Shown here: positions 1 to 64,000 of the stretch, one piece after another
Numbering within the stretch: the stretch's first letter is position 1
How the letters are laid out: every line of letters starts with the position of its first letter
Source of the DNA: Tribonema minus
Taxonomy: Eukaryota > Sar > Xanthophyceae > Tribonematales > Tribonemataceae
NCBI GenBank assembly: GCA_017506865.1
Contig: JAFCMP010000401.1
Coordinates: 682,001-746,000, forward strand
Direction of reading: 5' to 3'
DNA length: 64,000 nucleotides
Made by a program: the position numbers and the translations under genes
The notes under the pieces: generated by a model
Databases searched by the model: none
Told to the model about the DNA's origin: nothing
Seen by the model: the letters and a program-made list of their open reading frames with translations, nothing else

Positions 1-575
1 ATGCAATCTTCCAACTTCTCGATGTAACGGCAGCCACCTGCGGGCCCGGTGGGCGCGTGCCATGTGACATCTGCTGCACCATGTCATGTCTGCCGTAGCT
101 GTCTCGCCGACACAGCATCGGTGGTATGGTGAGCCGTGTAATACGTACTGCATACACTTCTTGAGTGTTTTGACCAACGTGCTGTGTCACAGTCACCTGC
201 TCTGCGGCTGGCTAAAGCTACCTGCGGCTTCAATCTGGCTAAAGCAGCTAGGTTCGACTGCAGTTGATTACGGGCATCACAGCTTGAGATTGGCCAGAGT
301 CGTAACGTTGCGCAGGCAGATTGGGTGCCGAGAAGTACCGCTTCACACGCGGGCGACGGCGACGGAGCTTGTTGCCTACAACTCACTGTGAAGTATGCCT
401 TGCCTACACACGGTGGTGCGCGTGTACATGTATTGGTCGCGCTCCTGCTGATGTTACACACAACGTGCTCAGATTACGAAATCAGCACTTACTTGTCGCC
501 GGGGCACGGTAGCCCAGTTGATACTCCAACGACTAGCGTTGTCGAGGTCCTGGGTCCCTGGTATATAATGAAACG

Positions 576-1345
576 TGAATTGCAGCTGCGATCACACTCA
601 TTCGTGTGCGCCGCTGCGGGGTCCTAGGCTGGCTTTGTCGAAGCTTTATCCTGACGAAGCTGGATGAAGCCTTATTCTGCCATGCTATTTTATGCTGACG
701 AAGCCTTGTTTGCCATGCTCGCTGTTGACTGGACCGAAGCCTTCTGCAACAAAACGTCAACCTGACGAAGCCAATTTTTCGCCTGCCGCGGCTTAAAGAT
801 GGTGGACAAAGCCTGATCTGCCACAGTCAGTTTGACGAAGCTTTACCTGTCATGCGTTGTGAACAACGATGCCTTTTCGGCTATGAGGCGCGCGGTGATA
901 GACTGACTTACTTTTCAGGTGCCGTGCAGCCAGTACTGCAAGGCGACGGGTCGGCAAAATTGCGCAAACGAGGAAGGGGCAAGGTTTCAGATAGACTCAG
1001 CAAAGCGTGACTGGCTGATCGTCGGGCCTGGACGACGCCAGCCAGCCTGGCAGCCGTGCTGCGCCGAGCGGCCGAGCGGCGGTTATCGGGTCATAAATGG
1101 CCTTCCTCACCTTTCAACCGATAAAATGCCGATAATCCCTAGTGTCGCTCTAGCCACAGGCGATGGCGCGAGCTCGCCAGTCGCGTACCTTAGTTTGGTC
1201 ACCATTCATGCCTATTCTGAGAAGCGCGTCGCCTATCGCGGCCTGGTTCGTCCCATCAGGGGCAGTTGCGAAAGTGTGACATTCTCGTGTTGACGCCCCA
1301 GCGGCTAAGACCTAGGCTTTTCAAGCCTAGGAACTTGTTGGGTTT
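576..1345. mobile_element. Unclassified insertion within repeat copy 1
   Basis: These ~770 bases are missing from the otherwise collinear copies at 4083-5310 and 63020-64000. They include a degenerate tandem repeat at about 640-860 and a perfect 9-bp inverted repeat with a 3-base loop (CCTAGGCTT / AAGCCTAGG) at about 1310-1330, close to the right junction. No transposase or other coding sequence is recognisable. Calling it a mobile insertion is inference; deletion from the other copies is less likely, since two independent copies lack it. Confidence 0.4.
640..860 (+). repeat. Degenerate minisatellite (GACGAAGC core)
   Basis: The core CTGACGAAGC or a close variant recurs at irregular 30-60 base spacing, often followed by CTT and TGCCATGC-like strings. 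It is a decayed tandem repeat inside the insertion that interrupts repeat copy 1. Confidence 0.55.
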
Positions 1346-3059
1346 CTCATGTGTGTTGATTTTTCTCATTTGCAAAAATCTCAAACAACATCAGCCCACA
1401 AATCAGGACAACGCTATCAATGTGCTCGTAACCTCGCAACGTTGCATTTCAATCAAATATCATGGAGGATCTGTCCTGGTGTCAACCCGGCTGCATACAA
1501 GTGTCAGACGGGTCCTTCTCAACTTCGGACTCTACTACACATGTGAAGGCCCTCGACATTCCAGGAGTGAGAGACAATTGTATAGAACTTAAGGTGATGC
1601 ACGAGATCTGCTCGTTGATAGTGCACACAATCCCCCTGTCATTCTCACACGGCAGTATGTACCTGACTTGTCCCTGCTCGACGCCTGCTGCATGGGCATG
1701 CATCTGTCATTTATGTCACCCTGCACAGACTCTGAGGCTGGATGCGCTACAGTCAGTTGAGTATTAGCGTACATGCTGTTGCACTGGACTCTCGAATGAA
1801 TTCACCGGTGGATCAAAGTACATACTCGTTCTGTAAATGCAAATGGGCATCAATTGCAGTAGGTGGTTATCTTCAGGTTACTGGTCAGCCTTGTGCTCTG
1901 CACCCTCCAGAACCGACTTGGTATCTAGATGGCTCGTGCAGCATGTCAGCACGTGGACGCGTGAATTACACGAAAGATGAAGCTTCAGAGTGGTGAATAC
2001 AAGCGCCTTCTGGGCAAGCAGGACTGTGCTGTGCAAGCAGCAGTGCACCACACACCACCAGATCAATGCAAGACTCTGAGCAGTCCATTCATCAGTGACA
2101 AGAAAGGCAGCGACACTCCTATTTTGCTGCACAGAACCCTGCCCCTAAGGTAACAAGCAATGCTACTACAACCCCCCCCCCCCGGGCTCCTAGCAATGAG
2201 CCAGCATTGCACAGTGGACACCAGTAAGCTTTGTATCTTATGGCTCATGTTCCTCTGCTGGCCTGTGAGTGTTGTGGCTATTGCATTGTGTGAAGCGGCG
2301 TCGATAGGCCTGGAGCATGTCCATAAGACCCATATCTGCCCACTGCCTCCATCTATACCATTCTGGCGAAGGGGTGAAGTCGCCCAACCAACGCAGGCGG
2401 GAAACATAGCTCATGCGCCGTGTTGCCCGCGGCCGCGCTTCCGCTCGCAAATCAATTCCCTCAATGCCCTAGGCAGCTGTCAACCACCCCCCCCCATCTT
2501 TCCGCTCTGAAGCACGCCGCGTTCGTGCAAGTTGAACAGCGGCCGCCTTAGGAACACGCAGTCTGCCACTGGCAGGGAGTCCGGCTCAGCTTCTGCTGCG
2601 CCGTGCCACAGTGAATGGTTGAACCAGGGCAACATGCAATTGCTTAGGCGCTGTGTTGCGCACGTGTTGGAAATCTTGACATTGACGCAGGGGGGCCCCC
2701 AGTACGCTGACTACTGATGGGGCCCCTCGTATGGCGCCGTACTTGGTGACTTGGGCGCCAGCTCCAGGCTGGTGCCACAAGGGGTGCAGGCGCGGCCTCC
2801 CGTACTGTGATCGCTTACAAGCGTCAAGGCAGCTAGCTCCCCAGCGCCACCATGGTGCTGGTGGAGTTGGCGCTCGGCTTGGGCGTGTGCGGCTGAAAGG
2901 CCGCCGCAGCGAGCGACGCCGGCGCTGCTCCTGCGATGGAATTTTTCTGCGGCAAGCACAACGAAGAACTGTGGGCGGCTGTCGCTGCCGCCGCTGCCTC
3001 CGCTGCCGCCGCCGCCGCCGCCGCCACCGCCGCCGCGTGGGAGAGGCGGAGCGAGCACG

Positions 3060-3540
3060 GCGCAGTCGGAGTGTACAGGCACCGCAAGTGCTATGTACGT
3101 GCTGCACGCACTGCGGCGCCTGTCGAACAAGAACGCCGTGCCATTGTGAAGAGGCTTGCGAAGCAGATCAGTGTTCAACGGCAGCACGCGGAGCGCCACC
3201 ACCTGCCTTTGAAGATAGGGACGCTTGGCACGCCTCACCCCACCTTGGCGTCCTGTAACCCTAAATTTAGAGGTGATTGGGGGGATCGCGCCCCAGCTTT
3301 CCCCTTCCAGGAACAAGACTTGGCATAGTTGGTGCCGCCAACCGGGACGCCAGCAACCCTGTCTTCAACAATAAAGACAAAGGCAGTTGGTGACGCTACA
3401 ATTACTGCCGTTGAGCACTGACCTTCTTCGCGAGCCTCTTCACCAATGGCGCGGCGCTTTTTGTTCGACAGGCGCCGCAGCGCATGCAGCACGTATGTAG
3501 GTAGCACTTGTGGCGCCTGTACACTCCACCTGCGGCGTGC
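3060..3540. repeat. Imperfect inverted (fold-back) repeat, ~160-bp arms
   Basis: The arm at about 3060-3222 (GGAGTGTACAGGCACCGC...) is repeated in reverse complement at about 3375-3540, with an estimated 85% identity and a spacer of about 150 bases. The spacer contains TGGTGCCGCCAACCGGGAC (3331-3349), which resembles the tRNA-primer site after the 5' LTR in some LTR retroelements. If that is right, the unit is a rearranged fossil of such an element, but no gag or pol coding was seen. Fold-back DNA element is the alternative. Confidence 0.5.
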
Positions 3541-3949
3541 TGGCGACGCCCTTCACCGCATAGGTGTAGGTTACTACCCTAGCTGTGCTCTGTCTGTGAT
3601 TGTGAAACACACCAGTCACTTATGCCCATGATTTCAGCAAGTCGACAAGCTCACTTGCTGGGGAACGATTGCTTGATGATCATGGAAAACCTCAGGTTCT
3701 TGTCAGCAACAACCTGCATGTGATCCTTTGTGAGAATGCGAGGAAGTGACTTTCATGTACGACGATTTGGCCACCAATCGTGCTGCTATTGCGGTAGGGG
3801 AGGGGCTGCGGTGTGATTGTGCAATTCATCCCACGGAGCCATCACCATTCATCTTGCGACCGCTCCAAGCCGCCGGAACTCCACGTCCTGGTGCTGCCAG
3901 CAGCTCGAGCTCGCGCCTCCAAACTTCCCAAAGGACGCAAGACAGTATC

Positions 3950-4045
3950 TCTGCCAAAAGAGTACCTCACTATTGAGCGACAGGCGCCTCCAAAAGGAGC
4001 ACACGCACAAGAGTACCTCAATACTGAGCCTCCAAAAGGAGAGAG
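3950..4045 (+). repeat. Short tandem duplication beside repeat copy 2
   Basis: AAGAGTACCTCA followed by GAGC... and CCTCCAAAAGGAG occurs twice, at about 3956-4000 and 4011-4045, with a small length difference between units. It abuts the left end of repeat copy 2 and may belong to the element. Confidence 0.5.
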
Positions 4046-4082
4046 ACCTCGTCTACCTCGCTCTCGCTGCTCAATGATCAAA

Positions 4083-5310
4083 ATGCAGTCTTTCAACTTC
4101 TCGATGTAACGGCAGCCACCAGCGGGCCCGGTTGGCGCGTGCCAGTCGCTGCACCATGTCATGTCTGCCGTAGCTCTCTCGCCGACACAGCAACAATGGT
4201 TGTGGTGAGCGTGTATTATTGCCTATACTACTTGAAGTGGTTTGACCAACGTGCTGTGTCACAGTCACCTGCTCTGCGGCTGGCTAAAGCTACCTGCGGC
4301 TTCGTCCTGACTAAAGCAGCTACAGGTTCGGCTGCAGTTGATCACGCGCTTCGCAGCTGAGATTGGCCAGAGTCGTGACGTTGCGCAGGCAGATTGGACA
4401 TGGGTGCCGAGAAGTACAGCTTCACACGCGGGCGACGGCGACGGAGCTTGTTGTCTACATCTCACTGAAGTATGCCTTGCCTATACACGGTGGCGCGCGT
4501 GTTGGTCGCGCTCCTTGGTCGCGCTCCTGCTGATGTTGTCAAACACAAACGTGCTCAGATTACGAATCAGCACCTACTTTTTGCTGGGGCACGGTAGCCC
4601 AGTTGATACTCCAACGACTAGCGTTGTCGAGGTCCTGGGTCCAATCCCTGGTACATAATGAAACACGTGGGTTTTTTTTTCATTTGCAAAAATCTCAAAA
4701 CAAATCAGCCCACAAATCAGGACAACGCTATCAATGTGCTCGTAACCTCGCAACGTTGCATTTCAATCAAATATCATGGAGGATCTGTCCTGGTGTCAAC
4801 CCGGCTGCACACAAGTGTCAGACGGGTCCTTCTCAACTTCGGACTCTACTACACATGTGAAGGCCCTCGACATTCCAGGAGTGAGAGACAATTGTATAGA
4901 ACTTAAGGTGATGCACGAGATCTGCTCGTTGATATTGCACGCGACCCCCCTGTCAATCTCACACGGCAGTATGTACCTGACTTGTCCCTGCTCGACGCCT
5001 GCTGCATGGGCATGCATCTGTCATGCATATCAGCCTAGACAGCTAGCAAGCACACGGCTGGTGATGGCAATTGAGTACACCTAAATAACTGTTGCACCAG
5101 GACTCACCGTTGTACTCACCAATGAAACCAAGTACTCTTTCTGTACACGCACATACATATACGAGTGGTTGTCTTCAGGTTGTTTCAACTGTCATACTTG
5201 TGTCGTGCACCCTCCAGGGTCTACCTGGTATCTAGTGAATAAGCCTGCTCACTGGCTCGTACAGCATGTCAGCAAGTGCACGCTTAAATCACAGCGAGGA
5301 TAATTCCGAT
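4083..5310 (+). repeat. Dispersed repeat, copy 2 (uninterrupted, ~1.23 kb)
   Basis: This is the most complete copy of the family. It matches copy 1 from its first base through the GTTGTCGAGGTCCTGGGTCC block, the block starting GACAACGCTATCAATGTG and the CTCGACGCCTGCTGCATGGG block, fading near CAGCATGTCAGCA. Copies 1 and 2 are direct repeats about 4.1 kb apart, so they could be the ends of one larger element or independent insertions. No open frame has a recognisable protein. Confidence 0.75.
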
Positions 5311-6314
5311 AGTATGTACTGAGTTCAGTTGCTCACATTTGTGTGTCATGACACCTGCCTGCCTTCTGGCACCACACGGCGCTGAGCAATACTTGTGCTG
5401 CTGCCTTGCTTGCCAAACGGTTCCCAGAAAGGGTACGGTCTTGACGCCGCTGGTCTAGTCTACTTGAACCACATGTGAGCACTGACGTAGGCCTGAAACA
5501 GCTGTACACGTGCTGCCGCAGAGCACAACTGAAGCTGCGATTCAGGGTGAGCATTCGCGCTAGCGTGATGATGCTCAATGTGGCAATGCCGATACGCGTT
5601 ACCAGTTGCGGCGACCCCGCGTGCACACCATTTGCGTACTGTAGGATTGCGTTCTGCAGGGACGCGCAGTGCGACCCTTCGCGCGCTGAAGCACTTTATG
5701 TTACAGAAGTGACTCACCGCCTGTCACTCAGCCCGTGAGCGCGACGGCAGGGCGGTGCGCGCGCAGGGTGCAAGTCTCGCCGTCACGGCGCTGATGCTCA
5801 GCAGGGCAACGATGAGAGCGCGCGCAGTGCCTTCCGGAGGCGCGCACTGCGCCGCCCTTAGCGCACGCGCGTCGCGTGTAAACAACGACAAGGCACATGC
5901 GCCAGCGCGAGGTGCAGACGGTTGAGCCGCGGCGTGCGCGGCGGCGCGCATGGCGGCGCAATGACGGCGCTGTCTCAGTCTCAGCGGTGCCATGTGCGCA
6001 GCAGGCTCGAGAAACAGTGCGCCAAGAGCGACAGCGACAGGGCGCCACGGCGTGAAACCGCACGGTGGTCTTTAAAAACAGGGGGTATTGGAGGGGGGCG
6101 CGGCCGTAGCGCGCGCATCGCCGTGTCAAAAAAAGGAAGACGCTCAGCTTCCGTGTGCTAAAACGTTAAGCCACACCACAACTCTTTTGTACAGACCACT
6201 GTCACTGCTACTGCCCTACCACTGCTACTACTGCCGCTGCACCTGCGCGCTGCGCCGGCGGCGGCAGCGGCGCGGCCCCAGGAGGGAGGCACGCGCGAGT
6301 CTGCGAGCCTTGTC
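5311..6314. other. Non-coding stretch downstream of the four-TM protein gene
   Basis: No supported gene. 5700-6100 is very GC-rich and open in several frames, but none shows a domain, a splice context or a coherent protein. The part next to 6315 is probably the 3' UTR of the minus-strand gene. Ordinary unique DNA otherwise. Confidence 0.4.
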
Positions 6315-9300
6315 TCAGAATGGGTTGTGGTTCGTCACGTGGCTGCCAAACCGCGGCGGCGGCGGCTCGCGCGCCCACGGCGGCGGCGGAGACTCGTCGT
6401 CGTCGCTGCTGCTGCCGCCGCCTCTGCTGCCTCCGCCTCTGCTGCCGCCGCCTCTGCTGCCGCCGCCCCTGCTGCCGCCGGCCCTGCTGCTGCCACCACC
6501 GCCGCCGCTTCCACCACGGCCAATGCCGCCGCCGCCGCCTCCGCCTAGTCTGCCTCTGCTGCTGCTGCTGCGCGTGCTGCTAGCACGCTCGCTGCCACCG
6601 CCGCCGCCGCCGCCGCCGCCAACTCTGTAACCAAAGTCGCCACTGGCAACAACGTCATCATCATCATCACCAAAAGCATCATCGCTTCGCCCGCCCGGGC
6701 TCGGAGGCGGCGGCCGCTCCTCCAGCGTGGACAGCAGCAGCGGCGGCGGCGAGCCGCGCGACGGCGGCGGCGGCGGCGGCAGCGGCGGCGGTGGCGCCAT
6801 ATCGCGCAGCGCGCTGCCCGTCGTCAGCTCGGACACCACAGACATGCGGTCGTCGTCGTCCATCGCGTCGCCCGCGACGCTGCCGGCGTAGCTGCTTGGC
6901 GCGTAGCCGCCGCTGCCGCCGCCGTAGCCGCCGCCGTAGCCGCTGCCGGCGGCAGCGGCCGCGGCGGCGGTGGCGCGCCGCAGCGAGCGCGCGCCGCCGC
7001 CGCCGCCGGAGCTGACGGCGCTGTACGCGTCCTCCTCCCACCAGCGGCTGCTCTGGCTCGCGCGGCCGCTCTCGAGGCTGTCCACGGTGGCATTGTCGTC
7101 GCCGCCGTCGCCGATGCTGCCGCCGCTGGCGCCGCCGCCGCCGTTGCCGCCTCCGAGGGGGCCCTCCAGCCACCACTGCGAGCGCGGCTCGCGCTTGAGG
7201 TGCTGCTGGGGCGCGGCCTGCGGCGGAGCGGAGCGCTCCGGCACCTGCACATCGAACGAGCGCCGCCGCAATTGGTCATACGAGAAGGGTTAGGGGCGCG
7301 CGGCGTGCGGCATGCCGGTGCGCGAGCGCGCCGCGAGGAGGTGGACCGCGCTGCAGATGTGTGTGAGCAATGCGCATGCCAGGTGAGGCAGCGTGTCAAG
7401 AAGACTCCAAACTCATCGTATTCACTGGTGCGCGATTCATCTGCCATGCGCACAGAGATATGGCTGGCCCCTGTTGACAACCACAGTGCAACACCATCTC
7501 ATCAGATCCACTGGTGCGCAATCCCTTGCCGTGCACACAGAGACATGGTTGGCGCCCGTTGACAACCACAGTGCAACACCATCACACCAAGGCAAGTTCC
7601 CTCACCGTTTCCGGATCCCCCGGGCTTGCCCTGCCCGCGACCGAGCCGTAGCCGGCGTCGGGCGCGCTTGAGCGGTGCCGCGACGTCCCCTTGGACCTGC
7701 GCCGCGATGATGATGACTTGGCGGTGGGGTCTGCAGTCGCGGATGGAGAGTTGGGGGCACAGCGCGGTCGGTTGCAGGGGAGGAGTTGTGCACGGCGCCG
7801 GAGCCGGATGTAGTTGAGAGGGCGCAGCTTGGTGGTAGCATGGGAAGTTGAAGTTATCACACAGTGCATCTGAAGCTGAAATCACGCAGCGCATTCTCGG
7901 ATGTTGAGTATCATGGGCAATGTGAGGAGCCTGCCAGGCCTCGTTGCACGTTCCGGCATTGTGTGGCTGTCTTAGCAGAACCGGTGGGAGGAGTGTGTTT
8001 GCGAAGGCGTTTCAAAACATCGCATGTCCCAGCCCCCCGTCCTGCGCCTCGTCCTCGATGCGTTTTCCAGTACACTGCTGGACACAAGCGTACGCCCCCA
8101 CCTGTCTCAAGAGCTCATGGCCTTGGCCTCCGAGTGCATGTTCTGCAGCAACTGCCGCAGGAGTGCACTTCGCAAGCCCTGCAGTCACTCTTGACAGAAC
8201 AGTACACCGCAGTCCATCACAGTACACATGTGTACACCCTACGCCTGCCTTTTCCTTCGCTGCGGCATCGCAGCTTCCACGTGCTACCGCTCTCCGCCGT
8301 CCGCCCCAGGGTTCAAACCTTGTACGCAGGGAGTAGGCAAAGCGCATTACACGCGCGATACACGCGTAGTACACACATAGTACACTTGCGGTACACACGC
8401 CGCAGTCCACACGTGCGCGCTCCCACCTCCGGACTTGAGCGCCTTGGCCTTGCGCAGCTTCCGCAGCACCGTCTTCTCCAGCAGGCGCCGTAGGCACGTG
8501 TAGAGCGCGACGTTGCCTAGCGCCAGCGCGCACAGCACGCCCGCCGTCGCCAGCTGCAGCCGCGTCAGCGGGCGCCCCAGCGCGCCCAGCGGCGTCCACC
8601 CGAGGTTCACCGTCCCGAGGCTGCGCGCGCAGGGGGGGGGGGGGGGCGGGGGGGCACGTGGGCTTTGGGTGAAGATGTGTTTTGTATATGGGGTATAATA
8701 GGCATATGTATGAGGGGCTCAGCGGCGCCCCCCCGAGAGACAACATTTCGATGCTGCGGGGCGGGGGCGCGGCTGGACGCATGGTTGCGCGCTAGTTCGG
8801 TGCCGCTTGGTCGGTACGTGGTCGGTGTATGATGATCATGTTAATGTGCCCCCAGCGCGCTCAGCGGTGTCCTCGAGGATCAGGCTGCGGCGGAGTGCCT
8901 GCAAAAGCATGCGCACGCGCACCGCAGTGAGTCTTCACGACCTATCAGTCGTTACGTTATTGTGAATTGAGGAGAATGGCGTCTGCGTCATGGGAACTGT
9001 CAGTTGAAGTTGTCCTGATGAAGTTGCGGTTGTGTCAGAGGAGCGTCTCCGCCTGTGGCTTTGGCGGGTCACCCCGGCGTGTCCAACAAAGTCGCGCCAG
9101 GGCTGAGCAGTGTCACGGCTACAGTGCGAGCGTGGCGCGCCGTGTTTGCCTCTTCATCACAGCTGAAGTTCACATCGCCTGCCACCTCGGGACCATGCGC
9201 AGCAGGACGCCACGTTGCGGAAGACGCCGCGCTCGAAAACCACTACTCGTGCAGTACACGCCAGTACACCAGCGGCTGCCGCTGTGCACTGCGGGTACAG

Positions 9301-10728
9301 TGGACAGAGCTGACTTCTCATGACCTTGCGCACCAGTGCTCGTCTGCATGCGTTTAGCAAGGGCCACTGTGTCTGTGTGCGTACACGCGCTGCGCGATGC
9401 TTACAATTTCCATCCGATGAGAGCACGGAACCTCAACTTCGTCGCAAGCGCGCTACAGCACCGCACGGCAGGCATCACAGCGAAACGCTTGCGGCGCAGC
9501 AACATGCCAATGTTACACGGTGTGCAGTGCCGACATTCGAGCACTCACAATACGTAGAAGAGCGCCTTGCACCACCACTTCTGGAGCGCGCGGAAGTTGT
9601 CGCGCGCGAACCGCGTGTCCAGCTCCGCCAGCAGCGCCGCCAGGCTGAAGGGTATTAAATAGCCGCGCACGGCGCGCTCGCGCACTGTCGCCGGGTGCGA
9701 GGACAATGAGGCAATGTCGGAGCTTTAGGTGCGATGCTGGCGCAGCGAGTGTTGGCGCGGAATTCGGTGGCGATCAGGGCGCGGCACAGTGGCAAACACA
9801 GCGAGCAGCAGCGTCGTTTTCGGAGCGGGTTTGCCTACGACCCATGCATGCGCAAGGCGGCGATCGTAGCGCACAGTCATGGTTCACACAGCGGTCTTGC
9901 ACAGATCCATGCTGCGAGGTCGAAGTGGACGCTGCGCACAAGCATATGATCAGCTCCGCAGCAGGAAGTGATCCTAAATATAAGCCCCTCACAACACACT
10001 TCCGCAGTGATGAACGGACACACGCGCCAACACGCAGCTACAACACGGACTCACAGTCTGGCTCGTGCCGCCGCGCCAGCACCCACACATTTGTGGTTAT
10101 CATCAGCACGTGTGTCGCCACCGCCGTGCTCTTGAGCACCCAATAAGAATATGTCACGCACGCCCGCGCTCTCCGCCTCGCGATGGCCGCTTCCCTCGCC
10201 ACCTCCTCCATGGCTTTTCGCACGGCCTCATTTGTAGCTGCATCGATGGCAAGGAGAACAGGAAGCTCACGATATGAGCAACAAGGGGCGTGGAATCGAA
10301 CAAATTCAATCAACGACACACGCCTGCATGCAGTGTGTTTGATGTGTTGCTGGGCAGCAAGTTATGTCAAGAATCCACGTGCGGTCATCTCATTTCCAAC
10401 TGAGACAGTACTCGATCACTCAGTTCTGTGAGACCTACAGACTGGCTAAGGCCGACGACGCCTCGGCGACGCGTAGCATAGTAAGTAAGGAATCAGAGCC
10501 TCAAAACTGGAACGCCAAGAGAGAGGAGCACATACCTTTGGGATTATCGTAGCCACGCTTGCTACCGCCACCACCGGGTCTGCTTTGAATACGTACGCTG
10601 TGCGCCTTGGCGAGAGGCCGCGCAGGGACTCTTGTGGGAGCAGCAAGCAGAAAGTCCTTCTCCTTCTGCTTGCCCTCGAAGTCCTCATCATTCTGGTTCG
10701 TTCGCACTGTTGAGGGCAAGATGGGCAT
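6315..10728 (-). CDS. Four-TM membrane protein, COPI-associated/Tvp15-like
   Basis: Six exons on the minus strand, 10728-10536, 10237-10055, 9684-9549, 8620-8427, 7730-7606 and 7244-6315, joined by GT-AG introns with consistent phases, give 586 residues. An in-frame TAG lies upstream of the chosen ATG. Residues 1-64 are polar. Hydrophobic segments lie at about 92-118, 133-146, 164-180 and 192-214; the third, KALFYVFLGTV after a charged acidic loop, resembles the GRGLFYIFLG region of COPI-associated/Tvp15 Golgi proteins. The last ~350 residues are disordered: Ser/Arg-rich, then Gly-rich, Pro and Asp runs, ending Asn-Pro-Phe, an EH-domain ligand motif that fits endomembrane traffic. The gene structure is seen; the family assignment is inference from topology and one motif. 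Confidence 0.72.
7410..7590. repeat. Tandem duplication (~90-bp unit) in intron 5
   Basis: CACTGGTGCGC..., CACAGAGA.ATGG.TGGC and TTGACAACCACAGTGCAACACCAT each occur twice, at about 7421-7497 and 7509-7583. The block sits just past the exon 5 donor of the minus-strand membrane-protein gene. Confidence 0.75.
8631..8646 (-). other. Poly-C tract serving a 3' splice site
   Basis: A near-pure G run on the plus strand (C on the coding strand) lies about 10 bases before the exon 4 acceptor at 8620/8621 and is the only pyrimidine tract available there. Confidence 0.6.
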
Positions 10729-10858
10729 CGCCACCAAGCTTTCTGCGCAGGATGCAAGCGCAAACTCCACTCCCTCACAGCGTTTCCAAAGCTACCTGCA
10801 TTGCGCGCTTGCACGTTCACCTTTTTCCCCAATGAATTTGAAGTTTCACCTGGGGGGC

Positions 10859-10882
10859 CTAACCCTAACCCTAACCCTAAGG
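10859..10882 (-). repeat. Interstitial telomeric repeat (CCCTAA)4
   Basis: Four uninterrupted CCCTAA units, ~130 bases upstream of the start codon of the minus-strand membrane-protein gene. Confidence 0.9.
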
Positions 10883-11337
10883 GGGGCGACAGCGCGGGGG
10901 CGCAGCTCACCAGCCTTGTGCACGCACACAGGCGCACACACTCGCGCGCGCGCACACACATTCTCTCACAAAAGGGGGGGGGGGGGGAGGGGGGATAGAG
11001 GCTTTCTTTCCCGAGTTTTTTGTCGCTGGCTGGCCCCTGTCATGGTCGTCTGCGGACGGCTCGTGTGTTGACTGAGCGATGCTGAGCGCTGTGCTCAAAT
11101 GCAGTTTACCATCAGGTGGCACACACCCGGTGTGGGGGGGGCAGTGGCACACACAACATCATGTTCCTTGCTTGTTTTAGGGCATATTTGTGACAATAGA
11201 AGTCACGGCTCTCTGGGCCGGTCCACATCATGCGGCTAGTCTGCTGCTTTCTTTGCGTTGAGAGCGTGTTCTGTGTGCCTGTCTTAGCGTCTCAGCTTTT
11301 GCTGGCATACAAAAGAACCTGTCGTTCGGTCAACATT

Positions 11338-11377
11338 TTAGGGCTAGGATTAGGGTTAGGGTTAGGGTTAGGGCTTA
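11338..11377 (+). repeat. Interstitial telomeric repeat (TTAGGG)n
   Basis: Six TTAGGG-type units, the first two degenerate (CTAGGA variants), ending about 90 bases before the dUTPase ATG. Confidence 0.9.
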
Positions 11378-11467
11378 CCTACGGCATGTACACCTGTAGG
11401 TACCTTTCGCGCTCGAATTCGAAAAATTGAAAATGCGACAAAAACCAAGCTGCAGGCTTCACTCCCT

Positions 11468-12307
11468 ATGCGCAGAGCGGCAGTACTGCTGGCTCTGCTG
11501 AACACTCAGTCACGGCGCTCCGCAGCGGCGCTGGCTTCCTCCTCTCACCGCTACCTCAGCTCCACCACCATGACCGCCTCCGGCAATGGACTCATGGCGA
11601 CACAGCCAGTGGAAGTGATGCTCGTCAAGAAGCTCTCGCCTCAGGCTCACCTGCCCGTGCGAGGGTCTGAGCACGCAGCAGGCTTCGACCTGGCAGCAGC
11701 GCACGCCGCGGTTGTTCCAGCGGGCGGCAAGGCGCTGGTCAAAACCGACTGCGCCATCGCCGTCCCCGCCGGCACTTATGCCCGCGTCGCCCCTCGCAGC
11801 GGCCTGGCCTGGAAGCGCATGATTGACACCGGCGCCGGAGTCATTGACTACGACTATAGGGGCAACGTCGGCGTGGTCCTGTTCAACCACGGTCCCGAGG
11901 AGTTCGTGGTGGAGCCCGGGGACAGGATCGCTCAGCTCATCCTCGAGCGCATCAGCATGGCCCCAGCCCTGGAGGTTCAGGAGCTGCCGGAGACAGAGAG
12001 GGGGGCAGGGGGCTTTGGCAGCACCGGGGGATCTCGCTCGCTGCAGTCGGCTCTGCCTGTGTCAGAGGCCGCCGCGAAGAAGGTGAAGTTGGCGGACCAA
12101 GGGGCAGATTTGACGGCGCAAATGCTCATCTTCGTCAGCTCGCTGCCAGACGGCGTGACTGCCAGCAAGGCAGACTGCGACAAGCTCAAACTGTGCGCGC
12201 TGTCTGACCGTAGCACAAGGCTGCTGGCGGCCATACGCGCTTACGAGGCGACCAGCAATGTAGCTGAACTGCAAGACAACCTGAGATTGATCCTAAGGAC
12301 CTTGTAG
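11468..12307 (+). CDS. DUT: dUTP diphosphatase (dUTPase), organelle-type presequence
   Basis: dUTPase hydrolyses dUTP to dUMP and pyrophosphate, keeping uracil out of DNA and feeding dTMP synthesis. The 279-residue ORF is intronless. All five trimeric-dUTPase motifs are present in order: [35 protein letters not shown] and [10 protein letters not shown], the last being the flexible lid. The first ~35 residues are Arg/Ser/Ala-rich with few acids, like a mitochondrial targeting peptide; an internal Met at residue 35 could start a cytosolic or nuclear form. About 80 residues follow motif 5, whereas typical enzymes end there; this tail contains KKVKL, a possible nuclear signal, and an amphipathic helix-like end. 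The tail's function is unknown. The convergent neighbour ends 827 bases downstream. Confidence 0.95.
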
Positions 12308-13133
12308 AGGCGTGTTGCTGATGCGATGGGGGTACTCCCTCGTGTTGCAGTGTTGCTGCTAGGCATGGGTTTGTTGCACCTGATTGTGAAGGTCTGCAAG
12401 CGCTACACAAAGCAGCCACAGCCACCACGTTTGTAAATAGGCTAGGCTCAGTGCCCTGCATAGTGCGACTTTTGTTGAAATACCACAGAGCGGGAAAAGT
12501 GCGACCATCCTGTTCTTGCTCATCGTTGTTGTCGCTGTTCTACCAGCAAGACTGACTGAATGCTCAGGGCGCACCAGCACGACTTTTTCGCAGCGCTGTT
12601 TTAATGCATACACTTTAAGATGAAGAACACACATGTCCAAATAGTATTCAGCGTAAAGAGCAGCCAGCAGCAGAAGCGGTGACGGCAGTAGGGCGACATT
12701 GGTGCGCGCGTGCTGGTAGAGGAATGCACACAGGTTTATTAAGGAGGACCACTAGAACTAAATCAACTTCTGCACACTGCAGGAGAAATTGTTGCCGACC
12801 GACACTGTGGTTGTACCGCCAACAGGTCCGAGAACCAGATGTGTTGCATCGGCATGTTTGCGCAGCATGCTCACGCTTACTTCAATTTGAGTTGTATGCA
12901 TGCCCATGGTGTGCTCTGTGAGCTCTGCATGCGTAATGGCTGCTGCGTTCGTACAATGTATAGACATGAATGGTGCAGGTGCGCACGGCAGCAGCAGCTG
13001 CTGCCGCCGCCGTTGCTGCTGCTGCTGCCGCTGCTGCTGCCGCTAAGGAAGCAACGTCGCAAAGGGGGAACCAGGGGAAATGGTTGGGGAAGAAAGCTAG
13101 GGGGGGGAAGGGGGGCGCGTTGTGACCAGGCTC
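12308..13133. other. Convergent intergenic region
   Basis: It lies between the 3' ends of the dUTPase gene (+) and the Cys-rich protein gene (-). It holds a CTG/CTGCCG-rich microsatellite at about 12988-13045 and a G-rich stretch at 13097-13118. No supported gene. Confidence 0.5.
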
Positions 13134-16100
13134 CTATACGCCGCTACTTGGTACGTTGTAGCGCGTGTCCTCAGGTGAGAACAGCAATCCGCAGCTGTTG
13201 TCGAGGTAGAGGTGATACTTGAACTGGTTATACCAGAGAGGGGTCACCTGCGGGCGGCAGCGGCAGTGTGCGCAGAACACAGTTTCAACTTCAAGTTGCC
13301 ACTTCACTATGGCATGGAACATCGCCTCTGACGCCTTGCCCCTGGCCCGCTGGAGCGATTGCTGCTTGCGCTGTCTGACTGGGCCTGCCGGAGGGTCACT
13401 GCCAAAGCGCAAAGCGTGTGTATAAGTGTACACACTCACTATCGGCTGTGCCGAGAGCCTGTCTAAGTGTCTGACACGCATGTTCTGTTCACAGCATGCT
13501 GTTGGTCTTAATGTGCAGGCACTCACGCGCTGGGCACCTGTAATGGGCACATTCGCCTCGCGTCCTCCTGCGTAGCGACGCGACGCTCTTAGGGTTTGAG
13601 TTAGGGTTAGGATTAACGCTGAGTGCCCTGTCAGCGCACGTATTCTTGAAGCACAACAATGCAGCACCAATGACCAGGCCAAGGTCCACACGAAATGCGC
13701 ACACTTGGTGGTTTGCACTAGTGCTACGTTGTATACGAATGCACCAAGTGGGGCCCCGCAAGCAAAAGAGCTGAATTGTGGAGCGTCCCTACTACATACT
13801 TGAAGTTACAGTTGAAGTATGAGGGTTGTGATCACCTTGTCGCCGTGCATGACGGAGCCGTCCCACACGTAGTCAAGCACGTCCTGGACTGTGAAAGCAC
13901 GCGGCGAACAACAGCAAGGGGCGGCAGCGCAGGCATCAGCGCGAACGTCCGGGCTGCAGTGGCAGCAGCGCTCAGTACTGATGTTGGCGTGCGCCCGACG
14001 CTCTTCGACGCTTGAATTTGGCACGGTCTGTTGGTGTGGAGCAGTAACCTAGCGAGCAGCAGCCTGTCTTGTTGCACCACTGCTCTCATGCGGGACTAGT
14101 TGTTGTGAGGGCGGCGAGAGAGGCTGGCAGGCGCACAGCCGGACGCGCGCAGCTCCTGAAACTGGCACATGCGGCGAGCGCTGTCATGCCAGTGCTGAGC
14201 ATCTGCTGACACGTGCACCCCACCCCACCCCCCCTCCCCCCCACACACCACAAACGCACACCATGCTGAGAGGGCATGACCACCGAGAAGACACTGTGCA
14301 GGCACGATGGCGACGCTCCTAGACCGAACGAGTTGCGCGGTGCAGACACCAGCAGGCACGCCTAGGCTGGTACATCAGCAAGCGTCCATCAAAGTAGTGT
14401 TCGCCAGGCGCATGCGAATTCTTGTAGCGAGCTGGACATCTACCATTTGGGCTTCCTTGCGCCCCCCAAGTAAAGAGCCTGCCTGTATTCTGCGCGAATG
14501 CCTTACCCAGCCAGCCTGTCCATGCCTCTGAGCAAACACCGGTTACAATGACAAACGCAAGCCGCGAGACACCACACATGTGCGATCACCGCGCGCGCGT
14601 TGCGCGACGGAATTGCAGGACTCACTGCATATGTGCATGTACGCCGCGCGCAGCCCCCAGTGCCCGTTGCAGTGGCAGCGCTGCAGCATGTCGTTGATCG
14701 CCGCCGTGTCGGTGATGGTCGACCACAGCTGGCACGTCGCGCCGGGCGGCACGGCGGACGACACGGGGCTCCCCTGCCGAGAGGGAGGAGGAGCGTCGCA
14801 CTGGAAGTGTGATGCGCTTCGCACTTGAAGTGTGAGGCGATGAGTGTGCGAGTTTCAGCAGTTGTGCGCTGCTGTGTCGGTGACGCTCCGCGACACGGCG
14901 AGCACGTCCGCGGAGTGGCAAGGGAGGTTGGGTGGGGCGACGCTGTCGAGGGCAGCGGTGCTGTTGAACACGTCAAGCGCTTGGTATGTGAGGGGAACTT
15001 GTGCCGCGTCGAGGGAGCTGGCAAGTCACCTTAAGCGGCTGCTGGGAGTACAGGGAGCTCCCCGAATTATGTTGCATTTCTAATGGTATCATTTGGTCAC
15101 ATGACCAACATAAAAATCACATCAGAGGGACTTCTGTCAAAGAAAATACAAGAGAGACACCCAGCGACGCCACAACTGACTGACTGTGCGGCAGTAGCTA
15201 TGAGGGTGGCATCGGATCAGCACGTTATTGTAGTGAGTGAGTCACGACGAGAGTTTGAAGTTGAGCTCTGCGATGCTCCGCCATGCGTCGAGCACGCGGG
15301 GCTGACTGCCTGTAGTAGCGCGGCCAGCAACATGGCGGAGCGCTGCACACGTTGCCGTCAAACGCGGCTGCATGCACTAAGCTTCAGCCACTGAGCGTCA
15401 GTCACTGAGCGTCAGTCACCAAGCTTCGGCACATCACTTTCCAGCAAGGCCCGGAGGCAGCACTTGCAGCGCCACGCGAGGCTGCCGCTCACCCTCTAAC
15501 GTGACCGCCGCCTTTCTGACCACTCGACGCTAGGTTGCGTGCCCGGGTAACATTTACTAGGGCTAGGGTAAGTTGTAGTCATCATGCGCAGCCTCGTACC
15601 GTGATCACATAGCACTAGCACTTGACTAGCGATACGGGGGTCACACAGTGTGGCAGGGTAGCCTTCACCAGGCTAGGGCTAGAGTAGGTAGATATCATGC
15701 GCAGCCTACATAGGCTCGCACCATGATGACGTAGCACTAGCACTAGACTAGCAATTAGGGTATCCCACGGTGTGGCAGGGTAGCATTCAGCAGGGCTAGG
15801 GCTAGGGTAGATGTCATGCGCAGCCTGCACAGGCTCGCACCGTGATGACGTAGTCGCCGTTCTTGGCGTTTGCGGCGGCCGTTGCGTCGGCGTTGTACAC
15901 GAACGCCAGGTCCTGGAACAGGTCGCCGCCGGCGCTGTTGGACGACGCGCGCCCGAGCTCCGGGGGCTGGTCGTAGGGGCCGTAGTTGAAGAATCGGCCG
16001 CGGCGGGGGTCGCCTGCGGGGCGGGTGACGTGCCATGGTGTCAAACTTCAAGAGGTGATGTGTGGGGGGCTGCGAAGATGCACAGACGCACAGTAGCGGG

Positions 16101-17528
16101 CTCTGCCCGCGCTTTCAAGTGTTGAGGCTACATGACTACGGTGAATCGGAAGCAGCAATATCGCTGTGCTTTGGGGTGAGGCCGCGCGCGTGTCATGCGA
16201 GAATACGCACACGCTTAAGTGCAGGCTTTGCCATGTCATCGAGCTGCTGAGGCCTTGGGAACATCATGATGTGGTGACCTGTACAGCCTGCGCCGGCGAC
16301 AGAGTGAAAACAAACCACACTTACCAACAGGGAAGTCTGGGCCACAACCAGATTCTGGATACCGTCTGCGGGGCAGGGTGAGAGAGGCATATCAGCGCTG
16401 TCAGCGAGGGCCGCTTTCTTTTCTGTGACAGAGACACAGTGCTGCTGTGAAGGGGGCAGCGCGTCACGCGGCTGACGGGGGGAAGGGGGCACATGCCTAA
16501 TATCTGCATACCCATGTAACCGCTGTGAGCAAGAACTGTCAACATAAGCCAGGAATTGCAGAGCATGGACTGTGCAAGACGACGGTGAATCATAGTCTGT
16601 CGCGTAGCAGACGCGCATCTGTTGAGCCCTCAGCTCTTGAATTCAATGGAGGTGCGAGCCGGCACACTACGTGTCAATTGCTGCGCGTTCCAGGCCAGTG
16701 CCGTACTTCACCCAAGTGTTTTGCAGTGTCTGACGCGCATTATGTTGCAGGTGCTGTGCACAGTTGCAAAGAGCAAACTGCAGCGCATGATCTGCGGCTG
16801 CGCATGCTGCCGCGAGCAAGAAAAGAAGAGGAACCATGCATGTAGTACCTGCCAACCAGTCAAACATGGCGGCACAGGGGCCGCGCTCGCAGTGCGCAGG
16901 GTGCGTAACTCGTGAGCAGCGCTATGTTATCGAGCTTGCTCACTGCGTATCGCATATGACCACCTCGGACAGCAGCGAGCAGCGGACGAGTTCACTCACA
17001 GGCAGCCGCGCGCTGTTGAACTCACTTGCACTCGCAGTGAACTCACGTGTACTTGAAGTGGTCGAACCAGTACCGGCGCCCGTGGCGTCCGCCGAGCATG
17101 CCGACGCCGACCATGTCGTCGAGAGTTGCCTCCACGCAGTCCAAAAACCTGCCTCTGTAGCCCCACTGCGTCTCGCAAGGGCAGCGCGCCCAGATCCTGT
17201 TCTCGACTTGGTAATCATCCTCGGTAGCCCAGATGTCACAGCTCCTCTCTCGGTCTGAGTCGGGCGCGTTTGAGAGGACGGCTTTCGGTGGCATGGGCCA
17301 GCCGTCGGTCTCGCCTGGGAGGCGGCCCTCAGCTGCTAGCGTCGTTATCCCGTTTTTGGTGGCGCCGGCCATGAAGCCTTCATACGGGAGCAGTGCCCTG
17401 GTGCCAGCAGCAGTCGCTGCACCCGCAGCAGCGGCTAGCATTGCTGGTGTCTCTGGAACGCTGCCGCGAGCGACACCACAAACGACTCCAGCTACCACCG
17501 GCAGCAGGTACATTGGCGATGCCACCAT
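13134..17528 (-). CDS. Secreted Cys-rich protein with an internally duplicated module
   Basis: Six exons on the minus strand, 17528-17047, 16365-16325 (41-nt microexon), 16013-15841, 14773-14626, 13888-13836 and 13247-13134, agree in phase throughout and give 336 residues. The N-terminus (MVASPMYLLPVVAGVVCGVA) looks like a signal peptide, so the protein is probably secreted or lumenal. Residues 97-169 and 246-319 are copies of one ~73-residue module. Shared positions include C-x-[IL]-W-[AS]-T-x2-D, R-C-x-C-x3-W-G-x-R, a further Cys, L-D, M-x-G, W-[FY]-[DN]-x-F-K-Y and S-x-C-G or S-C-G. Five Cys per module suggest disulfides. I recognise no family; no catalytic motif is evident. The repeat spans exons 1-2 and 4-6, which independently supports the splice model. 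Alternative: extra small in-phase exons in the 1.07-kb intron 3. Confidence 0.8.
13589..13616 (+). repeat. Degenerate telomeric repeat in intron 5
   Basis: TTAGGGTTTGAG followed by TTAGGGTTAGGATTAA, inside intron 5 of the Cys-rich protein gene. Confidence 0.75.
15540..15855. repeat. Tandem array copying the end of exon 3 (exon echoes)
   Basis: A unit of 113-119 bases is present about 2.6 times, anchored by CATGCGCAGCCT at 15583, 15695 and 15815. Each unit also carries a CTAGGGCTAGGG-like run and GCACTAGCACT...GACTAGC. The unit nearest the gene contains the exon 3 donor and the last ~12 coding bases (CGTGATGACGTAG on the plus strand); the two further copies carry degraded versions of that splice junction within intron 3. 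Confidence 0.85.
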
Positions 17529-18282
17529 GGCGCAGCACCAGCACGCTGCAGCGAGAGCTGCTGTTGCCTCTGTAGAACTGTGTTCGCCGCGTGATATGTT
17601 GGGGCCTGGCGCATGGCGTACTCCTTCGCAAACCACCTGCCACACTCGCCATTTCATAAACGCACTAGTGGGTGATAAGAATGACTCGCTTGCCAGCGTT
17701 GCTTCTCACAGTTCCGCACAACAGCTGTGGCGTGTCAGGCACCCTCGCTCGGCGCTCTTTGCGGTTGAAGCTCGCAGTTGAAGGTGAAGAAGCTTAATCC
17801 CTTGTTGAAGGTGAAGTGCAAAATCATCCACCTTCCCTTACCACCTTTGGAAGCATTATGGCAGAGGAGTGCTGCGTAAGCTGTCGCCACCAAAACTCTC
17901 TGGCGTAGTGTCAGCGACAGCGACAGCACATAATCTTGATGGTCTCTCAATATGGCTTCCTCTCGATTCGGCAGTGTGGAAGCAACCTGAAGATCGGGCC
18001 AGCAGCAGGACGATTGCAGCTTCGCTTTTCAGGCAATTGGAACCCATAACTGGAATATTTCCAGGGACAACGACCCACGTGCCAGATCATGTCGACACAT
18101 TGATGTCTGCAGTGCAACTGCCACCGAGCATGTGGCCATAGACATGCCAGTGCTGTGAAATATTTTGACTGACTGAGACAGCGGCACGCCCATGGGCGCT
18201 AGCAGCATCATGGCACGTCCACGTACAACAGCCTCAGGCCAGACATCACCATTTACACGTCCTTCATACAGATGTGGCGCTA
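17529..18282. other. Region between the Cys-rich and coiled-coil genes
   Basis: It contains the 5' flank of the Cys-rich gene and the 3' flank of the coiled-coil gene, both minus strand. A 90-codon plus-strand ORF (17869-18141) has no domain and no splice support. TACAGATGTGGCGCT is directly repeated at about 18268 and 18287, straddling the stop codon of the coiled-coil gene. Confidence 0.4.
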
Positions 18283-18685
18283 TCATACAGATGTGGCGCT
18301 CTTGTCAAATGACCTCAGGAGCTGCTCCAGAGACTGATGGCCGTCCAGCACACGCCACGGCGGAGGCGGCGCCGCCGCGCCCGCGCCCCGAACGCCCGCG
18401 TAGCGCGTCGCAGCCGCCAGCGGTGACGCTTCATAGCACTCTCTGTCATTGTTACTCAGGGCCCATCCACTGCCGACTCCAGCGCTGGCAGCTTCCCACC
18501 ACCCTCGCGGCGGCGGAGGCGCCATGACTGTTGTGGCCGGTGACGAACCAGTCCCCGCGAATGCGTTATTCGCGGCCGCCGCGTTGCAACACAGGCGGCA
18601 CGCGCGCACGCGGCATGCGCTGCCGCCGCAAGGGCCATACAGCGGCGGCGGCGTGCACACATGTAGCGGGCAGGGGTGCTGCAGC

Positions 18686-18716
<31 letters not shown>

Positions 18717-21700
18717 ACGCGCAGCGCGTCGGCGTTGCGGCGCAGCCTTGAACGCTAGCAGGCGTCGCGCAAGCGTGTGCGTCCCGCACGGCCGCCGCCG
18801 CCTCTGCCGCCGCACGCGCCTGTGCCGCCTGCGCCTGCGCGTGCTCGAGCGCTGCCTCCAGCTGCGCGACGCGCCGCTGCTGCACGGCCGCCAGGTCCGC
18901 CGCCTGCGCGCGCGCGGAAGAGGGGGGCGATGGAGGCAGATTGGCGGTTGAAGTGTGGGGACGCTGAGGCATGTGGAGATGCAATTTGGTTCACATGCTC
19001 TCCTGCAGATCTTGTCGGCACGGGTGCGCGCCAGTTTGGCTTGATTGTGGACTTGCACTTTGCGTATTGTGCAATGGTGAAAAGGATTAGTCCAACTGCA
19101 AGGCCTCTTTCATAGCGCTTCTGACACAGCGCTCACAGAAATTTGCCAGTTCTACAAGGTGTTGTATGTCAAAATGTCGTATGCCCCAAGAGGAACCGAG
19201 ACTGCAAAGGTACTTGCTTCAACAATGCGGTTCTCGGTTCTGAATGGCTTGCACCTACATCAATAGAACAGGAGCATCAAAGTTCAGCTCACATTCGTTA
19301 CGCTGGGCCACGCCTGTTTGGGAGATGGGGCAGGCACTCGTTGCATTTCGACACTGCGCTGTGGGAGCCTTGGGGTGGCGCCGATCAAACCGAACTGTTG
19401 ATGTCATACCAAGTATACACAACATGACTCCAGTCCTTTCCTGCACTCAGGCAGCAGGATCATAGAAGCGAGCTCCCACCATGCAGCGCCTGCACCTCAA
19501 TCCTCATCCTCACCCAGCGACATTCACCATAGCACGAAGCCACAAGCCCTTCATTCTCTACCACAACAGTCTTCAACACAATGACGAGCCGCAAATGACA
19601 CACACTCCGCGAGCGCGCGGCGCATGGCCAGCCACGGGTTGCTGCAGTAACAGATAGGGCTTTATAGCCAGCAAGCACAAGCTTTCAAGCAATCAGAAAG
19701 GGCGCATCATACATGCATACCTCCGCGAGCTCGCGGCGCGCGGCCTGCTGAGCGTCGCCGAAGCGCGCCTCCGCCGCGCCGCGCTCCGCCGCGACCCGCG
19801 CCTCCACCTCCTTCTCCGCCTGCAGCACGGCGCGTACAGAACACACGAGTCAACACACGAGTCGCAAGGGCGTCAGGCGCGTCACACTTGAGAGAGTCTC
19901 AGGCGTACATAGCTCGTGCCCGACTGCGATAGCGTTTGCGCCAGAGTTTCAGAAGTGATGTCCTCACGTGTGCAGCACGGGGGCGCCGAGTACCAGGAGG
20001 AGATAGGGCGATGTCACGCCGCGCTGCGCGGCTCGACACGTGCCCTCACGGAGAGCGGCGTTTCCACTGCGACACGTACCCTCACTGCGAGTGGCGCCTC
20101 CACTCGAGTAAATGGACAACTTGTGCAAGCGCTCGGGTGCAGCAAAGAGTATGTGTGCACGGGCACGCAGACGCCCTTGGGTGCCCACAGGCACTATTCC
20201 TTCAGCGCTGAGCTGCAGGAGATGCGCACGCGCCGCATTCAATAGGTACATCAATACAGTCTGTATGATTGGAAGTTACTCTCAAAGCTCAACTCCAAAC
20301 ACTGCGCTGCAAGAGATGCACATGCCCTATCAACGCGCACATTGCGCACATTCACCAAAGCCTGATGCGCTCGGCCAACACTTTCGCGCGCCCAGCAGGC
20401 ACAGCCACTTCAACTCGAACTTCAACATTATGAGAGAACCGGCCCTGAGCGAGAGCGTCACCTTCAACTCGTACTCCAGCTGCAGCCGCTCCGCTTCAAG
20501 GGCGACGTGCTGGTCGCGCTGCGCCTGCGCATCCGCCGCCGCCTGCGCGAGCGCGCGCTCGTAGCGGCGCTCGCACTCCGCCGCATGCCTCTCGCGCTCC
20601 GCGCGGAGCCGCGCGCGCAGCGCCTGCGTGGCGGCAGCGGCACGTGCAGCGCGGGAAATGGAATGGGTTGGTCGATGAGGCTGCAGTGAGCGGCCTTCTC
20701 CTTCGCGGAATACGGTACATGGGAACGAGGGGAGCGGTGCTGGCAGCGCAATCCGCTGCCGCCGGCGTGCGAGGCCACGTGCGGCAGCGGCACCAGCGCG
20801 CAGTGCATGGTTGCGGTAGGTTTGCGTAATCATGAGGTACTTGTCGCAGGACCGGAGCGGCTCACTCAGCCCCAAATGACCTTATCTCCATGACCTTCGC
20901 TCCTGCCGCACGCAGGCGCACGCTGGCAGCGCCTCCCCTGCGCGCACCCCCCTGTTTTGACCGGACGTGCAGAAGCGCTCGTGCAGCACCGACTGCTGCG
21001 ATGCACGCGTTCCATGCACCTGTGGACGAGGGCCGCATGCAAGGCAACCGCGTACCCATCTACCTGCAGAAAGCCTGCCGAGGCAGCGCGCAGTAGGCAC
21101 CTCTCGGCACATGCAGCCGGAAGCGCGCCCCCCGTCTCGACGCACCTCAGCGTCCGGCGCCTGCGCCAGCCGGCCCTCCGCGCGCGCGACCCTCGCCTCC
21201 AGCTCGCCGCAGCGCGCCTCCGCGTCGCCGAGCCGCGCCACCAGCTCGGAGCGCTGCCGCGCCGCGTCGCGCGCCGCCGCCCTGTGCTCCGCGAGGCGCC
21301 GCTTGAGCGACAGCGCGGCGCCGCGCGCAAGGTCGGCGTCGTCGCGGCGCGCTGCGGACTCGCGCGCGAGGCGCGCGCGCGCCGCGCGCAGCTGCGCCTC
21401 GAGGTCCGCCTGCGTGGCGCATGGGTAGGTAGGCAACCATCATTTAAAGCTTGTTTAGGGCCAAGGCATGGGCACGGCGCGGAGGCGCAACCGTAACCCT
21501 AAGCAGGGCCTGCAGTGTCGGAAGGTTTTTGGGAGAGGCGTGCGCACGTGAGGTGTGCGGCCATGCCTCGAGATCTCGCCCGAGGCGGTTGCGGATCACA
21601 CGAGCTGGTGTGCGAGACAGGCGCGTTGTCAGTGGGCGCTGGGATGCCGCGGCACGCTTGCAGTGCCGCGCCGCATGCGCCAGAGCATCAGCGGTGCTGT

Positions 21701-22447
21701 TGAAGCTCTCAGCAGGGCATTGATGCTCTACCGGTAAGAATTCGGTGATGCGGCGCATAACAGCTGGTGTGTTGCTGAGCGCACCGCTGTAAAAAAAAGA
21801 ACCTTCTACAAGAAACTGCGCTGAGGCAGCTGATCAACACGACAGCCACTGACTCGTATCTTGATGCAGGCGCCAACCCGTGACTGGAAACAAGTCTGTT
21901 GTCTTGACTAAAATTCAGCATCAAGATCACGGCACAGATGCAGTTGTTGACTCGCGCAGTGCGACGGCATGAAGTAGGAGCCTCCTATGATGAGGTCCTG
22001 ATCACGAACGCATGTCGACGAAAGCTTGACATGTTTTACACCGCCTGCATGAGCGCAAGTGAAACCTACCTGAGCAGCCTGCAGCTTGTCCATGAGATCG
22101 CTCAAGTCCCCAAACACCTCCGCGGCTCTGGTGTGAGGGATGAAGGGCGACACCCTGTCGCACCAGGAGCAAGAAATCGAGTGAGCTTACATCATGTACT
22201 GACAACATGCATTGATGCAGACGCCAGCTGCTGCTTTGAGCAATCTTGGCGAGACTGTGTTAGTTCAATGTGCTAGGCATGCGGCGGTACCCACAGAAAC
22301 TCACCTCGCAAAGACATCGCTCACCACGTCGCATACCCTTGGCATGCTGCTGCCCGTGCTGCTGTTGCTGGCGGTGGAGCCAGTACGAGCATAGCTCCTG
22401 GCCGGCGACCGCTGTGATGGCGAGCATAGCATCGTTTCGGCACCCAT
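18283..22447 (-). CDS. Coiled-coil protein with disordered C-terminus
   Basis: Six minus-strand exons, 22447-22305, 22154-22070, 21409-21146, 20623-20462, 19819-19721 and 18903-18283, give 457 residues. The first intron is phase 2; the other four are all phase 0, and each following exon starts with an Ala-x-x/Gln-Ala-like heptad after CAG/GC. Residues ~50-300 are Ala/Arg/Glu-rich with heptad periodicity (ADLEAQLRAARARL, ALRARLRAERERH, AEKEVEARVAAERG, AADLAAVQQRRVAQLEAAL), so a long coiled coil. The last exon turns Gly/Pro/Cys-rich and ends near LEQLLRSFDKSATSV. The N-terminus is Ser/Thr-rich. No family is recognised; a structural or tethering role would be a guess. The start ATG is the weakest part of the model, and an upstream in-frame ATG at 22639 is possible. 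Confidence 0.7.
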
Positions 22448-22665
22448 TGGCCGACTATAGCTATGCTCACACAACGCTGTGTCACACAGCACCTCGTTCT
22501 CTCGCTCGGCAGATGTGAACGTTTCACTTTTAAATCCTGTGTGTTGGCCAACAAAGCAAAAGACTTTGCTCCCGACACAGGCGGGCGCGGGAGGAGCAGC
22601 GGTAGGTGGAGCTACGGTGGAGGCGGGAACCAGCATCACTCCACAGCAGCGGGAGCTCGCTTAAG
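22448..22665. promoter_or_regulatory. Putative bidirectional promoter
   Basis: Only 218 bases separate the start codons of the coiled-coil gene (-) and the Dus2-like gene (+). Both UTRs and any shared promoter must fit here. No core element is obvious. Confidence 0.45.
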
Positions 22666-25600
22666 ATGGCTGTGGACGATGCTGTGGAGCGCCTGTTCAA
22701 GGGCACGGAGTGTCTGGCACCGATGGTCAGAGCGGTGAGAAGCAAGCAATGCGTAGCTGCCGCGTGCGATCTCTATCTCTGTCCTTTTTAATAAGTTTTA
22801 ATCAATCAAATACCAATAGATTGCTCTGTTGCACATTGGGCCCTCTTCTTTCAGTGCAGTGCAAACTTCAATATCGGCCAAGAAAGGCTGCGTCACGGGG
22901 CAACAGATCTGCTCATGGCGTAAGCCTGGACACAAAACCCACTGCGTCGCATGGTGCGACCGTCATTCCCCCCTGTGCGTGAGTCTACGCATACGATTGG
23001 TGCTATATATTCTGGGTACAACGTGAATTGAATGTTGAGGTCATAGCACAGTCGCTGCTGCTGGTGCTGGTGCTGCTGCTGCCGCCGCTGCTGCCGCTGC
23101 TGTGCCTGCTGCTGTCACAACCGCTACATGCTGCAGGACAGCCTGGCCTGAAACCTGCTGATGCTGCCCCACGGTGATCAAATTGTCCAACAAAAGCAGC
23201 TTCCTCAGCTTCTGTAGGCACTCATCGGTGCCCTGCTTGCACTGCACTAGCTGCACTCAACAGCACAGTATTCGTAGCCCCCATTCAGCACCCATCAATG
23301 CCTATCTCCATTGTGCATTTGCATGTGCTGAATGCGCCGGCTGCTGCCGCCGCCGCCGCCGCCGCCGCGCGCTGCTGCAGGGCAGCCTGCCGCTGCGCCT
23401 GCTCGCGCTGCAGTACGGCGCCGACACCGTCTGGGGCGAGGAGCTCGTAGACAGGCGCGTGAGTGCTGCCGTGAGGCACGTCAATCACCACCTCGGCACG
23501 ATCGACTACGTCAACAACGGCAAGTCCGTGGCCTTCCGGACGTGCGACGCGGAGCGCGGGCGGGTGGTGTTCCAGCTGGGGACGAGCGACGCGGCGCGCG
23601 CGCGCGCCGCCGCGGAGGCCGTGGCGCGCGACGTCGCCGCCGTCGACGTCAACATGGGCTGCCCGAAGCGCTTCTCCATACAGGTAGGTAGGTACGCAAC
23701 TGGTGCGGCGCACGCGAGAGATACGCCGTGCAGGCAGTTGTCGGCTGCGCAGGTGCTGCGAGTCGATGATGACTTAGGATGCATGCGTGTCCGCCCGTTG
23801 CCGTCGTGAGGTGGTAATGTGTCGTGGTGAAGCGGACACCCACTGCTAATCCACTCAAGTTGCCGTGGACGCAAAGTGTCAGCACCGTCTTGCTGGCTTG
23901 CAGCAGGGTCCAGGTTCAAGACCCAGTTCTAACCTCGTGCATTGCATGCTCTTCAGTCGTTGAAGTCGCTGCCAGCAGACCTGCCACCACGCGCCGCCAA
24001 CTGTACCCTCGCCACCTATATGAAGCCACTTAGTCCATGCCGTGCGTGCGCCTTGACCGCTGGCTCCGCTGGCAAACGCGCGTGCCAACAGCGCAGGCCG
24101 CTTCGGCCACAGGGCCGCGCGATAGCGCCGTGCGCCCCAGCGCCGCCGCTGCTACTCGCAACACGCGCACCATCCTCGCACGCCGCGCCGGCTGTCGCTG
24201 CACGCCACATATGTCGCTGCTCGCCCCAACGCTGCTGCTGCTCGTGCAGTGCGCACGCTGCTGTTGAGCGGCTGCGCGAGGGCGTCCCGCGCGGCTGACT
24301 TCGGCCACGCGCTCAAAATCTACACTAACAGCACATCGCGACGCAGTGCCTTCAGCGGCGCCGCATCCGCTCACCGCCGCCGCGCGCCGCCGCCGCCGCT
24401 GCCGCCGCCGCAGGGCGGCATGGGCGCGGCGCTGCTCACCAACCCGGACGTCGCGTGCGACATCATCGCGACGCTGCGGCGCGCGCTGCCGGTGCCCGTC
24501 ACCGCCAAGATCCGCCTGCTCGACACGGCGGCTGCGACGGTGGAGCTCGCGCGGCGGCTGGAGGCGGCGGGCGCGGCGGCGCTCACGGTGCACGCGCGCC
24601 TGCGCTCGACGGACCCGAAGGAGCCCGCGCTGTGGGACATGCTGCGCCCTGTTGTTGATGTGAGTGAGGGCTGATAGTGTTAGCTAATACTATTGTGCGC
24701 TTCGACCCAGGCACGGCAATGCTTATTTTTTACGTCTGCTGCGCTCGGCGGTCATAAATGACCGAGCAGCCCGCGCTGCGGGACATGCTGCGGCCCATCG
24801 CCATCGTGAGTGAGGGCTGGGGTACGGGTTCCCATAGCCCCTAACTTTTATCACTTCACGCGCCGCAGCAGCGCTCTCACTGCGCGCCGCGGGCGCCCAG
24901 GAGCTTGCGCTGTGGTTCATGCTGCGTCCTATCGTTGACGTGAGTGAGGGCTGGTTGTGTCGCGTAAACCCTGGTGTCTTCCTCAGCCCGGGCCCGGCCA
25001 AGCTCCTTGTGCACCTCTGCAATGATTGACGGACTTCGTGTTGTCGGCCTGGGGGCCCCTCAGCATCCCCATCATTGCCAACGGCGCCATACACCGCCGC
25101 TCTCATTGGGTGGGCATGTACCAGAATCTGTTGCTCGGACCACACCCATACCCATCCCCTTCACCTCCCCCCCCTGCTCGGACCATACCCCATACCTCCC
25201 CCCCTTCCCTCCCCCCCCCGCCCTCCTTGCGCAGTCCGTCGGCATCCCCGTCATCGCCAACGGCGACATCTACAGCCGCGCCGACATGGCGACGGTGCGC
25301 GCGCAGACGGGCTGCGCGTCCGTCATGCTCGCGCGCCCCGCGCTCCTCAACTGCTCCGTCTTCGACAAGGCGGCGGCGGCGCCGCGCCCGCAGGCGGAGG
25401 TGCTGCGCGAGTACGTCAAGCTGTGCTCCAGGTGCGCCCGCGCGCAGTTCGAAGAAGCACGCGAAGCGCTGTCGTGTACTGGTGTACGTGCTCGCTGCCT
25501 TGCTGTTCATGTCGAGAGGCGACCAGTAGTGAGTGGTTCGTGAGTGGTTCCTGGGGCAGTGGCAGCACGCTGCGAGAGTAAGTCAAGCTGTACTCCAGGT

Positions 25601-28378
25601 GCGAATGCATGTGGAGGCGCGGACCGAGCGCAAATTGAAGCATGCTGTTGGCCCAGTGTTGGGATTTGAGCTGGTCCAGATGCATGCTTAGTTCATACCC
25701 TAGGAGTAGGGCGCAGTCCGGTTGTAGGCGCCTGCTACAGCAGCGAATCGAAGCGCGCGAAGCGCTGTCGTGTAGTTCCATGCAGCCACTTCACAAGCGC
25801 TCTTGCCATCCATAAGTAGCGCTCGCTGCCTCGATGTCTGTTCTGAGAGGCGACCTGGAAGTAGTGCATGGTTTCTGGCGCAGGGGCAGCACAGCGGCAG
25901 GTACCTGGCCAGCTGCCGCCATCATTGGCGAGCTGTGCTCCTGTGCTCGACGCGCGTGAGCGCAGGGACATGGTGGCCACGCGGTGCCGGACCGTGCGCA
26001 CACCACAGCACGCAAAGTGGCACCATGTACAATTATGATGGCTGACACTTTCAAGTACTTCGAAGTACATGTTTCCTGCTCAGAAGCTGTCGTCCGGAAG
26101 GCTCAGAAGGGTACCTGTGTCCTTCCTCAATTAGGGTGAGGTTTACGGTGGGGTCAAGGGTTAAGTTTAGGGTTCCATCGCCCTGTCAGCTCAAGAAAAC
26201 AATCTGCTGCGCGCACTTACGGCGTACTCATGCAGAGGCAGGCGACGAGCGGTGCGGCGGCATCTGCAGCTGTTGCATGGTATTGGCCATGATGCTGTGG
26301 TGATATGACAACGTGTCAGCAACTGATACGTCTGCTTTTTATTATATAAACATGTATGATGCTAGTATTCATTTGGCATGTGCTATTGTGGAAGGGCTCT
26401 CAGGCACCCCGTCAGTGCCCTCTGTTTCCAAACGGCTCTTGTGCACTTTAATGGTGTAAGGCACCAGCGGCTAACCACCGCTTGTCACCTAGAATTCTAC
26501 GATCTTCTGATTCGTTTCCATGCACATTGTCGCCTCGCGCAGATACGGCGAAACCTACCAGAACGCCAAGTACACGGTGATGGAGATGATGACCACGCGG
26601 CGACACCCCACACACCTCATGCACCGGCTGCGCATCACACTACCGGATGACGCTCCGTCGATGCTGCAGGTGAAGTTGAACTTGTGACGGAAACAGGTAA
26701 CAGCAATGGCTGCTGTGTAGGGTTAGTGTTAGGGCTAGGGTTGCGGAGCCTCTGGAATGGGTCGTAGGGGAGCTGCACAGCGCGTTGAGCGTTTGGATGA
26801 GGGTGATCCATGTTGAAGTTGAACTTAGAAGCGGCGCACTTGAAGATTTGCTTTCCGAACGACGCGCGTGCTTTGTACGCCCGCACGTGACGTCTTGTGA
26901 TGCTGTTGTCTGTATTGGAAGTAAGTTGTGAAGTATGACGTATTGTACTTCTGCGCAAGTACAGTACGCCTGAGCGCCTGAACTTCCGGACACGCTGTTA
27001 ATGTACATTGCCACCTTGACATGTCCGCCGGTCGCAGCTGCCATGCAACGCGGCGCTCCCGCGTATAGGTGCGCCCAAGCCTGGCTGTTGCTGCTCGAGC
27101 CACGTCAAAAGCGGTACACTGCCCTCAAAGCCGCTGCTGCGCACCACATCCCGAAAACCCCTTGGCGACACACGCTGCCAGGCCATGCTGTATGGTCGCC
27201 ATTGATGTCAGTGTACCCGAGTACTACATCGCCCTCAGAGCTGCTGCTGCCGCGGACCATGGTGAAAACACACGTGACACATGCTGCCAGACCACCCTGC
27301 ACTGTGGCTATGACGTCAAAGTGCCCAGACGGCGCTGCTCTGCTGAAATGCGCACCGCGTTATTTTGTTTTCCGTCACACTTTCTGACTGCAGGTGAGCC
27401 GTGTCAAGGCGCTGCGCGAGCTCGCCCTGCTGTGGCGCGTGGACAAGGAGCACAATGTGTGCGCGGCGGAGGCAGCGGCGCGCGGCGCGGCGGCGGCGGC
27501 GGGCCCTAGCGTCGCCCTTACGGAGCTGGCGCACCGGTACGCATGTACTTCAAGTGTGCGCTTCAAGTCACGCGCTTCACTTGATACATGCCGGTATGTG
27601 AACATGGGGTGCGCGGAGCGAGCGCCGCGGCGGCACGGGACGCAGCGCTCCCGCACCGAGGCAGGCTGGCTGTCATGTGCTTGAGCGCCAGCGTAGGCAT
27701 TCCTTGACGCTTCCACCCTGGGGCGGGAGAGGCCACTTGGCGATGCCGTTGAGAAGTGATCGTTCAATGCGCATCGAGACGCTTTCAGTTTATCACGTTG
27801 TGCATGCAGATTCTGGCGGTGGCAGGCTGGGTATCCATCATCTGGGCTTCAACACGCTATAAGCGAGGATATATAATTAGTACTCCTGGTATGTGGCCAT
27901 GTCAGAGAACGAAACGCGCTACACTTCAAGTACACGATATGTGCGTGCGCGTGTCGCAAGGTCTACGTCGGCGTGCGATTGCTGCACCATGATCTCAACA
28001 CGCATGCACAAGAGACAGGAGTGAGCCTGCAACATGGTGGCCGCATACGCATACGCGTGCCGCGCGGGACGCTTTGCGAGCCTGATGCCACTTCAATTTC
28101 AACTTCAAGTTCAATGTTCTCGACTGCGTCACCTCTCGCCCTCTGCCACGTGCAGCTACGACGACGACTTCTTCCTGCGACCGGAGCCGTCGGTGGCAGA
28201 TGCGGAAAGAGTGCGCAATCAGACAGATACACTGAGCGCTGCTGCTGCTCCACAAGAGGAGCCTTCAAACGGCACCGCTGTCGGTGCGCAAGGTGGCGTG
28301 TTGCAGGAGGAGCGCGCGTGCGCGTCGCCGGCCGCCAAGCGGCAACGAGCAGCGCAAGACGCGATTACAATGCCGTAG
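22666..28378 (+). CDS. DUS2: tRNA-dihydrouridine synthase, Dus2/Smm1 type
   Basis: This FMN enzyme reduces uridine to dihydrouridine in the tRNA D-loop (position 20 in Dus2 of yeast and humans). Seven exons, 22666-22734, 23381-23683, 24414-24659, 25235-25431, 26543-26669, 27394-27536 and 28156-28378, join in phase to 435 residues. In order: LAPMVRAGSLPLRLLALQYG (FMN-barrel start), EELVD, GTIDYV, FRTCDAERGRVVFQLGTSD, VDVNMGCPK with the catalytic Cys117, GGMGAALL, VTAKIRLLD, LTVHAR, IPVIANGDIY, then a C-terminal helical domain (YGETYQNAKYTVMEMM). The tail after residue ~360 is disordered and ends KRQR-rich, possibly nuclear. No dsRNA-binding domain, which human DUS2 has, is visible. Introns 3 and 4 contain degraded copies of exon 3 and exon 4 edges. 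Confidence 0.93.
24739..24954 (+). repeat. Two echoes of the exon 3 end with donor (Dus2 gene)
   Basis: The real exon 3 end (24601-24672: GAGCCCGCGCTGTGGGACAT...GATGTGAGTGAGGGCTG) is repeated at 24739-24820 and 24879-24954. Both copies keep GACATGCTGCG or TTCATGCTGCG, an acidic codon run and GTGAGTGAGGGCTGG. Neither has an acceptor, so they are decoy donors inside intron 3. Confidence 0.85.
25038..25109 (+). repeat. Echo of the exon 4 start (Dus2 gene)
   Basis: CAGCATCCCCATCATTGCCA followed by ACGGCGCCAT copies the IPVIANGDI-coding start of exon 4 (25235 onward) about 190 bases upstream of it, with the preceding CAG changed to a weak acceptor context (CCTCAG). Confidence 0.8.
25455..25902 (+). 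repeat. Tandem duplication around the exon 4 donor (Dus2 gene)
   Basis: GCGAAGCGCTGTCGTGTA and the following ~110 bases occur at 25455-25578 and again, diverged, at about 25750-25902. A separate short copy of the donor junction (AAGCTGTACTCCAGGTGCG) lies at 25584-25603. Confidence 0.75.
26131..26742 (+). repeat. Telomere-like tracts in Dus2 introns 4 and 5
   Basis: Degenerate TTAGGG runs lie at 26131-26176 (intron 4) and 26718-26742 (intron 5, beginning ~50 bases after the donor). Exon 5 lies between them. Confidence 0.65.
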
Positions 28379-29487
28379 CGGGGTTCTTGACGACTCGCAT
28401 GTACGCCTGTCGTGTCAGGCTGTTCGTATGAAAGTCGGGACTTAGGCGCAAGTCCCGACGCAGTAGACTAGTCCTACAGCTGCTTTCAACTGGTGCGGCT
28501 CGTGTCATGTCAGTTACTGCCCGCGCCTGTCGCGTGCACTGCCATGGTTTGCGCCGCACAGTCAGAGAGCCCCGGTCTCAGGGTTACAGTTGAAGTTGAA
28601 GTCACTTTGACCTGCCAATTCGCGTCACCAAGCTGGCGCCAGCACATTTTGGCCCTGCAGTCAAGAAGCCAGCCTGTTGCACATTACTCCAGACTCGCAC
28701 TGCATTCACAGTGCCCGCGCAGTATACATACAGTATGCAACAGCCTGCAGGACATCGCGTGTCCCTTTTTGCTCCCTGCACACCCACGGTCGCGTGTGCG
28801 CGCCTTGTGAGCCAGACCTGGTTTTTACCGCAATAATGCAGCGTCATCTGCCTTGTTCGCCGCCCATGTGCATGCCAGATGGGGGGGCTGGGGCTACGTC
28901 ATGTGCGGCGCGGCAGCAAGACATTCTAACCCTAGCTCCACGCTAAGCCGGGCTCCGTCCGCATGCACGGCAGTGGCATGGCCCTCTCTTCATTCCACAG
29001 CTGCAGCATGCATCAGCAAGGCAACTAAGGCATTTACGCGTCCAGCGCAGCGGTCTCAGGGACGTAAGCCGCACATAGGTGCATGTGCATGGGTACTTGT
29101 GGATGCTCATTAAGGCCGTCCGGCGACCGCGAGCGATGGACTGCCCTGAAAGCGGGGGGCGTGCTGTTTGTGAGATGCTTCCAGATAAATCATATGTCGG
29201 CGGCGCGGCAGCCCGGCCGGCGCGCACAGCGTGACGCACGGCGACGCCTGAACACTGCCACCACACGGCGTGACCATACGGTAGGTATGGCTCAGATGTA
29301 CAGCTACTACAGTAGTAGTACTGCCGTGCACGCGCATCGCACGCGAACTCCCGCCCCACAAAACCCAGCTCCTTCTCTGTGAAAGCTCCAAACATTTGTT
29401 CGCCGGATGCGGACAGGCAGCTGCTGAACACCGCTGAGCGCGTGCGGCGTTGCGACCGCGTGCGCGGGCTGCGGCGCTGCCACTTCG
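28379..29487. other. Convergent intergenic region
   Basis: Between the Dus2 (+) and LRR (-) 3' ends. It holds GAAGTT hexamer runs (28588-28604), a short hairpin-like GGGACTTAGGCGCAAGTCCC at about 28437-28456 and no supported gene. A 245-codon minus-strand ORF over 28943-29680 was considered and rejected. Confidence 0.4.
28437..28456 (+). terminator. Small perfect-stem hairpin after the Dus2 stop
   Basis: GGGACTT and AAGTCCC pair around AGGCGC, 59 bases after the stop codon, within the probable 3' UTR. Role in 3' end formation or RNA stability is speculative. Confidence 0.3.
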
Positions 29488-31217
29488 TCATTGCTCCGCA
29501 CGCGGCGGCGGCGGTGATGTGACGATCTGGAGGTCTGAGTCCGCCGCGGCGCGCGCCGCGGCATCGGCGATGGCTGCCGCGTCCGCTCCGCAGCGCTGCG
29601 GGACCAGCGACGCGGCTCGGGCAGCAGAACATCTTTAGGTGTCGGGTGTGGTGTGCTGAGCAATGAGGTGTGCTGAGCAAAGCGCGCCATCGCAGCAGCT
29701 CGCTGACACGTGTGGACGTACGGCTGCGCTATCATCACCATCATCGCGCTCACGATGGGCGGAGTGACTATGAGTTTGCGCGACGCTGGACGCACTGCAC
29801 GGTGGCCGGCAAAACAATGCCAGCATGCTGCAGGTCGATGTGAACTGGTCCCCGCGATGTGACACCGGCGACTGCGCAGCAAAACCGGCGCGATGGTCTT
29901 CCCAGAATTCCCGCGTGAGCCTTGAGCCGCCCAAAATTGTCCAGAAGAGACTTGACCGTTATCCATACAGCAGTAGATGTGTGGCTCCACCTGCACATGC
30001 TACCTTGTCAGCAAGCAACCGCCAGTGGTCGCGCACATGCATCGCACCAATGCTCAGTGTTGTGTTATGACCGGCTCCCAGCTTTCAGTGAGTCATGCCC
30101 ACAGCACGCGGCACACGCAATGCACACTGCTCTGGCCGCTGCGAACCGCGAATACCGCGCGCAACCTACATACCTGCAGCCGCAGCAGCTTCAGCCCCAG
30201 CGCTCCGCGCTCGACCCCCGCCACCGCCTCCAGCAGCAGCAACGCGCCCTCCGTGCCCACCGCGCCGTTGTCGTCCAGGTTCAGCACCGCCAGCGTGCGG
30301 TTGCCGGCGACGCGCACGCTGCCGTCCGCCTCGCACGGCGCCGCCGGCGGCAGCGCCGGCAGCAGCTGCGGCTCCGCGCCGCCGCCCTTTTTCTTGCGCG
30401 CGGCCTCCGCCGCCGCCTTGTTGTGCACGACGACGCGCAGCTCCGCGGCGGCGCGGCGCGCGAGCAGCGGCGCGCCGGGCGCGACGGCGGCGACGCCCCG
30501 CAGCGCGCGCGCGAGGGCGTCCGCGCCCGCCGCCGTGAGCGCGTTGCGCGCGAGCGACAGGCCCGCGAGCGCCGTGTTGACGAGGAGCGCGTCTGCGAGT
30601 GCCGCGGCGCCGGCGTCGCCGACCGCGTTGGCGAAGAGGTTGAGCGCCGCGAGACGCGTGTTGGCCTCGAGCGCAGCCGCGAGCGCGGCGGCGCCGGCGG
30701 ACGCGACGGCGTCGCCGCGCAGCGTGAGCGCGCGCAGCGCAGTGCCGTCGGCGAGCAGCTTGGCAAAGACGGTGTCGTCGTCGACGGGGTTGAAGGAGAT
30801 GCTGAGCGCGGAGAGGGCGGTGGTGGGGAGCGCTGCTGCGATTGCGGCGACGGCGCTGGTGGCGAGGCCTGCGTTGTGGAGGTCCAGCGCTGTGACGGCG
30901 GGGTTCAGGCTGAGAGCTTTCAGCAGCAGGGCCAGGCTCGCAGGGTCCAGAACGTGGTTGGAGACGTTCACTCGGTCGCCGTCCTTCATGTCATACCGGC
31001 TGGCATTGTGACTCAGAGTTGCGCTGCTGTTAACATCGCCTGATGGCGCTGTTCTCAGAGCTGGGAGTATGCAGGGGTGGGGTATGACGCCGGCCAGGCT
31101 GCAGAGCTGCAAGTAGTCGCCTTTAAAGGACCCACAAGCCTTGTAGTTCACGAATTCTTTTGACGTGAGGTTCACGTCCTTGTCTGAGGCAGTCCATAGC
31201 TGTCGGTGCGCGCTCAT
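29488..31217 (-). CDS. Leucine-rich repeat protein (ribonuclease-inhibitor-like)
   Basis: Exon 1 (31217-30174) and exon 2 (29595-29488) join in phase 0 to give 383 residues. From residue ~95 there are repeated ~28-residue units of the form L-x-x-L-x-L-x2-N/D-x-[IAV]-x3-G-A-x-A-[LI]-A-x-A-L (for example NTRLAALNLFANAVGDAGA), the RI-type LRR. A loop of ~60 residues with RKKKGGG interrupts the array before VAGNRTLAVLNLDDNGAVG. Exon 2 continues the pattern (CGADAAAIADAAARAAA) and ends in a polyproline tail. LRR arrays bind proteins; the partner is unknown. The N-terminal ~90 residues have no recognised domain. An alternative exon 2 acceptor at about 29634 would read another frame with non-LRR content and poorer codon use. 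Confidence 0.8.
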
Positions 31218-31540
31218 CGCAGGGCCTAACGGAGCAGAAACGGGACAGTCCTGCCTGTGAAATGCAGGATGATCATAACCTGGCAAGATACTTGTCGAAT
31301 GCTTTCAAGCACACACGTGCCAGTTGACTAGTGTGCGCAAGAGCTCGCATCGCACGCGCAGCAATGTATAGCGTTTTAGATCATTCGTGCTCGTCAGAGC
31401 TCAGCTCAGGCGGGCTCCTGTAACTCCCAGTTCTGCTTGTTTTTTTTGGTCGCTGTTGCGGTTTCATGACTGCGACTCGACTGCGACTTGCGCGCCAATT
31501 TTTTTTTTTTTTGGCTTGCTGTGAAGCTCGCCCTCACACA
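31218..31540. promoter_or_regulatory. Divergent promoter region, LRR gene / Ulp1-like gene
   Basis: Head-to-head starts are ~500 bases apart. A T run at 31438-31447 and a T12 run at 31500-31512 are the only notable low-complexity parts. Promoter role is inferred from arrangement. Confidence 0.35.
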
Positions 31541-33411
31541 TCGCTGGCCGCCCCCAGGAGTGTGTCGTACGACCTGTATTATTCCTACCTGCATGGGCCT
31601 GCGCAGGTACGTGTGCGTGTGCGCCCGTAATCTTCCCGTCCCAACCTTGAGTGTTTATCTGAGGCGCAGCTTTCTTTGTTTGACATCCAGGCACGGCACA
31701 GCGCTCGCCCGCCAAGATGGTCATGCACAGCGTGAGGCAGCGGCGAGCCGTCAATCGGCTGGACCCATCTCCTGAGTGCGTAGCCCCGTGGAATGACACC
31801 AGCAGAGGGCCACGCTCCAAGCCCTCCATGCTGCAGCAGAGAACCTCTCACGGCTCCACAACCAGCGCAGCGGTGATGGCAGCGGCTGCGGCAGCAGCCT
31901 GCGTGGCCCATCAGAGGCAGCAGCAGCGGCAGCAGCTGAGGCAGCAGCAGCTCGTGGCCCCTACCAAGGGCAGGAAGCGTCCCCGCCCTCCCGACACTTC
32001 CGGCGCCGACAGAGGCACGTTTGGAGTCCCTCCTAGCCCTTCCTCAACCCACAGCAGCATCAGCCTGTCTGCCCTCGATGACGGCGAGGACGAGACTCCC
32101 TGCTCTTCGGAGCAGTACTGGAAGCGGGGGGACAGCAGCGAGGACTCCGACGAGAGCGCCAGCGTCGCCAGCAGCAGTGGAGGTGAAGCTAGCGACGACC
32201 CCTGCTTTACCCTCGGTCGCCGCCGTCGCCGAGGCGGAAGCTCCTCCTGCTCCCCTCCCCACAGCAGCGGCTCCCCCCAGCCCTTGACTACGGACGACGA
32301 GGCTCGTGCTGCTGGATCACGAACTCGATCCTCCAGCGAGGCCTATCCCACGAGGATCAGAGTGCGGCTGGCGCGCTGCCGCATGCCCTACCGCTGGGCC
32401 GAACCTCTCCCTCCCTTCGTCACCTGCCTCAACCAGCCCGCACCCCTGCGCCTGCTGCGCTCCCCCAGCAGCGGGGGCCTGGTGGCCACGGACGGGGTGC
32501 TGCGGGGGGCCCTGTACGGCGACAGCGTGGACGACGAGTCCTGGCTCACCTCGAGCTTTATCGACATGGTGCTTGCGCAGTTCGCGGCGTGCTACCGCGG
32601 CGCGCACTTCATGCCGATCGAGTTCGCGGCGTTCCGCCTCGCGCGCATGGGCCGCGCGGACATGGCCGCTTGCACCGACATCCTGGGCCAGACGATCGAC
32701 TACGCGGCGCGCAAGCCCATCATCTTCCTCGCCAACGTCAAGAACCTGCACTGGAACCTGCTGCGCGTGCAGCACTTCCCCGTGCCGGAGCTGCAGCTGT
32801 TCGAGCCGCTCGGCAAGCCCGCGAAGCGCGCGCACGGCGCGCACTCGAGCGAGGGCGTGAGCTACCGCTACATCCCCAAGGACGTCTTCGTCTGGCTCGA
32901 CACGATGTGCGCGCGCGGCGGCGGCTGGGCGACGCGCTCCGTGAGCGCCATCACGCGCCAGCAGCAGACGACGGGCTTCGACTGCGGCGTCGCGTCGCTG
33001 CTGTACGCGGAGAAGTGCGGGCAGGACCAGATGCGCGAGGACATCGACGCCGCGACCACGCAGGACGACATCACGGCGTACCGCCAGGTCCTGCAGAAGT
33101 TCCTGCGCTCGCTCGCCGCGCAGAGCGGCGGCGGCGACGGCGCGGACGGCGGCGCGGCGACGGCGCTGCCGTCGCCCAGTAGCCCCGCTGCTGCCGCTGC
33201 TGCCGGCGCCGATTTCTTGCCGCCGCTGTCCTCGCCGCCTTTGCGCAGCGGCGCCACCGCCGCCGCTGCTGCTGTCGATACTATAGACCTCGTCGACGAC
33301 TCTGCGGTGCAATTACAGATGCCGCCGCACGCTGGCAGCAGTGGCGCCTCCGCCGCCGGTGCTGCCGCCGCCGGCAGCGGCAGCAGCGGCAGTAGTTCCG
33401 TGATAGCGTAG
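31541..33411 (+). CDS. Ulp1/SENP-like (C48) cysteine protease
   Basis: The coding part, 31717-33411, is a single exon of 564 residues. A 5' UTR intron is likely at 31606-31692 (CTGCGCAG/GTACGT to TTGACATCCAG). C48 proteases process SUMO/Nedd8-like modifiers and cut them from targets. Residues 1-205 are disordered, Ser- and Gln-rich, with KGRKRPRPP as a probable nuclear signal. The catalytic domain runs from about 265 to 465. His345 (NLHWNLL), Gln417 (six before the Cys) and Cys423 (GFDCGVA) match the family. The usual Asp after the His is Glu363 in QLFEPLG. The last ~100 residues are low-complexity Ala/Ser/Pro. The substrate could be SUMO or another modifier. The lack of coding introns is unusual in this neighbourhood. 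Confidence 0.85.
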
Positions 33412-35274
33412 CGCAGCTGTAGTAGAGCGGCGGCGGCGCGGCGCCCGGCGCTGCTGCTGGGGCCGCACTGCTGCTGCACCAATGTACAGGTATGTGGAAC
33501 AAAATCAGGGAGAGAGAGTAGGCCCATTGCGCGCGCCGCCCCCCGTTTCGATGGTTGCACATGCCAGTGCCCGAACTCCTTGGCAGGGTCACACAATGGC
33601 ACTGCACTGGTGTGCAGATATCACGTACCATGTTCTGTGTTTTGAGTGCGTGCCTTTATTTCCTTGCGTTGCCTCACATTTGCGACTGCCCTGCTTGCGG
33701 CGTCCTGGCTGCTGGCTTTTGTTGCCCTTGCTGGGCATGATTTCGACGACATTTGACCCTCTGTGTCGGTGGTTATCACAGCTCAACATGTAAGTGCGAG
33801 GAAGAGCACTTGCTGAGCGCTGCCGCTGCTGCTGGCGGATGCCGGTTTCGACGGCGCATGCGGGTTCGGCGTCTGACCAGCAATGTGCTAGTTTTTTATA
33901 GCAGCAGCGGCAGGCACTGACTGGCGGCAGGCCCGCACGGAGTCAGGTTAGTGGACCCTGTTGCCACCGGTCGCGCACTGAGTGCCTGTTAGCGAGAGCT
34001 TGTAGTCATTGATTCGAATGTGTGAGCCGCGCATATGATGAATGCGTACGAGCATGGGCATCGCATGGGCATGAAAGATTTGTTTAGCATGCTACAGATT
34101 AAGTTGATGTTTGCGATATGTGTTTGGCACGGCTTTTGTGTTTTTATGATGCTTGCACACGCGCATAGCATTATAAGGCCACGAGCTATTTGTTTGGCTT
34201 GCTTGCTGTTGGCTCTAGCTTCGTGGCGCGATGCAGCCGCACGACTCAGGTGTGCAGTGAGGATGGTTCTTGCAAATTCACCTTGTCACCAGCATTCAGT
34301 CAGTCATAAGTGCGCATGAAGTATGCTGTGGAGATTCAGGTCAACTGGGCTAAGAGTTCTCATCATGATGAGACCGCAAGTCTGACAAACCATATATACC
34401 AAAGTCAATGTCAGCAGACAAAACACAAATCACGATATCAAACCTCAACGAATACGTTGACGTTGATGTTTTTCATGGCATCCGGGGGTGTTGAGGGTGC
34501 TTTTCACGATCTGAGGGCCACTCTGTGTCGACTGTTAAGACCCCAGGACATCCTGGGAATGTAACACTTGCTCACTATGTTGCAGCGTCACAAATGACCT
34601 GACAACGGCCGTCGCGTTCGGCCCCTCAGGAAATGTACTGAACCTGTGTGGCGGAGCGCTTCATACTGCATCAGTTTTGTGACAAAGTACTGACCCGTCC
34701 CTTGCTGCAACGGACAGTCCATCTACATGGGATGCCAGCAGTGCTCACGAGATGACTATGGTGTTGATTTGCGCACTTGGGAGCACTGCTTCTCGGCGCA
34801 ATCGAAGGGCACAACTTTCCGCCCCCCCCCCGCCGCCGCTCGGAGTCGTTTCCTAACTCATCGCAAGAGCAGCACGAAGGTGATCAGCTGAGGCTTCCTT
34901 CTGCTCAGGTGAGGCATGTTTATGGCTCCTCCTTGACGAGTGGTTGTGTCCGCTCTGATTGGCGCGCTGGTGCCAGGTGGACTGCTGAGGGGGAGGGAGT
35001 CGGTCTGCACGGCGTCATCAGTGGTCCGGCTGCTTGTGTGGCTTGACTGGTCAGTCATCGGGGATGGACTGCTTCTATGAGTAGGGACGGGCGATTTCTC
35101 CGCGAGCTGCCGCAACAGGCGCTGCTTTTTACCATATTCCTTGGTGTGCCAAGTGAGCAAAGCATTTAACGTTACAGCAATTTAATTATGCGCCTCTTCT
35201 TTCGCACTGGGTGTGCCACAGTTGCCGGCGCCTCTTTAAGCACCCTCACAGGCACCGCTGCGGCTGGCGCAGCC
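33412..35274. other. Intergenic, no supported gene
   Basis: From the protease stop to the Rab8-like start. 33840-34560 has a lower GC content than its surroundings. A C9 run lies at about 34822. No ORF here has a domain, coding-like composition or splice context. 35188-35274 could extend the Rab reading frame N-terminally by 29 residues but is taken as 5' UTR. Confidence 0.45.
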
Positions 35275-38200
35275 ATGGCGCGGCATGAGAGCCCTTTCGA
35301 TATGCAAATCAAGCTGCTGATGATAGGCGACAGCGGTGAGTACAGCCTCCTGTACCTTCTGTACCATACACCATGTGGTAGTGCACTCTGCGCCAGCGGC
35401 ATGCAGCTTTCTCTATTTCAATTTGTCGCTGTGGTCGCGCATGCAGCGGCGAAGTGCTTCATCAGCTGTGCTGCACCGACAGAGTCTGTGCGTCTGCGGC
35501 CAGGCCTGCCTCTTGGTACCTGGGCTTGTCAACCAATGGCATGCTTCTTTCTCGTCAGCGCAGTGCTGGCCAGTCCAACAGTGTTTAGCGACGTGTGCAG
35601 CGCTCCTCAATGACGCGGTGCACAAAGCATCACTGCACTCGTTAATACGCAGAGCGACGCAAACCATGTGATCATATCCATCACCCATACATATGTAGTG
35701 CCTACATGTTGTCATGCGCCTGACGATCGTTAGCACGCATGGCACAGCTCAGTCCGCGCTTGCGTGCGTATACGCATGCGCTGAGCGCTGACCATCGTTG
35801 AGCATTATCATCATCGGCAGGCTGCGGCAAAGTGGAGCCCGTGTTGGCCATTGCGTTGCCCCGCCGACGCGCCTTGAAGCTAAATGTCCACTTGCAGCCG
35901 TGTCCAACCTAACACACGTGCACCGGCCATGCCCGCCAGTTACTGGTCTGGAAGCGTTGCTTGACGCTAGTGCCGCTATGCCTGCATTTACTGTGGCGAG
36001 CACTGCCATATCAATACCATACCTAACTACACCCTAAATCGCCGCCTGGTGCGCTGCAACGGTGCCGTTCACACGTCGTCAACAGGGCCGCCGCAACTGA
36101 TTCTGCCTGTTGTTGCTGTAAACTGATTCTGCCTGCTGTTACGGCATTCGAGAGCGGCATGCTGCTGCTGCTGCTGCTGCACGTCTGGAATCAGAGGCCT
36201 TGGCTCTGCCCTCGTTCCCTGGCCTCCCGCGCTCGCCGTCTTGCATAGCAGCACTATAACTGACGGTTCTGCTGCCGCTGCTGCCGCGCCGTCGCCGCTG
36301 CCGCCGCCAGGCGTCGGCAAGACGTGCCTGCTGCTGCGGTACGCGAGCGACCACTTCTCGCAGACGTTCATCACGACCATCGGCATTGACTTCAAGATCA
36401 AGAACATTGAGCTCGACACGAAGCGCGTCAAGCTGCAGATCTGGGACACGGCGGGGCAGGAGCGGTTCCGCACCATCACGACGTCGTACTTCCGGGGCGC
36501 GCAGGGCATTCTACTGGTCTACGACGTCACGGACAAGAAGTCGTTCCAGTCGATACGGAACTGGGTCGCGCAGATCCAACAGGTGCGCGCGCGCCGCCAC
36601 CGCCGCCGAGCGCTGTTGCTGACGCGTAGTGAGCGCCGCTGAGGCGTGCTGCCTCGTGTACAATGCTACGGACCGGGAAGTCGTTTCAGTCGATACGTGG
36701 TGTCTGGGCGTCGCACAAGTGCCTGTTGCATCACAGAGTTGAAGTGCGCCTGTGTCGCACACAGCTGGGAGTGCTGCAGGCACACAGCGCAATGGAGGAG
36801 GGTTTTCTTTTTTAGTCCAAGGACTGGGTGGCGACCGCCACAATTGTCCAGCACGGTTCAACTTTGAAGTTGATCTTGAGATTCCGGCCTGCGAGCAGAG
36901 CAGGGGTTATGCTGTGACGGACGGGTGCTGTTCTGAGTTCATCTAGTGCTGAAGCTGCCGGCACAGCTGCAGTGGTTCCATAATGGTTGCAACCGGTCCG
37001 CACATGTGCACGCCTCACGCATCACGCGCGGCCTTCCTGAGCATATACCCTGAGGCCGGGCCAAAAGCAGCAGTGCCATGAGATGTTGTGAGGCCGATGT
37101 TCGTGGCAGCATGTGCGGCAAGTGTAGACAGTAGCGGTAGCTGCAAGAGGGTGCACCGCTCGTGGGCCCCTTTTCTTCCTGTTGAAGTTGCATGCAGCTC
37201 CGGCAGCTTGACTACATTGTGCATCATCTGACCTCATACTTCAACTTTGTACCTTGAAACGGCCGACTCTCTGATCTTGTACTTCAACTCTGTTACTGCG
37301 TAACCGCCGCTCCTCGCGCAGCACGCGGACGTGCACGTGAACAAGATCCTCATCGGCAACAAGTGCGACATTGACAACGAGAGGGAGGTGAGCACGGAGG
37401 AGGGCGCGCAGCTGGCGGCGGAGTACGGCATACAGTTCTTCGAGACGTCCGCCAAGAACGACATCAACGTCGAGAAGGGGTGAGTGCGCGCGCACAATGG
37501 CTTGACTGCGCTGGCTGTGTTTGCAACTCTGCTGTGCCGCGCGGGGCCATGAAATCATTAGAGTTAGGTGAGGGTTAGGGCAGTACGGCATACGGTTCTC
37601 TGAGACGTCCGCCAAGAACGACGTCAACGCCGAGAAGGGGCGAGTGCGCGCACATGTGATGGAGCGGCTGCGCTACTGGTTCGTTCTCGCAACAGTACCG
37701 GTGCCGGTGCGAAGCGTGCCGCAGAACTGAGCGTTGTCGTGTTTGACGCCATCGATGGACATTGAGAAGGGGCCGGCGGGTGGATGCGCTGGGACGCTGT
37801 GTTGAAGCACAGGGTGTGCTTGCATCACAGTTGTGAAGAACGATGTCGGCGTCGCGATCAGGTGAGCGCCAGAGCGACACGCGATGCGGAATGCACCGCG
37901 CCCTGTTGCGCGTTTGCGGTTCGGTCTGACGCTTCCACGATTATCCGTCGATGATGTGCAGCGGCGGTTGCACGCACAGCTAGAGCCAGCGGAGAGTCAC
38001 ATATTGGCGCAGCAACTGCCTGAGCAACTCATGGCGTGTGTGTGAGTTGCGCGCGCGTTGTGGCCCGCGTTTGCCTGCGCAGGCGATGGCTGCCTCCATC
38101 AGTGTGCGCCTGCCACCGTCGCGCAGGCGGGCGCTGTGTGCCTTTTGTTAGGGTTAGGGTTAGCCTCAGGGCAGTTCGAAACCTCACCTGCGCAGACAGT

Positions 38201-38819
38201 CAGATATCGTGCTTGTGCATGGCTTTCATGTTTGGCGCACTCGTGACTGCCCTGCGAGCCAAGTTCGTCAGAATCAATGCAGCTACTGTAGCCCTTTCAA
38301 CTTTCAGAAATATCAACGGCCGCTGCATGTAAGCCTGTGCGCGTTTCCCCCCCGCAACAAGCACTCAGTCTCCTGTTGGCCCAACCTCAATGGTTACCTC
38401 ATTGAGTAAGTTTTTCACCCTGTGCCAAGAACGTTGCACTTTACACGTCCAATCTCGGTACGTCTTACCCATTCAATGCCGGTACGTTTGGTTCTGTCAC
38501 ATGTTGCACTGAAATGCACCTCTCTTTAACCTGCAAGCACTCGTAAATGCCAGCTCTGCTCCGAACCCCTTCTTCCTACCCTTCTTGATAGATGGAAACG
38601 CAACGCTTGATTCCGATCTCAATAACTTTCCGCTACTTGGTAACCGAGTTGCCCCCCCCCCCCCCCCCCCCCCCGCCCCCGGCGCGCAGCTTCATCACGG
38701 TCGCGCGGGAGGTCAAGAACCGCCTCATGGCGGACGGCGGCAGCCAAGGGGCGCGCACGCAGGGCAACGTCGCGCTCAGCGCGCCGGCCAAGGGCGGCAA
38801 GAAGTCGAGCTGCTGCTGA
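35275..38819 (+). CDS. RAB8: Rab8-like small GTPase
   Basis: Rab8 family GTPases direct exocytic and ciliary vesicle traffic. Four exons, 35275-35335, 36311-36582, 37322-37479 and 38690-38819, give 206 residues, the normal Rab length. Seen in order: GDSGVGKT (P-loop, split by intron 1), [12 protein letters not shown] (switch I, Rab8/Rab1 signature), [20 protein letters not shown] (switch II), GNKCDID (guanine base), ETSAKN, and a C-terminal KKSSCC for double geranylgeranylation. The IGIDFKI string and [20 protein letters not shown] favour Rab8 over Rab1. Introns 2 and 3 carry echoes of exon 2 and exon 3 ends. The last intron ends in a ~22-base C run just before the acceptor. Confidence 0.96.
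36655..36725 (+). repeat. Echo of the Rab8 exon 2 end
   Basis: CTACGGACCGGGAAGTCGTT followed by TCAGTCGATACG copies GTCACGGACAAGAAGTCGTT...TCGATACG of the exon 2 end (36516-36588). It lies ~70 bases inside intron 2, with the donor-like end altered to CACAAGTGCC. Confidence 0.8.
37560..37865 (+). repeat. Echoes of the Rab8 exon 3 end, with a telomeric tract
   Basis: After a GTTAGGTGAGGGTTAGGG tract (37561-37580), 37581-37655 repeats the exon 3 end almost base for base (GAGACGTCCGCCAAGAACGA, then GTCAACGCCGAGAAGGGG), the donor GTGAGTGCG becoming CGAGTGCG. Weaker copies follow at about 37752-37775 (GACATTGAGAAGGGG) and 37834-37865 (GTGAAGAACGATGTCGGCGT). Confidence 0.85.
38148..38163 (+). repeat. 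Telomeric repeat in Rab8 intron 3
   Basis: TTAGGGTTAGGGTTAG, two and a half perfect units. Confidence 0.8.
38652..38689 (+). other. Poly-C tract at the last Rab8 acceptor
   Basis: About 22 C, then GCCCCCGGCGCGCAG, immediately precede exon 4. The C run is the polypyrimidine tract and may be unstable in length. Confidence 0.7.
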
Positions 38820-39818
38820 TGGAAGTGACGCCACCGCCGCCGCTGCCGCCGCCGCCGCCGGCCCCCTTCGTACATAAGTAAATCCGCACAGCGACGGCGG
38901 CGACGGCGCGCGAGCGTCCCCGCCCCCCTCCCCCCTGCGTGCGGCGGCGGCGGCGGGCGCGTGTGCAGCGGGACGGGAGGGGAGGGGGGAGGGAGGGGGG
39001 GTCGAATCGCGGGCGCACGCTCAGCCCAGCGGCGCCGCGCGCGGTGTGTGCAGACGCGATTTCCCGCTCTGTGGGCCTTGAAGTTTGGGGACTGCGTCCG
39101 GCAGGAGGAGGAGCTGACACGGCGGGCCTTGGAGCAGTGAACAGCTGATTCGGTTCCCCTCCCCCTCCCCCCCCCCCCCCCCAGGTTGTGTTTGAGCAGC
39201 GCGCTTGGTGCTGCGAGGCGATGCACGGTGGTGGGGGATGGGGGGGGGGGGGGGTGGGGGGGGTCCAGCGGTATGTGTGCATATTTTTCTCGCGCGTCGT
39301 CCCTCCAACGTCTTCAAAGGTTCATATAATCTTTTTGACCCGGTGCCGAAGTGTGAGCGGAGCTGGGCTGCGGTGTTTTTTTGCGCCTGTGATCATTCTG
39401 TGGCACCGGTTCCTGTGTGCTTGGATAATTGTGAGCCTGATGATGCATATCATAAATCCTCGTTTGCGGCAAACGTCAATACAGTTTGGAGACCATGATG
39501 TATACGCGCACAGCCTGTCTGAGACAATGGGCAGATATTTACCTTGCGCTGGGAGGATGCCGAGATCGACATCAGTACAAACACACATGCAAAATAAAGA
39601 CCAATGCACAATCTGTGCGCACCTTGAGGCCAATAGGGCTCGACACTTAAGCGCAAGGCACATGTCGTTTCGCGTTTAGGTATAAGGATGTTAGGCACGT
39701 GTCGCGGTCGGAAACTCCACGTTGAAAAACAGTTCTGATCAACTTCAAGCCTGAAGCTCTGACCTGTTTATTTTTCACTCGCTGCAGCAGCTGTTTTCCT
39801 CGCACCTACTCAGCTCTC
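38820..39818. other. Intergenic, homopolymer-rich
   Basis: The first 450 bases are GC-rich, with a C run at 39168-39182 and G runs at 39241-39270. 39320-39800 has a lower GC content. No supported gene; a 163-codon ORF at 39188-39679 starts in the G-rich run and has no domain. Confidence 0.5.
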
Positions 39819-41682
39819 ATGAAGGCCCAGCAGGCGTGCGTGCTCGCTGCAATGGTGGCTGGCGCCAGCGCCTTCGCACCAGCAACCAGCATGCGCCCCG
39901 TGCAGAGCAGAGCAGCAGGCACAAACACCAGGATGCTGCCCATGGGCACTATTGCTGAGCTCAGCAACATCATCACCGCTGTGGCAGACGAGGCTGATGA
40001 TCTGAACTACGGGAGCGTTGCTGCACCAGGGTGGGTGCTGCCAGTCGGTGAGTGCAACGCGGAGGACATGGGATTTTGGATACGTTTTTGGGCCGTGTTC
40101 AACAACCGACCACGGGAGCTGTGCTGTGCGCTCCAGTGTGCTTTACCGCTCATGACCGCTTTCAAATTGCCTGAGCAGCTCAAGCTGATGTCGACACATG
40201 CCACAGCAATGCAGTTCATATTGCCCTTGCTTGCCGTGAATTCATCGCGACAGAGCTCCTGGATCCTCGTCAGGCGATATTTGGAGCACATGTTTAATGA
40301 GCATGAGTAGAACAAACGTGATTAATCATACGCCGCTTAGTCTCGGGGCATTGGTGCCATGAAGTGCCCTGCAACATGCTCATTCAAACAGGGAACCCAA
40401 CAGAGCTAACCCGACGCTGTCGATACATTGGTGGAGCCTCCTGCAAACACACATACCGTCATGTGCCTAATAAGGCCGACCGGACCAACTATAAGCATCG
40501 CGAAATAAAGCACTCGGACACTGCTTTAGGATCACACGAAAAAAGCACCAGGCCTACTTAGGACAGAGCATCAGCAGCACCCCAAATGAGCACACATTGA
40601 TCATCCATGACCGCGATGTGTCTTCACCGCAACAGTTTCGGCACAAAATTCAACTTCCAGGTGAAGTTGGTTTGGGAAACGAGACACCGGTGTGTTGTAA
40701 CGGTGAAGGCCATCAGTGTGCCGCTGCAAATAAACCGTGCACCAGTATTAGTACAATCGTGAGCATGGCAGTCGCCATCTGCTGTGCCTGCTATGGCGTT
40801 CCGGTTCATTGACTTGACCGCGCGAGCCCACAATCGGGCCAGGCAACAATAAGGTCGACACGCAAATTGTGCCACCAGGCCTAATTGGGAATGCCAAAAA
40901 AACTACCCAGGCACAATTAGGATCACTGCCCAGAACGCCTCAAATGTTGGTCCGGTCCTCCTGAATAGGCACATGACGGTATATCTATTGTCAGCCTCTG
41001 GTATCAGAAGTGGGTCAAACAGCCCATTACTCATGCACACTACAGCAAACCTCCATCAATGCAAAACACTTTTGATGTAAGCTTCTGTCCTGCAAGCGGG
41101 AGTGCCGCGCAGTGTGCGGGAAAGCGCACTGTGTTTTTTTTGTGACTTAGCCACAGCAGCAGTTAAACCAGTCCTGGCAGCACTTCACTGCCCCTTTGGT
41201 GGAGCCAGGCACAGCGGTTGGTGGGCGCATACCTTTAGTCCCCACGCCATACAGTGCATTGCTCCTGCAGTGGCGCTTCTTGCGGCACTGCCAACTGATG
41301 AGCACTGTGCGCTCCGTGCGCGCTGCTCAGTAGTTGAAAGCTCTGTATACCTCAATTTCAGGTGACTTTCCTTAATTGTCCCACGGGCCAGTGCGAGCTC
41401 CACTCACAGCACTCATTATGGGGACAGGAGAGGATACGCTGCGATCATAGGGCACAACTCACATTTAGTCGAAAAATATCTGCAGGTCAAAGCACCTCGT
41501 CGTCCACAGCGCTGGCTGAATGTGGCAGCCTCTCTCTCCCCCGCGTGAACTTGAACTTACCTTCCGCAGGCGCCCTGGTGGTGGTCGCCACGGCCCTCAT
41601 CCCCATTCTGCTCAAGCCCGGCGACGACGCGGCGCGCGACATGCAGCAGCGCGACAAGGACCTCTGGGACAAGAGGGACTAA
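39819..41682 (+). CDS. Plastid-targeted single-TM protein with ASAFAP presequence
   Basis: Exons 39819-40047 and 41570-41682 join in phase 1 to 113 residues. Residues 1-20 form a signal peptide ending GASAFAPAT; the Phe after ASA is the hallmark of bipartite presequences that carry nuclear-encoded proteins into complex red plastids. A short Arg/Thr-rich transit-like stretch follows. The mature part has DEADDLNYG, one hydrophobic helix (GWVLPVGALVVVATALIPIL) and a charged tail (GDDAARDMQQRDKDLWDKRD). Size and layout suggest a small thylakoid protein, perhaps a photosystem-associated subunit, but I cannot name it. The 1522-base intron is large here. Retaining it would give a 163-residue protein ending at 40310, so alternative forms are possible. 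Confidence 0.8.
40048..41569 (+). other. Long intron of the plastid-protein gene
   Basis: Lower GC than flanking DNA, with no exon echoes found. The exon 1 frame stays open for 87 codons past the donor. It contains AATAAAG (40504) and other AATAAA-like strings and short inverted repeats around 40880-40915. No element or embedded gene is recognised. Confidence 0.45.
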
Positions 41683-42570
41683 CTTCAACTTCAACAGCAA
41701 AGTGCGCCCTGGGAGCGTCACTGGAGACGGCGTCGCTCGGAGGGGACGGGAGGGCGCGGAGCGGGGACGGCTTTGTGTGCAAGCTTGTCGGCGCAGCACT
41801 GCTGCGCAGTATCAAAAGTAGGAGCCATATACGACCACAGCCGCCACGTAGACACAAAAATACCAGAAGCGGCCGGCCGCGGCGGCGGCTCGGCCGCACA
41901 CACGAGATGCGGATACAGCTTAATTATTGACCAGAAGCTCGATCATAAAGAATGAATCAGAGGCTGCAATGCTCTTGATTTTGTGTGTTGTTTGTGTTGC
42001 GGGATGGGGCAACGGCTTCACCATCCGCTGCTGCTGCTGTCAATATGTGTGCGGTGGCTGTTAAGCTCTGCGGATCCGTCAACAACTCACATGCCCCTCA
42101 TTATTTACAATTCTATGACCAGATTGAAGGCTTCCAGGTTATATAGCGACTATGATGCCTGTTGGTAACTTGTGCGCTGTTACATTGCAGCAGCGCTGAT
42201 GGCAGTGAAGGTGCGCTGTACACATGTGCGCCTATGCAAAGTAGCTTCACGAGGAATACTGCACACACAGTGAAGCAGGCACTCCTGCAATTGTCCTAGT
42301 TTGACATTTTGAAATTCCTGATGGACTGCTGCAGTTGTCCATCACGAACAACACAAGCTGCACACGATACTTAGTATAGCAGGAGACTTGCACTCATGTT
42401 TGTCTGAAGTTTTAAACAATATTTCTTCTCTCTGAACGTCGACGACAAAATGCCACGTGGAGTGTTGCGTACGTATATGTACGTTTGCTACGCCAAATCG
42501 AACGACGCTGCAGCCTAAAGCGAGAGAGACGTAAAGACGGGAGCGGATACGGGCGCAAACAGCTGTTTGT
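41683..42570. other. Intergenic, no supported gene
   Basis: It starts with AACTTCAACTTCAAC one base after the stop codon. The first 220 bases are GC-rich; the remainder is closer to 45% GC. Probable 3' UTR of the plastid-protein gene and promoter of the TFIIS-like gene. Confidence 0.45.
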
Positions 42571-44082
42571 ATGTCGGTCGACGACAGCTCATTGGGTGCA
42601 AGCGCCTACGACAGTGAAGAACTGCCCGAAGACCTGCTAGACTTCCACGAAGAATTGGAGAGGTGAGTTTCAAGCAAGCTAGGCACAATGCGCGTGCGGA
42701 TTAAAGCTTTGTAAACAATTTAGGACGCATTCTCTTGAACACGCTTTGCCGCCTGGGTGTGTGTCGCGTGTGCCGCCGCTGCTCACTCCACTTCAACAGC
42801 CGACAGAGCCCGGTGTGTTTCGCGACGCAGCGATGACTCAGCGGAGCAGGCTCTTGTTTTCATTGAAACTCATGCTGCGGTAGATACTGAAGCGCTTGCG
42901 ACCAGCACTATCGCGGTGTGCCCATTTTTGAGCTCCCAGGGAGTAATGACACACAGTCATCAGAGACCCAACTTCAACAATGACGCCGAGTGCATCACGC
43001 GCACACCAACACCGCATTGAAAACTGCTGCCATTTCTCTGCAGCTGGGACGGTGACGACGCTACAACGAATCCGCCGCCTGCATACCCGGCGGCATGCAG
43101 CTGCGGCGGCGTCAGCAGCGCCACCCCAGCCAGCCGCAAGCGCGTGAGACCGGAAGCCGACTCTCTCACTGCCAGCATGCAAGCAGAAGCCGTGCCATCG
43201 CCACCAACAGCACCTGCGCTGCCGCCACAAGCGCGTTATTATGGCCCGTCGCTGTGCGAACTGCCGGCGCTGGCGCTGGACGCGGTGGCCGCCTACGTGA
43301 GCCTGCCGCGCGCCACCTGCCGCGCCGTCCTCGCCGCCGCGGAGAAGGCGAGCCGCGCAAAGGTGCGCGCGTCGCTGCTCGCGGCGCTCTCGCTGCCGTG
43401 CGACGGCGACGATGACGCCTGCGGCAGCGACACGGACCAGGACGAGTCCTCGGGCGACAGCCGCAAGCTGAGTGACAGCTTCAGCGTCCGAACCGGCAGC
43501 TGCAAACGCCACCGCAGCGGCGGCGACAGCAGCAGCTTCACGCAATACTTGAGTAGCGGCAGTGGGGGCGGCGGAGGCAGTACGAAAGCCAGTTTCGGCG
43601 GCAACGCGGCCGCGGCGGCGGCGCTGGAGGCGGAGGTGGCGGCAGCAGCGGCCGCGGCAGCGGCAAGCGCGACCGGCGCAGTGGAGACGGAGCTGCACGA
43701 GCTGTGCGGCCGCTGCACGGGGCGACGCTACAAGCTCAAGGCGCGTGAACTCGTGCTGAACCTGCGGCGGAACGCGGCGCTGCGCGAGGGCGCGCTGCGC
43801 GGCGGCGTCGCGGCGGCGCGGCGCCTTGTGCGCATGGGCGCGCGCGAGCTCGCGTGCGCGGCGCTGCAGCGGGCGCGCAGCGCCACCGTCGCGCGGCACA
43901 TGGCGGGCATCACGCGCCCCGAGCACGACATGCGCGTCTCGCACACGGTGACGGATCGCTTCGAGTGCGGCGACTGCGGCTATGGGATGACGCAGTACGG
44001 CGTGTGCCGCCGCAAGCAGCAGGTCGACAGGGTGCGCGTCGTCGTGCAGTGCCTGCGGTGCCGCATCGTGTGGGAGTTATAG
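42571..44082 (+). CDS. TFIIS-like transcription elongation protein
   Basis: Exons 42571-42662 and 43044-44082 join in phase 2 to 376 residues. TFIIS rescues backtracked RNA polymerase II by stimulating transcript cleavage. Residues ~245-320 match TFIIS domain II (ELVLNLRRNAALREG, RLVRMGARELACAALQRARS). The C-terminus is a zinc ribbon with Cys339, Cys342, Cys367 and Cys370 in the TFIIS spacing C-x2-C-x24-C-x2-C, ending WEL. The loop that in TFIIS carries the catalytic Asp-Glu (RSADEP) reads KQQVDR here, so the acidic pair is not conserved. The N-terminal half is acidic (DSEELPEDLLDFHEELE) then disordered, with no LW domain. It may bind Pol II without stimulating cleavage, or be a related ribbon protein of another polymerase. 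Confidence 0.82.
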
Positions 44083-44594
44083 CGTTGTGTCTTTATGTGT
44101 TTGTATGTGTACATGTGTATATATGGAGGGGGTGGCGCTGGCGTGCCCGGGAGCATGTGTGCTGTGGCTTTGCTGCTTGCGTGCTGCTGCTGCGCTGCTG
44201 CCTGAGGTCTGCTGCTTGCCAAGCTGGTACTCAGCTGCAAAACTCAACTTTTCCACATGCAGCTGATGGCGTACAAAGCGTAACAAACAGTACTTCAGCT
44301 GTACTTTGACTCTTGAAATCTGATGACTAATGTCACTCGTCCTTCGACCTTCCCTCTGTCCCCTACAACGTCAACTTCAACTTGAACGTTGGTTGAAGTG
44401 TTGGTGATCCATGCCGCAGCGCTAGCAGACCTTTCCACGTGTTATTGCTGGGTACCGACTCATCTCACGAGCAGCTATGCAGGTGTCGGCAGGCGCGAGA
44501 AGTACTGCATCACAGCAGCAACTGCAAATATCAGGTTGAAAACGCAACACACACACGTGTTCGACAAGCCAGAGCAGAACTGGGACGCGAGCGC
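44083..44594. other. Short intergenic region
   Basis: Holds the 3' end of the TFIIS-like gene and the promoter of the PH-domain gene. It includes a GTGT-rich stretch at 44093-44122 and a GAAGTT/AACTTC hexamer run at 44371-44398. Nothing else seen. Confidence 0.45.
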
Positions 44595-47500
44595 ATGTCA
44601 GGAGGCGGCAGCACGCTGGCCACGATGCCTTTGCTGCGGCACGCGGCAGCTGCCGTGGACAGGGGTCGACGCAGGTGAGGCACTCATCAGCGTGTTCGCA
44701 GATGCCGCGGGGATGCACCAAGAACAGACCTCGGCTAATCTCCACTGTCTGCACGCGCCCTTCAAGGAGGCTACATAGCACTTATAATATACGGCTGCGA
44801 TCTGCGCTCAGGCTGACGCATGCTGAAGCACGAAGTACTCTCCAGAAAAACTTGGTCGGTCGTAATGCACTATTCAAACCCGTCGCGCACCTGAATCTGC
44901 CCTAGTTACTGGGCCTCATAGCTCTTGTACTGGTTACGAGTTCTATTGGAATGCGGTTCGACGTGCATGTTCGTGGGACATTCCCACAACTTGAGCTCTC
45001 ACTCAGTTCCCAGTACCAGTCTCAGATGCGCAACCGCACCAGCACAGCAGTGAAGCAGTGAAACCTCGCTATGAAGTAAGCCTGCGCAGCGCAGCAATCT
45101 TGAAGAGGTTTCACAGCGCTCATCTCAGCTTATGTTGATGTATGCACTGCTGCTTGAGGTTTCAACAGCTTCAACACTCGCTCCCAGAGCCCCCATGTGT
45201 TGCGCCTCTGAGAGGGCCTGTGGTGAGCACTGCTGCAATTTGAGGCCTCATACAGCTCCAACTGGCAACATCACATTTCCTCTGTAGGGCGCGCGCACGG
45301 TGCTGGAAACGACGGGCCTGGAGGGGACATGATTCCCGACCCAATACGACCATCACCATCAAGGCACCGCTGTCAAACGCTGCTGCTGACAGACAGCAAC
45401 CCCTCACGCACTGTTTCCCGCTCCCCACGCCCGCCGTGTGCGCTCATCCGCGCCGCCGCCGCCGCAACACCGCGCGCCGCCGCCGCCGCCGCGCGCAGGG
45501 TGCTCGAGGCGGCGGGCCTGGAGGACATGATCCCCGACCTCAACACGACCATCACCATCAAGGCCTCGCCGCCGAAGACGGCGGCGGCGCTGGCCGCGCG
45601 CGCGCTGCGCAGCGGGCGCGCCCTCAAGCGCAACAAGCAGCTCGAGTGGCACGGCCGCGTGTGCATGGTCGTGCCGCACGCGTTCCTGTACTACTTTGGC
45701 GAGGACGACCTCGCCGCTCCGCACGGCATCATAGACCTCGAGGCGTACACGCGCTCCGAGGTGCTGGAAGGTGAGCAGTTAAAGTTTTATACTTCTCGTG
45801 CATCTGCTGTTGGAGTACTGCCGCACCTGTATACTTCAAGTATATGTAGTTGCTGTTCAAGTACCGCCGTGCCGCACGGCATTATAGACCTCGAGGCGTA
45901 CACGCGGTCGGAGGTGCTGGAAGTGTGCGCAGTTGAAGTTTTGAAGTGTAGTTGCTGTTGAAGTGTTGCAGCGCTGCACAGCATCATCGCACTCGAGGCG
46001 TACACGCGCTACAAAGCGCTCGAGGGTGGGCAGTTGAAGTTGCCATTGAAGTAATGCTGTGCTGCATGGACATAGACCTCGAGGCGTGCACACGGTCCAA
46101 GGTGCTCGAAGGTGGGCAGCTGAAGCTTTGAGGTGTAGGTTGCTGTGTAGTTGCTGTTGAAGTGTTGAAGTGTAGTTGCTGTTGAAGTACTGCCGCGCCG
46201 CACGGCATCATGGACCTCAAGGCGTACACGCACTCCAAGGTGCTCGAAGGTGGGCTGTTGGCAGTGTTTGTAATGCCTTCGATAATGTTGAAGTATCGCC
46301 GCGCTGCATGGCATCATCAAGCAATGGCGCGTACATGCGGTCAAAGGTGCTTAAAAGTGGGTAGGCGGTGCCGTGCACAGTCAAGAAATGCGGCGCACAC
46401 CAGTTAGTTGAAAGCAGTGCAGCACAAGCCAAATGTGGAGCAATGCTGCCGCGCACGCCTTTGCCAGCGTGCGCAGGCGCGTATGCCGCCAGAAAACACC
46501 ATCAATCACCACGCCCCCCCCTCCGCTCCACCCCCGTGCTGAGCACTGCTGCAGGCAACGTGCTGCGCGTCTACGCCGACGCTGCCGACAGCGCCGCCGC
46601 CGCCGCCGACCCTGCTGCTGCCGCGGAGCCCGCGCTGCGCCCGCGCGACATCTACCTGTGCCTCGCCAGCGACGCCGAGGCGCGGGCATGGGCAGCAGCG
46701 CTGGCGCCGGACGCGCTGCGGCTGCGCGCCGTCGCCGCCGCGCGCGATGCCGCCGCGGCGCGCTGCGCCGGCGCGCAGGCCGCAGCGGCGGCGGCGGCCG
46801 AGGCGGCGCTGCGCGAGGTGCGCGGCGCGCGCGCGCAGCGCGACGCGGCGGCGGCAGAGGCGGCGGCGCGCGCGGCGGCGGCGGCGCGCGCAGCGGCACA
46901 TGCGCGCGGGGTGCTCGGGATGGGGTTGGGTTTAGGCGGAGGCGACGGTCGGGTGGTGGTGGGGGGGATGAGATTGGGGCTGTGGAGGATGCGGTGGGGG
47001 GCCTGGGAGAACTGGTGGAGCTGCTGCGGGGGGAGAAGGTGGCGCTGACAGCGCAGGTGGAGGCGGCGGCGGCGGCGCGCGCGGAGCGCGAGGCGTGCAG
47101 CGCTGGCGCTCAGGTGAACTGCAGCGATGTAGTGTTCTGTGGCAATGTACTTCGAAGTATAGGGAGTATGGTATGGAGATATTTTTAAGTGGTGCGCGAT
47201 CGTGCCTGCTGCGGCGCAGCGCACTGCAGTGAGCAGCAGCAGTGCATCAGTGAGCTGCAGCAGTGCATGCTGTGTTGCGCATCATCTCTTTCGCACTTGT
47301 GCTTTCGCGACTGTGCCTGTGGCGGCAGCAACGGCGAACGTTCTCGAATTCCTTGCACCTTGTACCATCATCATAGTTTGTCACTGCGCCGATATCGCGA
47401 TTAATTGTCCGGTGTTTTCATCAGCACAGCGATTCATCTCCGCAATCCGCATCAACTCTGCTCACGTATTAAGCTGCTCCCTTCCGTACCCCTGAATCGT

Positions 47501-50500
47501 GCAGTATCACGCACAGTATACATGCTTCAATGCGATGAGCACAAGGATTTGCGGGTAGCACATTGCTCGTAGCTTTGACATCCGTGTTGAGCTTTGTTCC
47601 CCCACATGTCATGGATCGCTGCTCTGACACTCTGTTGGTGCATCTGACGCGTGGCTGATCAGGCTGCGGAGCTGGAGGCGATGCGAGCTGAGCTGGACGC
47701 AGGTCAGTAGCATCGCTCAACCCCTGCCCCATACAAAATACACAGTGATGTCATGTTAGGGTTTGAAGTCCAACCAACTGCAAGTCGACGTTCGTGTGTT
47801 TTGTGATCAGAATAACTAGGTTTAGGCCCACAGCTGCGCACAGTCAGGGTCACTCAGCATTAGAGCATGCCTCATTGATCGGGGTGCCCCATGCGCGACA
47901 GAACCACGCAGCGCACGCATTGCGCAGTGTTGTGCTTTGCAGGTGTGAGCCTGAATGTGCATGGGATGTGGTAGGGTTACAATTAGACCTAGAGCTGCTG
48001 TTGGCCTAGCCCTAAGCACCGGCGCAGCGTACACGTTCACGCATCTGCTGCGCAGGGTGGCGGCGAAGTCTACCCCAATGTGTCCTGCAGATGTTGCGCC
48101 ATGATGCTTTCACCACCCCACGCCTCAAGTCATATGTTTAGGAACGGCTAAACTGGCGCCAGGGCATTTGCCTCCCCCCCCCCCCACCTCCCCCCACATA
48201 CTTCGAAGTCAATTAAACAAGCGTATCCCTCATCCGCAGTGCCAACCATCAACGCCGCGTGCGCAGTCAGAGTACTCGTGACCCTTGTGCACAAGCAGTC
48301 GTTTTTTGCCGTTGGTGCTGAGAAGTGACACCGCCCCTGCCTGTCGCCCCCACGCAGCGCGAGAGGCCACCGCGGCGGCGCAGCGGCATACCTACCCACC
48401 CCTCATTCCAGCAGAGCGGCAAAGGTGTACTTTATTATATTCCACTTGTGGCTGTGGAAATGCCATGTTGTAGGTGTGTCGCCTTGTTCTCACTCTTGGA
48501 TGTAGCATGCAAAGCTTGCACGCCACACCCCGCCCCCCACATCACCCCCAACAAAGCACCCGCAAGCGACTGTCCCCCACATACTAGCAGGGATACCAAA
48601 CAAAGCTACAAGACTCTCCCCCCACAGACAGACCCACCCAGCTCCACGCAGACTCCATCTCAAATTTTTCATGCAGGCCAAGGTCACCATAATCGGCCCT
48701 GAACTGGTGTACATCAGCAGCGCCGTGTGCGCAGTCAGAGCTCAACCCCCCCCCCGTGCACAAGCCATCTCTGTTTTGTGGTATGTGCTGAGACGTGATG
48801 CCAACTGGTGCCTGTCTCCCCCGCGCAGCGCGACAGGCCGCCGCGGCGGCGCAGCGGCAGCGCGCGGGCATGGCGCAGGAGTTGCAGGTGCGCGCGATGG
48901 CCCTGTGGACGCGCAGCACATGCGCTGAGCACTGATTTACTGAGCACTGATTTGCTGAGTGCTGATTTGCTGAGCGGTGATGACCACACGGGGGCTGCAG
49001 CAGCGGCAAACATTGTCTGACTGCAGGCACTGCCTATCTCACACACGCTCAAGCAGGGTCAGAAATAGGGTTAAGGTTTACAGACACACACACACACACA
49101 CACACACCAGGCTCCAGCGAGCGCCCTGGCATCAGCACTATCAAAAAATGGTGCGCTACCGTCAGTGCGGCCACAAGTCCCGCGAACACCGTTGCAGCCG
49201 GCGCACACACGCTGCCGTGCTGGTGCTGCTGCGGCGCTGGCCGCCGCCGCCGCTGCGGCGCCAGCGCAGCTGCCCTCATTGCGCTGGGAAGGCTCACCGG
49301 CGCCTCAGCGAAATCTGCAGCCAGCAACACACGCCCGTCGCACGCGCTGACGGCGCTGCGCCGCTGCCGCCGCTGCTGCCGCCGCAGGCCCTGCGCGCGG
49401 CGCTCGACGACGCGTGCGCCGACGCCGCCGAGGCACGCGCCAACATGGCGGCGGTCGCGGCGGAGCGGCGCCAGGCGGCGGACGCCGCAGCAACGCTCGC
49501 GGCGCAGCGCCGCGTGCTGTCGCGCGAGCTGCGCGCCGCACGCGTGGACGCCGCCGCCGCCGCCGCGTCGCACGCGCGCCTGGCGGAGGCGTACAGCGCG
49601 CTGGAGGCGAGGGCGGCCGCGGCGGCGGCGGCGCACGGGTCTTACCCTTGCGGCACGCCGCCGCTGTCGCCGCCGCCGCCGCTGGGCGGTGCTGTACTGC
49701 CGTCGCCGCAGGGCGCTGCATCGCCGCCGCCGCCGCTGCTGACAGCGTCGCCGCTGCTGCGCAGTACCAGCCAGTCGCCGCTGCCACGCAGCAGCGGCCA
49801 GGCGGCATCCTCGCCTCACTTTGCGGAGGCGCGTGACGGCGCACCGGCAGGTGGCAACAGCGCTCTGGAGGACGCCGACAGCATCATGGTTTGCGACCTC
49901 CACTCAGGCACGCCATCGCTGCTAGCGCTGCGGTCCACAGCCGCGGCCAGCGCACCGCCGTCGCCGGCGCTGTCCGCAGGCTCGGCTGCGGCGCTTAGTG
50001 ATGATACTGCTGCCGCCACTGCCGCCGCGCCGCTGCAGCAGTGGCTGGCGGCGCGGCAGCGGCAGGCCGCGCTGCCGCCGTCGTGGGGGCCGGACTCGGA
50101 TGACGAGAATGGCATTGTGACGGCAACAGAGGTCCTGGCAGCGCTGCGCGAGACATTGGAGAGCGCTGCTGCAGCAGCGACGGCGGCTGTCGAGGCGTCG
50201 TCGTCCCGCGGCGCAGCGTTGCTGTCGCCTGAAGACCTTGGAGAGGCGTGTGAGGGGGCTCGCAGCGGCGACGGCGGCAGCGGCAGCGGCAGCACAGGCA
50301 GCAGAAGTGGCGACGTTGGCAGTTGCACAACTGCGCAAAGCTCAAGTGCACTGGCAAGCGCTGCAGCGGCAGAGCGCACTCCCCGCAGCACCGCCGCCGA
50401 GGGCGCCGCGGCGCCGCCGCCGCCGCCGGGCACCTCTGCGCGCGACGCCGCGGCCGGCAGCGACAGCAGCAGCAGCGCTCAACAGGCGCCGCCTCCTCTG

Positions 50501-50761
50501 CCGGAGCCGCCGCAGCAGCAGGCCGGCGCCTCCTGGGCCCATCTCGGCGGCGCTGCGAGCTGGAAGCAAGTTCTAGACCGCATGGCCAGTGCGGTGCAGG
50601 AGGGGGCCAAGGGGGGGGAGGCGGGGGGGGCGGCGGCGGCGGCGGGGGGGAGCGCGTTCGCAGGGCGCGCTGCTGCCGCGATGAGCGCCGGCTGGCTGTT
50701 CCGGCAGCGGCGCTCAGAGCCCAGCGGCGAGGGCCATGAAGCGGTTGACCGTCAGGGATAG
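44595..50761 (+). CDS. PH-domain and coiled-coil protein with long disordered tail
   Basis: Seven exons, 44595-44674, 45499-45770, 46555-46910, 46988-47113, 47663-47702, 48829-48887 and 49388-50761, join in phase to 768 residues. A PH domain, the phosphoinositide/protein-binding fold, spans about residues 60-165: basic ALRSGRALKRNKQLEWHGRV, then MVVPHAFLYYFGEDD, IIDLEAYTRSEVLEG, IYLCLASDAEARAWAAAL with the canonical C-terminal Trp helix. Ala/Arg/Glu coiled coil follows (LVELLRGEKVALTAQVEAA, AAELEAMRAELDA), then ~350 residues of Ser/Pro/Ala disorder. A peripheral membrane adaptor is a fair guess. The exon 3-4 junction (77-nt intron, acceptor GCTGTGGAG) is the least sure; a frame change is certainly needed there. 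The intron after exon 2 holds five echoes of that exon's end. Confidence 0.8.
45287..45375 (+). repeat. Echo of the exon 2 start (PH-domain gene)
   Basis: GGTGCTGGAAACGACGGGCC followed by TGGAG..GACATGATTCCCGACC copies the exon 2 acceptor region and first ~70 coding bases (45488-45580), including ACGACCATCACCATCAAGGC. It lies ~200 bases upstream, inside intron 1. Confidence 0.85.
45868..46370 (+). repeat. Array of five echoes of the exon 2 end and donor
   Basis: The exon 2 end (GCACGGCATCATAGACCTCG, AGGCGTACACGCGCTCCGAG, GTGCTGGAAG/GTGAGC; 45721-45776) recurs at about 45868-45940, 45966-46045, 46058-46140, 46190-46260 and 46295-46370. Intervals are about 90-170 bases. Each copy ends in a GTGGG- or GTGTG-type donor remnant and most are followed by a GAAGTT hexamer. 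None has an acceptor in front, so they are not skipped or alternative exons. Confidence 0.9.
48232..48887 (+). repeat. Duplication of exon 6 with its upstream intron
   Basis: About 170 bases ending in exon 6 (48710-48887) have a diverged copy at 48232-48400. Shared landmarks are GCCG.GTGCGCAGTCAGAG, GTGCACAAGC, TGCTGAGA.GTGA, CCTGTC.CCCC.CGCAGCGCGA and GGCC.CCGCGGCGGCGCAGCGG. The upstream copy keeps an acceptor-like CACGCAG but loses the exon end. Confidence 0.85.
48927..48978 (+). repeat. 18-bp tandem repeat
   Basis: TGAGCACTGATTTACTGAGC and derivatives, three units of TGAG(C/T)(A/G)CTGATTTGC plus a partial, inside intron 6 of the PH-domain gene. Confidence 0.75.
49083..49107 (+). repeat. 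(CA)n microsatellite
   Basis: Twelve CA dinucleotides in intron 6 of the PH-domain gene, next to a degenerate TTAGGG-like AGGGTTAAGGTTTA. Confidence 0.9.
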
Positions 50762-51150
50762 CGGCCGCGTCGCAGCTGCTGAGCGTTGAGAGTGTTTTCC
50801 TGCTGAGAGAGGCTCCTTGTGAACGGGGTGCTCGCAAGGGAGGCGCATCGATGCGCGGTTGCTGGCCGTGCAGGCAGCAGCGCCGACATGCGGCATGGAG
50901 GTGGGGATGGAAGCTGGGGGCACGGGGCTGGGCGCACGTGCTTGTTGTAGGCGTCACTGCTGAGGGTTCGGGTAGACGACGGCGTGGTCCTGCGAGCCGT
51001 GCTGTTCGGGCAGCAGCGCTCTGCAGCGAAGGCCGCCTTGACAGCCATGACCATGGACGAAGTCCAGCTGCTGTAGAAATCAAGGCCTCACGCACAGCCG
51101 TGCTCACTTAAAGCGATCACAAGCACACACTGGCATCCGGGGCAGCAGCG
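50762..51150. other. 3' flank of the PH-domain gene
   Basis: No supported gene. Probable 3' UTR and spacer, with unremarkable composition. Confidence 0.4.
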
Positions 51151-53330
51151 CTCAGCATCAGGTGACGGCGCTGCTGCAGCGGCACAAAGCGCTGAGCGCA
51201 GGCGCTGCGCGCGGGTGGTCGGTCACCGCGTTCGCGGCAGCGTCTTGTTGCAAAGGATGAAGCACCGCAGTTGCACTGCAATCGAAAGAGTGGGTAGCCT
51301 GCGAGACGCGCACCGGCCGTTTGCGTTCTGTCGAGCTGACACCTGCAGGGGGGCATTGCCTTGACACAAGCGCGACACTGCATACTTCAACCGCTTGAAG
51401 TATGTGATGGCATGATCGCTGATGATTTTAAATAATGTTGCTGTGGTGTCGTCGGAAGCTGAGGATGCGCGCATCATCATGGCATGTACATAGTTCTGTT
51501 GATGCTGATGTGAATTACAAGTGCAAGTTGAATGGCATGACGGCAAATTCAAGGTGCTGCTGCTGTGACTTTTGCTCCCCCCCCCCCCAAGCTCCATGAC
51601 GCGCATTGTGACTGTACTGTGATTGCATTGATCATCGATGATTCTCAACAACGTGGCTGTGGTGTCGTCAGAAGCTGAGGACGTGCGCACAATGGTATGT
51701 ATGTATACAGTAGAAGTATACACAGGTCCTTCAATGCTGATGAGAATTGTACTGTAAGTGCGAGTGTGATGGTATGACAGTGCTGCAATTGTGACTTTTG
51801 CTTCTTCCCCCTCCCCCCGATCATGACCGAATGAGCACGCATGTGTCAGGCGTTGTGCGCGATGGGATCGTCTGTGTAGCGGAGAGCTGGACAAAGCCAA
51901 CTGTTGTGCACAGGTCTTCCTGTACGTATGGACTTGTATTTATAAAGGCCCAAGGGAGGCCGGGTTGCCTATGCAATCGAAAAGCTTGCGTCAACGCAGC
52001 AGCCTAGTCTGCGCTGTCTTCCTGTACAAATGCCATCAAGCTCCCCATGCCTACTGTATCCTCGTGTATGCGGGCAAAGCGCCCACAGTAGCGACTGAGG
52101 CTCATGCATTATGCATTACTGAGTTGGCAGGCTTTGAATCGCCATGTCCAGCTACCACATTCAACAAATGAGCCCTAGGCTGCCAACCAGCCTACTGAAT
52201 TGCTTGCCAACGACGTTTTCCTGCAGACATGGCTGTTGCAATGGCAAATATTGCCCACACATTGGGCATCGCTGTATTGTGACAACAGAAGTGACCGAGC
52301 GCTCGTTGTTCAGTGCAGCACGCTAAGTTGTCAGATGTTGAAGATGGTCGAATGGGGCCATCGTACCGCATTAGGCATGTGACAGGAAAGCTCATGGCGG
52401 ACGGGTACTTCAAGTGCAACGATGAGAAAGAGGGGGTTGACTCTGAAGTCTAGGGGGGCCACTTGATGACTGAGGCGGTTTGCATAGTACAGTAGACTTT
52501 CACAGTCTTTTCACCCACTGTGTTGACAGCGTAAGCACGTGATGAGGAACAGTTTGATGCTGAGGTCAGACAGGCCATCGCTGGGTTCAACATCTGGGAT
52601 CACCTCAGCAAGCGCAATCATTGCTGCCGCGCTGCCGCCGCGGCCGCTGCTGCTGACGCGTTCGCCGGCGCAGCCGCCGTGGCTGCATTTTGCTCTCCTC
52701 AGTCGCCGCCTCTGCTGCCGTGCTTGCCGGTGGCGCCTCCACGGCTGTAGTGCTCTGTCCAAAGTCGGCGCTGTCCTATGGTGCTTCGGCAATTGGTGTG
52801 CCCTCTTGACCGCCGCTGCCGCTGCCATTGCCGCCGCCGCTGCCGCCGCCGCTGCCGCCGCCGCACGCTGCCGTCGATGCCGACAGTCCCATTTCTACAA
52901 GCTTGATGGCGTCGTCGCCGCTGCCGCCGACCGTGCTGCTGCCTCTGTGTTCGAGCAGCACTCAGAGCCAGACACAACGCCACTGCTGGTGAAATTCCTC
53001 ATGAACTATGCACGGCCGGCATAGGGGCCGCTCACTGCTGCTGGCGCGGCCACCAATGCACGGCCACCGCTGTTCGTGACTGTCGTTGTCGATCGTGATG
53101 CCGCAGCTGAACTCTGACGTCGCCGCCACCTATGCTGTCTCTGCCGCTGCTGGCGTGCCTGACGCACCAGCTTCCTGTTCGCAAGCCGACGCGCCGGCGC
53201 CGCCACCGCCGCTGCCAACTGTACCGCTGCCAGTCGCATCATCGCCGCCAGAGTTGACCAGTTTATGGAGGCTAAGTGCCACATAGAGCACTGAAGCACA
53301 TTGTTGAGCGTTGCCACATGTCTCACCTAA
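51150..53330. other. Unresolved region with protein-like frames on both strands
   Basis: Several stretches read like protein, but I could not join them into one phase-consistent model. Plus-strand candidates include about 52333-52452 (GRMGPSYRIRHVTGKLMADG, after the acceptor-like GTTGTCAG), 52552-52748 (EEQFDAEVRQAIAGFNIWDH), 52860-53025 (SHFYKLDGVVAAAADRAAAS) and 53098-53286. Minus-strand candidates include 51500-51359 (SDDTTATLFKIISDHAITYF, ending CTGCAG/GTGTCAG), 52650-52511 (MIALAEVIPDVEPSDGLSDL) and a Gly/Ser-rich frame at 52961-52776. An intron-rich gene, two overlapping genes, or a decayed gene would all fit. No domain is recognised. Confidence 0.3.
51410..51825. repeat. Tandem duplication, ~228-bp unit
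   Basis: Unit 1 (~51415-51590) and unit 2 (~51640-51815) share GATGATT.T.AA.AA.GT.GCTGTGG-type sequence, then TGTCGTC.GAAGCTGAGGA, a GTACTGTAAGTG or GTGAATTACAAGTG block and GTGACTTTTGCT before a C run. In the first ~45 bases the differences fall nearly all three bases apart, as in coding DNA. Confidence 0.8.
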
Positions 53331-54007
53331 GTTGTCCCTCCCGCATGAGCTTTGACAACTCCTAGATCAGCTCACAAGGAGGCAGATGGTGCTACAAACA
53401 AACTCGGATCGTAATGATGCAACGGCCCGTGCGTCATGCGACAAGTTTCGAGGCGATGGGTGCGATGCGATGGCGTTCTCGACTCCACTCATAAATAAAA
53501 GTCCGGCACGAATCGCAGCTGAGCACGCGTAGGTGGCCGTCCAACCGTATGCGCGCATGATCATTGAGAAGTGTAAGGCGGCACGCGAATGCTGCAACAG
53601 ACAGGCGCTCAACAGTATGAGAAGCGATCGCTTTCACATGACGAGCACTTTCATTTCCGAGCCCCTCCGATCACAATGGAGGAGCGGGTAAAGTACAGGG
53701 GAGACAGTCTGGGCACTATGCAGTAATGTCTGAAACCTTCCCCCGGGGGCGCCCCCCCCCTCCCAAAAGCCACGAGTTGACTCACAACACACCGAAAAGA
53801 ACACCTGCGGGGATCGCCGCCCGCCGCCGCCGCAACACACCGAAAAGAAGAGAGTACCTGTGGAATCAATCGCCGCCCGTTGCCGCCGCCGCCGCCGCCC
53901 CCACCGCAGCTGCACAGTATAATAGCATTTGGCGTCCGTCGCCGGTCCACCGTAGCTGCACAGTATAATAGCACTTGGCGCCCGTCCGTCGCCGCCGCGG
54001 CAGCTAC
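53331..54007. other. 3' flank of the type I membrane protein gene, with short tandem repeats
   Basis: CACACCGAAAAGAA...CCTG...ATCGCCGCCCG is duplicated at about 53788-53835 and 53834-53885, and GTAGCTGCACAGTATAATAGCA followed by TTGGCG is duplicated at about 53907-53935 and 53951-53980. No supported gene. Confidence 0.6.
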
Positions 54008-55399
54008 CTAATTTACGGTGGACTGGGGGGCGCCGCCCCCCTGCGGGAAGTTGGAGCGCGCGCGCGACATGCCCGGCGCGCGCACCGGCCCCGGCCGCTC
54101 CACCGGCCTGTCCCGCGGCCCCATCTCGAGCCGGTCTACGGGGTCCGGCACGCCCTTATTCGCGGCGCCGCCGCCGGCGCGCGACTTGCGGTACAGCAGC
54201 CCCCCCGCGCCGAGCAGCGCGATGGCGGCGAGCGACACGCCCACCGCGATGCCTATCGTCGCCCCGTTGGAGCCGCCGCCGCCGCTGCTCTTGACTTCTT
54301 GCGTGGGGGGCGCGGTGGGCTCTGCGGCGGCGGCGGTCGGGCGCGGCGTCGGCCGCGGCGTGGGCTTGTCGGTGAGCTGGTCGAGGTTGGGCGGCGGCTG
54401 CGGCAGCGTCGGGGAGATGGTGAAGTTGGGCGCGGCGCCGGCGGCGCTGCTGGTGGTGGTGGTGCTCGCCGCCGCGTCGCTGCGCGTTGTGGGCGGCCGG
54501 GTCAGCAGTGCAGGCAGAGACGTATGAGAGGTAGTTGATGTGGTGTGCGGGTCAGCGAGGCTCGCCAGCGCGATCGATTGGCCGTGGCAGCGTCGAGTGA
54601 GCACAGGCGGTAGTAATACTTCAACTTGGGTCAATCTTCAGGTGAACATCACTTTTCATGGTGAACATCCATTATCAAGCGCCAGTCCATCTGAAACTGG
54701 CGTCAGAACGACTTGTTCGTGCCGGAAGTCGAATGCGCCGCTGTCTATGCTGTGCACAAGTACTTGAAAATTTGAGGTATATGTTTTACTGTGAAAGTCG
54801 TGTGCTTCAAGAAAGCATGTCAACGATAGAGGTGGCCACAGTAGTCACGGCAAGACCCCAGTGACTCCGCAGGTGCAGATACGACGCCTGGAGAAGCAAA
54901 GATGAGCCAGCTGAACGACGTGCACCACGCGAAGCGATGGAGCCGACTGAGAGCATGTTCACCTAACGTATTAGGGATGTGCATGGTGCCCGATGGTTCG
55001 TGTTGAAAGGTAATCAGCACGGTCAGGCGCAGCAAGACAGAGTGGATACAGTAAGCGTTTTCCGCAGAGGAAGCAAGCTAGCCCGCCAAATTGAAACATT
55101 GATTGACGGTGCGGCCAACTGTGCCATCAAGATCGCGCTGGACACGCCCTCAGCGGATGAGCCGGGGGCCAGTTGGCGGGGGTTAAGCATGAGTAAAGCG
55201 CACGGATCAACTCCGCCCCTCATCTTGAGTGGTCGAGGAGCATGCAGCGCTACATCATCATGTCGAGCTAGCAGTGTACGTGCGGGGGCCGGCGGAGTCA
55301 AGAGCAGCGCGAACGCAACGCCGCAAGAAAGTCTCACCAGAGCGCCAATGGAACCAGGAGCAGTCCCAGCACCCGCAGAGCACAGGATCTCGATCTCAT
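54008..55399 (-). CDS. Small type I membrane protein with Ser/Thr/Pro-rich ectodomain
   Basis: Exons 55399-55338 and 54479-54008 join in phase 2 to 177 residues. The first exon encodes a signal peptide (MRSRSCALRVLGLLLVPLAL followed by Cys). The ectodomain of ~75 residues is Thr/Ser/Ala/Pro-rich (DAAASTTTTSSAAGAAPNFT, PTPRPTPRPT), suited to O-glycosylation. One TM helix (GIAVGVSLAAIALLGAGGLL) is followed by YRKSR as stop-transfer and a basic, Pro/Gly-rich cytosolic tail. The layout resembles small mucin-like or wall-sensor proteins, but no family is recognised. Additional in-phase exons in the 858-base intron cannot be excluded. Confidence 0.68.
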
Positions 55400-55612
55400 T
55401 TCCAGGCTGCTGCTGCCGACCTCCTATGACTACAATGGGTACGCTGTACGTAGTAGCTGCGAATCAATCAGAGCGCTCTTGTCTGAATTTTTCGCCGCTG
55501 AGACGACCCGCTGGCATTCGCTAGAAAAATCTCCTGTGTTTGACAGGGTCTAAACCTTCGTGAAAGCTGGCCGCCCTCTCTCTGATCATACTTCCACGTT
55601 TGCCAGGTCATC
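55400..55612. promoter_or_regulatory. Putative bidirectional promoter
   Basis: 213 bases separate the divergent start codons of the type I membrane protein (-) and the GH5 enzyme (+), both secretory-pathway products. No core motif is obvious. Confidence 0.45.
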
Positions 55613-58600
55613 ATGGTCTGCAAGCTGCTGGCATTGATGGTGGGCTCCGCAGTGGCAGCGCACGTGCCATTGCGTACAGTCGGCGATCCGCCGGCTCCTC
55701 TAGAGGTGAGCTACGATTATCTATCTTGCCAGCGGCCGCCAGCGCCGCGCCGCAGTGGATGGCTCAGTTCATCGTAGCATCGCCCGCGGAGGCGTCCACG
55801 CAGCAGCCTGATCAGGCCCGTGCGGCAGACACTTTGACATTCACTTCGAGGTTCAGTGGATGCGGGGTGCGGTGCCACAGCAGTCTGTCTAAGCACACCG
55901 CGTCAAACAGCTGAGCAACCAGTTGGTAGGCGGTGCCTGATCGCATTAGAGTACTGGTGGCGATCGGCGTGCATGAGTTGCAACTGACCGCTGGTGTGCG
56001 CAGCGACGAGTGCGCGCGATCCGGCACTGTCAAAGATCAAGGATGCTGGACGCTTTCGTGCTGGTTTCACTGCGGGAACAAGCACAGGACATTATTTGCA
56101 TACTACATCAGAGGTGGTACATTCATCCCTGTTTCACGTCCTTCAAGTCCCTCGGTATAATTATGCTTTCTGAGCAACACGCACAAGTGTAAGGGAGACA
56201 TGCACCTTAGGTAGCACAGGCACGGCAGCTAGTAGTACATGACATTGTGGTGGTGGCAATAATGATGGTGGCCATACTCAGTCTGGTGTCGGTGCTGCTC
56301 GTGCTGGCACTGTATTGCAATGACGTACAATTGGCCTTGAAATCATAGCACGCACTGCGTATCAGCTTCAATCTCCGCACTGGCAGCGCTCTGAGACTTT
56401 TAGCCGACTCCCAAGTCCACAGGCCTGCGCCCCCTGCGCCTGGCTCTGGTTGTGCTATGCCGTGGTCTTCCGCTCTTGGTCGCGTCGTGCTCTGCTGCAG
56501 CGAGCCATCATTCCATGGAGTAGCATGTACTTTGTAGCATCCAACCTCTGTGCTCTCCTGCAACTGTTGTCGCCCTTTACCAACTGCTGACGGTTGCACG
56601 CGGCGCTGACGAACTTCATTCAATGCGACGCGCGGCCCGTCCCCCCCGCAGCTGAACGCGAACTCGGCGCAGCAACTTCAACACCAGCCGCAACACCAAC
56701 ATACTGCAGACTTCGACAACCTCCAGAGGATCCTGCCACCCGTCGCGGCCACCGACGACATTGAACGGCGACTGGCAGCCAATGCTGCGGCCCCGGTGGC
56801 GGCGACGCCTGTGTGTTCAGCGGACATTGTGTGGTCATCGGAGCAGGGGCGCATAATGCTCAACGGCGAGCCCTTTCAGCTCAAGGGCATCAACTGGTCG
56901 GGGTTCGAGACAGCAACGAACGTGCTAGATGGAATGTGGCCCGGCGCCAACAACATGAACAAGTGAGTGGGCGTAAGCCGCCGCCCTCCTTCAAGTTGCT
57001 GTGGCAGCATCGCGTCGCCTGCACCTACTGTTGTGCACGGGCCTCGGCGAACGCCGTTGAACCTGGCGCTGTTTGATCCTCGCAGCTGCGCTGTCCCGGG
57101 CGTCGACGACACGCTCCGCACGCGCCTCCTGCCCCTAACCCTAACCCCCCTAAGCCACCTTACACAATTCCAACCGTCTCATTTCGCGTGGAGCACAGTG
57201 TGCTGATGGTGCTTGCCCCGCTCCCCGCGCGCGCGCAGCATACTCGGCGAGATGCGCGTCCTGGGCTTCAACGCGCTGCGCATACCGCTCTCGCTGGACC
57301 TGGCCCTCGCGCCCAAAACGGTCATAGAGGACACAGCGTGCGACTTGTGCGGCGGGCAGCTGTCGTGGAAGGTCCTGGACGACCTGTTTGACCTGGCGGC
57401 CGCGTACGGCATCCTCATCCTGCTGGACATGCACCGGCTCGACAAGGTGAGTCGCAAGTCATGACTCGCGAGTCAGCGCACTCTGCAGAGCGAGGCGCGG
57501 GCGCCTAGTCAGTGCCCCGCAGAGCGAGGCACGGGGTGTGAGTCAGTCGGCGCTCAGTGAACTCACGAGTTGTGAGTCAGTCTGTGAGTCACAGGCTGTG
57601 AGTCAACTTGTGACTCGACGCTCAACAGAAGGAGTCACGAGTCATGAGGCAGCGCTCGGAACGAGGGAGTCAGCGCGCGGGCGGTCGCGATGGCTGTGGC
57701 TGACGCCTACATGCCAATGCCACGGTGTGCGCTGCGAAGAGACCCGCGCCGGCGTTCGCACTCCCCGGAAAGCGATGAGATGCGCCTCGCGCTCTGGTCT
57801 GCTACTGTGGTCTTGAGCTCCGCGCAACGCAGCGCGGACCGCGGCGCGAGCAAGTTCTCCAATGTGCATGTTAGACGTAGTACATGAGTACCACCGGTCA
57901 GCGCTCTTGATCATCATGATGTGGCAGCACGAGGTGATGGCGCGTCCTCAATCAGAGTAAGGGTTAGGGGCATGAAGGTTCAAAGGGGGTCACGGCTAGG
58001 GCTAGGGCTCAACTCACACCCCGCCCGCCGCGCCTGCCGCTGCGCATCGCAGGTCACCCAATCCAACCTCTGGTACGACGAGACCCACACGGAGGCGGAC
58101 TTCATCAAGGGGTGGGTGGCCATCCTGACGAAGTTTGGCGGCAAGGCCAACCTTCTGGGGATAGACGTGAAGAACGAGCCCCAAGGGGAGTGCACGTGGG
58201 GCACCGGAAAGTGAGTATAATAGTGATTCAGGAATGTTCAGTAGGGCTCGGGTTTAGTGCATGCGTACTGCGCTGGCCCGCCACTGCTGCCGCATCGCAT
58301 GACAGCTGAACAATGAGTTAGGAGCTGCTTGGTTGATTGGTCCTTGGGACTCCACATAACCCTAACTTCAACCCTGACCTCTGCATACCGCGCAACAGAG
58401 CCACCTCAGCAGGCTTAAGTGTGGGCCGCTTCGTACCCATTTACCGTAGCCCTGGCCCAAACCCTAGCCAGCAGTGTTGTGGCTAGTCCACTGCCGGTGA
58501 CCAGCGCCATCACGCGCGGCTCTCCAGCCTGTTCGGCGGCCGACTGCGCCGGCGCAGGGAACAGGATCGAGAGTCGCAGCGGTGAATGCCGGTGTGCTGA

Positions 58601-61600
58601 CATGTGATCGTTTCTACCCCTCGTGACGCTCCTCTGGTGACGCTCCTCTCCCACTCTGAAGTGTTTCTCTTCGGCGTCCGACCTGCACCGACGCCGACCG
58701 TGACTACAATGCTGAAGCTGACACATACAGCAAGAGCGCGCGCTCAGCGATGGCGTTAAAGGTAACGCTTTGCGCGCAGCTACCTACAGCGCTCTGAGAT
58801 GCCCCCTTGCTGCCACGCTGCCACAACTGCAGCAAGCTGACGGACTGGAACCTGGCGGCGGAGCGCATCGTCAAGGGCATCGTGGCCAAGGTGCCCACGT
58901 ACAGCAAGCTCATCTTTGTGGAGGGCACCGCCTCGGATTTCCAAGCGCAGCAGCCCCCCGCCAACAGCGTGGCCCCCGCCGACATGGCCTACTACAAGGT
59001 CCGTGACGCGCGCTACGCCGGCCTGACGGACTGCTGTGGTTCCTTTTGTAGGTAACCTTCGCTCATGCTATGGTCATGGGTGCATCTCCTTAGGGTTAGG
59101 GGTTTAGGGTTAGGGTTAGGGTTAAGACTAACCCTAAGGTCGCGCGTACGACCACGCACCTTCAGAAGTACGCCTGCCCTGTTGCTCTACGAGGCCCGCG
59201 GCGCGCGTTGCGCCGGCTCTACTGAGCGTTGTGGATACGCTGCATTCATGTACATGCTGTGCTTATGTACACATCTCATGCGTTACATGTACAAGTACAT
59301 GTCTTTGAAGTACGCCTGACCCATTGGTCTACGAGGCCAGTGACGCGCGCTGCGTAAGCGTCACTGACTGTTGTGGTTGTCGTGAACATACACGCACATG
59401 CCACAATTGAGTTTAAAAGTAGTATCTAGCGTATGTCATTCATTATAGTAGTGCATGCTTCTGAGATATGTTTTCCATCATGTACAGCGCTCACCTCACT
59501 AATAATGTGCACAGACATTATCGCACTACCGCCAACAACCGCCGGGAATCGACATTTGCCGGCAGCAGTTGCCGCTGAACAGTTGCAACATTGAGGCAGC
59601 GTTGCCTAGAATGCAGTTGCCGCAAATCAACCCTGCACTGCAGTAGAGGTACAGCAGGTTTGTTGTAACCCTGGCCCTCTCTTTGTTTCTTTCTGGGTGC
59701 AGTTCGCAGGCCAGAACTTGGATGGCGTCAAGACCAACCCCATAGACTTTGGCGACCCTGCCCTCAACAAGCTGCTGGTCTACAGCCCGCACGTGTACGG
59801 TACGTATCACGTTAGGGCTGTCACGCGCAGCGCAGCGCGCTCTTGGTGATGTGGATCAAGCTGCAGACAAACTAAGCCAAAGGGTTGCTGGCCAAGTTCA
59901 AGTTTTTGAAGTTGCTGCTGCTGGTGGTGTTGGTTGTTCCTATGAAGTCTGTTGCATGCGGCAATGGTGATGGTGGCGGTGGTATCCTGCTAGCGCATCG
60001 CCCTGAGTCGCTGCATATGCTACTGCCGCTGCTGCTTGCGGTGACGATGGTTTGCATGCGTCCCGACTCAAGTCGTTGCTGCTGCAACCGCTGCCGCTGC
60101 TGTTGATGGCTGCAGGACCGGATGTGTTTGCGCAGCCATACTTCGCCGCTGCCAACTTTCCAAAGAACATGGCCGCCATCTGGGACTTGCAGGTCAGTCA
60201 GTGCTCAAAATCTTGTTGCCTTATGACACAGTGCTGTAACGCGTAGCGTTTGTGGACGCGCAGGTCAGCGCTCAACTGCGTCCTTGCAGCAAGGCACGAC
60301 GATGCTATGCATGGTGTTTCACCATCCTGCATGTAGGATTACAATCTCTATGCTTAGACGTACTGCCTACTAGCAGGTTCAGGGCGACAGCTCTACATGC
60401 GCATTGTGTCGTGGCCTTCTCCTCTGATGCGAGCAGTAATCATTCACACGCTCCGTTAGGCCGTTCCGACTCTGCGCGCGTTCACCAATTCTGTGCGAGG
60501 ACGCGCCGCACTCAACTTCAACTTCAAATTCAACTTGTCTGTGCCTGCCGCGCCTCAGATGGGCTTCCTGAAGCAGGCGACTGGCTCCGCCGTTGTCACA
60601 GGTAAGAGGACGCGGCAGCGGGCCAGGGTGAGAGTAGGGTTGTTCTTAGGACTAGGCTTAGCGCTAGGGCCTGGATGAGAGTCAGATGGGCCGCTCATGC
60701 AGGTATGCATGTGTTGCGCCCTAACCCTTTGCAACGGCGTCGTGCGATACCATCCCTTGTGCTGGTGCCCAGATATGAGCCTGTTCTGGCATGAGGAGGC
60801 TGTGAGATGCATGTCGAAGGACCTGAGGGCTGGTATTCAGTCACGGTCAGGGTTGGGGTTGTTGGGAATTAGAATCGGGGGACCCAACACATGACGTGTT
60901 CCACTGAGCACTGAGGCAGTTGGAATTCAGTTAGGGTCAGGGTTCGGGTTGTTGGGGATTAGAGGTAGGGTGAGGACCTAAGATGTGGCGTGTTGGCCAT
61001 CACGCTGGATGCAGTGCTCTTGACCACTGATTCCGGCACATCCACTTCGACTGCTCAAGTTGTATCGCCGCTTGACACCAAACCCCCGTGCATGCATGCC
61101 GCACTGCTGAGCTCTCACCGAAGTCCAACAATCACCTCACCCTCACCCTGAACGCTTTGCGTCGACGTCGCGCAGGCGAGTGGGGCGGGAACTTTCTCGG
61201 CGACGACCTGATGTGGGCGACGGCGTGGACTAGCTACTTGGTGGACAAGTGCTTCAACGACAACTTCTTCTGGTGAGTCACTGAACTTCAACACTGCCTG
61301 CTGCACAGCGCAAGTGGGGTCAGCCGCTCGACGGCCTTTAGCAATGAACTCGTGGGGCGTACAGAGTGCAACGAGGAATCAAAGGCGACGTTCATGTCGA
61401 CCACCTACATGGGTAAGAAGCGCTTGACAGCTTCTGATTATTAGCAATCACCCCTGCTTTAGCGTTCTTCACGGTGCCACTACAAGGTGGCAGCGGTACT
61501 GGTGCCAGCGCCCAGAAACATAGTCCTGCCGCTTGTAGGAACTTCCTGCGAATTGCACACTGGTTCGTCATCAGTCGCTCTTCACTCTGCTTTATCCTGC

Positions 61601-62481
61601 AACTGTAGCACATGCGCCGCACTAACTGTCTCCTGTCCGCTGCCTTGGTCGCTTGCTCCCGTGTTTTCAGGGTCATCAACCCCAACTCTGGTGACACAGG
61701 TGGGTAACTTCACAGACGAGTTGCCGTTCATGCTGAGGGTGTACTGCACTGCGATTCCTGCGCTGCGGCACCAGCCCCTCTGATGTCGTGCACAAACCCA
61801 CATCAACGGCTGCTACGCTGCTGATCCGCATGGACAAGTAGTGCGCGCCTCGCACTCTGTTCCGACCTGCCATCTGCCGCTTAACGCGAGAGCTCCAGCC
61901 CCAGCCCGCTCCGGCTAGAGTTTGTCTGCTCAGGCGTCATCATCTGTCGATCGTACATGGGCGCTGTGCTAGTATTTGCCTGGGAGACTGGGAGGCTGCG
62001 CTTGATTGGCATCGAAAGCTCATCAACATCCTCCAAGTTTATTTGGGCTCGAGCGGCATCAGTGCTCACCAACATGAGGTATTCTGGGATGCCGCGCATG
62101 GTGACGTACAAGTCTCTGTAGCCTCCTCTTCGGTCTGCCCAGCCCTGCATATGCGAGCAGCCAAGCGCACGCGCACATCGATCGTCACCTTCCGCACCCC
62201 GCAAACCATTCTATTCACCACACATGCCAGCCTCACACTTGAAGAAGCGCTCAATCCCCCCCCCCCCCTCCCCCCCCCTGCTCTCTCCGCGCACCCCCAC
62301 AGGCGGCCTCTTCGCGGAGGACTGGATGACCGTCGTCCCCTTGAAAGCGGCGCTCATGAAGAAGGTGCAGCCGAACCCCTCGGCGTTCACCACCGCCATC
62401 ACGCCGCGCGGCGCGTGCCTCAACTATGGCAAGCCCGTGTGCCCGTTCGTGCCCGCCGCGACCGCCGCCGCCGGCCTCTGA
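55613..62481 (+). CDS. Secreted GH5-family glycoside hydrolase (cellulase-like)
   Basis: GH5 enzymes cleave beta-1,4-glucans, mannans and related polymers with retention. Eleven exons, 55613-55705, 56652-56962, 57239-57446, 58053-58210, 58833-58998, 59703-59799, 60116-60192, 60559-60601, 61176-61272, 61671-61699 and 62303-62481, agree in phase and give 485 residues. MVCKLLALMVGSAVAA is a signal peptide. Then LKGINWSGFETATN, FNALRIPLSLD, DMHR, the acid/base Glu246 in GIDVKNEPQGE, VEGTASDF, VYSPHVYGPDVF, the nucleophile Glu386 in TGEWGGNF, and NPNSGDTGGLFAEDW close the TIM barrel. A 29-base and a 43-base exon are among the smallest here. The ~85 residues between signal and barrel are Gln-rich linker. 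The substrate is unknown; cell-wall remodelling or feeding are possible. No carbohydrate-binding module is visible. Confidence 0.92.
57131..57153 (-). repeat. Telomeric (CCCTAA) tract in GH5 intron 2
   Basis: CCCCTAACCCTAACCCCCCTAAG, with two perfect units, ~90 bases before the exon 3 acceptor. Confidence 0.75.
57440..57665 (+). repeat. Iterated donor-like GTGAGTCA motif in GH5 intron 3
   Basis: The exon 3 donor (AAG/GTGAGTCG) is followed by more than ten copies of GAGTCA/TGACTC-type words in both orientations (GTGAGTCAGT, TGTGAGTCACAGGCTGTGAGTC, CACGAGTCATGA), and GCAGAGCGAGGC(A/G)CGGG occurs twice at 57484 and 57517. Confidence 0.8.
57958..58010 (+). repeat. Telomere-like tracts before GH5 exon 4
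   Basis: GTAAGGGTTAGGGG at about 57957-57970 and GCTAGGGCTAGGGCTC at about 57995-58010, both within 100 bases of the exon 4 acceptor. Confidence 0.6.
59088..59139. repeat. Fold-back telomeric repeat in GH5 intron 5
   Basis: CCTTAGGGTTA at 59088-59098 is the exact reverse complement of TAACCCTAAGG at 59129-59139. Between them lie more TTAGGG units ending GGTTAAGAC. The tract can form a stem with G-rich loop. Confidence 0.85.
59163..59390 (+). repeat. Two echoes of the GH5 exon 5 end and donor
   Basis: The exon 5 end plus intron start (GCCTACTACAAG/GTCCGTGACG, CGCGCTACGCCGGCCTGACG, GACTGCTGTGGT; 58986-59041) recurs at about 59163-59240 and 59311-59380. The copies read CTCTACGAGGCCCGCGGCGC and GTCTACGAGGCCAGTGACGC and lack a usable acceptor. 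Confidence 0.8.
60630..60992 (+). repeat. Degenerate telomere-like and 91-bp tandem repeats in GH5 intron 8
   Basis: AGGGTGAGAGTAGGG...CTAGGCTTAGCGCTAGGG runs at 60630-60673. Further on, ATTCAGT.A.GGTCAGGGTT, GGGTTGTTGGG.ATTAGA and GACGTGTT/GGCGTGTT occur twice, at about 60834-60901 and 60925-60992. Confidence 0.7.
62256..62302 (+). other. C-rich tract at the last GH5 acceptor
   Basis: Runs of C10 and C8 and GCACCCCCACAG lie directly before exon 11. This is another case of poly-C serving as the polypyrimidine tract. Confidence 0.65.
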
Positions 62482-63019
62482 GACGCGAGTCCCCCGAGTC
62501 CTTGTACCATTTCTTTCGACGCATTTTAATGGGGAGCAGTGCGTGCGTGTGTGTGGTTGTGAGTGTGCGTTGTTTGCGGTCTTCTCAGTGCTAGTGCGTC
62601 GGACGCGCATGCCCGGCGAGCGGGGGCGCGACGCACGACGCATCAGCGCTCCGACGGGGCGCGCGCAGAGTGCAGAAAACAGAGGGCGCGTGTGCGTACG
62701 CGTGATGCCCGTCGTGCGCCTGCTGCGCCTCTGCGGTTTCTTTTCGACGGTCCGCCGCTGCGTGCGCGGTCTCCTCTGCGACCGCTGCCGTGTCCCTACG
62801 CCACCACTGCGTGTCTGGCGTGGTCGAGCGCTGCAGCGGTTGTCGCGGGTCTCTCTCGGACCCGCACCTTGTCCATAAGCACATGACCATTTCGGAAAAG
62901 TTGTTGAATACACGAGTGCTGTCAGATCGCCCGCCGTCGGTCTCCCTTGCTTCTTGATGGGTGTGTGTGAAGAGTGACATGGAAAGTACCAGTCGCTGGA
63001 TGCGCTTGCCACCCGTGAA
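62482..63019. other. 3' flank of the GH5 gene
   Basis: No supported gene. A GTGT-rich stretch lies at 62540-62585 and a GC-rich part at 62600-62870, open in several frames without a domain. Confidence 0.45.
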
Positions 63020-64000
63020 GATTGATCTTCCGTATTTTTCATGCATGCATTTGCTGACATGCTGTGGGTGGCTCTGAGCTGACATCCAATTGCGAAGTAG
63101 GTCCTGCAGCGCGCAGAGGCTGACCAGTATCCTGAAGATAACCACCTGTTGCAATTGTTTACTTGTGCAAGTACAGAAACAGTATTTTGATCCACCAGTG
63201 AATTCATTCATGAGTCCGGGTGCAACACTATGTATGCTAATACTCAACTGATTTTAAGCGCATCCAAGCCTCTGTGCAGGGTGACATGAATGACAGATGC
63301 ATGCCCATGCAGCAGGCGTCGAGCAGGGACAAGTCAGGTACATACTGCCGTGTGAGAATGACAGGGGGACGGCGTGCAATGTCAACGAGCAGATCTCGTG
63401 CATCACCTTGTCTCCCACTCCTGGAATCTCGAGGGCCTTCACGCATGTAGTAGGGTCCCAAGTTGAGAAGGACCCGTCAGACACTTATGTGTAACGGGCT
63501 TGACACCAGGACAGATCCCCCATGATATTTTGATCGAAATGCAACGTTGCGAGGTTACGAGCACATTGATAGTGTTGTCCTGATGTGTAGGCACAGGTTT
63601 GATTTTTTTGAGATGTTTCAGCAAATGAGAAAAAAGCACATGTTTCATTATGTACCAGGGATTCCTCGACAACGCTAGTCGCGTTGGAGTATCAACTGGG
63701 CTACCGTGCCCTGGCGAAATTAGGTGCTGATTTGGTAATATGACCACGTGTTTGATCACATCAGCAGGAGCACGCGCGCCAACGTGTGGAGGCAAGGCAT
63801 ACTTCACAGCTGTACAGTGAGTTGTAGGCAACAAGCTCCGTCACCGTCGCCTGCGTGTAAACTTCTCGGCATCCATTTCCAATCTGCCTGCGCAACGTCA
63901 CAACTCTGGCCAATCTCAAGCGCGTGATCAACTGCAGTCGAACTTAGCTGCTTTAGCCAGGTCGAAGCCGCAGGTAGCTTTAGCCAGCCACAGAGCAGGT
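63020..64000 (-). repeat. Dispersed repeat, copy 3 (inverted, cut by window edge)
   Basis: Read on the minus strand this matches copies 1 and 2 in order, from the GCTCTGTGGCTGGCTAAAGC block at the window end through GACAACACTATCAATGTGCT and TTGTCCCTGCTCGACGCCTG to a weak end near CAGCATGTCAGCAAATG. It lacks the 770-base insertion of copy 1 and has small internal deletions. Estimated identity to copy 2 is 80-88%. Confidence 0.75.

Follow-up and report, generated by a model that had tools for sequence, protein, structure and literature searches.

When breaks with protruding ends are repaired, tandem duplications can result, according to the accounts in PMC5730883 and PMC8355091. In rice, insertions of 10 to 1000 bp are described as being tandem or partly tandem, or as copies of sequence lying within 200 bp (rice study cited in PMC7407515). 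For introners, the criterion given in PMC9860276 is that a genome has at least four introns that are similar to one another. Here, we describe copies of exon edges, termed echoes, that lie in the adjoining introns of several genes in a 64,000-nucleotide stretch of the Tribonema minus genome (contig JAFCMP010000401.1), called the window.

Splice junctions and copies in their own introns

An earlier note on this DNA had called for exon edges to be matched against their own introns. In the window, this matching used 65 hand-curated splice junctions, a simple gene finder having been dropped as too permissive; one of the 65 (minus strand, about 7607) was placed one base off. An exon-edge copy in the own intron was found at P<=0.01 for 14/65 junctions, where 0.65 is expected, and the reverse-complement control gave 1/65. 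The loci listed in the note do hold direct copies close to where it had placed them, and their ten junctions all fall within the 14. The four new junctions are 48887, 49388, 14626, and 19721, of which 48887 is probably low complexity, as it also scores in the reverse control.

A stricter scan, requiring scores 4 SD above those of other introns and with queries limited to 100 exon bases, retained 8/65 junctions and 13 copies. These junctions are Dus2 24659, Rab8 36582 and 37479, PH 45770 and 45499, coiled-coil 48829, Cys-rich 15841, and 14773, the last being absent from the note. Dropped were Dus2 25431, Dus2 25235, and GH5 58998, whose echoes (25569-25603, 25057-25100, and 59165-59234) are under the threshold. 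The 13 copies are 64 to 92% identical to their sources, and misassembly is therefore an unlikely origin of the duplication. The exon-edge echoes are real and are decaying tandem copies within their own introns. The proposal that genes unrelated to one another carry tandem duplications across splice junctions, the copies being placed in the intron, is supported. Scanning the window for Rfam families and tRNAs gave zero matches.

Echoes in individual genes

The Dus2 gene, whose hand-spliced model matches the Pfam Dus family at 2.5e-52, carries echoes at three junctions.

24414-24659, plus strand: Dus2 exon with the copied 3' edge and donor (GAT/GTGAGT)
24708-24819, plus strand: echo 1 of the donor edge at 24659; 92 exon and 14 intron bases; 77/114 identical
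24859-24960, plus strand: echo 2 of the donor edge at 24659; 78/103 identical; intron side P=0.007
25057-25100, plus strand: acceptor-side edge echo of Dus2 exon 25235-25431; 44 bp, 82%; junction P=0.005
25569-25603, plus strand: echo of the 25431 donor edge; 35 bp, 91%; junction P=0.005

The intron side of echo 1 scores 220, barely ahead of the 219 reached by the best control (P=0.007). For the echoes at 25057-25100 and 25569-25603, the intron side is not significant (P=0.68 and P=0.52, respectively); later parts of the 25431 unit are seen again at 25750-25774 and 25821-25892.

Two donors of the Rab8 gene have echoes.

36631-36722, plus strand: echo of the Rab8 donor edge at 36582; 66/97 identical; junction P=0.005; intron side P=0.17
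37578-37654, plus strand: echo of the Rab8 donor edge at 37479; 68/77 identical, gap-free; intron side P=0.007

The donor GT of the second echo is now GC, and its site score is 1.4 vs 8.0 for the real donor. The earlier note had extended this echo to 37581-37865; past the copy at 37578-37654, this interval is weak and holds just one more copy, near 37835, with a low score. A search of viral contigs with the Rab8 exon found no match, and a search of genome contigs returned 10 loci, the best 62% identical and none resembling a close relative.

The PH gene and a coiled-coil gene also hold echoes.

45288-45388, plus strand: acceptor-side edge echo of PH exon 45499-45770; 81/102 identical; intron side P=0.30
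45819-46364, plus strand: five-echo array derived from the PH donor edge at 45770; intron side of its first echo P=0.007
48247-48388, plus strand: acceptor-side edge echo of coiled-coil exon 48829-48887; 145 columns, 77%; intron side P=0.007

In the first of these, the acceptor AG reads AC, while the coiled-coil echo is mostly intron sequence. The PH array probably grew stepwise, since its later copies have changes in common. By arithmetic on the scan coordinates, the array accounts for about 600 bases of the 784-base PH intron 45771-46554, which bears out the idea that such copies lengthen introns.

The remaining echoes belong to a Cys-rich gene on the minus strand and to a GH5 gene, whose hand-spliced model matches Pfam at 7.2e-28.

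15557-15853, minus strand: tandem array of two to three units (period 116-122) that spans the donor of Cys-rich exon 15841-16013
59165-59234, plus strand: echo 1 of the GH5 donor region at 58998; intron side P=0.008; junction P=0.005
59307-59376, plus strand: echo 2 of the GH5 donor region at 58998; 77% to the first GH5 echo; P=0.008

The Cys-rich units form a tandem repeat of 2.2 copies (intron side P=0.007).

Orientation and extent of the copied units

Repeat pairs within 500 bases of each other and scoring at least 38 bits are direct in 25 cases and inverted in 3, pairs of one array being counted separately. In a gap-tolerant alignment with the exon kept in the query, homology runs on into the intron beyond every control for 8/12 echoes, indicating that the copied unit spans the junction. 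For the other 4/12 (Dus2 25569, Rab8 36631, Dus2 25057, and PH 45288), the intron side does no better than controls. At 8-15% change per copy, simulation predicts that the bulk of the intron part remains alignable; to account for these four echoes, subsequent insertions or deletions, or a different origin, must be invoked.

Tandem duplications also occur away from junctions.

27115-27326, plus strand: tandem duplication inside a Dus2 intron; period about 110; 105 columns, 70%
60823-60994, plus strand: intron-internal tandem duplication without a junction; period 88; 84 columns, 77%
7412-7589, strand not assigned: tandem duplication, apparently intronic, in a gene on the minus strand whose model is weak; period 86; 93 columns, 84%

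Among windows past the first 40 intron bases, 24/262 have direct own-intron copies at P<=0.01, compared with 8/262 in reverse. The earlier note had envisaged a process that tandemly duplicates splice junctions; tandem copies across junctions are there, but specificity for junctions is not supported, as intron-internal copies arise too, though one simulation leaves room for some preference.

Codon positions and splice-site strength

Exon and echo differ at 28/187, 28/187, and 46/188 sites for codon positions 1, 2, and 3, respectively (raw counts, in which nested PH copies are not independent), a divergence of 15% at each of the first two positions and of 24.5% at the third. This is the pattern expected if selection holds the exon while the echo drifts, and the echoes themselves are free of codon constraint. 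That the real splice site is the stronger copy, as had been suggested, is borne out for donors: the real donor outscores 14/15 echo donors, on a scoring matrix that was built from real donors and is thus biased toward them. The one echo donor that outscores its real counterpart is a weak, doubtful Rab8 copy.

These data bear on whether echoes might be functional alternative exons or decoy splice sites under selection, which we regard as very improbable. Some echo donors are intact, such as that of Dus2 echo 2 (8.9 vs 9.0 for the real donor), and the AG is kept in the coiled-coil echo (48338-48388). Nevertheless, change is substantial at codon positions 1 and 2 and equal between them, several echoes have lost their donor, the Rab8 echo would by our own count shift the reading frame, and the PH copies inspected are mostly without a close AG. 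Alternative exons are disfavored on the codon-position counts.

Origin of the echoes

We propose, with a probability of roughly 0.7, that a general process of short tandem duplication, probably through the repair of breaks, lengthens introns while hidden by splicing. Such a process would yield short tandem duplications, with periods of about 86-470 bases here, and its cause would most likely be the repair of staggered breaks by fill-in and end joining. If a duplicated unit extends across a splice site, the site closest to the exon (the first donor or the last acceptor) would presumably stay in use. Cross-junction duplications would then be tolerated because this site still gives a normal, unchanged mRNA, making them putatively neutral at birth. 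The exon copy would remain under selection, while the extra copy would turn into intron, drift, and be able to duplicate again, such that introns may lengthen by repeated edge duplication. Junction copies may be conspicuous partly because one of the two copies is held constant, so that even old events can still be recognized. The tandem-duplication reading is backed by the excess of direct over inverted pairs, the 14/65 junctions, the exon-echo differences by codon position, the intron-side homology, the intron-internal tandem copies in the same genes, and the placement of the echoes within existing introns. Against it, we count the four echoes with an intron side no better than controls, the rest-of-unit test and the exon overlap above simulated decay (both described below), and the lack of any near-identical long duplication. 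The best long matches are 91% over 35 bases and 96% over 25, and 95-100% identity is reached only by short units of 13-21 bases, so these copies give no evidence of ongoing activity.

A different possibility is templated insertion, in which pieces of exon edge are copied nearby as filler during break repair rather than as contiguous tandem units. This would suit the 4/12 echoes recognizable on the exon side only, the PH copies, which are gappier on the intron side than on the exon side, and a first rest-of-unit test, which was significant in just 1/10 junction cases and pointed to fragment copying. We nevertheless consider it quite unlikely, as the gap-tolerant alignment recovers the intron side of most echoes and the Cys-rich units and the PH array repeat intron sequence too. 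Junction-targeted duplication, by which splice sites, and perhaps donors above all, would be break-prone (e.g., through cotranscriptional R-loops or nicks), is somewhat less improbable but still unlikely. Copies are found at 10/33 donors versus 4/32 acceptors and for 8/33 windows of the first 40 intron bases, against the lower rate deeper in introns, although the donor-acceptor difference could stem from what splicing tolerates. Events overlapping an exon by at least 10 bases number 8/11, with 5.0 expected under random placement (P=0.06), and alternative counts of 8/13 and 9/14 give P=0.17 and 0.09; against a simulation of uniform-age decay, the same counts give P=0.014, 0.05, and 0.03. The junction itself, however, is covered in 6/11, 6/13, and 6/14 events (P=0.10, 0.22, and 0.24 under random placement), and exon-containing copies stay detectable longer, the simulated junction-spanning share reaching 0.64-0.95 among old copies. 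Overlap with exon edges is thus at most modestly above chance. The corresponding bolder picture, of donor-led junction hot spots of break-driven duplication, introns growing mainly by copying their own edges, and each echo marking a dated growth step, is likewise a long shot.

Implications

Under the general tandem-duplication process, a selected exon edge beside a drifting copy is a built-in clock that dates single intron-lengthening events, and exon-echo pairs give a near-neutral rate within one gene. Genome-wide counts of echoes would show what share of intron length comes from tandem duplication versus mobile elements and would tell whether splice sites attract breaks.

Comparison with known systems

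Introners place repeats within introns, as here, and give similar introns in several genes (as outlined in PMC9860276), whereas each of the local copies found significant in this DNA matches its own gene. No introner family was seen in the window at 50 bits or more among 25/230 repeat pairs (low-complexity and short pairs removed); pairs more than 2 kb apart at this score are a repeat near the window ends. In tandem exon duplication, exon sequence is repeated beside itself, as in the window. Unlike that process, which copies a whole exon with its coding constraint, the echoes comprise only the exon edge (queries of at most 100 exon bases) and adjoining intron, and codon positions 1 and 2 are unconstrained. 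In the limited literature collection searched, we found no paper describing degraded junction copies as a general intron feature.

Intron gain by tandem duplication, as presented for Drosophila (PMC2891723), for potato (PMC4974935), and in a review (PMC3443670), resembles the present case in that an exon or intron-exon segment is duplicated and splicing decides the mRNA content. In those cases, an intron is gained, whereas in the window an intron already present is only extended. The earlier suggestion of new-intron creation found no evidence in the window: rather than bounding a new intron with a duplicated splice motif, the echoes lie inside existing introns, and models that omit them give the expected Dus and GH5 domains. 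Another close match is the short tandem duplication of break repair (in the accounts of PMC5730883, PMC8355091, and PMC7407515), with direct nearby copies of tens to hundreds of bases within introns and spanning exon edges. Unlike in those systems, the copies here are too old for breakpoints to be read; what they share with them is direct orientation at short distance (25 vs 3) and homology on both sides in 8/12 echoes, the other 4 not being significant.

Copies of exon edges in neighboring introns

All results are drawn from one 64-kb window, in which 65 splice junctions (33 donors and 32 acceptors) were curated, giving 30 introns with both ends placed and a total of 19,815 bases. Splice sites were predicted from frame and consensus, and 1 of the 65 was placed one base off. 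The predicted Rab8, Dus2, and GH5 gene models are supported by homology: Rab8 matches the Ras family (7.4e-40), its closest solved relatives being Rab-8A, and the hand-joined Dus2 and GH5 proteins match Pfam's Dus (2.5e-52) and GH5 cellulase (7.2e-28) families. The PH gene has a weak PH assignment (0.0011, under Pfam's cut-off), and the Cys-rich gene on the minus strand, searched as a partial protein, had no match in Pfam.

An earlier note on this sequence had described degraded copies of exon edges in adjoining introns of unrelated genes, and these are real. The exon edge matches its own intron better than other introns (P ≤ 0.01) at 14 of 65 junctions, compared with 1 of 65 in a reverse-complement control, and 10 of the 14 had been listed by that note. 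Donor 48887, one of the remaining four, likewise scores against the reverse complement and probably reflects low complexity. At ≥38 bits and separations of up to 500 bases, self-comparison of the window yielded 25 direct and 3 inverted repeat pairs, with arrays counted by pair. A stricter scan retained 8/65 junctions, with 13 copies, and dropped Dus2 donor 25431, Dus2 acceptor 25235, and GH5 donor 58998.

The copies span the splice junction. In the stricter scan, whose queries were limited to 100 exon and 25 intron bases, nine of ten donor echoes (as we term the copies) include 58 to 99 exon and 4 to 25 intron bases, and that of the Cys-rich gene includes 13 and 25. When the query's intron part was swapped for other intron pieces from the window, with only the first 8 or last 6 original bases left in place, the true intron side outscored all 125 to 150 controls in 8/12 echoes (one narrowly) and failed to do so in 4/12. 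In a previous test, homology over the remainder of the duplicated unit had been significant in 1/10 junction cases. A short tandem repeat at 17017-17060 (period 21, 2.1 copies, 82%) covers the Cys-rich gene donor at 17047.

Decay and growth of the echoes

Across six donor families, the Cys-rich gene's excluded, exon and echo differ at 28/187, 28/187, and 46/188 of codon positions 1, 2, and 3 (raw counts, in which the nested PH copies are not independent). Because positions 1 and 2 have changed equally, this pattern argues that echoes decay as introns rather than as coding sequence; the position 3 excess is consistent with silent substitutions in the exon. The real donor outscores 14 of 15 echo donors under a matrix made from real donors and hence biased toward them. 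Copying is clearest in the PH intron, where five successive copies follow the exon; since the later copies have changes in common, the array was probably built up stepwise.

Are junctions preferred?

Duplication is not confined to junctions. Direct copies further along the same intron were found for 8/33 windows in the first 40 intron bases (2/33 in reverse) and for 24/262 beyond them (8/262 in reverse; P ≤ 0.01), and the tandem duplications at 60823, 7412, and 27115 include no junction. Of the genome-wide, junction-duplicating process proposed in the earlier note, the junction-spanning copies are supported in this window and a specificity for junctions is not.

At three score thresholds, 8/11, 8/13, and 9/14 inferred duplications overlap an exon by at least 10 bases, versus 5.0, 5.8, and 6.1 expected under random placement (P = 0.06, 0.17, and 0.09); the junction itself is covered in 6/11, 6/13, and 6/14, versus 3.7, 4.3, and 4.4 (P = 0.10, 0.22, and 0.24). 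In a decay simulation, duplications differed in how long they stayed recognizable: once each copy had changed by 22%, detection still succeeded for 66% of those spanning a junction and for 14% of those lying wholly within an intron. This accounts for an excess of junction copies among old events. With uniform ages, the simulation predicts an exon-overlap share of 36%, lower than observed (P = 0.014, 0.05, and 0.03, respectively), although an older age mix would raise it. Given placement P values of 0.06 to 0.24 and age-dependent simulation values of 0.014 to 0.05, junctions may be moderately preferred.

Other repeats in the window

Telomere-type TTAGGG hexamers (both strands) number 42 in noncoding sequence, versus 9.1 expected, and the 17% masked as coding contains none; the Rab8 echo has one at its start. 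TTGAAG/CTTCAA occurs throughout noncoding sequence at about four times expectation (88 versus 22). The first copy of a three-copy dispersed repeat, possibly a mobile element, is split by ~770 bases. The period 215 duplication has a short similar open frame in both copies.

Repeats and motifs
10863-10880, 11338-11373, 37575, 38148-38159, 57133-57153, 59090-59121: TTAGGG hexamers
1-574 with 1348-1987; 4083-5293; 63016-64000 (minus strand): dispersed repeat, three copies
3045-3211 and 3378-3550: inverted repeat, 82% over 173 columns
51403-51488 and 51618-51701: duplication (period 215), homologous across the unit and not within a curated gene

Mechanism and comparison with intron gain

End joining at staggered breaks is reported to yield short tandem duplications as one of its outcomes (PMC5730883; PMC8355091), and rice insertions of 10 to 1000 bases are reported to take similar forms (PMC7407515). 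PMC2891723 cites 1901 duplications from Drosophila lines; most are tandem, their median is 367 bases, and 624 contain some exonic sequence. A donor-spanning duplication would leave the first donor in place and an acceptor-spanning one the last acceptor, and in either case normal mRNA could still form. Lower tolerance of duplication at acceptors would fit both the rarity of significant copies there (4/32, versus 10/33 at donors) and the PH acceptor copy, which has AC where the exon has AG. Separately, an acceptor echo at 48338-48424 still has its AG, followed by an open frame up to a candidate donor, and on its sequence may be an incipient cassette exon.

Lengthening, one of two intron outcomes that the earlier note had suggested, is supported; this window gave no evidence for the other, new-intron creation. 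Tandem duplication has been described as a source of intron gain in Drosophila (PMC2891723) and potato (PMC4974935), and the subject has been reviewed (PMC3443670). In those cases an intron was gained, whereas in this window existing introns were lengthened.
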